Of a DNA stretch of 64,000 bases, positions 1-64,000 are shown one piece after another (within the stretch, counting starts at the first letter, position 1; each line of letters opens with the position of its first letter). The stretch covers positions 29,631,630-29,695,629 of the forward strand of contig OX453272.1 of NCBI GenBank assembly GCA_949710005.1, written 5' to 3'. The DNA is from Ricordea florida (Eukaryota; Cnidaria; Anthozoa; Corallimorpharia; Ricordeidae). Position numbers and translations under genes: made by a program. The notes beneath the pieces are model-generated. The model saw only the letters and a list, made by a program, of their open reading frames with translations. It was not told the origin of the DNA and searched no databases.

Positions 1-1030
1 TTTATTTTTTACTTTTGCCAACATGTGCGAGCCTCAGTGAATATACCATCCAGGGGCACCCAACGAGGTAGATTGAGCCAAAAGCCTCTGAGAGACATTT
101 CTAAGCTCCTTATAATGTTTAAAGACTGTCTAAAGAGATGTTTTCCTCACCTAGAGGAATTTTATCTGCTCGGATAAATTTTAGGGAATGATATCTTCAT
201 TTCAGAAATTGCTAGTCGGATGGCACCTTCTAAAAATTTCCCAACGAGCCATTTGCTCATCTGAAATTGCTAGGTGACCTTTTAAATGCTAAAAATTGCA
301 AAAATAACCTTTCCAGAAACGCAAGGGACTACTTTTCCCTTGTTGCGAATCTTTTAGGTGCTGTTTTAGGGAATGAAAGTCTATTCAGATAAACAGTTCG
401 AAAATCCCAGGGCCCGTTGTGTTCGATATTCGAAAATTCTAGCTCACCTTGCTTCCGAACAGATTTTTACCGAAAATAGTCGATGGGTGCCCTTGACCGT
501 CATTTCGTTTGGGAGGCTTTTTTTTAAATAACGAAGTATGTCAAAAGGCCCAATCAAGAATCTAAAGAAAAGGAACGCTCCTAGTGATGGCTTCCTGGTG
601 ACATTCATAGGATAATTTTTTATACAGTAAGAAACCTTTTCGAAGATCGACTTCGATGACGTTTAAGCGTTTAGGAAATTTCTTTGAATTGCTTTTCTTT
701 TCTCCCTCTACCTCGATTGAATTCATTACCACCTCTGGGAGGGGTGGAGTGGGGAAATCACGCCGTAACAAACTCACCACGATATCTCTTCCTCAATAGT
801 AATGGGCTCCTAACATCTGATCAAGCGATCGATAACACTCGGTTCCTTCTTCTCAATATATTAAGCTTTTTTACTCATACCCAGAGGTGACGCGTGCCTA
901 TTTGCCAAGAGAAATGAAACTGTGATTTTCAGTTTACCGTCCGTTCTGTCACCCATGAAACATTTGCGTTTAAAAGTTGCCATTGGCCGATTGTTTTGTT
1001 TTGTTTTATTATTTTCGTTTTATACTATAT
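1..1030. other. Intergenic, no gene seen
   Basis: No open frame here resembles a known domain and no convincing exon with paired splice sites was seen. The sequence is A+T-rich and looks unique. It could belong to the 3' side of an upstream gene or simply be spacer. Confidence 0.5.
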
Positions 1031-1295
1031 GACGCATTATCCGTCTTGACGAACTTGGGCAAAGATTCGTGGTTCGTCTGGTTATGGGTCTCTAGTATAA
1101 AGACGGGCACAAGACGTATTATGCGTCTAGATGAACTACCTTCCGTAATACGTCTTGAACGACGCATTACTAAAGGTTGTTCGTCTGGACGCATAAAGCG
1201 TCATGTGCTCGTCGAGAGACGTCGAGAGACGTAGAGACGCATAACCCGATGAACTACGAATCTTTGCCCAAGTTTGTCCAAACGGATAATGCGTC
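1031..1295. repeat. Foldback (MITE-like) inverted repeat
   Basis: The left arm starting GACGCATTATCCGTC at 1031 pairs with a right arm ending GGATAATGCGTC at 1295. The interior holds several shorter direct and inverted copies of a GACGYATTA-type word. No coding potential. This is the structure of a non-autonomous DNA transposon or foldback element; its family is not identified. Confidence 0.6.
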
Positions 1296-2540
1296 CCCCT
1301 AGTGTAAAAACGGCCATTGTAACCACTTTCCCAAAATAGTACCTTCCCTTGGTCGAGTGTCTTATCAATTGATCGAAATCTCCAAAGTACAAAATAACAG
1401 TCTATTTACCTACCGCGTGGAGGTCATTTTTTTAATAGGAAAAAAAAAACATTCGCTTATCACAAAATAAACAAGAATTTCCTGCTTGAGAATTCTTTAA
1501 TCCTTTATCTTGTTAGCCAGATGAAAATCATGACCCAACGACCGCTTTGTTGCGAAGTAACCAGCGTCACCAGTAAATTACTAAAATTAGCGTGGACCTT
1601 TAAAATTTGTCCTAAGTTTTTTTTTCAAAGTTTGGTAAAATCTCCTCTTTAACTCTATCTAGAGCTCAACATAACTAAACCGATTTCCCCATTTCAGTCT
1701 TCCCGAGGTGTCCGCTGTTCACAGGCACCACTTGACCAAAGGTGCAATAATTTCTTTAACGGCAGTTTGCTTGGCTTCCATTTTTTTTTCTTATTAAACA
1801 CCGAAGAAAATTTCTTGTGTCACGTTCACCAGATGTTGGAACTTGCAGAATTTTCTCTTTTGCGCATTCCGTGAATCCTGTTACTAGACTTGAGTTTATG
1901 CCTGTCATGTGATCAATACATGAAGAGAAAAAAAAATGACTGCCAAAGTACTGACAAGCAGATAAGAACAACTGACGACGGAAATTTTTCCTTGAAACGA
2001 AATGACCGTGCATTATTAAACACACTAGAGCGAAGATAGGTGGAGTAAAAGCAGGAGTTTTCAGGACCAGATGGTGCCACGAAAAAACAATTCACGCCTT
2101 TTACAACCAGAGGTTGTGATCTGGAATGCCGAGCTTTTCAAATTTTTCAAACTTTGACAGTCTCGTCTCAATCTCTGAGTAAACATTGTTGGCCAACATG
2201 TTGAATCGTTTAGCACCTCATCTCGGGTGTCATCTCGCCGACATTTTTCGTTCGATTACTGTCGGACAAAATTTTCATTTCAAGCATTTTGCAAACTTTT
2301 TGCTGGTATTTTCTTTCAGCCTTTCTGACATTGTTTGCACAGCATTAACTAGTACCCAGTCTCCAATCTGATAATCAACCAGGTGACGGCACGCTGACTG
2401 CAGCTTGTCCCACATCGTCAGCCAACAATGTTGAAACGTTTCGTCAAGGCTTAAAAAACTCTTTTGCCATCTTTCAAGAATGTTTTTGGTTGGTACCTGT
2501 TAGTTCTCTGGGTTCGTTGTATATCGTATTATCACGAGAA
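1296..2540. other. Intergenic, no gene seen
   Basis: Only short open frames without recognisable domains. No tRNA, repeat structure or promoter that I can support. Confidence 0.45.
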
Positions 2541-3129
2541 CGGTTGTTTATTGAGTTTGATCGTCCGCGTGTGAGTAGTTCTGAAAAGCAAGAAAATGGG
2601 TAAATCAAACGAGTTGATTAAGTAAGTTATACCACCGTAAGGTAAAAAGGAGGTGCTGACGTTTCGAGCGTTAGCCCTTCGTCGGAGCTCCTTCGTCGAG
2701 CGTTAGCCCTTCTTCCTTCGTCGAGCGTTAGCCCTTCTTCCTTCGTCGAGCGTTAGCCCTTCGTCGTTAGCCCTTCGTCGGAGCTCCGACGAAGGGCTAA
2801 CGCTCGAAACGTCAGCACCTCCTTTTTACCTTACGGTGGTATAACTTTCTTAATAAACTCGTTTGATTTACCCATTTTCTTGTGTTTCAACTTCCCACCG
2901 ACGCAGCACCAGTTTCTTTAGAAACTATCCCCTCAATACTAGTTCTGAAAAGAACTGTTGTTGATGGTAAGGACTGACGTTTCCACAACCTGCGTGGAAG
3001 TCGTCAACAGTAATTGACTCTGATCAAGATTTCTGCTCAGGTTGTCAAAACGTCAGTCAACGTCATCAACAACAACAGTTCTTTTTAGAACTACTTACAC
3101 CAGAACGATTGAACTCAACAAACAACTAC
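2541..3129. repeat. TIR element family A, copy 1 (split by an insertion)
   Basis: The left end GGTTGTTTATTGAGTTTGAT and the right end ATTGAACTCAACAAACAAC are inverted repeats of about 40 bp. The same family occurs uninterrupted at 12711-12899 with matching ends and matching inner words such as CTCAGGTTGT. This copy is interrupted by the 351-bp element at 2589-2939. It encodes no protein and is probably a MITE-type element. Confidence 0.7.
2589..2939 (-). mobile_element. Penelope-like/retrozyme-like element, copy 1, internally palindromic
   Basis: The element is bounded by a 13-bp target-site duplication, TAGTTCTGAAAAG at 2576-2588 and 2940-2952. Its ends match two other copies in the window (24045-24281 and 49701-49943): one end reads CAAGAAAATGGG, the other is the complement of TATTGAGGGGATAGTTTC. 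The right arm contains the core CCGACGA, GGGCTAACGCTC, GAAACGTC, and the left arm is an inverted partial copy of it. The middle repeats a GAGCGTTAGCCCTTC word several times. No coding capacity. Hammerhead-containing terminal repeats of Penelope-like elements are known in invertebrates. The family name here is an inference. Confidence 0.6.
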
Positions 3130-6100
3130 TGAGACTCCTGTTTTCAAACCATGTACAAACCATAAGAATAGGCCTTATGCAGACCTCCAGTCATACATAC
3201 GCAAGTGCTTTATTCAACTGCTCATCAAATAAGAATTATATAGATACAGAGTACGAGTGTTTACATATTTACAGATCACGGACATACAGATATTTGTAGG
3301 ATATCTTGATAGGTAACTAAAGGACAAGACACTTCTCACTTTCTCACTACCCTAAAATCGCCAGGGACCAGTTACATATATTGAACTCGAAATCAATTTT
3401 TTTCTTTTTTCTTTTTCGTCTATAATGAAGCACAATAGAAAACATGCGACTAAAGCTACAATTAGTTTGCTATTCTCTGTTCATCTGTCTTCTTTTAATT
3501 GGGTTTTTGCCTGCTTCGAGTGGCTTATGATGACCTCGCCGTGGTCATGATAAACCGGTCAGAGCGGCTCGCTATAATATAGATTTACGCTTCCTGGCGA
3601 CGGAAAGCTTTTGCACTGGTCAGGAAAAAAATACGCCTGATCACGTTCTGAGAATCAAGCTATCAAATTAAGCTTCTTGGAGGAATGGTCGAAAAATTCT
3701 CAATTGATTTGAATAGTACCTTTATAAAGTTGTAAACATTTCTGTTGTCTCACCGATTTCAAAAATTATTTATGCTGGGCATTTTTAAAAATGTTGTGGT
3801 AAAGAAATGGCGCCCGGACTCGTGATATGTTCAATTGTTTCTTGACGGACAAAGAGTCAGGCAATTGATTCCATTCTTAAACTCTTAAGGATAAATTTGA
3901 ATGAAAAAGAGAAAAACGGTTAATTAAAAAGTTACAGTTTACACCTGGTCTAGGTGCATATTACAGACAACATTCATTTGAAGGCCAGAAAATGTGCTGA
4001 AGGTAGCTAAAAAGGGCTGTACCTCTCCTTCAAAAATGACTTGTCGTTAATTACCTGAAAGAAAAAAAACGTTCGAGCAGTTTTAATGTCAATAAATACA
4101 AAGTCCCACGTTTTTGTCCAGGAAAATTATCGAGTGCTTCGTTTATATAATTTCTATTTTACGTTTCGGTGCAATCGGGAAAAACTTAAGTGAACCAGAT
4201 GGCGTAGACGATGAAAGTGATTTCGGTACACAAACGACAGCGTCATAAAGGGGTGTGGCACAGTGTGGACGTAGCCATACAGAGCTGTGTTTCAGTTTGT
4301 TTTCTTTGCGAAACCTTTCATTAATCGGTCGAAATTGTTCTGGGTTTGTTTTTTGTGGGGCAATTTTCATTGACATCATCGACAGGGAAACCAAGGAACG
4401 TACAATAGTACCATACATGGCGCATCTATCTTTAGCCTCTTACATATTTCAATCTACGTCATTTATTAATTGGTTGGTTTTGTTGCGAGGCGCCGGTTGA
4501 TGATTTTCGTCACTAGATACGTTTTCGCGGCTGCCAGTACACAGACGAAGTGCCATCGCGAACCGATGAGAATTATGTCTTGATCATTCAGTGGATTTCT
4601 TTGCTGATCAGCAGTGTTTTTCACCATCTTGTGCCTGTAAGTGGTAGCTCGGTGAAATCTTGGTTGCACGTACTCCAGGTTGGTTGGCTATATCCTAGTT
4701 ACTGAGAGGTTTAAAATTACCACGTTTGTCTGTGTGGTCCTGAGAAGTCCTTAGATATTTTGGCTCATGGGCGCCTCAAAGCTCAATCCGGCTTCGGAAT
4801 TTCAAGCAATTACTTGATATTGCATTAGACACAGAACCACGTTTCCGTAATATCTGGCTCTCAAAAGAGCTAGCATTCTCTATTTTTGATTTACCGGGGC
4901 ACGGCATTGCTGTCAAGCGCACTGGAATTCGCGAATGTACTTAATATCCTGTTTTGTGATGACACATTAACGCTAATGGACTGTAATTTGGCCGCGACGA
5001 ATGTTCTTTCCCTTCACCTTTCGTTCGATGAATGAAGTCCTTTATATTACCATTCTTTAGTTACACTTTTGTAGGCTTAAATGGTATTTATATTACTGTA
5101 GAGAGACGGCCGTTTTTCATTAAGAGCGACATCTTTTGCCTCAGGCTTGAGCTTTTCTCCGGTAAAACAAGAAATTAAAATTACAGCCAGATCAATGCTG
5201 TCACGACCCTTGTAACGCGTATAACGAGAATGATACCTCAAAATGATATCTCCAAAAATAGATACACGCCGCCTTATTGCCCTGTATCATTTCATTCTCT
5301 AAAACATCGAAGAATGGCCTAAAAAACCGTGAGTTCTATGTCTTCTTTACAAAACGTTTCTCAGTGCGACAACCGCTTTTCGTATTTTTCCAGATGCACA
5401 TTTTTGTTGCCGACTATAGCGCCAAAGTCTTGCTGTCTCCTACAGAATACTAAGCCCTTGAGTGCATGCCTTTGATACATCTTGTTAACAAACAAGCTAT
5501 ATATGTCTCTTATTGAAATTAAGTAAATTGAACCATCAAATTTAAGTGTATTTTGCTTGCGCCCGCTAAGAATTAAATATTGATGCAAGTCGTTTGCCAT
5601 TTGTGATTAAATTAATTAGCCACAACTCAGAACGAATGAGTGATAAAAGAACCACTTTCTAATTCTATCGTCTGCGATATCTATTGCGTTCAGTTAAAGA
5701 CTTTATTTTTTTAGTCGCCTGACATATTACTCGTTGAGATAATTAGATATCCGGTACTTAAACGCGGCCCTATCAACCAACACCAAAGAAAACAAAATCA
5801 GTGCAAGGTCGGTCCGTTCGAGTGTCATGATCGCCCTTAGCTTTTGTGTTAATCAACAGTAAACATTCTTAGTTGAGTTTGCACCGATGTTAAAATAGAT
5901 CAAGAGAGCTTAAGAGACGGATTAATATAATTTTGGCTATTAAGTTTTCTTTAACATGGTTTCGTTGTCATTCGTGATTCATTAGCGAAATCCTGCGTAG
6001 GTGGGCGTAGACCAAATATTTTCAGTACGACGTGAATCACTTTTTCAGGGATTTTAACGGTCTCCATGCATAAGCAGTTGGACAACAGGAAAACCTACAA

Positions 6101-6578
6101 AAAAAAATTCAATGAATAAATTATATGACCTGGGATTTGCCAGCGCGTAGGGTTTCCCCACCCCTAGGCCCGCGCCCTGGCTTTTGCGACAAGCGTGTAC
6201 TTGCTACACATGTACAGGCTAACCACAGTCTGGTCCGGTCGGTCGGTTAATCGGTTGGCTATCGATCATTGTTGTATGAGCAGGGCTAACATGTTGAAGA
6301 CAAGTGGTTTGAGTGTGGAGGACGAAACCAGGGGATTGGGCCCGTCGTGGCACTAACCCCGATATTGCTGGGGTGCAGATTCCCGGGGAACGACGGTATA
6401 TTTTCGAAATAAACTAAGTATTTACACAAAGAAGTCAGAATTTCTCTGATGTGATCTACCTTCATGAATAAAGGTTTAAAAGCTCCATTTTGTAGTGCCG
6501 ATGTTTCTTAGTGATTGGCTTACGCCATCCGGTTAGTTGAGCATGGTTTCGTAAGTTTTTTAAAACTGATATTGATCC
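3130..6578. other. Intergenic, no gene seen
   Basis: The longest open frames are below 95 codons, lack recognisable motifs and overlap on opposite strands, as expected by chance. No repeat with clear ends was found. Confidence 0.45.
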
Positions 6579-6716
6579 TGATCAATATCAATTTTTGGGC
6601 AACCGTGCACCTACCCCTCCCCTAATCCAACAAGTTATAATGAGTTAAAAAGTTAGCGTTAATGTTAGTTTAGGGGAGGGGTAGGTGCACGGTTGCCCAG
6701 AAACTGATATTGATCA
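6579..6716. repeat. Foldback element with ~47-bp arms
   Basis: TGATCAATATCA at 6579 pairs with TGATATTGATCA ending at 6716. Inside, GGGCAACCGTGCACCTACCC pairs with its exact complement after a spacer of about 44 bp. The arms are nearly perfect, so the element is young or conserved. No coding content. MITE-type non-autonomous element, superfamily unknown. Confidence 0.7.
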
Positions 6717-9390
6717 GTTTTTTAAGACCGAGATCTGTATTATGATTATTATCTGCGAAGTTGTAGTGCGAAAAGCAAATTTAGTAAGAGTTTTATACAT
6801 TCTGTACAAGAGTATAGATGGAAGAACGATTTTACGTCGGAATGAAACAAAAATGTTGGCCATTTGATCTTGTTGGTATTCCTCGGTTTCTTCAGTCTCT
6901 TCATTCCCTGACAATATTTCATGTGTTTTACCCTCGATTTTCTTGCTTTTTTGAATTTTTAAATCTCTGTAATTAATTGAGAAAATATGTTGATCTTATT
7001 CTGTTGTGCAAGCAACGTGTTTCACCATTTCTTTTAGAAGAAACTTAATTTCAAGTAGATCTGTCAACAAGGTTCAGTTGACTTGAATAAATGGTGAACA
7101 GTCAAGAATTAGCTGTAGGAAATTGACCAATTAGATCCGTGTTAGTCACTAAAATAATAATATAAAGATCTATATTTATGTATGATCGTGTCTATCAAGT
7201 TTTTAGTCATTTCATCAACGGTACCATGCAGTGTTTAATACCCGTATTGCTTTGACAGTGCTTAGAATGGAGTATGGCTAGGCAAGTCGTCATCCCTGGC
7301 TTGACGGGCGTTTCTCGAAAATCCCCAGATGCTTCGGGACTTTTTGCGGGTCATTACAACTCACAATGTAGTTTAGTTTAGTAACAAACACGTTTCTCTG
7401 TTTATCAAACTTTGTCAGAGAACAGACTATTCGTTTTTAAAACTATTTATGAAGAACAGGTTTGTAGAGTTATTGCTACGTGTTTTTACAATTTGATTTT
7501 CGGGCCTAAAAAGGCAAGCCGGAGGTTTTCGAGAAACGCAGGCCAGCTGCGTAGAATTTTCTCCATGTTTTTGACCAGCCTGAGAACTCTTATTTTCATG
7601 CCTCTCATTAAGACAAGATTGTTTTCATAACCTAAAAGTAAACTTTCGATGTTTTAACATTTTCAGCTGACAGTATATTTTGAATGCTCCGTACATTGTC
7701 GTGGTGTTTGGCGCCAAGAATCAAACTTCGAAAAGCTATGACATAATTTGATATCGTGTAGCTGCTTAAAAGTGAAGAACTCTACTTCATTGAAGTTTAT
7801 TTTAGTGAATTTTGGCGGTAAGAAACACGACTGTCTTGGACGGTTCTGAACATAAAGGAAAAATAAAAATAAAACGTATTAACATAGCGACAGTAGCGGA
7901 AAAAAAGAGAGATTTAAAGAAACATACCTTAATGATAAAATCACCATACAAGCGAAGAGACGGGACGAAATATCAAGTACTTAGTACGGCTTCTAGTCTA
8001 CACTCATAAAAAAGGAACTGTTTGCCACCGACTAAATTTACATAAAGTTCAGTTTTAAAAGTTACAAAAAATACATGCTTGCAATACTAAGGTGCTAAAG
8101 TGAAGGAATGTGAAAGAAAAAACTAATGAATACCCACGTTAATGAGTCCGAGTTGCTTGCATATACAAGTTCCACTCTTGTAGTTGAAACCGTTTATTGT
8201 GAGCTTCATCCGACGCTGTTTTAAAGTTGGGTACTGTGGTTATGCCACTTAACACAATAAAAAGATTTTAATGACCCTGACGTCGTCAAAAAAAAAATCT
8301 TCCATTCATTTCCTTTTGTTGTTAACTGAAGTTGAAAAACTATTTTTAAGAGGTCGCGTTCAGAGACCTTGATTGTCATCAAGAGAATCGAACACCAATT
8401 TTGATTACAATAGCATTATATCAGCATTTTCATGTCACGGTTTTGGTCTCAGACTTTGTAATAACCTAAAATTAACTTCTCGCGTTTTTCAACAGCCAAA
8501 AAGGTGAAGGATTAAGTCTTGTTACTTTTCAGAGTCTGTTTACAATTCGGCTCATCGTCTCGTTCAGATCGTTCTGATATAAACCCAGTCTGAGTTTTCT
8601 ATGGAACCCTATATTCTCCTGGTACCTATCACCGACTGATCAATTGTGGTATTTAATTCCGTCGCCTAAGTCCGGCACCTTTATAATTAGACGAAAATGA
8701 TTTAGGTAATAGATTATACGGTTGAAAACTTTCTAAAGTTCCTTCCAAAATTGTTGAGATTTCCATATTTTCCTCTCTTGTTATTTTTTTCTTTTTAAGG
8801 AGTCACTTTCGTAGGGGCAATTATCGTTACTTCTTTCCTCAAGTACATTTCGTGAGTTGTGCGATATAAATAACAGACTGTAGTTATGCTTAGTGGCGAA
8901 AGTTGTTTTAAAAAACATTGTTCAAGCGAAAAATGGCCTGAAATCCGAAAAGGGCAGAGGTACTCGTGGTGCTTGACGCAAACATGTAGATTAGGTGAAA
9001 AGATTCGAAATCGTTTAAATTTTTGATGAAACTTAACTCCTCGTTTGATGGTTTGATGATCTAATTTATGTCTCTCGGTATTGTAATAGCCGCTAGTCAG
9101 CATATTAGGGTGGTTTCATATTGCTGATAAGCCAATAGCGTTGTTCTGTACATAGTTCACGCATCACTAACTCCAGTTATCCTTTGACTGACATTTGTCT
9201 CGTCAAAATTATTAAAATTAACTGGTCGAGGCAATTTATGCTTCCCATTAGAGGACCTAGGGATCGGGAATGTTTATAAATTTCGCTACGGCCTTTTCAC
9301 TATGGACCTCCATAATGGATTAGCACTGACTTTTGTGCATTCTGTATTGTTTTGGCCATAGCCTTTCAAAGGTGGACACCGCGCTACAAC
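6717..9390. other. Upstream region and presumed promoter/5' UTR of the RhoGAP gene
   Basis: No gene is recognised. This is the region in which the promoter and 5' untranslated exon of the gene starting at 9391 should lie, but I see no convincing TATA box or initiator that would fix a start site. An in-frame TAA at 9313 precedes the first ATG. Confidence 0.4.
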
Positions 9391-9585
9391 ATGGCGACTG
9401 CGACGAGCAGTACGAAAACAAGACAACGCAAGCTCTCATTCACATCAACAATTCCGTTATTAAATCGTACAAGATCCATGACAGATCAGACCCTCTTAGG
9501 AGTATTAAACATACTCCGTATGGACGAAGGACAAGGTCAGAGTTTTATGGTGAAAGCAATCTTGCCTGATGGAAAACCTAGACTG
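9391..9585 (+). CDS. Exon 1: N-terminus and first strand of Ras-binding-like domain
   Basis: 65 codons, ending in phase 0 at donor CTG|GTAAGT. The Ser/Thr/Arg-rich start is followed by FMVKAILPDGKPRL, the first beta hairpin typical of Raf/TIAM-type RBD or RA ubiquitin folds. The ATG has a good Kozak context (AACATGG). Confidence 0.75.
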
Positions 9586-12500
9586 GTAAGTGAGTTAGTA
9601 ATGTTCTGTTCAATATTCTCTTAGTTTCAACTTGGTGGCCTCAAATTTCTTTGCCTGGAAGCGGCTTGTTTGTTGCTTCCTGTAAGAAATTCCTTTCTGT
9701 TGAGCAGTTGTGTGTTTGAGCTGATATCTATACTTAAATGTTTTTGTCGACTACACACGGCTTCTGCTATTCAAGTTTATAGCCATAGCTGCGACTGCTT
9801 ACAATAATACATTGAACATACTGTGTAGTTAAAAGCTGTTAAATAAGGTGGCTGTTTTATGCGGAAGCAGACATACTTGCAAACGTGTTAATTCTGTGGA
9901 AATGTCAGCTTTATTACAAATCGTTTTGCAAATGGTGTTTTGGTTGAGCTGTTTATACCGATTAGTGACATACTGCGCCTTCGACTGTCGGGCAGCAAAG
10001 ACAAAACCAAGAAGGTAATACTGTATACACCAGCGTGAAACTCTTAACCTTCCTTTCAATGAATTACAAGTAAATGAAACCTTTAAATCTTCTCTGTTGA
10101 AATGCGTGATTTTTGTGCAGCTCATTGCCTTAGAATTTGACCCTTGCCCGTGATTTCCTTCCTCTCAATAACACAGTTCCGGTTTAGAACACTCCTTTCG
10201 TCTCCGATCAAGACGTATTAATAATTTCTGCAAAGTTGAGAAGTCTTTTCAAAATGCTCGAGACGTCCTTTGGATTTCCGTTTCTGCAGTTCTGCAAACA
10301 TTCTAAACGATTGAGGTGGGTGATTCTGAAGTTTCGACGTTCCGTATTAACTGAGAGGTTTCGTTGCGAATGCGATCATGTAATTTGTGGTTTTTGTGGT
10401 TGTCAGGTTAATTTTGTGCCGCCTATAGCACTTAAAGGAATACAAAAATAATTGAAGAACTTTGTGGTACAACAAAGAGCAAATATTTCGCTGTAAGTAG
10501 CGTTAGGAGAGTAAGAGTCTTGTCATGTGGTTCGGCTTTGGTGGATTAAAATTCTGCGTGCTTTGCTGTCTTTGATGTCGTTTTAGATTTTCCTTGTGAA
10601 GTAAACATCGTTATACCCGTTCGTTGTGAAACGGACAGTTTTGTAGTACGTAGTTGGAGATCGATTCAGTGTTAATTAATCACTCGAGAATAACACTTTT
10701 CCTGTAAACCCGAACCATGTTCTCCAAGCCAAGTAAATACACTATATATTGCCACGAACATGAAATACAAGTTTATATGTACAGTTCAGTTAATTTTGTG
10801 TAACTAATTTTAAACTCTGTAGTAAATATTAGAGTGCATAAAAGTTTTTGCTTGCACAAATTTAGCTTTGTTTCGTCGAAGAAATATTTTATTTTTGGTT
10901 CCATTCTGAAATACATCAAGTTAAGACATTAGGACTATCCTTGAACCTGGTTTATTTACCTTGTATTTTTGAAGCTGTTTGTATGATAATAATGCAAGAT
11001 AAGCTTAAAGTCCTTTTTCACCTCAATTACAAGGAATTAGCATAACAAATGTAATTAAAAAGTGTGTTTTTTTTTATGAAGTGATGCTGAATCTCTGTAC
11101 CATTGAGCAACAACAAATTATGTTCTCCAGCTAATGCAAAGCTATCAGATGAAATTTGTCTAAGTCTAGCAGCAAGACTGCAGAACTTAAAATAAAATAA
11201 AAAACTATTTAAATTCTAAGTATTAAATTTTAGATATGTATGCAGTGGTGCATAATCCTTCACATTCATTAATTTAACTTCTTATATTTTTTAAGAATAT
11301 AAGCAGGGTTACACAGACATATACTTTAAATATACATGGGGCTATCTTGCCCACAGATGTTTAAGTCGGTTTCTTTTACAGGTAAAAGCTCATGGTGTAC
11401 ACAAACCATGTTGCCCACAAGCTCAGGTCGTTACCTTGTTTCTGTTGTAATAATATACATGCAAAAATTTCAGCATGCTCATTGGCTGAGAGCACGTCAA
11501 TTAATCCCAAACAGTGCAGGAAATTGAAATTGAGTGCAAAAAGTCGAAATTGAGTGCAGAAAGTTGAAATGAAATTTTTGCATGTATATTATTAACAAGT
11601 AATCACATGATTTGTCTCGTGCAATTTGGGAAATCAGCTCTTGTAAATTTTTCAAAGACTACAAATTGCACTCGCCCTACGGGCTTGTGCAATTTGGTTA
11701 GCCTTTGAAAAATTTACTTGTGCTGATTTATCCCAAATTGCACTTGAAATCATGTGATTACTATACCAACTAGCACATGGCTGTGTAGTTAAAAGCTGTT
11801 ACTTCCCTTGAATAGGATGCTAGTCTGTAGCAGGTTTACAGTCAGTATTAAAATATCAGCAGTACCCATTTATAGACCTAGAAGAACAAAGATAGCTTTT
11901 GAGAGTAGAATTTCCTGTCTATTAAAGGAAGCGATGTGGTGCTTTCACTTAAGCTTGAATCCCAGACCTTGTCATTAATGTTATTAAACACCCTTACTAG
12001 TGTACTGCATGCCTTCACTCATTTGTTTTGTATAATGTCTAAAAATAAATATTTGTCTTCAATTCTGTATCTTCTTTTTCGCTTTGTGGTGTAATGTCTT
12101 TGAATGGGAGTTGTCTTTTAAGCCTACAAGGTTTCTGGAGCTAGTGTTAAATTTTGTATATACTGGTATTGTCCTCTTCTTAACAGTTATTATTATTCAT
12201 TCAAAATATTTCCCCGATTCTGATTGGCTAAAAGCACATGTTTATTTCACCATAACAAGTTACTGATGACCAAATTTGGAAGAATTTTGACTTTAATGAG
12301 GAAATGATGTCAAAAATGCAGCGTTTTCGCAGGTTAAGGCACCGTTAACCGAGAGGATAACACCCTTCCGAGATGCGCTTAATTCTTCATATCCTACTCA
12401 GCCTCATTCATTAATTGTTAATTCATTTTTTATCATTTGAATTGCTGAATTTGGCAGTAATTCCGCTAATACTGTATGTTGAAGTATATTTTTTTCAGTT

Positions 12501-15500
12501 CAGTTCAGTTCAGTTCAGTTTATTATTATTTCATGCCTTGAGAAATGCTAATATTATTGTCATATCATTAATCATTGAGTTTACTTTCATGTTTGTTTAT
12601 CAATTGACCAGTAACAGTCAAATAAGCAATTAATGTAGAATGGAGGTTTCTTTAAAGGCCATGGAAACCCATACTCTGATGACAATTGAGAAAATTACCA
12701 TTTTAAAACTGGTTGTTTGTTGAGTTTGATCACCCGGGTGTAAATAGTTCTTAAATGTTGTTGATGATATTGACTAAGTCATCATCAGGGTTAATGGTGT
12801 TGACTACTGCTCAGGTTGTTGAAAATGTCAGGTAACATCATCAGCAACAGTTCTTTTTAGAACTACTTACACCTGGGTGTTCAAACTCAACAAACAACTA
12901 CTGAGACTCCTGGGTTCAAACCATGTACAGTATCCTAAAAATAGTGAATTAATGAAATATCAAACTCTTTAGATTTATCAGATCTTGTGTGTGAAGTAGT
13001 TTTTTGAGGTGCTGACTGTCACTAAGATATTGTTGATCTGTGTATTGGGAAATGTGATTTAACAGCAAGCCCTCTGCAATGCCAAAAGGAAGCCATTGCT
13101 AAATTCGCATCATCTAGACTTCTGATGAATCAGAACGGGCTTAACAGTCTGGAAATAGATGCAGTATTCATTGAAATTAATATGATAACATTGGGATGTG
13201 AAAGATATTTATTGATATTTATAGAAAAATGGGACTGAGATAAAAATTGTGACAATCAAGAAGTCCAGATAATCAAAGTCTGAAATGCAAGGTTCATTTG
13301 TTTCTGAGAAGCAATTCTTGATTGAAAACTAGCATATAACTTTAAAAAAAAGTTAATACTTCTTTGTGTGAAAATTTTAATCTTGATTCAGATTTATGTG
13401 AGGTGATAGGTGAAATTTATGGGAGCCCGAGTGTTGCTGAGAGCAAAATGATATTTGTAGCAAGATTTAGCATAAATGGCCACACATTTTAAGTCATCTT
13501 GTACAATTACATAACTTTGTAGACACTAGATATGACCTCTGCATTAGGTTTCATGTTATGTGGGTCTAACTCTTGTGTTGTCGATAGTGGCTAGTTTATG
13601 TAACCTACTTAACATGCCAGTTCATATCATTAACCTAGAATTGACCATGGAAGTAGAAAAAGCGGTAAGTTAAATATGCAATACAACACAGAATAGTTTC
13701 ATGTACAAGACTTTGGTGAAACATTAGTATTTTGGATATCATGTAAATTTGAAGGTGTGGTCTTTGTGATCAGTCAGCAGAGGAAGTGTTTGATTACTAG
13801 TAGATTGTGTTATTGTTAAATTCATTCTTTATCCTTGCTAGTCTCTTTTGCCTGAGGGCAAAGTGTTCTTTGACTGTGAGTGGAACAATTTAGATTAGAT
13901 GTAGCACTGTACAATTTCTGCGGGATTATAAAATTTCCCATAAGTGCAGACATTGTTGGAATTTTGAAAATAATTTCTTTCCAAGTTCTGAATTTTTTTG
14001 CAGATCAATCTGTAGATATTGCAGAATGTTGTACACTTAGTCCCGTGGCTTTAAAGAGCCAAGTGAACACTCATGTCGCAGTTTAGGTTGTATTCTTTAA
14101 GTTTAAAATGGACAATGAAATGCATAAAATGTCATTAATTTTTCGGGAAGCCATAGCTTAAGTAGCTTATCTCAAATTAAAACTATTATATAACAAATTG
14201 TATTCTCAGACACTGATTCTCACCTATTAAGGAAATGATGTTTGATTGTTCTCATCACAGAGAAAGTCAACGGAAAAATTAAATGTCATGTTACACTGTA
14301 GATGCAATTGTGTGCCTCACTTATGCTTTTGGCAATAACTCAAATTTTATGAATCTTGCTCTACAGTAATTTTGCATCGGTGTTGAAGACAATAATTACT
14401 GAGAAGTGTAAAGTTTTTTGGATACAAGAAGACTGGTAGATTGCAGACCCAAAATAATGTCAATGTTTCATTGAAATGCTGAGAATGTGGAAGTGCATAT
14501 ATATTTTGTGATTGTCAAACTCCCGTTTTAGGAAATGGAAGTATGTTGCAGCATTATTAGTCATAAAATATTCAATTTTTCTTTTAAAGCTGGCTTGTGC
14601 CAACATGTTTCTGTGATAAAACATTGAACAATGAACAGGATTAGTTTCGCTTTTACATTTTCTATCTGCTCACATCACCTGGTTAACCTCATTGCTTTGT
14701 ATTCCATATTCTCCTTGCCTTTCAATGTTTTATCTTAGCATTTGTGGATGAAATTTACATTTCCAAATTAGCTTGCTGTAAGCAGATATAACAGATTTAA
14801 GATTTATAAGTGATAACTTTTTTGATTATGATCCAACAGTGTATGAGGACCCACAGTGTGGAAATGTCAGTGCAATGTTCAATTCCTTTCCTTAGCATCA
14901 TTTTTTTTATTTCAATGATTGCCTCTCAGGTGTGCTTGCTTCATATTCATTGTTTTTTTTAACAAAATGCAAATTACTTTTTGACAATAAGTGTGATTTT
15001 ATTTTACAGTATTATGTTGAAATCAAAACACCTTTTGCAATATCTACCAAACTTTTCTTTCTCTGCCTCCCCCCACCCCACTCCCCCAAAAAATGTATGA
15101 AAAATCAAATATTTGTTTTCGTAGCTCTCCGCTTTTATCCTTCTCTTCTCTGTTGCCTTTCCTACCTGAACATGTGTAACGATTTTGTACATATATTTTA
15201 CTGTACAAACATTGTGCCTCTCCCAAGCTGCTGTGAATCACTGGTTGACCAATGAGAATGACTTCTACAGGGTCCTTCCTGTGTTTTAGTTAAGTTTTCT
15301 GTCACCTTTTAGAATGATTTTCACCATAGCATTTTTGACTAAAGAAATATGTTTCTATAGTTGGGAAAACTGTATGCCATAACTGTGACACATGAATCGG
15401 CAAAACACTGATGTGTATGTATCCATGTTATTTCTATTATTTCAATGCAATATTGGTAATTTTACAGTCAATTATTATTCCTTTCACTTTCACTAAACCT

Positions 15501-18500
15501 GCTCTGTACGATGTACTTTTAATTAGTATACACGCCTTTCTTTGAATCCCGCTAAATTTAAAAGCTTACTTTCAGTGCAAACGCTGGCAATATGATAGCA
15601 ATGTTAATAAATATTTCTCTGTGCGATCCACTAAGATCACCATATTTAAACGGTCATTTTGCGCTTGAGGCATAAATCCGAGTCGAATAAAAAAGGAAAT
15701 AGTCAGTATTCTTCGGTAAGGAGCTCAAACACGGTAACAAAGAGGTAATTACTTAGCGTTGTTTGTTCTTTTTTTACAGTTAAGTGCTGAACGTAATATG
15801 ACAATAAGAGATCTTGTGGCCCTCATATGCCAAGAGTATAACTTGTCAAACTATCAAGTGCGGACACTGCCGGAAAAAACTTTGTTAAGTCTTGATGCAA
15901 GTGCCACGACAGTGGAGAATGCGGAGATAGCTATCGAGGATGTCGACAGAAGGTTGTCAAATTTTCAGTTGGATAATCTTCATACAAGTGAGTGGATGTG
16001 TAAAGGGAAAATTTTAACCATTAAGGGATCTTCAAGTGAGATACAACGGTTTGACTGTGGCCAATCACAACAGGTGCTCACAGTCCAATGAGCCAATCAG
16101 AATTCAAAGCAAACGCGTGTCAGCAGAAAGCGCGGGAAAACGCCTGCGACGAAATCGGTTTCGTTCTTATTTTCTGAATTGGTTGTCTAGTGCCTGCCTT
16201 TTCAGCCAATCTTCTTTCGAAGTGATGCAAAACGAAAGTAACAGTGAACTGAAAACCGCTCTTCAGTGTAAATGACCAAAGAAACCTCCAAAAAATGTCG
16301 AATTCGTAGTGTGTACTTGGGCATTAGAGGCAGTTTAAGAGTTTTACATGTAAGTCGTGGAGAATGGTTCTTTCACGTTTCCGTTTTGCGAAGGACGGCA
16401 AGGAAACCTGCCAGATTTCACAAGGGGAATTCAGAGTTTATCGTGTTGCTCGTTACTACCATCAAAGCCATTATCACGTGTGTAATTAAGTTCACACATT
16501 GTATAATTTAATAACACTAATACTACAACTGATAAAAGTAATAATGACAATTCAATGGTGACGATAACTCAAGTCGATTAAAAATCCAGTGGAGTTTTAC
16601 AATATCTGTAGATTGTACGAAGGAAAATAACGAGGCCCCATTAGGGGTTTTAGGGATACGGGATATTTGCGAAAAAAATGATAGGGATACGGGATATTTC
16701 GGGGAAAAATTAAAGGGATACGGGATATTTAGAAAAGAGATAGTGGGATATCGAACGTCAAAGTTTTCTTTTTTGACAGAATAAAACAGGTTAATTGATC
16801 AATATGAAAGACGCGAAAAGTAAAAAAAAGTACTTGAAAATGCGAATTAATGTATTTCCCTAAGAAAAAACATTGTAGTCATCCTTCAAACCCTATTTGC
16901 AAACGATTTCTATTTTAAAGTATGAAACCCGCACCGGAAAATGTTTTACATTATTTGGTGATCGGACTTATCACATGCAGTGACGTCATGAGTATTGACT
17001 TGAATTATAGGGATACAAACTACGGGAATTAATGGGATACGGGATATTCAGACCCTCCCTAATGGGGCCTCAATAACAATTCCTCAATTTGTTATGTAAG
17101 ACTTCAGGTGATTCAACCGTTGTGGTCGGGTTCAGTTGTAGTATGACAAGCATTTGCATAGAGGCCTGAAGAAGGACATCCACTCAACACATTGCCTCAA
17201 ATAACAGTCGTTCATCGGTCATTGGACGACCAAAATTAGCTCATGTCCGACGAAATTCCAACTTTGGTCGGACTTTTTTTACCATGTTTTGTTTATTAAT
17301 GAAGATGAATAAAATACAACCTTTTTTCGGTGATGTCCGACTACATTTTTGTTTTGCCCGACCAAAGTATAGTCACTTGGTCGGACATATGTCCTTTCAA
17401 TAAAAAAAAAAATTATTTGCAGCCCTGAAATAGACTCAGAATTAGTTTGTTTTCTTTCAAAGCTTAGCCGGTTTGTGGCTCTTTGAGTGTGGCCTTCAAT
17501 CTGTTAAAAGAGCATTACGCTGTATTTTTCCTTTGTTTCAGAAACGGGGAAAAGGTGTTTACAAGGGATTTTACAGTTAAGGAGATTGACTTTTGGCATT
17601 TCATGTTGCAGTTAAAGATGCCAGACTGCGCTGTGTGAAGGAACTGGTTTATGCTGAAGAGGTTTTTCTGGAGTGTTTGAAGTGGCTATTTGAGTTATAT
17701 GGCGAACCGTTAAAGTAAGACAACTATCTGTAATATATATTGGTCTATCGATAATACTGAGTGGCATTCAATACGCTGCCGAAAACAATAAGTCCTCGAT
17801 CACAATAATAATAATAATAATTATAAATATTATTATATTTATATTGATATTATTATATTATATTTATAGTATATTATAAATATATTATATACCGGTATTA
17901 TGTTTAATAATATAGCTATGTTCTTACGCGCGCTCTGATTGGTCAAAAACCCATGTTTTATCAGAGTATAAAACATAGAAAAAGCGTTTTTTATTGTTTT
18001 TTGCGACATCACCTCTACGCGACAATTCTGTAAGAGACGGCGAAAAACATTTTCTTTGAAGAAATTCATGATGGAGTTCTCTGCGAAGCAGCAGAAAGTT
18101 TTGAAGCTGAGAATAATAAAACAAATGAAAAAGAAGAAACGAAAACAGTCGAGAATTTGGTATTAAATGGGGTCAGTTTGTCGATCTGTGTGCGTTGTTG
18201 TTTCTACTCGCGGCATGTAAACTCTATATCATAAAGTGAATAAAGAAGCCTAAGCCGTGTAATACACTGTGATAAAACACTTCGGGCATTTGAGAACACT
18301 CGAGAAATGTAGAAAACACTCGTCTGCGGCTTGTGTTTTCTACATTTCACTCGTGTTCTCAAATGCCCGTCGTGTTTTATCACAGTGTAATACACGGCTT
18401 AGACTTCTTTATTTGTTAAATATTATATTATATTTATATTATTATATTTATCATATCGTATGAGCTTAAGTGCAGACCGGAACTAAGCGAACCAAAATAT

Positions 18501-21500
18501 ACGGGTAAAACGTGTCATGATAAAGGCGTACATGCGTCAGGACTAATCGTTGCGTCTGCGTTGTTCGCTTAGCTCCGTTCTGGACGAACTTTCGTAGTAG
18601 CTTTTATTGATATGTGTATGTTTCCTGTAGGAGCAAGCTAAACAGATCGGAACACAATATGTTGTTCGCTACTCTGGAACCTATCTGCACTCTAAATGCG
18701 GCTCTTTATGCTAAGGTAAGTGATCTTAGACTGAGTTAAAAAAAAACGTGATATATAATGAAAGGGGCACACGTGCCACGTGACCCACACGGCCGGAACT
18801 TATTCTGGTTTCTGTAGCATGAAGCAGCCTTGTGGGACCCCCTGTGGGTGTTATTTTAGTCCATTGCAGGGTTACTCTCAGCCTTATATCGCCAGTACCC
18901 ATTTATATACCAAGATGGCGAGAGACAGTGTGTAGGAAACATCACAGTGTCCCCAGCTAGTTCCATTCTCCTCTTGTTCTGAAGTTGGAAACGCTTATCA
19001 CTACAGAACCGTTTATACAGTGAACCCAATAAATCTTTCAGATTCGTGTGTCGCTCATGTATTCAGTAAGTATGCTTCATTCATAGCATATGACTAAACG
19101 CTAGCTAAAAGAGAACTCTCCTTCAACATTCAGCTCCCAGGAATAACCGATATGAAAATTCTCCTTCTATTATCAATGAATTGTCCAGCATGTAGGTTAT
19201 GAGAATTGAAAAAGTTATCCACTCGGAGATATTTGATTAATCTTAAACCTTGAATTAGACTTAAGTAATAGTGTTTTAATTACAGTACTAATGACTATGG
19301 AGATTCTCTCCTCCTTATTGGTCGAGGCTTGTGTCACATGCCTTTAGCAGTATTCACTTTGCCTCAGGTGAATAATCGTTAATTAGTATAAACACTCAGG
19401 TGATTATACAAAATCGCGCGCTCTGATTGGTTCGCTATCTCGGATTATTAGCCGATAATCACTTCGACGAACAAAATGGCTGCCAGTCGTTCGCGCGCTT
19501 TTGATGAAATAGAACTTTTTCGCGTTGTAAAATGTTTTTCTCTTCTTTTTTGAAATAATCACCTGTGTATTTATACTAAAACAATTATTCGCCTCAGGCT
19601 CAGTGATTCTCGGTGAATATTCACCGAGAATCACTTCGCCTTCGGCGAATAATTGTTAAATAACAAACTTAAACTGGTAAGCTTGTGTAAACTGACGATT
19701 ATGGTTTGTTTGCTTCGTAGCTTGAAGAGGCTGCCAATAACTGGAACACAGTTTCTACTGCAGTAGGTAAAGAAAATATCACATCATTCTATCTTCATTA
19801 AATAAACCCTGTGATTGTATGAAAACAAGTTGGTTGTTTTACTTGTAGTGTGGAAACATGGGGGGAGGGGAGAAAGGGGGCATTCAGTGGGTAAAGATTT
19901 CCCCACAGGTCCCTACTCATTATGCATGCTGTAGTTGAATTGTCGTGGGAAGTGTGCGTGCAAACATTTCTGAGAACGAAACCGTACGGCTACAGTATGC
20001 ATAATGAAGTAGGGACCTGTGAGAAAATCTTACCGGCATTTGCCTAAACAGATCAAACTACAAAAGGACAGAAAAATTCTCCTCTTCGGGGCTTTTCCTG
20101 GGGAACAGGACTCCCTGGTTGCGGGTAGAACCAAGATCAATTACGGTGGCGAACTATCTTTTTACCGGCAAAAGCAAACCTAAACGAAGTAAAAAACAAA
20201 TCTTTTGATCACAGTGACCAACGTTTTGATGCATTGCGTGATTTTGACCTTTCCATGACTAACCGCAGTTTGGGATCAAGCCATAGTTACAGCTGCCGTT
20301 TGGGAAGCTACTCAACTGACCCTCAAAATGTTGCTTTCGTTTGGTCTTGTTTTTTTGATCAAGTGTCCCTTTTCTTCTTCGTGGACTACTTTAGTACAGT
20401 TTGGTAGTGTTCTTTACTTATCACCGAACCGAATAAAAATTTGAATGGAATAGAAACTGTCAAGGTTTTTACTACGAGGCCTGAGACCGAATGAGGTCCT
20501 CCTTAACGGCATATGTACGTCATGTAGCACAACATATAGAGCTGGACAACATATATGGACTGTGGCAAAAAGTATAGAGCAAAAGAGAATAACTCCATTG
20601 TTTGTTAGGGAACATAGAGGGAACCCTGGATATGAGCAAACGCGCGCTATGATTGCTTCCCTACTCACAGGCTATCAGCCCATATACCATTAGTACGGAA
20701 AACGGCCATCATGGAGGAATGATTTTTAACTCGTGGATACGCGAAGCGTATTTGCGAGTTTTTTGTGGGGACTCCGATATGCAAATTGTCGCTCACTCAC
20801 TCGCTCACTCACTCACTCACTCACTCCAGTGTAGACACTGTTCGTCATTAGTCGGATAGAACTCGGGAGCACCGATATGAAGACGACAATTGTCGTCACC
20901 GAAATCTAATGATCAAAGTTCACACTGAGAGTGTATCGTACCGGTGCCAGAGTTTGTGGTGATTTTGTAGCTTAACAGGACGATTAGCGAGGCCTTGTTA
21001 GGGGTAAATTCCGACATGGCCTTGAAACGGCGACATGAAGGAGCTGAAATGACGACGAACGACGAGCCGCTCACGAGAAATTACGACAGCGACCTTCGAC
21101 CTTCCGAAATTGCGACGTGAAAAGGTTTGAAACTCAGACGCGCGACATAAAGAACCCTCCTAATAGGACCTCATTAGCGGTCTTACTAAAATCGAAAGGA
21201 GTTTAAATGTTTCCAGTTAGGACAATGGCCAACTTGGAGACTGAATTTCATGAGCCTTTGACTCGGTCAGGCGCTAAACGTGACGAGATGATAACCATTC
21301 GCTCTTCCGACGTCGACCGCCCCAAGATTACAAGCAGTATATGAATTTCAGTTGGCTCGATGTAGTAAGCTTTGATGAGAACTCATAGAGCGAAATGAGC
21401 ACTTAAATGAGAACTTATATGAGCGAAATGAGCACTTGTATTGCACTAAACGACTACTGAAAGCAGAATAAATTGACGAATCCATGATGTGAAACCGAAG

Positions 21501-24500
21501 AACTTCTGTGGTCAACCAGGATAAGAAACATCGCATGGAGGACTTTTCTACTGATTTAAGTGTTAGTACTAACAGGAATGGAATTGTAGAAGTATTGGGA
21601 CGGTCAAGAAGTATGTCCACGTTTAGTTGTAAATATGGAGGCGCCTGCCGTAACGGAGAACCATCAAGATTACAATGTAAGAAAGTCATTAAAGGGTTCG
21701 AAAAGAGTAAGTCATGTAGAAAATGTATTAAGCGTTATATTATATACAATACGCCACAAGCCTTTACAATGAAAAGTTTTCTGTCTATTGATTTCCGAAT
21801 TTACCTTGAAGTGAACTAGATTGAGTTGAAGTAGACATGTTGGAGAAGTAGGCTTACCTGTTTTTCTTACTGTTGTGTGACTCGTCATATTTACATTGTA
21901 AAAACAAGACGTTTATAACGTAAAAACACAGTTGTATTGTATTATTAATGATGGCAAGTGTGATTCAGCCTTTTAAGTGCGACCCTGATTATATATGGAC
22001 TTGCTGTGATCAGTTGTGGTATAGATCATCAGTTACAAAGTGTGATGATAACAAATACACTAAGTCAGTGCACCAGAAATTTACTAGCTGTATGCATAAC
22101 TGATAAAACTAGTGTACACAATATGGAATGGGTTTCGCCAATCTGCCATTCAAACCTACATGTAAGCAATGGGAAGTTGCCAATCTGTTCTGAGTGTTGT
22201 CCAATACATGTGTATCTGTTCTAAGGCTACCAAAATGTGATTTCCTGTGAAACCAGAATGCCTAAATAGAGGTGGAGAATTATTTATAATGATAGCAATG
22301 TTCAATGTACCAGCTGATGTGAATTCAGTTTTTAACACTCTAACTACACCTATAAATGAATTATAAGCAATTCTTATCAAATTGAAAAGAAAATTAAGGC
22401 ACAAGCACCATTATAAGTTTTAAAGTGTTAGACCAAGAAAGTGTTGAAACCAATGAACTCTTTTAAAATGAGCATATACTGATAAGTCGAGGAGAAGTGG
22501 CTGAATAATATGTAAATAGCGCAGCTATAAATGAACACAATGATTGGGAAGAGTTTCTAAACTCCAGGACTAAACAAATAGATGCACCTTATTCCAAGGA
22601 ATCTATTGAAGAACATGCCAACAAAACGGAGCAATTGAAGCTATTATTACTGATTCTAAAACAGATGACATTGATGGTGGATAGTGTGAAGTCGAGGACT
22701 GCCATTCAGGTGCCTTAGATACTTTTATTGTGAGAACCATATGTCACTGAAAATGTTGAAATGATCATTAGTTTTGCTCCAGGTGAAGGAAACAGATCTT
22801 TTGTGGTATTTATGGACAAAGAATCTGAATGCGCATCATTTCCTACAATTTACTGTTGACAAACCAGAGCTGATAACCAAGAAAGAACAATATCTGTGTG
22901 CCGAACATCTTGTACAAATTTAAAAAAGTGCAAATTCAGCAGATTCATAAGACTACAAGTATTTCGTTAAGAAAGTGTAACACCAAAGGGAAGAAATATA
23001 CCACTGATAACCTAAAATCAGATGATAATGTAAATAAACTAATTCAACTTGATAAAGGATTGAGAGCCTTAAGGATTTTAAGATCATCACTAACATTTTT
23101 TTGCAAAAACGCAAGAAAGACTTGTTTGGTATGATTCGTCAGCTGGGCAATCCTACATGGTTTTGTTCATTATCAGCTGCAGAATCAAGGTGGATATTTC
23201 TGTTGAAAACATTGAATAGACTTGTAGACAACAAAAAGTATAATGATGATAAAATTGACAATGTCATGGCAACAAAAGTCAGACCTTATTCAGAAGGACC
23301 CTGCTACATGTGTTAGAAACTTTGAACACACAGACAGTGAACAACAGGATACCAGAACTACATTTGGTTTTGGCTCCATTTAATCCTGTACCCTTATGTT
23401 AAGTTATCAATTTTTTTAACAACTGTATGCTTGCCACCTGCCTTATAACTGATGCCTATTGTAGTCAAATGATTGGCGTCATGTACTCACTGTATGTTTA
23501 TTTCGAAAAGCTACTCAGCTCCCTGGTCACTTTTATGTTGTGATTATAGATTATTAAAATTATCTTCAAGTTCATTCAATCACAACTATGAAAAAACACT
23601 TCGTTAATTTTAAAAATATTTCTTTTTTCTCTATTTTGTAAACGTATCCACGAGTTCACCATAGTCCTACTTTGATTTTTAATTAGAAGGGGAGGAATTC
23701 AAGTCTTGCTTGAAAAAAATATACCAAAAAATACTACCGAAGCAAATAAATATGGGATGAAGTTATTCGACGGTAAGTGAGCAAATTATGTAGCGAAATA
23801 TTGTTTATTACGAACGAAAGTGAAAGTCTTACAAACAGCCGCCATTTTGAAAGATCCGTGGAGCCCGTTCAGTGAGTTTTTATTTTATTTCTGTCTACTT
23901 TTTCCACTTTTAAATCTCAAACTAATTTGGTAACTCGAAAAAATTTGCCAAGTACATTAAAGAGATGTTTAAGAACGAGCTGGGCTCGTGTTTGAAACTT
24001 TTTTGCACATCGGCTCGACAACATGTCGGCTCGACAACAACATGTATTGTGGGGATAGTTTCAAAAGAAACCATTCATCTAATTTATTCACTTCCATTCA
24101 CACAATGCTATGGTTCCGCCAATAGCATGGCTCCAAACTTCTCTATATAAATTGAACGTAACCCACAATCCTCTCATTCGCTCCGACGAAGGGCTAACGC
24201 TCGAAACGTCAGCACCTACTTTTTACCTTACGGTGGTATAACTTACTTAATCAACTCGTTTGATTTACCCATTTTCTTGTGCGACAACAACATGGTTCTG
24301 TTTACAAACAAAGTCAATTCTTGTCGTACAAACTAGTTCCAGTTTCTCATAAGCGAGGTTTTAGAGATATAATAAAACAATTATTCCAATCAACATGATC
24401 AATCTCGTCGTACATGAACTATAGCCAACTTGGTGCTACGCGACTTGTTGGCTATTAGCTCATGTACAACTCGATTTCGTGGAATAATTGTTAAATATAT

Positions 24501-25167
24501 ATATAAATTACGAGGTAGTAAGGGCTCTCTCAGTGGTTTATAGAAGTGTTTATTTTTATAGGTAATCAAATGGTTTTGAGGTAAATTTGGAATGAATGAG
24601 CACAAGTACATTTTTCAAAGACTGAAAACACTGCATGAGCCTGCAAGGCGTGCAGTTTGTTGTCTTTGGAACATTTACGAGAGTTTATTTATACAAAATC
24701 ACATTCGAAAATCATTTGATTAATTGTTAAGGATATAGATGCAAAAATTTTATTTCAAATTTCTGCACTGGTTGGGTTTAATTGTCGTTCTCTCAGCCAA
24801 TCATCGCGTGAAAAGTTTTGCAGGTGTGTTATTATAGCCTGTCCGAACGTGGTTTTGGCCTCACTAGCTTGAAAGCGGCCGATGGCGTAATAGAACAGGG
24901 TTGGCGCAGTGGTGAGAGCGCTCGCCTTCCACCAATGTGGCCCGGGTTCGATTCCCGGCCCCGGCGTCATATGTGGGCTGAGTTTGTTGGTTCTCTACTC
25001 TGCTCCGAGAGGTTTTTCTCCGGGCACTCCGGTTTTCCCCTCTCCACAAAAACCAACATTTGATTTGATTGATTTAATGTAATATGATTTCATTTCATTT
25101 CATTTGTGCTTTACAGTGTCCCCAATTAGCGCGTCAGTGCTAAATACAGTTGACACTCAAATAAAGT

Positions 25168-25237
<70 letters not shown>

Positions 25238-26051
25238 ATTCAGACGTACAAACACAGTATGTGAGTTTTCTTTCTTAAAAAAGTTCCATTGATTCTTTCT
25301 TACAAAGAGATGACCAATCATGGGTTACCACAGTTTATGGTTTCTCCATACTTTTAAATAAAGATTAGACCCAGAATGCACATTAATGGACAGATAGGGT
25401 GCGTTTAATCATTTAAGATAAAACAGTCTGTCAGTTTGGACTAAGCTTTGATTGAAAATTGTGGGTTTGCTTTTGATTGCTAAAAGGTCATAGTTAATAA
25501 CTTGTGTCGGAAAGGAAGGCCCGTTATTCTAGCGAGAACTACGAAAAGCACCCCAAATATGGTAACAAAAACTAAGGCCATGCTGTTGGTGCAGTGGTGA
25601 AAGCACTCGCTTCCCATTTCAGTGACCCGGGTTCGTTGCTCGCCGTCTCATGTGGGTTGAGTTTGTTGTCGGTTCTCTAATTGCTCTGAGAGTTTTTTTC
25701 TTCGGGCTCGCTGGCTTTCCCCCCTCACAGGTAACGTATGTGCCGAAACATAGCTTGTAAGGGACCTCGTGTCCTATTCTGTGTCTCCGGCCCTCGGAAT
25801 TGTCAGCTACCGTAGATAAACTTATATAAGATCGCAAAAGAAAGACGAGTTGGCAAATAAACTCCACGCGCCAGACTGTGTGAAAAATATGTGAATGGTT
25901 TAAATTAATTATTTTTGTTATGGATCTGTCAACATCATTTGGTTAGTTTTCAAGGAATGTGAACTAAGTTTAGAAAATATTCTTTTTCTGTCCGTCGTTC
26001 ATTCCATTAGCTATTTATACGTTCCACTGACAGTGATACCAGTTTATATAA

Positions 26052-26091
<40 letters not shown>

Positions 26092-26774
26092 TTCGGAAGC
26101 TCTTTACTCCGATATCCATAGATAACGTCCCATTTGTCCAATATGTCTTTAGTCTGACTGGACTTGTCTGTCTGTTTGTTTGTTTATTTGGTTGTTTCCT
26201 TTACGTTTGGCGTGGCTAACGGAGGTAAGCAACAATTTTTGTAGAATTTTTCACGCTAAGTTGCGCGTAAGGCCTCCTCCTCTGCCTTCAGCCAGCTCTG
26301 TTTTGTGCTGCAGTGCACGCCTCAGTCCTTTTATGCACCAATGGAAATTTCCCTCGCCTTCAACTATCTTCTTCGCGCCAAGTGGTTTCTGGAGACCTCG
26401 TACTCTGCCTCCAGTTCTTTTTCTTCGGGCTCGCTGGCTTTCCCCCCTCACAGGTAACGTATGTGCCGAAACATAGCTTGTAAGGGACCTCGTGTCCTAT
26501 TCTGTGTCTCCGGCCCTCGGAATTGTCAGCTACCGTAGATAAACTTATATAAGATCGCAAAAGAAAGACGAGTTGGCAAATAAACTCCACGCGCCAGACT
26601 GTGTGAAAAATATGTGAATGGTTTAAATTAATTATTTTTGTTATGGATCTGTCAACATCATTTGGTTAGTTTTCAAGGAATGTGAACTAAGTTTAGAAAA
26701 TATTCTTTTTCTGTCCGTCGTTCATTCCATTAGCTATTTATACGTTCCACTGACAGTGATACCAGTTTATATAA

Positions 26775-26814
<40 letters not shown>

Positions 26815-29800
26815 TTCGGAAGCTCTTTACTCCGATATCCATAGATAACGTCCCATTTGTCCAATATGTCTTTAGTCTGACTGGACTTGTCTGTCTGTTT
26901 GTTTGTTTATTTGGTTGTTTCCTTTACGTTTGGCGTGGCTAACGGAGGTAAGCAACAATTTTTGTAGAATTTTTCACGCTAAGTTGCGCGTAAGGCCTCC
27001 TCCTCTGCCTTCAGCCAGCTCTGTTTTGTGCTGCAGTGCACGCCTCAGTCCTTTTATGCACCAATGGAAATTTCCCTCGCCTTCAACTATCTTCTTCGCG
27101 CCAAGTGGTTTCTGGAGACCTCGTACTCTGCCTCCAGCCAACTCTGTCTTCTGCTACACTGCGCACCTTAGTCCTCTTGTCTTTCAGTTCACAATCTGCT
27201 CGCCTTTTGCGTACCTTCTTGGCGCTAATCGGCACATAACGTCTCCATACTCTGTCTTCAGCCAGCTCTGTTGGCGACGACACTGTACATCGTACCCCAA
27301 GTCCTCTATGCAGATTTCTGCTCTTCCTGTATTCACGTCAATGCAATTCTATAGCCGTTTTTTGTTGAAATCTCAACACATCTTTTTAGCACTACTTCAT
27401 TAATTTGTCTAAAGTCCACTTTTTCATTTAAAACATCTGCCGCATTTTGTGCCAAGATGTTTCTTGCTTGCTGTGACACGCTTGAAAATGAATGTAACAT
27501 ACTGCTTTGCCGATCTTAACAAATTAAACAGTCATCTAAAGCAAATTCCAATACACGAAGATTGTTAACTTATTAATGAAAGCCATTATGCGGTGTTTAG
27601 GAACAAAAATCGTTTGGTTTAAACAACGTTGCGGTTACGATTTGTAGATATTTAGCAGATGGTTCGTTTTCAATTTGTCTGGTAACGTATCGTTTTAATT
27701 AAGATTCATTAGTGGCTCGTCAATATGTTTCTTGCTGTCGTTGAGTTTCGTCATTAGTAACAGACTGACCCTTCATGACCGTTCCTGTCAGTACTGAATG
27801 GGCTCGACGAATGTTTGATTTACTGCTCGTTTTAGATGACTCTCTCGCCGTGCAGGTGTTAGAATTTAAGCTATAAACTAGTGTCATCTAGTAATTAGCT
27901 TCTAATTTGTATCCTTAAGACTTGTTTGGAATTCTAAACACGGAGATGTACCTTGATCTGGTCATACAGCGCGGGCTGGGGAGGGGAGGGGGGTGCTGTT
28001 TAACCCAACCCACACGGGGAAGCTCTGACAGAATCCACGTGTTGTAATACGAGAAAGAAAAGGGAAATATGCGCGTAAGGAAAGAGAAAATATTTTAAAT
28101 TATTTTAAATCGAAATATTTTTAGAAGACTTGCCTCTTATAGTCTGGCTTTAGCGTCAAGAAATGAAACGAGTGGTTACCCGCGCCTGCGTTTCTCGCGC
28201 CTAGCGGCTTCGCAGCCCGCCCCTCGAGCCGTGAAAAGAGACTGCACACAATTTACACCTCATGAGTGTATCATTTTAGTTTATTGAACGCTTCATGAAA
28301 TGAGAAGAATACTCTCTAATTAGCGAAGTATTTCCATGATAAACCGATTATTGCAGAATAGGGGTTTAAAAGAGGAATAATTTTTTAATGGAAAGAATAC
28401 GATAGGAAAAACACTGTTGCCATGGTAACAAGATGAAGTATACAAGGATAAACGAAAGTGGCTTGAAGTCTTCAAGTGAATGGAATGTGGGCGGAATGGA
28501 ATCCATCTTTTTTCCGCCATTAGTAGAGTTAATTAGTTTTTCACGTTTGATCTTTTTCTACCCTCTGATACTACTCAACTCTTGAATAGAAAACGTTAAA
28601 CGTTGTATTCTTTTGAAACAAACTCGAAAGGAGACTTTTCCGAGAAAAGCGTGGAAGTAGTTAACATCTGCTTAGGAATACAAGTTAACAATGTACTAGC
28701 CCCAGAACTCAGTTGGTAGTCCTTCCACCGTGGTTATTTTTCTTGTCGTATAAATAGTTGTTGCATAATTTAAATTTTTAGACGAATCCTCGTTTTGTTT
28801 CAGGTGCAATCTACTCCGAATTTGACTTGTTTTGGGTGTCATACAGCGATTACTACTTGACATTCAGGGTGGCCAGAACGTGAGTACAGCCTTACTTACC
28901 ACCTTTAATTAACCTGGCCAATTCTGTTATTCTTCCTTGAACTAAATTATTGCAGCTCTTTAAGCCTAGCAGAGGACAACGAAACTGAAACGCATTTAAC
29001 AAGTCATCAGGCATTATAGCATTGTTTATCACGCTGATAGCATTGCTTATCACGCTCATACCATTGTTTAGCACGCTGACAGCATTGTTTATCGCGCCCA
29101 TAGCAATGTTTATCACCGCTGGAGAGGATGCTACTCCATTTCAAGCGCATCGCCCGCCGGTACTCATTCATAACTGAATTCAGTATTTTAAGGTCCTAAG
29201 TCTTCAATTCATTTGGGAGCCAGAATTCAAATTCAAGGTGTTTTCAGCCGCACCCCTGGAACGCCAAAAATTCAAGATGTTAGAATCCAATGTTGTTGAT
29301 AGTTTCCTTTTGCGAATTCTTCACCGCCACCTCGAGCTTTCGACGAAATCGTCTATCAGCAGAACGACTCAGAGTGAATCACAATGGCTGCGTTGAATAA
29401 TTATTGTTATTGTGTCTATAACCCATGTGTGTGAGCAAACGCGCGCATTCTTATTGGTTCCCTTCTCACAGGCTACCAGCTCATATGCCATTGGTACGGA
29501 AAACAGCCATCATGGACGGGGTTTCCGTCTTAAATTAGACGGGGGGAAATTCAGGTCTTGCTTGAAAAGAATATACCAAAAAATACTACCGAAGCAAATA
29601 AATATGGGATTAAATTATTCGGCGGTAAGTGAGCAAATTATGTAGCGAAATTGACACGATTTTAGTTGTCTATCACGAACTAGAGCAAACTCTTACAAAC
29701 GCCGCCATTTAAAAACATCCATGGAGCCCGTAAACCTAGTTTGTTTTTTACTTCTGCTTACTTTTCCACTTTTAATTCTCGGACTGGTTTGCTAACTCGA

Positions 29801-32800
29801 AAAACATTGCTATGTGCATTAAAGGGACGAGTAAGAACGAGCCGGACTCGTCAACATCGGCTCGACAACAGGTCGGCTCGACGACATTGTTCGGTTTACA
29901 AACAACAACAAAGTCAATTCTTGTCGTGCAAACTAGCTCCAATTTCTCACAATTGAGAGATTAGAGATATAATAAAACAATTATTCCTCTCAATCTCGTC
30001 GTACATGAACTATAGCAACGGACGGCAACCGGAAGAGAACATTTCACGTGCCAGGACGGTGGTGTCTGCCAGATTTTTATACTGATCATCTGTAATGGCG
30101 AAAAGATACTAATCAATGTAAATGTATTTGTGTGAAGACAAGGGGAAACAGCTCACTTCCGGTTGCCGAGCAAGGTTGGTGCAGTGATGAGAGCAAGGTT
30201 GGCGCAGTGATTAGAGCAACGTTGGCGCAGTGATGAGAGCAAGGTTGGCGCAGTGATGAGAGCAAGGTTGGCGCAGCGGTGAGAGCAGGGTTGGCGCGCG
30301 GGGAGAGTAAGGTTGGCGCAGTGATGAGAGCAAGGTTGGCGCAGTGATGAGAGCAAGGTTGGCGCAGTGATGAGAGCAAGGTTGGCGCAGCGATGAGACC
30401 AAGGTTGGCGCAGCGATGGGAGCAAGGTTGGCGCAGCGATGGGAGCAAGGTTGGCGCAGTGACGAGAGCAAGGTTGGCGCAGTGACGAGAGCAAGGTTGG
30501 CGCAGTGACGAGAGCAAGGTTGGCGCAGTGACGAGAGCAAGGTTGGCGCAGTGACGAGAGCAAGGTTGGCGCAGTGACGAGAGCAAGGTTGGCGCAGCGA
30601 TGAGAGCAAGGTTGGCGCAGCGATGAGACCAAGGTTGGCGCAGCGATGAGACCAAGGTTGGCGCAGCGATGAGAGCCCTCGCCTCCCACCTCTGTGACCC
30701 GGGTTTGATTTCCGTCGTCTCCTGTGGGCCGAGTTTGTTGTGGGTTCTCTCTGGGGATTTATTTCTCCGGGTTCTCCGTTTTTTTCCCTCAATAAAAACC
30801 AACGCTTGCAGATTCCAACTCCACCAGCAAACAAGCGTGCGGGAAAAAGCTTGTAATGGACCTCGTGTCCTATTCTGTGTCTCCCACGGAATTGTCAGCT
30901 ACCGTAAATGTTATAAATAAATAAAAGAAAACCGTAGTCAAATTTGCAATATTTGTAAATGTTGACCTTCTGAAATTTTGAACACAATTTTGCTGGACAG
31001 AACCCTCTCTCAGGGTTAGGATAAAAGAGGGCATGAGAGAAGTATAGAGCAAGGGCCCTAAAAGATGGAGATTCCCTCCGAGAAACTAGGAGAGGCTAGA
31101 GGCTAGAATTCATCCTCCCTTCTCACCGCCCCCTTCCCTCTCTTTTCTTCCCACCCCCCTCTCCCCTTCCTCGCTTCTTGCCTCCCATTCCCTCTCTCCT
31201 TTCCTCTCCCCTCTCCTCTCCCCTCTCCCCCTTAGTTTTGTCGTTTCCTCACCATTTTCCGTACACCTCTCTTGTGCCCGAAGACCCGAAAGCGGCTAGT
31301 AACGCATGCACGTTCACTGGAAGTTGACGAACTCGACACTTGTTTTTCTGGTCGTCATGCAATACTTCTTTCGCTTCAGTCCCATGATAACGTTGCGTAA
31401 CAATCAGTATAGAAAAATAACGAAGCTGATTGGTTTTCATCGAGACCGAACCAATCGAATTTATTTCTCGGATAGAGGATGTCATGTAGAAATCGAAGTT
31501 CTCTCAACATTGCACTTTTTAAGGGAACTCTGCATGTTGTTAAAATCTTTGGTATTCTTGTCGTTATCTCTGTAAGTCGGCGAAGCTCACGTTTGTGGCT
31601 GAAGTTGTGTCCTCCCTAATATAGCACCGCTGTGATGCATTTGGTAAGGGGAATCTGTCCCCAAGTCCACAATTTTCAATGTCTGAAAAAAACTAGAGTT
31701 GTTTGAACCCTCACTGACCCTGATTATTTTTGGATCGAATGTTCTTGAAAAATTGCCTTTGCCTCATAAAACCTTTATCATTAGAAGTCATAGTATTTTA
31801 AATATGTCGGGAACTCTCGAATCTACGAAATGTTACTCTCTTCTGATTGCAGGTTAATGAGACAGAAAAGAGAACATGACAGTGAATTCGTGTCCTTTGT
31901 GAATAGCCAGAGGGGTTCAAACCGACCGCAGCTGGACTTTTTATTATTAAAACCAGTAGGTATCCATACAAGTCATATAAATTTACTTGCTGTGTTATAC
32001 GAAAACCTACTTCAAGGAGTAAAATGATGCGGGAGTTTCATTGCTTTGCTTGTCGCGACCTATGAAGAATGCCATAATTTGTACTAGTAAGTTGTGTCGT
32101 AAGTGAGTTCAACAGAACCTGCTAGATTGTATTTGTTAGTTTGTTATGTTTGTTCTTTCCTTTTATTCCTGTTTGATCGGTTGAAACCGTGGTTTCATGC
32201 TTGGAATTCACTGTTATGTCAGTAATTTATATCAGCACTTCATCTGTATTACTTCCATGAGCGTGTTGATTTTTTGAGATGTGAAATGATCGAGGCCGAT
32301 TTGTTCCATCTATGTTTTCTGTTTTTGTTTTATTTTAGCACTGCTGACGCTAGCGCTAATTGAAATGTTTTCTTTAGTCACCAAACTGTCTAAAGGACAT
32401 TTTAGTTACGTAAGTTCTTTTGGCGTTACGTAATTGTATGACCAATGCCCAAGATGTCCAGACCCCCCCCCCCCCCCCCAAAAAAAAAAAAAAGTGAAAC
32501 AGAAGTGATAAACAAGTTAGATTTTGTCGCAGGAATATCAGTCAACGCAGTTTCAAGAGCATTCGATGTGATTGTAATTGTAAGTTATCAGTGTTGGTAA
32601 TTTCACAGTTTGGCTGTTTACTGTTCAGGACAGAATAGAATTAAATTAGAAAGTTCAACAGGAAAATCGGTGCGGTCGAGAACTAGCGATTTTTGCGCTC
32701 CAGCTTTGTGATTTATCTTACGTCACATTCCATTTGCAGTATTGTTAAACGAACTGTTGGTTTATTGCAAGTCGCTGGATTGTGTAACTTACGAACAGTC

Positions 32801-35800
32801 CAATCAAGATTTTCTACTGTTAGTGTTTAAAACACAACGGAAAATAACTTGTTATAAATACAACCTTTTACCCCTCTCTCCTTTGTCATCCAAGATTAGG
32901 TCCGTTTCACTTCGTTATTTAGCGCCCACTTAGTGACGTTATTGTGTAACACAATCATGGCTTTTGCCTTATGTGGTACACGAAATTTTACCGTCGTGTG
33001 CGATGATTTCACATCAGAATGATTGCAAATATGCCTTGCTTGACAGACTCACTGATCACTCCCAATACGACAGAAATACCATATTACAAACTAAGAGAAA
33101 ATGAAGGTGTAAGGCAATTAAATAGGAAGCTTTTGAATGTGATGAATTTCACAATGTTATCGCTGAAATTTGGTGATTTTCGAACTTAAAATAAACAATA
33201 AAGATGTCAAGTGAAAATGTTGATACCCTTAGGTGAATCGTGAATCTCAATAACCTGAATGCATGTTTTTTACAGTTATGTATGTTTTTAGCAGGTTAAT
33301 CTAATCTTGAAGTCGTGTCTTTTGCGTCTATCACATACAACTCCTTGGTTTAAGAATATCTTTGAAAGTTGCGAACTATGTACAAGACAATTGTTAATGA
33401 AAGAGTATAATTGTTTGAGTTATTTTCGGTTTAAAAGCGACCTTTCGTGACCTTGGTTGTTTTTTGGCTCAGCTTGGCGGCTTTTGTCTGTAGATACTTA
33501 AAAGGCGGTTTGGAATCTGTGCAACTTCCGAATTTAAAATTGTTGCAAACTGTTTGCGGTTTCTCAAATTATCGCGTTTCGTTTTTCTTGGGTATAACGT
33601 GTAAATCATGAAAGATCGAAATTGTTTAGGATTGTCAATCAAAGAGGGGTAATAGAATGTTTTAACGGAAATTATTGGTCTCCGAAAATGTCGATCTAAA
33701 ATGTCCTCAGATTTCTGGCTAACTAAACTTTGAACTTTTCGAAATCTTGAATTTTGAAAATTTGTGTACTGGAACTCGGAAACTGTACACTGTGCAAGAA
33801 ACAGCAATGGGACGAATATGGGTGAAAAAGTACAGAAATAATTTTCCTAAGATTTACAACTTGTTGAGGAGCTAATGTCAATACCCATTTACACCACCAG
33901 CACAAACATTCTGAACACAGGCTCAAATTTGATAGCAAGAATAAAATTTAATAAGTACATCTCATATTTGATAGGGACACTAGAATTTCTGGTTCGGATT
34001 TATTATGGAAACTAGAGTCTCGGTCTCGGATTTTCTCACAGTCTTGCAAAGCCCTAGCGTTTCTTATGTTCAACCCTGCTAAGTTGATTCTTGGGTTATA
34101 TAAGATTTCATTATTTATGTCATCTTAATCTCGATGCATAGACGTAGTACAGAAAAACCGACAGATTTTTATCTCTGTTGTGATGTATTTTAGCCTTTAT
34201 CGAGTGGAAGCTACTCGCCCAAGAAAGGAATACAAAAGATTGCTTTTCGTGTTAGTAAGATTAAGAACATTTAAAGTGTTAACCTTTTCTAGGATATGCA
34301 GATAGTTTCAATGAATGCCACTGATTCTTTGTAAATATTTCTCTTTTCTTCAGTTCGCCCACAACTGTTTATTTTGGGAGCACAAAAAACGTTATTTTAT
34401 TAAAAAAAAAAAATGTCAAACCACAGTTTGCCTGCTTGACATAACTCGGTAGCTATTTGAAGTGTCTTCCCGTCTCCACCCTCCACCCCTGGGTCAACCA
34501 CAGAACGACACGAGCTCTCTAGTGTTATATATGTTCTCAGGCATGAAATATTGGGGGACTGACTTTAAAAGGCGCCTAAAGGGAGTTTTATGAAGAATGT
34601 TCAGTTCAGTTCTATTTCGTGGCTCTTCCATGGCCAGAACGTCCAAGTATGTAAGTACTTTTCCACTTGCTGAGGAAAATATGGTAAAAGATTTGTCACT
34701 AACAATGGGTGGCCGACACAAGGTTTGATTCAGACCCGAGTTCTTCGTCTCTGTCTTATATGAACATTTTCAACGTGCTTATAATTATTAATTGTGTACT
34801 GTTCAAAACAATAGGACTATACCGTAATAGCTTAACAAACGGGGTCACCGAGTCAACTTGCCACTTACCTTGGGGTAATCACCGTCAAAGTGTTTCTGTG
34901 ACAAAGTCCAGACACGGGTTTAGCGATACCAAGTGTTTCGGACCTTCGGGTCTTTACTTCGTATTTTTCTTCGCAAGTCAGTTGTGCGTCAATTAGAAAG
35001 CATAGAATTGGATAGTGCTACTTGAATTTTGCTATATTGTTCAGTATATGTTGTGTTTTAAAAGTAGCATTAACAGTGTCATTTGGGTGGCTTGTGACAT
35101 CTGAGCCGGCTAACTTGATACCCGACCCGACATACAATTCTGTAACACCATGCACCGGATAGCGCTACCAGGCTACTCGTGATACAGAACAACTCGATTT
35201 TTGCCTCATTATTTATGTCTTCAAAACGTAGAAAGCGGTTATTTAAGTTCGGGAACCGTCTTCGGAAAAGTTTCAGGACTGCTAAGAAGTGGAAAAGGAG
35301 CTTTCGAGTGCAAAAGAGAAGTGCACATTACCGGGTAAGGACGGCCGGCCGGCTCTCTGTGTACAACACTTTGACATTACCAAACATTTTCAACCTTTAG
35401 GTCGTGTATTTTTGTTCAATTGTTCTTGATACGACTATAAATTGGCTCTTAGCTTAATAACACTCAGATTTTACACTCGAATCCCAAATCGTGAGATAGA
35501 GATTTCAGCGATCAGAGTTCGTTTGATTGCGTTCTGTCCTCGCTCAGGATACTTTTTTCTTTGCTTTTCACTAGCGAGTTTTCGGCGAGCTAGATTTAGC
35601 TCTAGCTTAAAGCGGGCTGTGTATCCTACTGAGCCTGTAACGAAAATTTCCACCAATTTTCGGCTCATTTCCTAATGTTTTCGTAATTCGTATGCCACCT
35701 TTTCAGTTCGCGGTGATTCGCGTCTGTTAAACGTGCTCCTTGCGCCGGTGTCTACCAGAATTTCCTGTCCAGGAAGTATTTTAAGGCATATTCTTTTGTT

Positions 35801-38800
35801 TGTGGGATTTTTGTATAATGACTTTTCTAATATTCGGCTGGGTTTTGCGCTGCTTGTTTCAAATAACAGATGTTTGTTTACGTAGTAAATACAAACATAC
35901 TAGCATCAAACGTTTTGCGAATCGGAAATGGCTGGTCTAGTTGCCTACTAGATTAGGTATATCTATTGATAAAATGCCAACGGAAAAATAATCTTCGTTT
36001 GCGTAGCAAGGCGATAATGTTTTCATTTTTGACATTTGGCAGTTTCTTGGTGTCTTCTTGTTACAAGCATTACATATAGTTGGGGAGATTTATTCGCAAA
36101 AGTGATTATACATAAATACGATTTGGAGAAGCATAGTTCGTTTCTGACACCATTTAAATTGAATTGCTTCCAAAATTTCATATTCATACAGCCGATTAGC
36201 CTGCCCCGCAGTCCAAACTTAACACTCGTAGCAGCCGATTGGATTGAGAAAACCTTTTATCCGTTTAAAATGTCGCGAAATGCAAACATCGGCTTTAAAT
36301 GTCTGATGAAATTGGTTCTTTGCCCGGGTCCGTTGACGTTGTGAAGCAACTTGAGAATCATACCCGGCTATTTTGAAGATGCATTACTCTGAAATCTCTG
36401 CGCAATGATCGACATTCAACTGACAACTTTGCTCCCGCGGCCTACATTCGTTAGTCGATGAAATTGTAATGAGGTAAATGTTTAAGTGAATTTGTAGCTA
36501 CCGAGCCCCCGGTCATATTAATTTCTTAACATGTACCTCGACACACACTCACAGAAAGAAGCATGCATTGATGTCTCCATTTCTCAGGCCATGCTATAGT
36601 TGTACTGAACGATGTGGCAAACGTGTATTTTAGGTATCAAGCGATTACTAATAAATCAAAGCAAACATGGAGACGTCTGTTGATCGCGAACCTCGGTGGC
36701 TGGATTTGCTATTGTAACTTTCACGAACTATTAGCGGGGGCTAATTCAGTATTTAAGTTTTTGTTGTAAGGTTAGCCGGTTAATTAAGTTCATTGACGTA
36801 AAATCTTTTGAGCAGTGATGTATCTCTTCAGTTGTTCTTCACTGTTGAGTCGATGTGTGAAATTATTTAAAGAGCTCTTACTAATGAGAGTCCGCACGTA
36901 TTAAAATCTTGAGAGTGAAGGAATTAATTGAGAAATATTTGGGACAAGAGTGGAACAAACTTATGATATCTAGTCGTTGATTCGCAAGAGAAGTCAAACT
37001 CAACTTCCCCCGCCAATAGCAGAACACGCCCAGCCCCAGCCCCAGCCCCAGCCTTAGCCCCAGCCCCATTCATCCCTACGCGTGCCTCCTGACATCCGAG
37101 GGTTGGAACAGGCTACCGCACGGGTAGCCAATCACAGCGCAGGATTGTGTAATGTAACTGGTGTCATAAGGTTTCGCACTGTGGATCCAATCCAAGGGAA
37201 AAGCATCAAACAAACAAAAAATATCCCTGGACATAAAAACAATTGGGGCCGCTACACGAAGAATCTTATGAGAGCTGCTTCATTTCGCAGGACTTGATTC
37301 ATGTCTATAGTACTCCCTTCCTCCCTTGGGCAGACCAGGCGGACAATTACTTGTATTTTCTTTTTCCACTGTTTAGATCCAGCATGTGGGAGAGTGTGAA
37401 CGTATCTTGTCCAACCTGCTGGAGAAAACGCCGGAAACACACCGAGATTATGCCGAGTTAGAAAATGTGGTGAAGAAGTTTAGGCAGGTTTGTTGTTCTC
37501 GCTCATGTTTTATCCTAAAAAAAAAGATGAACTCGGACCATAAAAACCTGACGGCAGGGCCTATCCCGGTTACCGTTGTATGAGGAGCCTAGTTGTATTT
37601 GTTCCCCTTACACCCCCCCCCCCCACCCTCTTGATGGGATGTTAGTACACCGCAGGGCTACCCCCAGCATTATTTCGCCGCTACCCATTTATACACGTGG
37701 GTGGAGTGAGACAGTATGGAGTCATGTTTTTTCATCTAAGGGACGGACCATTAGAAAAGTGATGGGGGCGGGGGTGGGGAAAAAAACAAAAAAAATTTCA
37801 TGCAAGGGAAAATGCCAAGAAAAAAAATTCATGCAAAGAAGAAGGTAAAAAAAAAATTCATGCAGAAGGAAGGTCCAATTGTGACTTTTTCACACGTAGT
37901 AAAAAAAATTTGTGCAGAGGGGTTCACCTGAAAAAAAAATTCCTGCACAAGCAGTGAGCGAAAAAAATTCGTGCAAGCTGAAAATTCCCCACCCACCCCC
38001 CCCCCCCCCATCACTTTTCTAATGGTCCGTCCCTAAGAAAAGAACACCAGCGCCGTGCCTCCTGGGAAGAAGGAATTTAAAAAATCAAGAAAGCAACTAC
38101 TGCATGCAGTGAACAAATCCTGTATCTCCCAGACACGGACTGCTATGTTGGATTTTATGAAGTCAAAATGATTGCTGTCTATTGTTAAGGAACAGGTTCC
38201 TTTTTGTAAAATAATTCTGTAACCTGACGTCGCCATAAAGTCAACGATGGTAGCGCGCAACGAATTCTATTCAGGAAAACAAGCCCAGTTCACTAGCTGA
38301 ATTATATTTTTATTTTCGCGGACCAAATTTGAAGCGAGATAATATTTGGGATGTTTTACCGTCAATCTGCTTGAGCGTGAAGATTTCTTTTCAAGGGGCT
38401 CTGTTACCAAGATTTTACCGCTTGTCCGACAAATATATTGTAGAACTTTATGTACAAAACTGTATGCAACCACATACTGGTCCTGCATTGTCCAAAGGAA
38501 TGATTAAGTGAACTTTGAAATAGAGAACAAGACTGTCATTCTTTGGCAGTTTGCCCGAGACCTAGTGGCGTAAGTGACAAAAGTTGGCCAACTTTTTCAA
38601 GATACAATCCAATTCTTTCCTTGACCTCCGAAGGTACAGACAATTATAATTTACGCCAAGACTCTTTCGCGCTTCTTTCTGGCAAAGCAGGACTTTTCAT
38701 TAATATGTGTTTCTGCTGTAGATGGTCAAGGAAAGAGAAGAAGAGATAATGGCAGCAGAGAATGAGGTAGGGATCAGTCAGTAGTCAATAGTTGGAGCCC

Positions 38801-40938
38801 ATGATGTGAGAGCTATTTTCAAAACATGTTTTTCCATAGAAAAGTGTTTTGCACAATTTTTACAGCTACGTCTTCCATCTTGTATTATGTTTTCGTTCCT
38901 TGTAAGACATGAGAAACCAAGGATCCAAGTAGTGGAAAATTCAGGGTTGGCCGTTAGGTTGTCTTATCTTGAGAAACGCATTTAAAAACCAATATAATTT
39001 GCTTGTTGTTGTAAGGGTAAATTATTTGACAACTGTTCTCTGAAATCGAGGTGAAAAGTGGCAAGATTGAAGAGAATAATACTTTTAGTACATTTTTGTT
39101 GTTCTTCGGCCACACTTTAACAAGGTTTCCCCAGAATCTTCGGTACTATTTACCTCATAGGAGGTGAATCGTTTTTGAATATCTAGAGATGGTGAGGCAA
39201 TTAGATTGCTGAAAATGCCAAGGTTTCTTAGTCGGTATGTCCAAATTAAGAATGTAATCCTCCCACTGTGTGCTATAAATATTTTCTAGTTCCCCCTCGG
39301 TATCCCATGATTCCAAGTGGTGGCTGTATCGATAAATAGAACAATCTTCTGAAAACGGGTGCGGTTTGTCAAAGTCAGAATTTTTTGGTAGCATTTAGCT
39401 ACCAAAAAAAGTCGTGCAGCAAGACGGCGCTTCAGATATTTTTTATGTATTAATGGCCCCAGCACGCGTGACAATGAGACGACAAGTGAGTTTCGGTAAA
39501 TCCTTGTAAATGCATTGTTCAATGCATCGTTGTCGTGTACTGAATATTAGTTGAGTTGACGAAGTGTGTGCTGTTTGTTCGGTGGAGGGAATTGAATTTT
39601 CACTGTCTGCAGAGTAAAAGTAGAACGAAATCAGGGTGTTTTAAATTTTTGGCCCATCTCCGGTGTAATATAATTAATTCACACAACTGACGTTCAACAA
39701 AGGACATTCTTAACAATGTACCTAGCCCTAACTAACAAAGAAAATGAGTGAATTATATTACACCGGGCATGACCCGAATTCTGTCCGCCCTTGTTGCACA
39801 TGTTGGACGTTCTTTAGAAGTCCGTGGATGAAGCATTGGAATTTCTAAATCGTTTTGAACAGTTTGTAAGCGTTAATGACCTAGTGGCGTGAGGTCAAGA
39901 TAGCTGGGTACTAGACGAGTTAAGGATTAATGAACTCGACTTTACAGCCACGTGTTCAGTTTTGTTCGTGACTAAAATACCACATGGGTGACTGCTAGTA
40001 TATACTGTTAACACACGACTTCATATGATCCTCATTGGTCGATGATTTATATCAGGGCTCGGTTGTAGTCACTAGTGTTACAAGAAGTGTCATGTATAAC
40101 AGATGCACTCAGCCTTGGCCGCGGAGTCTGTAGTGTCTGATGCTTTCCGACTACGTGACTGTAGTATTCCTAATTTTGTCTATTAATCTTGTTAGTTATC
40201 CAGTCATTGCGTGCTGTTCCTTTTTATAGCGAATCAGGTTTCATCTTGTTTTAATCCTTCGGTCCCTGGTCGCTTTCACTCACCCGAGTCTCTGAAGTCA
40301 TTGAATATTGTTGGCTTCTTATCGTGTTCTCACACTCCAATATATTCTTACCCTTGTTAGACTTGGAAGGCGGGAGAGAGAAGATAACCTTGACTCTGTA
40401 AAATCTACCGAAAACGAAAGTTGCTTTTATCCCTACACATAGTCGAAACAGTTCTTCTTTGCTGTTTTCATCAAGTTTTAAAGTAACTGAAGCAAGTCCT
40501 TCTATCAAGGAGGTGATAATTATAACATGTAAAGTTCTTCTGTTAACAGAAGTAGTCGCCGGGTGTACATTCCAGTCTTTAGTCCGTGTCTACAGTTCAC
40601 AACACGAGAGGAAGTGGGCACAACTTGCTGCTCCCCAAAGTCAGAACTGAAACGGCAAGGAAGTCTTTTTATTTTAATGGATCTAAACTTTTTAATAATA
40701 TTGCAAGTGAAATGAAGGATACTAAGTCAGTTCTGATTTTTAAAACTCGTATTTTGGAATTATATAGATCAAAAGTTTTTTAGTTACTTGTAATTTAGGC
40801 TAGTTTTAGATATATATATATATATTTTTTTTTATTTCATTATTATTATTATTATTATTTTTTTTCTTTTTTCTTTTTTTCCAGGGCCCTCATTGATAGC
40901 AGCATTTTATGCTGAAGAGATAACCCTGGCTAAATAAC

Positions 40939-41025
<87 letters not shown>

Positions 41026-44000
41026 CTACTACTTCTGAGGGAGAACGAAAGGGATTAGTGGACATTTCCAGGTGTACGAAATATTTTATGCTGCTGTTCT
41101 GGATATGGTAAACGAAAAGGGAGCTGTAATTCGAATTCCTAGAGTTTTATTCTTCAGTTTTGGGCGTCAAGAGGCTATCGAATTTCTAGGCTTATCCTTT
41201 AGCATCTTGAGAGTGCACTATTCTTTACAACACACACCGCGGCAACTCCCTTTCCCCAACAATCCCAGCCCGTCCAACTGAAAACGTCGCGAATCGCAAT
41301 GCCAGCCGGAAAACCTTCACGTATCGGACAGGAAGACCAAACGGTGGCCTTATTCTTAAGTAGCAATATTTTTAGTGATGACATTTGGGGTCACCTTGAT
41401 CTGTCCAATTCCCGTCCGTCCTTTTCCATCGTATTGATTTGTTCCATCGTATTAATCAGACACTATGGCAGCTTTATTGTAAGATTGTTATTGATGAACA
41501 GCACTGATTTTGTGATCTCGTTTACATTAGATTTTTAAGAGAAAGTTGTCAGTTAAGTTGCTTTTTCCAGTGCTGCGTTCTGTCAATCCTAAGAGAGAGA
41601 GGAGTTTTCGAGAACGAAGAGCAATCCATTGTCTACCTCAAATCGTGTCGTGTGTATTCGTGAGGATGCGGCTTGTAAGATTGGCGGCTTCAGTTCATTT
41701 GGCGGTAGGAAAGATGGACAAGTCACGCAGTTAATGTACGTTGAAAGGTTTGTTAACAGTCCGTGCTTGTTTATCTATCAACACGACAACAAACGTACAC
41801 TTTTGGAACAATGCACTTGTCTTAAAACCTCTTGGCAAATCTCTATCCTCACTTCAGAACGTCACCCCACAGATTGGTGCATTCCACCGAGATGCAATTA
41901 AGAATCGCTTTTCTTCTTCAAGTGATATATTTTCAGAGTTGGAAGTTCAATATTAATATTACGGGCAGTTTGAGAAAGACACGGAAGGCTTGGTTTGTAT
42001 GATAGGATCAGTGGTTTTATAACGTGCTTCTCGACATTGACGTGATTGTGATCAGGTGTAAATGGATCAGTTTCTTCAATTCAGCGGATCCTTTGTAGGC
42101 TGTTTGGCGGGGCTGGTCGTGACTCTCTCCAAAGTAAGTGTTCCATTACCTTCTTCATGGCTTCATGCTCTCAGGAAAAATGAAAACGTCACTTAATTTT
42201 AAGGGCATTGTTTTTAGCTTTACTGTGCTAATAGAGAGAACTGTACGAGTTTAGTAAACGAATCAAGAACTTGTTGAGAATACCGTCTGTTTTAAGAGAT
42301 CTTATAAAGCTGCTTACTCTAGCTAGTTTCGTTTTATATTGCTATTAGAGTGATCATCTGGACGTTAGGGTAGAATTAAAGCAGGACGACGTGAACAGTC
42401 CCATTGACCAGTTTCTCCGACAACTTCTAGAAGCATCTTGTTGCTCTTAGCATCAAGCACTAAACGCTTCTTTGTGTTGCACATCACACACGTGTCTTTC
42501 TGTCCAACTGCTGTGAATCACGTGTAGCAGAACTTTTTAAAGGTCACTGTTTCCGCTTTCACATTCAGAATTGATCAGTATAGAATTTCTCCTTACAGAA
42601 GCAACGCAATTGCTAGCGAATAGGTGACGAGAATTAAGAAAAATGACGGCTGATAGCGACCCAGTTAAACCCAGTTCAATGACCTTGCTCCCACGAGTCT
42701 CCTTTCGCTCAATGCTAGAGCGTCCAAATCGGAAGGTCGTAAGTTCGACTTCTGTTGGCATAACTTTTGTTTGCCTTTTGTTTGCCTGTAGTAAAATTAC
42801 ATTTTTCACAAATTTTTACCATCAGTATTTAACAGCTGATAACGAATGTGTTAATTTAACCGGCCACCAAATTCTCTTAACTAACATTTAAGAAACTTTC
42901 TAACTTCCACCAAGAGGAATTTTCTCTTAGATCTTGAAGAATGTTTCTGAAATCTTGTTATTTTGGTTTGTTTGAATACAAGAATTAGAGGTGGTTGGTT
43001 CTTTAAGGATTTTTGGGTTGGGTTAGGCTGTGCCGCTGTGACCCTGGGACCCTTAGAGAGATAGATTTATAAAAATACATCGCGGACAAGAGGCTGAATT
43101 GCGTATTATTTACAATTAAATAAATTTATGTAAGTATATATGAATATGAAATGACATTAATTGATCATCGCAGTTATGCACACAACTTAAGCAGCTGTGA
43201 AATTAAAGCCTGAAAAAAACTCAGGCCTGAACGGGATTCGAACCCATGACCTCTGCGATACCGGAGCAGTGCTCTACCAACTGAGCTATCAAGCCAACTG
43301 GGAGCTTGTCATATTGTGAGTTCGTAATATACCCGTTGAAGCATTACGGTCGCCTTTGCTCTGAAGTTAGATTCAGTTGAATCTCGTACGTGAGGTTCTA
43401 TAGCATCGAGTACATCATTCATTATATACAATTAGGTTAGCCAATTATGACTGCGTATGAGCCTGTTTGTCGAAAGTTGCGCTAACTAAACGGGCCCGAA
43501 AAGCTATTTTATGATCACACTATTTACAACAGTGATTACATTTTTGTTGGTTTGTAAGTTTAAGCATGGCAATTTAGAGTTAATTTGCTTGTTTGGTTGC
43601 TTTGTACGTCAAGAACTACACAAACGTCCACCTAATAGTGGTGCTCCGGGCTCTCAAAGTGCCTTAGAGGAAGGGGTCCCTGAGCTTATTACATTTACAG
43701 TCAAACGCTTCCTGAGGCGCCCACGTCCCAGGACATGACTCCAGGTGTCGTTAAAATGAGTCATTTAGCTAAAGAACCTGTCGTGTGAAGAAAATCCTAA
43801 TGCTCTAACTCTGTTAATTTAACATTTTTTCAACATGGACATCGAACGTTTTTACTCCGGCGTAAGCAATCGAAAGTTCGGTAATCGAACTCAATCGCTC
43901 GATTGGGTTCGGCAGTCGAACTTAATCGATTTCAGTCACCCAAAAAATTACTAATCGAACGCAATCGAACGTAATCGAACACTTCAACAATCAAACATAG

Positions 44001-47000
44001 AACCAGTTTCATCTGGTTTGAAACAAAGAGTTGCGTTCAGATAGGTTAATTGATGGCTTCTATTTCAAACACGAGTACTACAGGCAAGGTGTCGGACAGG
44101 GCAGAAGAGGTGAAACTAACTCTTCTGGAAGCGGTGGTAAAAGGCTACCACGTGTGCTCTTGAGCCGTCCGTGTTGGGGATGGATTTATTTTCAAGAAGA
44201 AAAGAGGAGAAAGGGGTGCGGCTTTGAGGGTAATTGACGATGACCGCGGCCAGCTGGGTCATTTACAACGAGAACTGGTGCCTGCGCTTTGGCCGCTAAT
44301 GGAAAACGTTGAGGTGCAAGTTTCATTCCCGCTAGCATGAAGCACTGCCTGTTATGTACAAAGATCTGATAAAATTTCCCTATTTATGGTCTAAGGTTTG
44401 TGACTGATAGCCCCAAAGATGATCCGAGAGGTAGATGGATACCTGGAGACCTTAAATAGATATAAAGCGTTTATTACAGAGGCGTTTATTTCACTTTTAC
44501 CGATACAATGTCAACCAAACAAATAAGTCGCTTAGTTTGCTTATCACGAGCCGCAGGCGAGTGATTTACAAGCTCTTTGAGTGTTCTCCCAACATCCCAA
44601 GTGGTTTATTACGCCGGTAAACCTATAGAAACTGCGGTTTATTGCTTTTATATAAATAAATAAATAAATAAATAAAACAGAAAATGTTTCTCTTTTCTAT
44701 TGGTTTACCGGCACGATAACCCTTAACTTTTCAACCAATCAGCGCACGCGTAGTATCTGAGTTATTTCAGTTAGAATATCAGTCATATTTTAGCACAATT
44801 TCAATTGGGTATATTCATCGTTGATTCAAGCCACGCAACAAAATTGTTTGCAAGGTTAACTCTTCTCCATTATGTGAGTAGCAATTCTCCCAAGTGAGTG
44901 TCAAACATTTTGTTGTGATCACTTCTGGCAGTAAAAGGGTTTAATTAGCCGGGGGTGGGGGTGGGGGGGGGGGGGGGTGATGAGAACTTTCCCTCTGTGT
45001 TGGTGGAAATGTTGTAGTTTTTCTTTACACGTTACTTAAAGTTTGTTTTGAATGTGAATTTATGAAAATGTTTTATGTATGTGAACTGCTACGCAGACTA
45101 GGCTCGTGATACTGCCACTTCACGCGTATCATTATCACACAGTGGCCTTTTAAGATCTTTTTAACAGGAGTAACAGGTCGATCACAGGTCGGCCATTCTG
45201 TAAAACCGACTCTGGTCTGGAATGTTACCATGATCTGCCACCGTGTTGGTTTACGGTATGTTGGTGGTACGTTGATTAGCTCAAGCTGTAGATTCCAGGC
45301 TAGCGCGCATTTGACACCTATTGAAAATTCTCCTGCTCGCTTTTTTCATTTCGTGCGCATTTATTTTGCTCGTCCTCGGAGTCAAGTAACCAAAAACTGC
45401 AGTCCCTTTATAATCAGTTGAGAGCGAACACCTTCAGAGCTAACTGGTATATTCACTGTTCCTCCTGCGCATCTTAAATGACGCCTTCCGCCAAACGTGC
45501 ACAGATTTGCACGTGTGGGTTTCAGATGTGCACAGATTTTTCGCTCGAAAATGACAGCAAATTAAGGTTTCTGTTTCAGATTTTGTACTAGTCGAACCAT
45601 GGTTTCTATTTAAACTTCAGAACGTTGTATGAATTTCCACAGTTGAACCTTCGTTCGGCTCTAAACGTTTAGTCAAACAGAAGAAAACTATGCATGCGAC
45701 AAAATACCTTACGCTCGTTATGCTTCTCATTACTCGCAGGTGGGTTACTTTTTTCATACTTGATAGGGTAACAATCATAGAAGCAAGGAGCGAACAGTTT
45801 TCCCAAAATTGTTTGCTTGGAATTATCACTGGAATAGAGAGTTTTAGGCGGGATTATTGTCGGAAACCGCAGTCGCTGTTCGGAGTAGCTTAACCTCCAT
45901 TGCTGTCTGAGGGTTTGTACCTGTGAATACATTCTACTGATACTGTCTAGGAATTAATCAGTTAACAGCTAACTGGGCTATATACTAGGCCAATGAATTC
46001 ACGCAACGGGCTATTCTAGTTACGAAAACAACACTCGAGGTTATCTGGCTTTGTTTGCGATAACATTTGTATCGTTCTTCAAATACTTAGGATCTCTGCT
46101 TGCTAACTTTCTTCTCTTTGATTTGCTTGGCTCGGGTTAATTGAGACTTTGTCTCAAAGCAGGCGCCGTGTTTACTCTGATTCAAAGCCATTAGTCCCAG
46201 CGTCTTAGCTTTTCAGTGTAATGGAATGTTGTTTATTTGTGCTTCCAGATAAATCAATCTCTGTTGATTTAATTTGTACGATCTGAAGAAAATGCAGGCC
46301 AGTAAAGTAAAATATCACGTGCCAGCAAGGACTGAAATGTAGTGTTTACCTTCTCCATGTCACCGTTTGTTCTTCTTATTTTGTTAATTCGCAGTTTTTT
46401 ATTTTGTTAACTGCTCTTTAATGCGGATTTTTTCTGACCTTGCTTCGTTTAGAATTAACCTCGATGTTACTGGATTTCCTGTAGTGATTTTCGTTCAAAT
46501 ACAACTCCTGTCCAGAAATGATAATGATTGTCAATCGTTTTGAGAAACGTGCTAGTGAAAGAAGTTCGTATCGCGTGATTCGAAGCATGTTCAGTGTGAA
46601 AGCAATACAGTGTTGCAATGTTAAAAATGCCGATCAGCTTATCTCATTACCCGACATAGATAGTATTCTCAATGTATCTGTAATCTAACACCCTCATTTG
46701 TGGTGCGTTTTTTTGTCGGGGGCTTTGGCAGTAACTAGCAATTAGCCGTTTGGGATCTAGAGGATTTGGTCTTCCACTCATGAACTTCAAACTTCTAAGA
46801 CGTGTTCTACATAACCTCTCAATCGAAAACCTAAAACCATTTTGTGGCCCGTTGGTCTCTGCACCACACAGGTATTAACGAATTGTAGACTCCAAGGTGC
46901 GGCACTTTTTTTCGTGAGTAAATCTTCAGTGAATCACTCATCATTTGTAAGGTTTTTTTTGCGTTCGATCGCACTTATGGTGTTCCATCGAGCAAATCAT

Positions 47001-50000
47001 TCTGGGAGATTGTCGACCAAGTATTTGTCTGCCACCAGTAGACAGGTTCCTTGTCATGCAGTGTTTGAGTATGTTGTACCAGCTAAGCAGTGTCCCGTGG
47101 TGATCCGCCGAGCGGACAGATTACCGTCAGATGCAATTCAGGTAATGTTTACAAACCCACAGCAGGTCTGTCGTTCCTTTCTCCTCATTTCAATCGTCTC
47201 GTTGGTTTATCGACCATGATAGAAGTAACCACCAATGGTTTGTAATAATATTTTCAGGGCCTCCAGCTCCCGAGCTTTTCTAGTGATCGGGAGATCGAGT
47301 TATCGAGGACAAAATTATGTAGAAATTAACCTGAACTAAGATGAAACGAAAATTGTTTCGACTTTCGTGAGGTTGGAGTGCGCTAGGGTTCGAGTCATCG
47401 GGAGTGGACCGTCGTTAATTATTCCGTACTTTGGTCCTCAGTTCCTTCTAAACACAGCCCTGTTTTGAACAAACCTTCCTTCCACTAACGCAACCACTCA
47501 TTTGATGACAGGGCAGAGTGCCAGGGCTTCAACGCCGGATATTGTAAAGTTTCGGAAATTAATTGCTATTTTATAGTACTTGCGATAAAAGTAAATGATA
47601 AATGTTTTGACTAAAATACCCAGGTGTATCAGTTTTTATGGCGATCCAACAAAAAAAAGGCACAATGTATGCTTCTATTTGCACAGTCGCGTGTTCCCAA
47701 GCTGCGTTTATACATGAATGTCATAGTGGGTTATCTAAAGCTTAGTTATCAATATTGTAATTGTGAGTCGTCTTTTTGTTATTTTTACGTTTCATGTTAA
47801 TTACGGAAAAACAATACTGAGTCTATAAAATTTAAAAATCCGTTTTTTAGACTCACTGAGGGTGATGAAGGCATTTCTAACATAAAACGTTTTTGTTAAA
47901 CTTGGTCCACCTACAACCAGTTGGAATTCTCAACCTTGTTTTAAAGTTTTGCTTGAATTACTTGCTTCACTCATTTCCTCGGTCCCGCTAGCCTAGTCTT
48001 AGTGCTAAAACTACTACTAATTTTTGGTGTGAGGAATCGCATTCCAACGCTAGCCTCCAACGTTGTGTGTTACGAGGGTTTGTGTAATATAAAAGATCTT
48101 TTCAGTTTGCGAACTCATCGGTGAAAAGTAAATGGAATGCACGGTTTCCTGGACGTTCCGGTGGATATTTTTCGGGAGCATCGGAGAAGGAAGTCCTGTT
48201 TTCCGATGGGATTGTTCCAAACGAAATTTCGCTTTCCATTTCTTTTAAGGTCCTCTACGATACCGGTTGATGTAAATTATAGATTCTTCGTGCAACTAGG
48301 AGTAGGTTTTGCAGATGCTAAATGACCACCCATGACAGAATTTCCTGGCTTTGGATTTTAACATTTGCCAAAACCGTACACTGACCAGTTCTTTCATATA
48401 AAGGGTAATAGTAAGCTAAACCGAACAGACCTTACCTGCATCGTCTCAGAGTACACGCTAGGCTTTCGCCTCCGGACTAAATGTTTTACGGCAAAACGCG
48501 GCGTAAACTGTGGTAAATGCGATCTTCCGTGTTCGAGTCTACAATTACTCTTTGTTTTTTACTTGCTATCATAATTTTCGGAGCGTCTGACAGCTGACCT
48601 TACGTCGTCCTCTAAGTCGAGCGACTTGTCTATTCCTCGCGGACGGCACGGGTGTCTGTATCGATTAACATGTGAAGTGTGTTGAGTTTAGCACAACTCA
48701 AGAGCCACTCGTTGCCGTGTCAGACAGGTTGAATATTGACTGATTATAACCTGATAAATCTCGGATTTTTAACCTTAAGTGTACAGCTGCTGGACAGTGA
48801 TAACTGTGTACGTCTGTGTTTCATTTCACTATGCCGTTTCACTCTCCCAACAGCTCTTTGGTTGGACTTGGTTTGTCTTGTTTTTTTTTTTTTCCTTTTT
48901 TTTTTGGCTAGAATGCAGACTTTTATTTCTTTTCATCGATCGCATTTGTAATTTGACATTTTCATTACCCTGGACCTTGAGGGCTGTCTAATGTACTTCC
49001 GGCTGTCACGTACCTTCTTGGGGAAGTGTGACAAAGCGAACCGCTTGTCACGCAACACTAGTCACAGAAGAGTGTGTGACAAACCTACATAGGTGGCGTA
49101 GAAAAGAATGAGATGCTTTTTTAAACCCAAGATAATGTGTTATTTTCTTTTTCTTTTTTTAGTGCAAAATCTACGACATTCAGGACAGGTTTCCAAGTGA
49201 TAACCTGGGTCTAACAGAAAGGCAGGCTTCACAAGTAAGTGCTTTTAATATTATCAATTCAGTCCGTAGACTTGTTTATGTTCTAGTGAGAGGAATTTAA
49301 GAACTGTTTACTTGATCTTGTCACGCATGCAAGGTGATCGTAGCGTCACAGAAACGTGTTTGCAAGAACGGAGAAATTAGTCGTTGAGGTGTTTCAATCC
49401 ACGATATTAATTTTGTCCGCTGTCTTGTCAAGTGTTTGTTTTGATGTTTTTCGATTGCCGTCATCCATACTAACAGAATTTCGATTCCGTAACTCTCATG
49501 TGGAGTGCGATTTTCACTTCCCTTGTGTACCAATGGGTGGCATGATCAGTGACATCTCTCATGCACACAGTATACAGTGGTGCCTGTTTCTATGACTGAC
49601 ATGTATGTTGATAAATCACACAGATTTGTCGTTTCTCTTTCTATTAATTCATTCAGAAGCAAAGTTTACACAATGATTGAATTTGGCCAAACCATGCAAG
49701 TATTGTGAGCATAGTTTCTAAAGAAACTGGTGCTGCATCGGTGGGGAATTGAACGACAAGAAATTGGGATAATCAAACCAATTTATAAAGTAAGTTATCC
49801 CACCGTAAGGTAAAAGGGAGGTGCTGACGTTTCGAGCGTTTGCTCCGACGATGGGCTAACGCTCGAAACGTCAGCATCTCCCTTTTACCGTACGGTGGTA
49901 TAACTTACTTTATCAATTGGTTTGATTATCCCAATTTCTTGTGCAAACCTTGCAAGGTTGGGCTTCCTCCCCAGTGGCTTTGATAAAGTTTGGGTTAAGA

Positions 50001-53000
50001 TGTCCTCTCTAAAAAACTATATTGCTTCTAACTGTTTTTACACCGTTGAAAGATGAACTTGTTTTGTTTTCACAAAACAATGAATGCGTGATACAATTTG
50101 ATCACTCGCAAACCCGCTCAGTATACGTGACACGATTTTGATCCGAGAAAATCCTTTTATTGTTCGAACAACAATTATCCCGCGCGTCACATTATGAATT
50201 AAAGAGAATTCTTGTGTAAAAAAAAATCTAGATTACCTTTGGTATGCTCTGAATTCCAGGAACAGTATTGGTTATATGGCTCCTCATTTTTGTTTTGTAA
50301 AGTCTGGTTGCCATACCACTGGGATACGTCTTTTCTCCATTGTTCCTATACCTGAATGAACTGGATGTATTGTTTGGCTTCATTATATTATAGCCTCCTT
50401 AACCTTCAGTAAAAAATTGGACTGCAATGTGAATCGTCTGCTCCTGTCGTACTCTGCGGTCTATTTGTTTAAGCTTTGTACTGTTTTGGAAACGAAATCT
50501 CTTGTGACAGTTTAGAACAACAACAATTCCTTACAGCTCAATGTGAACTAGTGTGATCTCTGTTCTGTGGCATACTTCAGTGTAAATGTAGCCAGTGTGT
50601 ATAACACTGCAAGGGCATGGATTTGATTAGATGCCGATCAAAACAAAATTTACGGGGTAGTCACTTTAATAGTTAAGATAAACTTTCAAGTGGAAAAAAA
50701 CTTCGCTTTCCGAGAGTTAATTAACGTACAGTTTTTTTTTTCGAAGAGGGTATTAAACCAGAGAACAAGAGAAAGAGATAAGTATATGAAAAATGTTACC
50801 ACACCGTATATTTCTTCTTTATAGGCCTTTCCGATCAGACAATCGGTTCTCTTAAATAGGTCTTAACTAGCAGACTTCGTTGTTCGTAGTTAACACGAAT
50901 CAGTTGAAGGCTACTAGTGCTGAATTGGTTGTTATTTCAGTCGTTGTCCAAGTCAATTCATTTTCTTAGTCGCTGTACGTGACATTTGTTGATGTAAATT
51001 ATTTTACCTTTCAAATCGCAATTATGAGAAAAATTTTGGAATTCCTTCAACTTATTGTTTTCCTGGATTTAAGGAAATGTTTTCCCGGAGCTAAAACTCC
51101 AGTCGTGCAATTCAGTCATGCAATTCAGTTCGGCTGAATGTTTTGCAGAGCGTATATTCCTTGCCAGGCTTCGTTGTTATGGTTTTATTTGATTAACGGT
51201 TCGTCGTATCAAACCCGTAACTTCAACAACTATCGGGAGTTCGAGTTATCGGGAGTTGAGAGCAAGCTTCCTGATACAAGGAAAAAATGGTGTTTGAAGG
51301 AGTAAGACTTAATGAATATACAGTGCTTAGTGTGTCATAAATCGTAGAAACCTGAACTGAACTGACATGTTTGGTGTAGTATAGATAGACTTCATAACAA
51401 ATTCAATGTTAAAACTATGATACACTGTTTTGTTTTGTAAGCTATTGACAGACATGGTTCGAGTTATCAAGGGTAAAATTATATAGAAAATGAAACAAAA
51501 ATTCCTTCGAGTTAGCGGGAGGGTCGAGTTGTCGAAGGTTCAAGTTACCGGGAGTCGACTGTATTGACCTCCATGTTAGAGCCGCCCGTGGAAATATTTG
51601 TTTTTTTTTTTTTTTTTTTTTTTCTAAAAAGTATTTCTCTATCATCTGTAACGTTTTGACGGGTTCTATAAATCTACTCCCTTCACCGAAAGAAAACCAA
51701 AGGATAAAACTTGAACCGTTATCTGTTCTAACCTTACAGAGGTCGGGATATCAACTTTTGTTAACCAGTGATATTTACTGTTATTTAACAGCGAGGTAAA
51801 CCGGTCAATTCCAGAAGGAGGTCCGCTCCAACAACAGCAATAAAAGCGGCTCTGGTAGGGAAGATGCACCCAGCAAAAAGGTAGTAGAACCAGCTGCTCC
51901 TGTATATTAAAAAATACGCTGAACTGTTTGGGGACTCAGTGCCAGCAGTTATATTGATTCAGCGAATTTAACAGTTCAAGCTTTCTACGAGAATCTTTCT
52001 GGGTGTCCATGAAGCATCAGAGATTTGAGAATATTCCTGTAATTACGCAGAATTCCACACTGACCTTAATTTTTATGGATTGTGGAGCCGTGATATTGTA
52101 CTTCTCCTGTTTTTTTTATATATATATATATATATTTTCCTGCTACTGCAACTCATGATGAAAACCCAAGTCTTTGCAATCCGACATCCGGAGATTTTGT
52201 TTTGCATTCTTTTTAAATAAAAGTAGTTAAACCCTTGAACTTCAGTGGCTGAGTAGGTATAATCATCTTTGAGTACCATAACTTTCTTAAAAGTTTGTTT
52301 GAAGAATTCTTTGGAGAGATTTAATGTGCTTGCGTTTTTCATATATTTTATTATCAGTAACTGTTTGCCCAAAAAGATAGAGAAATTTTGAAAATCCTTT
52401 TCATATTGATAACAGGAGTGTGAGAATTCTTAAGCCTGAACTGACTAACTTACTGTGTTACAGCTCAACCATAGACGGCAGCATACGGATTAAAACGGCT
52501 CCAGAACCCACTGCCCCTCAGTCGCCCGAGCTTCTGCCTCTTAGGATCTTCATCAGAGAGGGACCTGTCCAACTGTCAACGGTATGTAACCTACACGGAA
52601 CGTATTTTTTAGGTGGGGGAGGGGAGGGTGGGAGCTTGGGGTTTCCCCATTATTTGTATGTGCGGCTCCTCTTTCGTATTTCGATTCAAAACTTAGGGGG
52701 GCGGGGGGGGGGGGTGGCAGAGACTGTATCGTGTCGTAACGACTTACACAGTTTAGACCTGGTACTAACTAAGAGTTCGTGAAGAAAAGGTCAGAAACAA
52801 TCAACGCGTCTGCTTAAATTGGAAATAGATCATTGAGATGTGTTGAAATTTATTTTCCTTCCTACATAAGAATGGAAATGTTTTTGCAAGGCATTTTTTA
52901 TTCGTTCGTTTATTCCTGAAAAAAATCAAACAGATGAAATCTATGAGGCAGTTCAAGAAATTTTTATAACTTTAAAGAAATTAAGGCACTATTTTAAATA

Positions 53001-56000
53001 CCGAGTTGTTAACAATCTTGTTTAAGAGATAGATACATATTTTCCGTCAGATTGTCAGACACGTGATGATGCTGATCATTGTGACGGATGGCACACTGGG
53101 TACCTTAAATTGATGATTTGACCCTCGTAGTGTCAAAGCAAATTTAATTTAAGTGCAATTCAGCCACTGTTGACCTGCTCCCAGCATGCACCGCTTGATT
53201 TCTCAGATGGTAGAGCATCGCACCGGTACTCTCGAGGTCATCGGTTCAGATTCCAGCGAAGAAATCGGTTCTGGTGTCAAATGTTTCTTTCTTTGTCATC
53301 TTTGATACTTCAGGGTATGTCCACGCAGGAGCGACACCTCTTCTTGTTTGATGATCTACTTCTGGTTGCTAAATCAAGGTCAGAATGATAACTGCATGTC
53401 ATGTGTTCATACTGAATCAGTACCAAAGTTTGCCCCACTCACCCCTACCTTCCCACTCACCCCTCCCTGCCCACTCACCCCTCCCTTCCCCGTCTCTCTC
53501 TATATCCGTAACGTTTCATTTCACTCCCACATATGATTGATGAATATGCACCGTATTCTTGTAACACAATATATTGTTAAGTAGTACCACAGTCCAAGAA
53601 CGTGCAAACAACGGCGTGTGTGTATTGCTCGGATCTAGATCATGTGACACACCTTTCCAGAGAATGTAAGCCATGTTCACCATCAACCAAGCTGATAACT
53701 TATACATAAATTTTCAAGAACTGTTTATGCTCATGCAGTTTAACCTTTTTGAAAAACTAACGTGTGCAAATAAATCGCAAATTGAACTCGAAACGTATAA
53801 TTTCTATTACCAACAAGCCTGGCCCAGGTTGCTTTGTGCACCTAGTGACGTGATGCAAAGTGTTTTGCACTGCAATATCTAACTTTCTTGAATTAAAATT
53901 CTTAGCGTCCGCGCTGTTTGTCTTTATACGTATATATGGTTTCTTTATGCTTACCATCATACTTATTATTCAGTCAAGCATTTCTCTAACCAACTCTCGA
54001 TTTTAGGACTTCTGTTAATCATTTCTAACTCTGTGTTTTTTTCAGGTCGACGTCATACAAGTTAAAACACCGAGTACGTGTTAGTGAAATCTGGTTGGCT
54101 GGTTGCCTTGATGACGTGTGCGAATCTACTAAAGTTACTGACAAATCGTTCGTAATAGGCTGGCCTACCACTAACTTTGTAGTAGCATTTAGGTAAGGAA
54201 ATTCTTTGGTTTCAGTAAGTTACATACAGGGTTATTGCAATAAGTGTTAATAAGTTAAACGCCTGTCATCTCTTAAATAGCTTCGTGTGCATGAGTAAAT
54301 CTGTAAAAGACGTATTTTTCGGCAGTGTCACAGGCAAACTCGTAAGAAAGCAAATACGGGTTCTCCCATTAGGAGTGGAGCCTACGACCTTCCGATTACG
54401 AGTTCGGACGCTCAATCACTGAACTATGCGAGACTCATGGGAGCAAGGCCATTAAATAATTGGGTTCATGGAACACGTAGTAAATCTTTTTTTGTAAGTG
54501 TTGTCCTTGTTGTTGTTGCTGTTTGTGATGCTGTTAGCACTGAATTAATCAAGTTTGTCATTGTTGTTGTTAGTTTTGGTCAGTAATATTGTTGTTGTTA
54601 GTTTTGGTCAGTTTAACAAATTGACGTCAGTTTTTTATGCGTCTGTCCTCTTATTGATGATAAATTGCGTCATAACATTGTCAAAGTTTGTTGTAGATCC
54701 ACTCGCCTATCGGCTCGTGGATCTACAACAAACTTTGACAATGTTATGACGCAATTTATCATCAATAAGAGGACAGACGCATAAAAAACTGACGTCAATT
54801 TGTTTTTTACAATAACAAAACGCGAAAAAGGTCAAATGAAGACTTAAATTAAAATTTTATGTGTCTGTACTCTTATTGATGATAAAAATTAGCCAATCAG
54901 CGCGCGAGAATTCGCTCAGTTATTGCAAAAAAATATTGTTGTTGTTGTTGTGTTGTTGTTGTTGTTGTTGTTGTCATTACTGCTGTTACATTTGTTGTAC
55001 TGTGGTAGGAGATTATTTGCATCCGTTGTTTGTGTTTTTTTTTAGTAGCACAGCTTATCCAAGTTATGGAAGACTCATACTTTGCAATTCAAGAAGTTTC
55101 AATTCTTACTCTTAAGCTTTTTCATTCCGTTTTATAACTTTATTTGTTTGTTATTCTTAGTTCGGTTGAAGAGAAAGATATCTGGCACAGCCTGTTATCC
55201 AAGTAAGTGATTTCAAGTGACATGATCGGTAGGTACCGAACTGAACCCCTTGTGGTCAATTTTTACTAACAAATAGGTCACAAACCAAAGGTCACGATTG
55301 CGAGTCACTGCTAAAGTAGGTGAAAACTAAAAATTTATTCTAGTCTTGGCTGCTATTCAAACTTGTGGTAAGTGATCTATCGATAGAACAGTGGCTTCTG
55401 ATTGTGACCCATGACCTTATGCCTGTGTTTTGAACCTTGCCAAGGACATCCATACCTCACTTAAAAAAGTGAAAATTTGTCCGAAATAAATCCAAACTGT
55501 AAATGATATGTGTCGACGCCTGGACCCTCAAGTTTTTTAGCATTTAGAGAGTTGCTTATATCTATTGGGGTTCAGCATGCCACAATCGCCCTCCAAGGAC
55601 TAGCGTCTACCGGCTGTGTGGCTACCTCCCTACCTCAGTCAGTTATGATACAGTAAAAATTGCACTTTTAATTCCATACTGCCGTATGATTTATGTTTTT
55701 CCTTCCCATGGCTAGTGTAAGGAAAAGTATAGGAAGCATTTCGTGTGCATCATAGGTCACGTGTTCTGGTGGTTTTTAGTTGGCATTTCGAGCGAAGTGA
55801 GAACAGTTTTCGGGGCTTCGACGTTTGTAATCGGCGGGTACGAGTGATTAAACTGAGACTAATCAGTTTCGTGTACCAGTTTTATTACACATCATTTCGT
55901 CCAATACGCCGTTAACTTGAAAATAAGTTTACCTCAGCAGATTTAAGAATTTCTCACACGACGAATTAGTCAGTGTTCCATTTCCATTTCCAGTTCCATT

Positions 56001-58995
56001 TCCATTTCGTGTGTCTAAACAAAAATTAAACGACCAGTCTATTAGTTACTAATTATTATTAATACTTAATTTCATTGCTGGTGATATACAAGCAATCATT
56101 TCAACACGCGGATTAGCTAAGTGCACGCTAGTCAATCCCAAACAGTACAGAAACTTGAAAATGAGTGCAGAAACGTGAAAATGAGTGCAGAAAATAAGTT
56201 AAATTTTTGCATATATATCATGATCATTAACATGTAATTTTGTTGGAGTGCAAGTTTGTAATACTAGACAAAAATGTACTTGTTCTCATTTATTCCAAAT
56301 TGAGCTCCAAACCATTTGATTACCTGTATTAACTCTTTCACTCCCAGAGATGATCAACACAGAAGTTCTCCTTTCCATAACACTACACTGTAAAGCAAAC
56401 TGATTATGAGAACTGCACAAAACAATCAACTGAAAGGTAATGAGTTGACCTTGTCCCAAATTCTCAAACTTTATTTGTAACAAAATGTATGGTACTCGCT
56501 TAGAGGAATTGCAACTCAGATCTAGGGAGTGAAAGGGGTTAACAAAGCAGGTTGTGATGTGCATGTTTTGTTGTAACTGGTGAATTAAACAGATCTTTGT
56601 AGTGTCGTATCTTTCTACACTCCAGGAGCCCATCACTGGGCTCTTGACACTGTCAACTGGGAAACTGAACCTTTTATGCACCTATCAATGTTAAGCCGGC
56701 GGGGGGGGGGGGGGAGTCAGGGCATGGGGTGGGGATTTGATTGTCTTTGTTGGCCCTTGGGTAGGGCATTTGACTGACCTTATGCTTCCGGGGGGGGGAA
56801 TATTTGAATCTTTCTTTGCCAGCCTTGGGATATTTGACAGCGATGTGCAGCCCGGGGTGGGGAAATTTGGTTGTATTTGACTGGAATGATTTGCCCGTGG
56901 GCAGGGAATTTGACGGCAAATTTTTCAAAAATGTCAAATCCCCACCCCATGCCCTGACTACCCCCCCCCCCCCGCCGGCTTAACATTGATAGGTGCATTA
57001 CAAGTCTGTTTTCTTCTGATAGTCGTAGTAGTTATTAATTTGAATAATTTTCCCTTTTATTCAGGTACATCAAGGAACAGAAGGACGTAGAAGAACCGAA
57101 AGCAGTCAACCTCAAAATTTATAACAGAGATATGGACTCCGCTGATTCGTTCGTTTATGTGAGTATACGCGACACGAAGCAAAGTAAGCTTTCTGAACAG
57201 AAGATTAACAACAGAAGTGCATATTATAGCGCCAAAAATGGTAACATGAATTTCCATTTGTTGTGGTTTTCCACGCGGCTTTGTGAGCTTCTGCTTGTCC
57301 ACGTTTAATGCGCCATCATTGGCGCGATAAAATACTTACAAAAACCTATTTTTTTTTCTTTTTGCATCTGCCTCTTTTGCGGTTATATGTCAGCTACTGG
57401 TTACTACACATAAGTTACACTTGAAATTCTCATTGATCGTTAATCGCGGCATATACTGTTGGCTTTCTCATCCCTTCACCCAGGTCGGGTTATCAGCAGC
57501 TCGTGTTTTCTGTGAAGATGTTAGTGGAAGCCTCCTTGTACACCAACTGATTTGTTCAGAAGAGAGCAGGTTTCTGACACGAAAGTAATGTCATCGGTGA
57601 CAAATTACTCCTTAATTTTGACGCGAAATTTCAGTGTTAATACTACTACATGAGAAATTCACTGTACGGCCCGCTAAATTCAAAAGTCTGTTTTGAGATA
57701 TAGTAAGTATCTTACAAACGTCGTTTTCTCAGTCCGTACTGTAAGTTGCGGATCCTCGTTTTTTCCTCTCGGATTTATCGTTCCCATGGTCTCTGCTCTG
57801 ATCCTGATTGAAGGAGGCATACCAGAGACCATGAGGACGAGGTTACTTGAATGTCTTCCCATTCATTCTATTTTGCCTTTCCATTTCTTTAGTCCAAGTC
57901 TTTCTCGGTCAGTAACACGGACGATGCAGCCGCTGTGGTTAAAATGTCACTTGAACAGTTCAAACTCCAGGTGAGATTTATTGTCGCTGTCATGACCTAC
58001 CCTTAAAGCAGCATTTGCTTGGCGGGTTAAAACCAGATCAAACGCAAAAGTTTGTATTATATTCCACCGTTAAAATTTTTTCACATCTTACTTTGTGCAT
58101 GAGCAAAAATGTGAAGTCCGTTTAAAGGATTCAGTGGACTCAAGGAAACTTTCCAAGAAACATGCGACGGGTTAATGTGGACCAGCTTTAAGCCGATTGC
58201 TCTTCTGTGCAAAATAAATTTGAAAGCTCTGTTGGGATAATTATTGAGTGTCTTGTTTGTTTTCAGCCTGATGATTATTCTGATTATCAACTGTGGGTGT
58301 TATCAGGGAAGGAAGATGGCGCGCACCCTTTGATAGGTGAGTTTGCGAGGTGAACAGTCAGGTTACACCGGTCAAAGTCACGTACTATTTGATTCTCTCT
58401 GTACGAATGAACAAAACGCATTCACATTGGAGCAAGCAGCAAGGGTCAGAAATGGAAAATTAAAACCAACGACACGAACGACTTAAGGCATCAGCTATAG
58501 CCACTTACCCTATACTTCCCGCATAACCAAGAAAGAAAATATTATCGCACGGATGACACAAAACAAGTACGGACGGTTCCGTTTGCTGGCAGCTTCAGTA
58601 ATGAATATTATTCGTCATTCCGACAAAGGACCAACGCCCGGAACGTCAGCTTTCCTTACGGCGGTAAAATTTACAATAACTCGTTTGATAAATCTATTTT
58701 GGTGTTTATCAGTTTCCCAATACTGACACAGTACCATTTCCTTTAGTTAGACTGCACTTTAAATAATATATATTATACTGTGCTGTATCTCAGTGCGTTA
58801 CTTTCTCCCTCAGGTCACGAGTTTCCTTTTGCCATTAAGATGAATCACATGAAGGAGGCAGCCATGACAGATGAGGATGGGTTTCCGTTTGACTTTGATC
58901 AACAGCTGCCGTGTATGGACCCTCTGTCGCCTGAGACACAATGTCAGTTTATTCTCAAGAAAAACAGAAAAATACCCACCAGACTCAACCTAGGT

Positions 58996-59026
<31 letters not shown>

Positions 59027-62000
59027 CGTGTTAAGTCAAATGGTGTGCGTTGCTTGAAAACCTCGGAAACTCTTTGGTCCCGAGAAAATAAACATTGACA
59101 TTTAAAGCAATCATTCTTGAAACTTATGCTGTTAGCATGTCTTTAGGGGAAGAAAGTCTTGCCTTCTGGCAAACGTTGGTGGGCTGAAATGCCTTTCTTC
59201 CAAAACTACATTGTCAATTATTGCGCCCGAAAACGTCCCGAATCGTTTCGGGACGGGCTTATAATTACGGATTTGTGTAGGAATGTCGCGCGTGCGCAAG
59301 GGGCTCGTGGACATTTGAAGACCATAGCACGTTTGCAGTGAATTACAGTGGCATGGAATAGGTAACAAATGGAGTAATTCATTAAAAATTCGTCCATTAG
59401 ATTGCTAGCTGCTCAATATTTTCTTTTGCAGAAGCACCCAGCGCACCCAGTAAACAGCGCTGGAAAAATCCCATAAAGAAATCTCCCATAATAAACTGGG
59501 CAATGCATAAGAAGACTGCTGGCTCTAAAGGCGGCTCCATAGATGTACAGTCAACAGGCTCTGGAAAGTAAGTTCCTTCGGAAACTTTCTTTACTTTGAC
59601 GAAAAAAATAACGAGATTTGTACGAGTCTTCCGAAAACTTTATCAAGACCGCTCGAACAGTTAGATCCCTGGGTTAACGAGAACTCTGAACCGGCTTGGT
59701 GTGGATCTTGAATTTGAAGCGAGATTATCAGGTATAAAAAAGTGTCCATTGTCTCAAAGATGTCCGCTACAATTGTACCTCTAATAGTTTTGTGACTCAA
59801 AGCAAATTTAATCGGTCACGTAAGCGCTGAGCTGAGTGACGGTCGTACTGAGAGAACTCTGTGCCAATTGAGTGACAGACTTGTCTACCCGTGTTATGTA
59901 TGCACACATCATGGGATATTACATACTTACCTACAAAGAAGTGGCCACCTGTACTTCTAGCTCTTTCATTATGTATGCTCACATGACGTGTTACATATTT
60001 TTTGGACCCAGGCTGTTTGGACTTCCGTTGAGTCAGTTGTGTTCAGACGAGGAGCCTGTACCCAAGGCAGTGCATGAGTTATTATTACATCTGTTCCGTT
60101 ATGGTCCAAATACGACGGGAATCTTTAGAAAGTCAGCAAATGCAAGGATTGCGAAGGAAATCAAGGTTGAACTGGACGAAGGTAAACGTTTTGAGAACTT
60201 TGGTAAACATATTAAAAGAAAGATGATCAGAAGCCGCGCGCGCGGTGCCGGTCGGGAAGGTCTCGAAAGGGGCCGGCTCGGCTGTGTGCCGCCGCCTTTC
60301 TGGGTCTCCTCCGCAAAAAATATTTTACTCATATTGTTACGAGCCAAACTGGTAAACAAATCTAATAAAATATGATGTGAAACTGTCACTTATAGTTGCA
60401 TCACTTACCTAAACTGGGTCGTCTTCTCTTTGCTCATTAGGGACGGACCATTAGAAAAGTGATGGGGGGCGGGGGCGGGGGAACCAAAAAAAATTCATGC
60501 AAGGGAAAATGCCTAGAAAAAAAATTCATGCAAAGAAGAAGGTAAAAAAAAAATTCATGCAGAAGGAACGTCCAATTGTGACTTTTTCACACGTAGTAAA
60601 AAAAATTCCTGCACAAGCAGTGAGCGAAAAAAAAAGATTCGTGCAAGCTGAAAATTCCCCACCCCCCCCCCCCATCACTTTTCTAATGGTTCGTCCCTTA
60701 TATAAACAATTCAATTTTGATTTAACCAGGGTAGTCTTGTTTGCCTAATATGGTATCAGTGAATGTCTTGGAATCAAAATTGAATTGGAATGTGAGAACG
60801 TTGGTGAGGCGAAAAAATAAAGAAATACAGAGGAAATACCACGGGATAAGGAGACCACGCAACTTTCCCGTGAGCTTAAGCCGGGTCACGTGATCAGAGT
60901 AGCCTGCGTAGCAGTCTTTTCCGTTTCCTCTAGAGCCAAGGGGAAGTCGCGCGAAGGCATGAGGCGAGAGCAAAAAGTTAGGAACGAGGGGAGGGTGGGG
61001 GGGAAGAAACTGCGCTGTCCAGGCTTCGCGATATGACTTTCAACATTCTTCTCGGCATCTTCTTTTCCACTTGTGCTTTTGTTCCTAAGTTCTTGGTCTT
61101 GTGTCGCAACGTTTCAGCAATCCTGCCCTCCTGATTTGAGTGTCACCTGAGGAGGGAAGGATTGCCGAAACGTTGTGACACAAGACCAAGAACTTAGGAA
61201 CAAAAGCACAAGTGGAAAAGAAGATGCTGAGAAGAATGTTGATGCAGAATACCACGTGCGCCCAACTAGAGAGTCTATTAAGATGTGACTTTCATTTCTG
61301 TTTCTCTTTGTAGGGAAAGTTTTGGATTTTGAAGACGTATCAGAAGTAGTTACTGCCTCTGTAATGAAGGTAGTCTCCCTGTTTCTATTTTCCTTTTTTT
61401 TTTCTCGGTGGCATCAAGTCTTGTTGCGGTAAGTATTTGTTGCAGGCTGTGGTTTGAGAGGTTCACCCATTAATAGAGTGGTCTGCGTTATAAATGTAGT
61501 CGCCGAGCTTTACCTCAGCTGTACTCTAGCCGTACTCATCCTTAGCCGTACTTCAGTGTTCTTAATTATCCCTAGCCCATGCTTCCTTTAGTGTCCTTAC
61601 TATGCGAGTGCCTGCACCAAGTACTTACCCTCGTTGCAGTTTGAAAATTGCGCTTGTAATTTGTTGTAGGAAGTGATGTTTAGTCTCAGAGTTAAATTTT
61701 AAGTGTATTTTGCAGGAATTTCTTCGCCGTCTTCCTGGCTGCATTTTCGAAAGCGAAAATTACGAAGATCTCATCGCCACCAACAGCATCGAGGACACAC
61801 AAGAGCGAGTCCGACAGATCAAGGGGTGAGAACATGATCCACGCATAATTTCTCCTTACTGTATCTGTATGAAGGATAAGAGTTTGAGTTGTTATTTTCC
61901 GTGGTGAGCCCCATCATTTATGTTAAATTAATCAAACACGATATTTTCCAGTGTAACATATTGAGAAATGTATGGCACTCACTTAGGACAGTTACCACTC

Positions 62001-64000
62001 ACGACATTGAAGTGCAGGAGCGAAAGTCGTGGTTTGAATCACTTTCCGTTTAATCATTTGTTTTTTTTTTGTTTGTTTGTCGGTTTGCTATAGGATACTT
62101 GAAGGAATTCACCGTTATAATAGAGAGTTGTTGAAGTGCTTTTTGTGCGTTTTATATCATATCGCGGACAATGCGGAGACAAATAATATGAACGCTTACA
62201 ATCTGGCAGTATGCGTGGCTCCCAGCATGCTGTGGGCGCCTAAAGGCTCAAGTATTCCTGCCACTGAACAATCACACGACGTTCCTCCCGTGATACAGTT
62301 CATTATTGATCACTGTGTTGAGATCATTGGTGAGGATGTTGTTACTGTATTAGGTGATCGCAGTGAAATTGTCGCTCGTCAAGCGGCTAGTGACTCTGAA
62401 GGTAGTATCCAGGACTCATGGACAGGCCTCAGTCAGTCCTCTACGGATGACGGGATAGAATCACCGGAGCCTTTGAGTCCTAAAGGAGAAAGGGCCTCTA
62501 TTCATTTGAGTGACTCTAATTTATATGTTACCAGCACACTCGCTGTTCACGCACCCAATAGGAGTATTAGCACACCGACCTCTCCTTGCGACTCGGGCAT
62601 CCCGTCGCCAAGTTCATCTCCTCCTCTTAAAAGGCACGACGTAGAGTTTTCTAGTCAACTTAGCGCTGCTTTCTACGAACCCCGTTCATCTAAAGGACAC
62701 TCGTCTCTTTCTCGGCGATGTTCGGAACCAATCGGACTGACGCCCGACTCTATGAAGCTACGTCTAAAGCGCGTTCGGAAATCGCCGAATTCCCGAAGAC
62801 AGCTCAGCAGTACAACAACGAGTGCTGAGCTAATAGAACACAAACATCCTCCAAAAACTACAGCCAGTGGCCGTAAACTTGAGACCGCTGTGCTGCGGCG
62901 GGCTCATTCACCACAAACTGTACGATTATTCCCTGCCACTCAAAACGCAACGCACTACCAGCGGCTTAACCCAGTACCGAGCTTTCCCGGGTCAGTCTCC
63001 CGAGCAACGGAAGTCAAACAAACTGTGCAGACACTCGGGTTAAGTTCGGACAATGCCGATAACAATTTAGTAACTCCTCCTAGCTCACCAGTATCTAAAC
63101 AGTTCCCTGGGAGGCCCCGGTCTCCGTCGCCCAGTCCCGATCAAGTTTTCCAGGCGGTTGATCGCCGTCGGCAACCCGCTGCGCCGTCTTATCAAGAGCA
63201 CATGCAGCGAAGGCGGGAAATGACTTCGAAGCCTTCGTTCTTCCAGGGCGCGGAGGAGAAAGAAGTTAAAGATTTTAACTCAAATAGAGAACCTTCGTCT
63301 CCAAGGGAACCTAAAGAATTTTGGGATTCAAAGGAAGTCGTACTTGCTCCTCGTGTGACAGACAGCGGCAGGTCACTGACTCATCACGACAGGTTGGAAT
63401 CAGAGAGAAGCGAGTCGTCATCCACTCCCAAAACACCTCTCACTCCAGTAAGCCAGCACGAGTATGTTTGGGAGCAACAGGGAGACGACTCCAGTACGAG
63501 CTCAGTTACCAGTCCTGGGGTCAGACGGCTCGAGCACTCGCCTTTCGGGCTAAATCTTAATCATAAAAGAAACTTTAGTGAAGGATCTTGCAAGAAATCA
63601 ACCGCCGAATCTGGAAGGAAAGTTTTCGGTCTTACGTCGAGCCATAGCTCAGGACAGTTGCGTACTCCAAGTAATTCTGTTTCTTCGTCTGGTTCAAACA
63701 CTAATTCTTCACTTACTCATTTCCCTCACTCTGAGTTCTTCCCACATGAGGCTCAAACGAAGACTCAGTGGGGACAACCCGTCGATTCTCGGGGAACTTC
63801 GGTTTCTGTTCCGAATACATCCCCGTTTCGTACTCGGAGAGGAAGCGCAACTTCGTCTTCGTCGTCGGTTTCTAGTTTGGACGATCGATCGAGCATCGGT
63901 GCGGACTCGACCTTTTCAGAGGGAAAAACGGACGTAACTCAAATTCGTGATATCAAGGAATTGCTCGGTGAAAATGCGCAAGCCAACGGACTGAAAATCA
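9391..64000 (+). CDS. ARHGAP20-like: ARHGAP20-like RhoGAP with DH, PH and RA domains (24 exons, 3' end outside window)
   Basis: Multidomain regulator of Rho-family GTPases. The RhoGAP domain should stimulate GTP hydrolysis by a Rho GTPase, and the RA domain should bind a Ras/Rap-type GTPase, probably at the membrane. Spliced exons: 9391-9585, 15780-15987, 17612-17714, 18631-18715, 19721-19766, 28804-28879, 31853-31955, 37377-37487, 38722-38766, 49163-49234, 51792-51880, 52464-52581, 53314-53378, 54046-54192, 55161-55202, 57065-57158, 57893-57970, 58267-58336, 58814-58993, 59432-59567, 60012-60181, 61314-61369, 61716-61825, 62094-64000+. All phases fit, with no internal stop over 1,435 codons. 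Approximate residues: Ras-binding-like 51-122, DH 137-325, PH 400-505, RA 512-635, RhoGAP 688-882, Ser/Pro-rich tail 883 onwards. Start: first ATG after an in-frame TAA at 9313, with A at -3 and G at +4. PH, RA, RhoGAP and the RRRSAP and RRCSEP motifs point to ARHGAP20. The DH domain is not part of vertebrate ARHGAP20 as I know it. Untested by transcript evidence. Confidence 0.88.
11447..11762. repeat. Composite foldback element
   Basis: Two inverted repeats lie side by side. TAATATACATGCAAAAATTT near 11450 pairs with the complement ending near 11594. AATCACATGATTT at about 11601 pairs with AAATCATGTGATT at about 11748. Related sequence, with GTCAATCCCAAACAG and GAGTGCAGAAA words, recurs at 56110-56330. 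Non-coding MITE-type repeat. Confidence 0.6.
12711..12899. repeat. TIR element family A, copy 2 (uninterrupted)
   Basis: The ends GGTTGTTTGTTGAGTTTGAT and TTCAAACTCAACAAACAAC form a TIR of about 40 bp. It shares ends and interior words with the split copy at 2541-3129 and so gives the uninterrupted structure of that family. Confidence 0.7.
15780..15987 (+). CDS. Exon 2: body of Ras-binding-like (ubiquitin-fold) domain
   Basis: 208 bases, phase 0 in and phase 1 out. Acceptor TTTTTTACAG, donor ACAA|GTGAGT. It encodes NMTIRDLVALICQEYNL and LLSLDASAT, followed by an acidic strand EIAIEDVD, which matches the helix and beta-strand pattern of Raf-like RBD and RA folds. A weaker donor upstream (AG|GTTGTC at about 15953) was not chosen because only the donor at 15988 gives the phase needed by exon 3. 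Confidence 0.8.
15988..17611. other. Intron 2
   Basis: Contains the TIR element at 16632-17071. Around 16080-16200 there are CCAATCAGA/GCGCG words of the kind seen in other MITE-like repeats here, but no clean ends. No coding sequence seen. Confidence 0.7.
16632..17071. repeat. TIR element family B, copy 1 (6-bp TSD)
   Basis: A perfect 15-bp TIR, GAGGCCCCATTAGGG at 16632-16646 and its complement at 17057-17071, is flanked by the 6-bp duplication AATAAC (16626-16631 and 17072-17077). The interior repeats AGGGATACGGGATATT at least four times. Copy 2 is at 20989-21172. Non-autonomous DNA transposon of unknown superfamily. Confidence 0.75.
17612..17714 (+). CDS. Exon 3: start of DH (RhoGEF) domain
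   Basis: 103 bases, phase 1 in and phase 2 out. It encodes RCVKELVYAEEVFLECLKWL, which aligns with CR1 of DH domains (xELxxTExxYVxxL), the conserved glutamate being residue 150. Acceptor TTGCAG, donor AA|GTAAGA. Confidence 0.85.
17715..18630. other. Intron 3
   Basis: A+T-rich, with TAATAA and TTATAT runs (about 17803-17890 and 18418-18450), and it contains the foldback at 18239-18414. The CGCGCTCTGATTGGTC motif at about 17930 suggests that the foldback belongs to a larger MITE of roughly 550 bp. Confidence 0.65.
18239..18414. repeat. Foldback element, ~80-bp arms
   Basis: AATAAAGAAGCCTAAGCCGTG at the left pairs with CACGGCTTAGACTTCTTTATT at the right, with near-perfect pairing through GTAATACACTGTGATAAAAC and a loop of about 12 bases. 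Non-coding. Confidence 0.75.
18631..18715 (+). CDS. Exon 4: DH domain, continued
   Basis: 85 bases, phase 2 in and phase 0 out. It encodes NMLFATLEPICTLNAALYAK, typical of the DH helix containing the L/I-F-x-N/T-hydrophobic-E motif. Acceptor TCCTGTAG, donor AAG|GTAAGT. Confidence 0.85.
18716..19720. other. Intron 4
   Basis: Contains a MITE-like repeat at about 19376-19668 and otherwise nothing recognised. Confidence 0.65.
19376..19668. repeat. MITE-like repeat ending in a palindrome
   Basis: It starts with CAGGTGATTATACAAAATCG and CGCGCTCTGATTGG. It ends in an inverted repeat in which AACAATTATTCGCC (about 19580) pairs with GGCGAATAATTGTT (about 19656) and GATTCTCGGTGAATA pairs with its neighbour. 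Non-coding; outer limits approximate. Confidence 0.55.
19721..19766 (+). CDS. Exon 5: DH domain, continued
   Basis: 46 bases, phase 0 in and phase 1 out, encoding LEEAANNWNTVSTAVG. Short, but flanked by a clean acceptor (CTTCGTAG) and donor (GTAAAG), and the phase is exactly what exons 4 and 6 need. Confidence 0.72.
19891..20033. repeat. Inverted repeat (MITE-like)
   Basis: GTAAAGATTTCCCCACAGGT pairs with ACCTGTGAGAAAATCTTAC, and the arms continue through AGTAGGGACC and CATTATGCAT. Spacer of about 60 bp. Non-coding. Confidence 0.65.
20989..21172. repeat. TIR element family B, copy 2 (6-bp TSD), nested in the Helentron-like insert
   Basis: The ends GAGGCCTTGTTAGGGG and CCTCCTAATAGGACCTC match family B (16632-17071). 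They are flanked by the 6-bp duplication ATTAGC (20983-20988 and 21173-21178). The interior repeats a CGACATG/ACGACGA-like word unrelated to the interior of copy 1. Confidence 0.65.
21976..23340 (+). pseudogene. Decayed Helitron-like replication/helicase N-terminal region
   Basis: Blocks in different frames match the Helitron_like_N type of protein: YIWTCCDQLWYRSSVTKC near 21990; CHSNLHVSNGKLPICS near 22145; SFAPGEGNRSF with DKESECASFPTIY near 22770; LRKCNTKGKKYTTDNLKSDD near 22970; DLFGMIRQLGNPTWFCSLSA near 23120-23180; LNRLVDNKKYNDDKID; and DPATCVRNFEH near 23300. Stops and frameshifts separate the blocks (for example at about 23100 and 23280), so no intact protein is made. The C-terminal helicase and Rep catalytic region is not found. 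21508-21819 is open (about 100 codons) and may be a more N-terminal piece, but I do not recognise it. Confidence 0.75.
24045..24281 (+). mobile_element. Penelope-like/retrozyme-like element, copy 2
   Basis: A 13-bp duplication, CGACAACAACATG (24032-24044 and 24282-24294), fixes the ends. It starts TATTGTGGGGATAGTTTC and ends CCCATTTTCTTGTG, like copies at 2589-2939 and 49701-49943. A TATA-like TCTATATAAATTG lies at about 24144, some 40 bp before a hammerhead-like core (24180-24213). That arrangement fits a Penelope-type terminal repeat carrying promoter and ribozyme. No ORF. Confidence 0.65.
24180..24213 (+). ncRNA. Hammerhead-ribozyme-like core
   Basis: In order: GCT (possible stem I), CCGACGA (24183-24189; consensus CUGANGA with U4 replaced by C), an unpaired A, GGGC-TAAC-GCTC (stem II with one G-T pair), GAAA (24203-24206), CGTC (ACGT would pair between two molecules as stem III, with GTC as cleavage site) and AGC, which pairs with GCT. 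The U-to-C change in the core may make it inactive. Structure proposed by eye only. Confidence 0.4.
24733..24850 (-). repeat. Fragment related to the foldback at 11447
   Basis: ATGCAAAAATTTTATTTCAA followed by CTGCACTGGTTGGGTTTAAT and CTCTCAGCCAATCATCGCG matches, in partly reversed order, words at 11460-11520. It is probably another degraded MITE copy, interrupted downstream by the SINE at about 24890. Confidence 0.4.
24890..25236 (+). mobile_element. tRNA-derived SINE with (ATT)n tail
   Basis: The tRNA-like head has a Pol III A-box (TGGCGCAGTGGTGAGAG, from 24902) and B-box (GGTTCGATTCC, 24945-24955), followed by a tRNA-unrelated body (GTTTTTCTCCGGGCACTCCG) and the tail AATAAAGTTC. A long (ATT)n run follows at 25170-25236. 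Related elements lie at 25577-25870 and 30653-30930. Its LINE partner is not identified, though a LINE 3' end with the same ATT-type tail lies at 40560-41025. Confidence 0.8.
25577..25870 (+). mobile_element. tRNA-derived SINE, second copy
   Basis: Degenerate A-box TTGGTGCAGTGGTGAAAGC at about 25585 and B-box-like GGTTCGTTGCT at about 25630. The body has TTCTTCGGGCTCGCTGGC, then AGGGACCTCGTGTCCTATTC and TCAGCTACCGTAGATAA, shared with the copy at 30653-30930. Its 3' part is included in the tandem duplication described next. Confidence 0.75.
25695..26417. repeat. 723-bp tandem duplication, unit 1
   Basis: The block from the SINE body through a (GT)16 run (26058-26089) to CTGCCTCCAG is followed head-to-tail by a second copy at 26418-27137. 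By eye I found no difference, including the microsatellite length. Confidence 0.85.
26418..27137. repeat. 723-bp tandem duplication, unit 2
   Basis: Second unit, offset by exactly 723 bases. It carries a headless copy of the SINE 3' part and an identical (GT)16 run (26781-26812). The open frames at 26180-26476 and 26903-27403 are simply the same sequence read twice and look non-coding. Confidence 0.85.
28804..28879 (+). CDS. Exon 6: DH domain, continued
   Basis: 76 bases, phase 1 in and phase 2 out. It encodes SEFDLFWVSYSDYYLTFRVA, like the DH segment FxxLxxxYxxYxxNxxxA. Acceptor GTTTCAG, donor AAC|GTGAGT. Confidence 0.85.
29015..29115. repeat. 21-bp minisatellite, about five units
   Basis: Units of the form ATAGCATTGTTTATCACGCTG, varying at a few positions each. 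Short, non-coding. Confidence 0.75.
29432..30017 (+). repeat. Host repeat C, copy 2 (no insertions)
   Basis: Runs continuously from GAGCAAACGCGCGCA through ATACTACCGAAGCAAATAA and GGCTCGACAACAGGTCGG to CGTCGTACATGAACTATAG. It is the intact counterpart of the split copy in intron 5 and shows the pre-insertion sequence there. It appears truncated at its right end relative to copy 1. Confidence 0.75.
30173..30675 (+). repeat. 23-bp tandem array of a SINE A-box (about 22 units)
   Basis: The unit GGTTGGCGCAGTGATGAGAGCAA is, apart from its last bases, the tRNA-like A-box head of the SINE that follows. About 22 units in register, differing by single bases (GTGATG, GTGACG, GCGATG variants). Sub-blocks of identical variants suggest several rounds of local expansion. 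Because 23 is not a multiple of 3 and the unit has no stop on the minus strand, all three minus frames are open; these are not genes. Confidence 0.9.
30653..30930 (+). mobile_element. tRNA-derived SINE downstream of the A-box array
   Basis: The last array unit is the A-box of this SINE. The B-box GGTTTGATTTCC is at about 30703. The body has ATTTCTCCGGGTTCTCCG, AATGGACCTCGTGTCCTATT and TCAGCTACCGTAAATG and ends in an A-rich AAATAAATAAAAG tail at about 30925. Confidence 0.8.
31115..31235. repeat. Polypyrimidine tract (~120 bp)
   Basis: Almost pure C/T on the + strand, with repeated CTCTCCCCT-type words. It could form triplex (H-DNA) structures; no function is evident. Confidence 0.8.
31853..31955 (+). 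CDS. Exon 7: DH domain, up to the CR3 motif
   Basis: 103 bases, phase 2 in and phase 0 out, encoding REHDSEFVSFVNSQRG and then LDFLLLKP, the start of the CR3 motif (LLLKPxQRxxRY). Donor CCA|GTAGGT. Confidence 0.85.
31956..37376. other. Intron 7
   Basis: Mostly unique sequence. Contains a poly-C/poly-A run at 32465-32493, a candidate alternative first exon at 35215-35334, and a short CCCAGC hexamer run at about 37029-37066. No other element is recognised. Confidence 0.7.
35215..35334 (+). CDS. Candidate alternative first exon (basic N-terminus), in intron 7
   Basis: ATG followed by exactly 40 codons ending at donor CGG|GTAAGG in phase 0, the phase of exons 8, 9, 10 and 11. It encodes a strongly basic peptide (KRRKRLFKFGNRLRKSF, AKKWKRSF) suited to membrane phosphoinositide or nucleic-acid contact. 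Spliced to exon 8 it would begin inside DH. Spliced to exon 11 it would give a PH-RA-RhoGAP protein like vertebrate ARHGAP20. The ATG context is weak (T at -3). No transcript evidence, so this is a hypothesis. Confidence 0.35.
37377..37487 (+). CDS. Exon 8: DH domain, CR3 and following helix
   Basis: 111 bases, phase 0 on both sides, encoding IQHVGECERILSNLLEKTPE and then HRDYAELENVVKKFRQ. It continues LLLKP from exon 7. The usual QRxxRY is replaced by QHVGECE, but the following LLxxLLxxTPExHxDYxxL pattern of DH domains is kept. Acceptor TGTTTAG, donor CAG|GTTTGT. Confidence 0.85.
37488..38721. other. Intron 8
   Basis: Contains the TIR element at 37740-38033. The rest shows nothing recognisable. 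Confidence 0.7.
37740..38033. mobile_element. PIF/Harbinger-like MITE, copy 1
   Basis: The TIR GGGACGGACCATTAGAAAAG at the left and its complement at the right are flanked by the 3-bp duplication TAA (37737-37739 and 38034-38036). The interior repeats AAAAAAATTCATGCA-like words. A G-started TIR and a TWA target duplication are features of PIF/Harbinger. A second copy is at 60440-60697. No ORF of its own. Confidence 0.75.
38722..38766 (+). CDS. Exon 9: last DH helix
   Basis: 45 bases, phase 0 on both sides, encoding MVKEREEEIMAAENE, a charged helix matching the end of DH domains. Acceptor CTGCTGTAG, donor GAG|GTAGGG. Small, but it fits in phase and pattern. Confidence 0.72.
39660..39766. repeat. 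Small inverted repeat
   Basis: CCGGTGTAATATAATTAATTC at the left pairs with GAATTATATTACACCGG at the right, with a spacer of about 65 bp. MITE-like, non-coding. Confidence 0.6.
40560..41025 (+). mobile_element. 5'-truncated non-LTR retrotransposon 3' end
   Basis: The frame from 40586 encodes HNTRGSGHNLLLPKVRTE and FYFNGSKLFNNIASEMK and stops after about 65 codons. This matches the C-terminal tail typical of LINE reverse transcriptases (RxxxxLxxPxxRTExxKxSFxYxGxxLWNxL). It is followed by a 3' UTR containing GGCCCTCATTGATAGCAGC and an (ATT)n tail from 40939 to 41025. The rest of the element is missing, as expected from 5' truncation at insertion. Possibly an L2/CR1-like family. Confidence 0.65.
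42062..42133 (+). other. ATG-to-donor segment, weak candidate alternative first exon
   Basis: ATG, 24 codons without stop, then a near-consensus donor AAA|GTAAGT in phase 0, which would fit exon 10. The peptide (MDQFLQFSGSFVGCLAGLVV...) resembles nothing I know and is partly hydrophobic. Could be chance. Confidence 0.18.
43140..43430 (-). repeat. tRNA-Thr-like repeat (probable SINE or tRNA pseudogene)
   Basis: On the minus strand 43224-43296 folds as a cloverleaf: acceptor GGCTTGA/TCAGGCC, D-arm GCTCAGTTGGTAGAGC, anticodon loop CCGGTAT, T-arm with GGTTCGAATCC, followed by a T7 run (43212-43218) able to stop Pol III. The anticodon would be GGT, which eukaryotic Thr tRNAs do not normally use, position 33 is C, and the anticodon stem has a mismatch. 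It reads better as a tRNA-derived repeat than a working tRNA. Confidence 0.55.
43850..43980. repeat. Region rich in ATCGAAC words
   Basis: About eight AATCGAAC/GTTCGATT words in both orientations within 130 bp. Looks like a degraded simple or foldback repeat; limits uncertain. Confidence 0.45.
49163..49234 (+). CDS. Exon 10: DH-PH linker
   Basis: 72 bases, phase 0 on both sides. It encodes KIYDIQDRFPSDNLGL, which resembles the post-DH linker (KxxEIQxRF) of RhoGEFs. Acceptor TTTTTTTAG, donor CAA|GTAAGT. Confidence 0.82.
49235..51791. other. Intron 10
   Basis: Contains the Penelope-like insertion at 49701-49943 and a poly-T run (about 51600-51623). No other structure with clear ends. Confidence 0.7.
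49701..49943 (+). mobile_element. Penelope-like/retrozyme-like element, copy 3, palindromic
   Basis: 13-bp target duplication with one mismatch: CAAACCATGCAAG (49688-49700) and CAAACCTTGCAAG (49944-49956). It begins TATTGTGAGCATAGTTTC, then TTTCTAAAGAAACTGGTGCT, then an inverted arm and a forward arm meeting at about 49845. The forward arm has the same CCGACGA, GGGCTAACGCTC, GAAACGTC core. It ends CCCAATTTCTTGTG. Confidence 0.65.
51792..51880 (+). CDS. Exon 11: RRRSAP segment ahead of PH
   Basis: 89 bases, phase 0 in and phase 2 out, encoding NSRRRSAPTTAIKAALVGKM. The RRRSAP motif (51813-51830) precedes the PH domain in the ARHGAP20 family as well, and supports the assignment. It fits an R-x-x-S-x-P 14-3-3 type motif. 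Confidence 0.82.
51881..52463. other. Intron 11
   Basis: Short intron with a TA microsatellite at about 52116-52134. Nothing else seen. Confidence 0.75.
52464..52581 (+). CDS. Exon 12: first strands of the PH domain
   Basis: 118 bases, phase 2 in and phase 0 out, encoding LLPLRIFIREGPVQLST, the first PH strand in this family. Acceptor TGTTACAG, donor ACG|GTATGT. Confidence 0.85.
52582..53313. other. Intron 12, with a degenerate tRNA-like repeat at its end
   Basis: At 53193-53262 on the + strand, CTTGATTTCTCAGATGGTAG resembles a D-arm/A-box and GGTCATCGGTTCAGATTCC a T-arm/B-box. It is a degraded tRNA-derived repeat only about 50 bp before exon 13. A G-rich run lies at about 52695-52714. Confidence 0.5.
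53314..53378 (+). CDS. Exon 13: PH domain, strands 2-3
   Basis: 65 bases, phase 0 in and phase 2 out. It encodes STQERHLFLFDDLLLVAKS, almost the diagnostic ARHGAP20 PH block (QERHLFLFND-VVAK). The donor AG|GTCAGA is weaker than the others (C at +3). Confidence 0.88.
53379..54045. other. Intron 13
   Basis: Includes three imperfect copies of a CCCACTCACCCCTCCC-type unit at 53430-53490. Otherwise unremarkable. Confidence 0.7.
54046..54192 (+). CDS. Exon 14: PH domain, strands 3-6
   Basis: 147 bases, phase 2 in and out, encoding SYKLKHRVRVSEIWLAGCLD and then KSFVIGWPTTNFVVAFR. The FVIGWPTTNFV block is highly characteristic of ARHGAP20-type PH domains. Confidence 0.92.
54193..55160. other. Intron 14
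   Basis: Contains a degraded tRNA-like repeat on the minus strand (about 54354-54440; complement has AGTTCAGTGATTGAGCG and GGAAGGTCGTAGGCTC), a long hairpin (54617-54805) and a GTT microsatellite (about 54932-54975). Confidence 0.6.
54617..54805. repeat. Near-perfect hairpin element, ~86-bp arms
   Basis: AAATTGACGTCAGTTTTTTA at the left is repeated inverted at the right. The arms look fully complementary over about 86 bp, with a loop of about 14 bases (TCGCCTATCGGCTC). MITE-like, non-coding, apparently young. Confidence 0.8.
55161..55202 (+). CDS. Exon 15: PH C-terminal helix
   Basis: 42 bases, phase 2 in and out, encoding SVEEKDIWHSLLSK, the PH C-terminal helix with its conserved tryptophan. 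Donor AA|GTAAGT. Confidence 0.9.
56110..56330. repeat. Copy of the 11447-type repeat
   Basis: Shares GTCAATCCCAAACAG, repeated GAAAATGAGTGCAGAAA and AAATTTTTGCATATATATC words with 11447-11600, followed by a diverged second half ending near ATTTGATTACCTG. Confidence 0.55.
56677..56997. mobile_element. TIR element with G-tract ends (TTA duplication)
   Basis: The TIR TGCACCTATCAATGTTAAGC continues through CGGCGGGGGG and is matched exactly at the right end. Flanked by TTA (56674-56676 and 56998-57000). The interior has more pairing words (GTCAGGGCATGGGGTGGGGA and its complement) and repeated ATTTGACTG/GATTTGATT words. Non-coding; a 3-bp TTA duplication would suit PIF/Harbinger, but the TIR start is unlike the family at 37740. 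Confidence 0.7.
57065..57158 (+). CDS. Exon 16: end of PH and start of RA domain
   Basis: 94 bases, phase 2 in and phase 0 out, encoding KAVNLKIYNRDMDSADSFVY, the first RA strand. Donor TAT|GTGAGT. Confidence 0.9.
57159..57892. other. Intron 16
   Basis: No repeat or gene recognised. Confidence 0.65.
57893..57970 (+). CDS. Exon 17: RA domain, continued
   Basis: 78 bases, phase 0 on both sides, encoding SKSFSVSNTDDAAAVVKMSL and then EQFKLQ, the strand-helix segment (TxxVxxxTxxxEVxxxxL) of RA domains. Confidence 0.9.
58267..58336 (+). CDS. Exon 18: RA domain, continued
   Basis: 70 bases, phase 0 in and phase 1 out. It encodes DYQLWVLSGKEDGAHPLIG, a hallmark block of the ARHGAP20 RA domain. 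Confidence 0.93.
58337..58813. other. Intron 18, with a decayed Penelope-like repeat copy
   Basis: About 58615-58750 matches the Penelope-like family in degraded form: CCGACAAAGGACCAACGCCC, GGAACGTCAGC, CTTACGGCGGTAAAAT, AACTCGTTTGATAAA. Ends are not defined. Confidence 0.55.
58814..58993 (+). CDS. Exon 19: RA domain, end
   Basis: 180 bases, phase 1 in and out, encoding HEFPFAIKMNHMKEAA and later ETQCQFILKK, which closes the RA fold (CQFILK). A (GA)12 run begins about 9 bp after its donor. Confidence 0.93.
59432..59567 (+). CDS. Exon 20: RA-RhoGAP linker
   Basis: 136 bases, phase 1 in and phase 2 out. The linker contains KKSPIINWAMHKK; an IINWAF-like motif occurs at this place in ARHGAP20. 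Otherwise Ser/Gly-rich. Confidence 0.88.
60012..60181 (+). CDS. Exon 21: RhoGAP domain with arginine finger
   Basis: 170 bases, phase 2 in and phase 1 out, encoding KLFGLPLSQLC, VPKAVHELLLHLFRYGPNT and TGIFRKSAN. The arginine finger is R727 (AGA at 60127-60129), inside the canonical GIFRxSG/A motif. Confidence 0.95.
60440..60697. mobile_element. PIF/Harbinger-like MITE, copy 2
   Basis: Same TIR (GGGACGGACCATTAGAAAAG) and same interior ATTCATGCA words as 37740-38033, flanked by TTA (60437-60439 and 60698-60700). It differs from copy 1 by an internal deletion of roughly 40 bases and by poly-C/G length. Confidence 0.75.
61041..61241. repeat. Foldback with hammerhead-like words
   Basis: CAACATTCTTCTCGGCATCT at the left pairs with its near-complement ending at 61241, arms of about 90 bp. 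The right arm has CTGAGGA (61147-61153), GCCGAAACGTT (61164-61174) and AAGACCAAGAACTTAGGAAC. The stem II between them would be only 2 bp, so ribozyme activity is doubtful. Confidence 0.6.
61314..61369 (+). CDS. Exon 22: RhoGAP domain, continued
   Basis: 56 bases, phase 1 in and phase 0 out, encoding GKVLDFEDVSEVVTASVMK, ending at the lysine of the LKxFLRxLP motif (K763). Confidence 0.92.
61716..61825 (+). CDS. Exon 23: RhoGAP domain, continued
   Basis: 110 bases, phase 0 in and phase 2 out, encoding EFLRRLPGCIFESENYEDLI. It keeps the arginine after K763 (R767) and the LP step; the usual EPL is GCI, as in ARHGAP20-type domains. Confidence 0.93.
62094..64000 (+). CDS. Exon 24: end of RhoGAP and long Ser/Pro tail (open at window edge)
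   Basis: Acceptor TTTGCTATAG, phase 2 in, then 635 further codons without a stop to 64000. It completes RhoGAP with RELLKCFLCVLYHIADNAE and YNLAVCVAPSMLWAP, including the catalytic-site asparagine N836 (62200). The tail is Ser/Pro/Arg-rich, low in hydrophobics, and probably disordered. It contains RRCSEP (62713-62730), RKSPNSRR, TPPSSPVS, TPKTPLTP and a late SSSSSVSSLDD run. RRCSEP-type motifs also occur in the vertebrate ARHGAP20 tail. Large last exons encoding the tail are common in this family. Confidence 0.93.

Follow-up and report, generated by a model that had tools for sequence, protein, structure and literature searches.

A predicted ARHGAP20-type gene of Ricordea florida with Ras-binding and DH domains upstream of its PH, RA and RhoGAP domains

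The DNA analysed here (the window) is a stretch of 64,000 nucleotides of the Ricordea florida assembly GCA_949710005.1, contig OX453272.1, positions 29,631,630 to 29,695,629 of the forward strand. It holds a plus-strand chain of 23 exons, from 9391-9585 to 62094-64000, which is in phase and stop-free for 1386 residues inside the window. When 10 kb of downstream sequence was added, the reading frame closed at window coordinate 64131, 131 bases beyond the window. The complete predicted protein has 1429 residues and ends in ESYV. An earlier note on this DNA had described a single continuous, phase-consistent exon chain. The chain itself stands, but a Ras-binding domain in exons 1 and 2 had been overlooked, and the gene extends just past the window end.

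Exon 1 (9391-9585) contains the start ATG, a basic N terminus and the first strand of a Raf-like Ras-binding domain (RBD), and it ends in phase 0 at the donor CTG/gtaagt. The remainder of the RBD (Pfam PF02196) lies in exon 2 (15780-15987). The DH (RhoGEF) domain begins in exon 3 (17612-17714) with helix 1 and the CR1 Glu, and continues through exon 4 (18631-18715), the 46-nt exon 5 (19721-19766), exon 6 (28804-28879) and exon 7 (31853-31955), which has the CR3 motif LLLKP at its end. CR3 continues (IQH) into helix 6 in exon 8 (37377-37487), and exon 9 (38722-38766) encodes the end of helix 6, with a Glu at the position of the conserved Asn. Exon 10 (49163-49234) encodes the DH-PH linker KIYDIQDRF. 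The PH domain takes up exon 11 (52522-52581, first strands), exon 12 (53314-53378, with QERHLFLFDD), exon 13 (54046-54192, with FVIGWP) and the 42-nt exon 14 (55161-55202). The RA domain starts in exon 15 (57065-57158), runs through exon 16 (57893-57970) and exon 17 (58267-58336, with DYQLWVLSGKED), and ends in exon 18 (58814-58993), which also begins a linker. Exon 19 (59432-59567) continues this linker and has an IINWA motif that is presumably also present in human ARHGAP20. The RhoGAP domain is spread over exon 20 (60012-60181, arginine finger GIFRKSAN), exon 21 (61314-61369, catalytic Lys in ASVMK), exon 22 (61716-61825) and the start of exon 23 (62094-64000 at the window end), which then encodes a Ser-rich tail up to the stop at 64131.

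The four signature motifs that the earlier note had quoted for ARHGAP20 were sought by exact search in the three plus-strand frames, and all were found, at 53326 (QERHLFLFDD), 54149 (FVIGWP), 58282 (DYQLWVLSGKED) and 60118 (GIFRKSAN). The remaining exons were found by eye in the longer plus-strand open reading frames (ORFs) or by a splice-site scan first. For exons 5, 14, 16 and 21, the search was limited to candidates of fitting phase; exons 14, 16 and 21 each came first in their candidate lists, and exon 5 ranked third of 10. Phase also guided the choice among alternative sites for the exon 11 acceptor (52522) and for the donors of exons 6, 15 and 19. For exons 5, 14, 16 and 21 and these four splice sites, agreement in phase therefore does not count as independent evidence. 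By a generic splice score, the 22 donors used rank in the best 5.3% of the window's GT sites, and the 22 acceptors in the best 13% of its AG sites.

Several other features lie in the introns. A tRNA-Thr (GGT) gene is present on the minus strand of intron 9 (43223-43295; found by ARAGORN, and by Rfam with 60.6 bits). A weak tRNA-like match at 54361-54433, also on the minus strand, scored 31.6 bits against a gathering threshold of 29 and was not called by ARAGORN. Intron 5 contains a perfect direct duplication (25695-26717), with identical 300-nt copies at 25695 and 26418 and a spacing of 723. A minisatellite in intron 6 (30168-30676) consists of about 22 copies of a 23-bp unit, and the minus-strand reading frames across it, the longest of 261 aa, look spurious. 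Near-perfect palindromes at 61040-61242, 54615-54804 and 49756-49942 have arms of 88 to 100 nt and loops of 3 to 11 nt and resemble foldback elements; an arm of the palindrome at 49756 also pairs with 24193-24280. Introns 8 (37721-37938) and 20 (60421-60635) share a dispersed repeat, which aligns over 154 nt at 90% and 73 nt at 77% identity.

In the spliced protein, Pfam recognized RBD, RhoGEF (DH), RHG20_PH, RA and RhoGAP in this order, each above its curated cut-off. The RBD (residues 53 to 118, E = 7.8e-6) spans the junction of exons 1 and 2 and scored 26.2 bits, only just above the cut-off of 25.7; scored alone, the RBD piece reached 32.3 bits. Compared with PDB chains, this piece retrieved no credible solved RBD, only repeated-ubiquitin pieces (2.5e-5, whole chains) and chance rows. 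The RhoGEF match covers residues 142 to 312 (E = 2e-22, 80.7 bits, cut-off 27.6) and corresponds to exons 3 to 9, where the earlier note had placed a DH domain. RHG20_PH follows at residues 358 to 449 (E = 2.7e-36, 124.1 bits, cut-off 27.7), RA at 469 to 549, between PH and RhoGAP (E = 4e-11, 43.8 bits, cut-off 21), and RhoGAP at 656 to 800 (E = 5.9e-33). The domain search thus bore out the four domains proposed earlier and added the RBD. The PH domain also matched Pfam SOS1_NGEF_PH (E = 3.9e-11), a PH type that takes its name from DH-PH proteins, as did the PH of a human ARHGAP20 sequence used for comparison (E = 1.6e-7). These matches hint weakly at a DH-PH origin of the ARHGAP20 PH.

To judge the DH match, we built a profile from seven PDB DH sequences (intersectin-1, Tiam1, collybistin, P-Rex1, BCR, ECT2 and ECT2L). 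The row from the window was left out of the profile, though the references had been aligned jointly with it. When the six-frame ORFs of at least 20 aa, 2232 in all, were searched, the profile placed exons 8, 7 and 3 on top (20.1, 11.3 and 9.1 bits), and these three are colinear with it. Rows 4 to 8 were chance matches of 8.5 to 4.4 bits. Exon 4 came in row 9; its 4.2 bits fall short of the top reversed-ORF control (5.4 bits). The 46-nt exon 5 raised the DH score to 89.9 bits, compared with 60.4 bits without any exon at this place and 59.7 to 66.8 bits with each of nine rival exons. The Pfam match, the ORF-wide profile search and the score gain from exon 5 lead us to reject a chance DH.

The DH domain departs from the references at two conserved positions. 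The helix-6 Asn (of INE or VNE) is a Glu here, but it is Asn in all six references that cover it (the seventh row stops short), and the profile alignment agrees. The third residue after the KP of CR3 is a His, whereas all seven references have an Arg or a Lys. The CR1 Glu is kept (E16, invariant in all eight alignment rows), and the Lys of LLLKP in CR3 is present; this Lys itself differs in four of the seven references (T, S, R and Y). Mutating the helix-6 Asn of a DH domain generally abolishes exchange. Exchange activity is doubtful in this protein because its helix-6 residue is Glu; the kept CR1 Glu and CR3 Lys suggest that some exchange activity is possible. We take E1047 and N1232 of Tiam1 to be the aligned CR1 Glu and helix-6 Asn. 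Both contact Rac1 in a reported simulation, in which N1232 bonds to R66 (PMC7884829). Obscurin DH constructs, which have changed conserved residues, are described as giving no exchange in vitro (PMC10118190). However, one study reports that GEF activity is absent from the DH of BCR (PMC5727386), which keeps the Asn, so the Asn alone does not predict activity. From the aligned residues, we regard the DH as likely, not proven, to be dead for exchange.

The other domains place the protein with ARHGAP20. Among PDB chains, the best match of the RhoGAP domain was human ARHGAP20 (3msx, 1e-37), followed by p50RhoGAP (4.1e-21), a ranking that covers only families with a PDB chain. In the alignment to p50RhoGAP, the arginine finger and the Lys are kept, and we take these to be the catalytic pair. 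The human ARHGAP20 sequence used for comparison differs from 3msx at one position over 189 RhoGAP residues. ARHGAP20 has GAP activity on RhoA that is under the control of Rap1. The catalytic pair of RhoGAP domains is described as an Arg and a Lys (PMC8305018), and 3msx appears among listed RhoGAP-RhoA complexes (PMC12240320). One table of substrates gives RHOA, RAC1 and CDC42 for ARHGAP20 (PMC7281527), which leaves room for targets other than RhoA. Caenorhabditis elegans RGA-2, named as Arhgap20 in one paper, is presented there as a GAP that holds RHO-1 off in the epidermis (PMC13072950), which fits a GAP role for an ARHGAP20-type protein. A search for relatives in prokaryote genome contigs, where contaminating animal DNA might have turned up, confirmed none of 13 pattern matches.

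As an alternative to one gene, an RBD-DH gene could end near exon 9 or 10 and an adjoining ARHGAP20 gene start near exon 11. The 10.4-kb intron 9 (38767-49162) at the DH-PH border would suit such an arrangement, as would human ARHGAP20, which in the sequence used for comparison starts about 85 residues before its PH and has no RhoGEF or RBD match. However, a phmmer search of PDB chains aligned intersectin-1 in one piece (E = 1.1e-13, query 8 to 254 of 324). This alignment runs unbroken across the DH, the linker and the first PH strands, with exons 8 to 12 inside it, and so covers the linker of exons 9 to 11, where a gene border would fall. This result argues against two genes. In addition, junctions 8/9, 9/10, 10/11 and 11/12 are all phase 0 (the exon 11 acceptor having been chosen for that), and exons 9 and 10 both end in good donor sites. 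Ten long non-exon ORFs, out of 113 ORFs of at least 75 aa, were compared with gene families, five of them from intron 9, and gave no match apart from one chance row (0.072). On the ORFs tested, we reject the idea that intron 9 houses another gene, nested or separate. We consider two adjoining genes very improbable, and the alignment to intersectin agrees with the earlier note in favoring one. The sequence evidence thus supports one ARHGAP20-type gene with a DH upstream of PH-RA-RhoGAP. This one gene might still use alternative promoters, giving a long form with all five domains and a short one, like that of vertebrates, with PH, RA and RhoGAP. Long introns precede exons 6 and 10, and the short form is known from human; both points favor this arrangement indirectly, and we regard it as possible but rather doubtful.

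Judged by its PH, the ARHGAP20-type gene is single-copy. Across the 538-Mb genome, a search with RHG20_PH to an E-value limit of 10 listed 11 rows; two of them exceed the cut-off, and both are exons of this gene. A search for a DH-PH paralogue found none elsewhere in the genome at E up to 1, as all 11 matches were the window's own exons. We also compared a genome-wide list of RhoGAP matches (33 rows, E up to 0.001) with one of RhoGEF matches (34 rows, E up to 0.01). The two types occur on one strand within 60 kb at one place, on C6, and no further place was found within 300 kb. The DH exons of the window are missing from the RhoGEF list because they are too short to pass alone, so this census overlooks divergent or finely split genes. 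Only one of the 33 RhoGAP rows, C11:6143163-6143621, spans almost the entire profile in one piece (1 to 147 of 148, E = 1.2e-45); the open reading frame around it is 1075 aa long.

The place on C6 holds a separate BCR/ABR-like gene. With a BCR sequence as the tblastn query, 10 pieces (E up to 0.01) matched C6 from 31249379 down to 31198618 on the minus strand. One stretch of this gene is presumably a C2 domain, and the other pieces match DH, PH and RhoGAP. An exon border of the C6 gene seems to fall at the helix-6 Asn. With the same query, the window yielded no match even at an E-value limit of 1, and C2 is absent from the nine Pfam families matched in the window protein at E up to 1. A BCR/ABR orthologue is ruled out by the missing C2, by the failure of BCR to match here and by the existence of a distinct BCR/ABR-like gene on C6.

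We think it probable that the gene encodes a Ras/Rap-responsive RhoGAP with the order RBD-DH-PH-RA-RhoGAP-tail, in which the DH serves mainly as a structural, regulatory or Rho-docking module. In this scenario, the RBD and RA would recognize Ras-family proteins loaded with GTP, and the PH would bind membrane lipid. Binding through these domains would bring the RhoGAP to the membrane, where it may switch off RhoA-like GTPases. ESYV fits what we take to be a class I PDZ ligand, and the two Ras-type binding domains, the lipid-type PH and this C terminus together suggest recruitment to membrane complexes. The DH would be an old DH-PH module that has kept its overall pattern and lost the helix-6 Asn. 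Because of this loss, it is more likely to dock a Rho protein, or to keep the whole protein under control, than to catalyze nucleotide exchange.

The earlier note had inferred that the ancestral animal gene was a combined GEF/GAP and that vertebrates lost the DH part. A combined GEF/GAP is supported only in part: a DH is present and the Arg and Lys of the GAP are kept, but the Glu at the helix-6 Asn makes GEF function doubtful. For a DH that vertebrates would have lost, the SOS1_NGEF_PH matches of both PH domains speak weakly. In a working dual regulator, the DH would activate one Rho GTPase, and the GAP would switch off another or the same one, as reported for BCR/ABR. The DH exceeds its Pfam cut-off and keeps the CR1 Glu and the CR3 Lys, it aligns to intersectin in one piece with linker and PH, the GAP residues are intact, and BCR is described as both GEF and GAP (PMC6505627). 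Against this stand the Glu, the His in place of the basic residue after the CR3 KP, and the report that the BCR DH gives no exchange even with its Asn (PMC5727386). On balance, we consider a working dual GEF/GAP unlikely.

A wider reading is that animal ARHGAP20 started out with five domains, RBD-DH-PH-RA-RhoGAP. It would then form a second lineage of dual GEF/GAP proteins, next to BCR/ABR, that receives two inputs from the Ras family and carries a PDZ ligand at the C terminus. The DH would still act on a Rho GTPase; the protein of vertebrates would be a truncated relic that keeps a DH-type PH. To this history, too, we give a low probability. Few animal regulators combine an activator-type and an inactivator domain for Rho; BCR and ABR are the ones usually cited. 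One paper calls BCR unique for combining GEF and GAP (PMC6505627). If the wider reading were true, a second, unrelated lineage, linked to Ras by two of its domains, would show more than one origin for antagonistic pairs of this kind, and it would explain the source of the vertebrate ARHGAP20 PH. The gene would also be a natural test of the role of a DH once the catalytic Asn is gone. Among the matches listed in a literature search, which is a thin test, we found no description of an ARHGAP20 with a DH; proteins of this type may well be annotated already.

Returning to the reading that we prefer, a RhoGAP with a mainly noncatalytic DH, the protein can be set beside several known systems. Human ARHGAP20 (RARhoGAP) has ARHGAP20-type PH, RA and RhoGAP domains in the identical order, but the human sequence used for comparison has about 85 residues before the PH and no RhoGEF or RBD match. 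The DH-PH of intersectin-1/2 is the closest among PDB chains, linker included (1.1e-13), but the DH here does not have the Asn of the intersectin VNE. To our knowledge, intersectins have no RhoGAP, RA or RBD. TIAM1/2 and PLEKHG5 have an RBD upstream of DH-PH, like the protein here; we know of no RhoGAP or RA in either. TIAM also carries a PDZ domain. Unlike the protein here, TIAM is described as having two PH domains (PMC7915224). BCR and ABR likewise combine, in a single chain, a DH-PH with a RhoGAP downstream of it, and BCR is reported to end in the PDZ-binding STEV (PMC6505627), as this protein ends in ESYV. In contrast to them, the protein here has no C2 match but has an RBD and an RA. We know of no RhoGAP in obscurin. 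Obscurin differs as a giant muscle protein, but its DH-PH is alike in having altered conserved DH residues, with no exchange found for the constructs described (PMC10118190). If the DH of the Ricordea protein is inactive, it joins obscurin, and perhaps BCR, as a DH kept for a purpose other than exchange.
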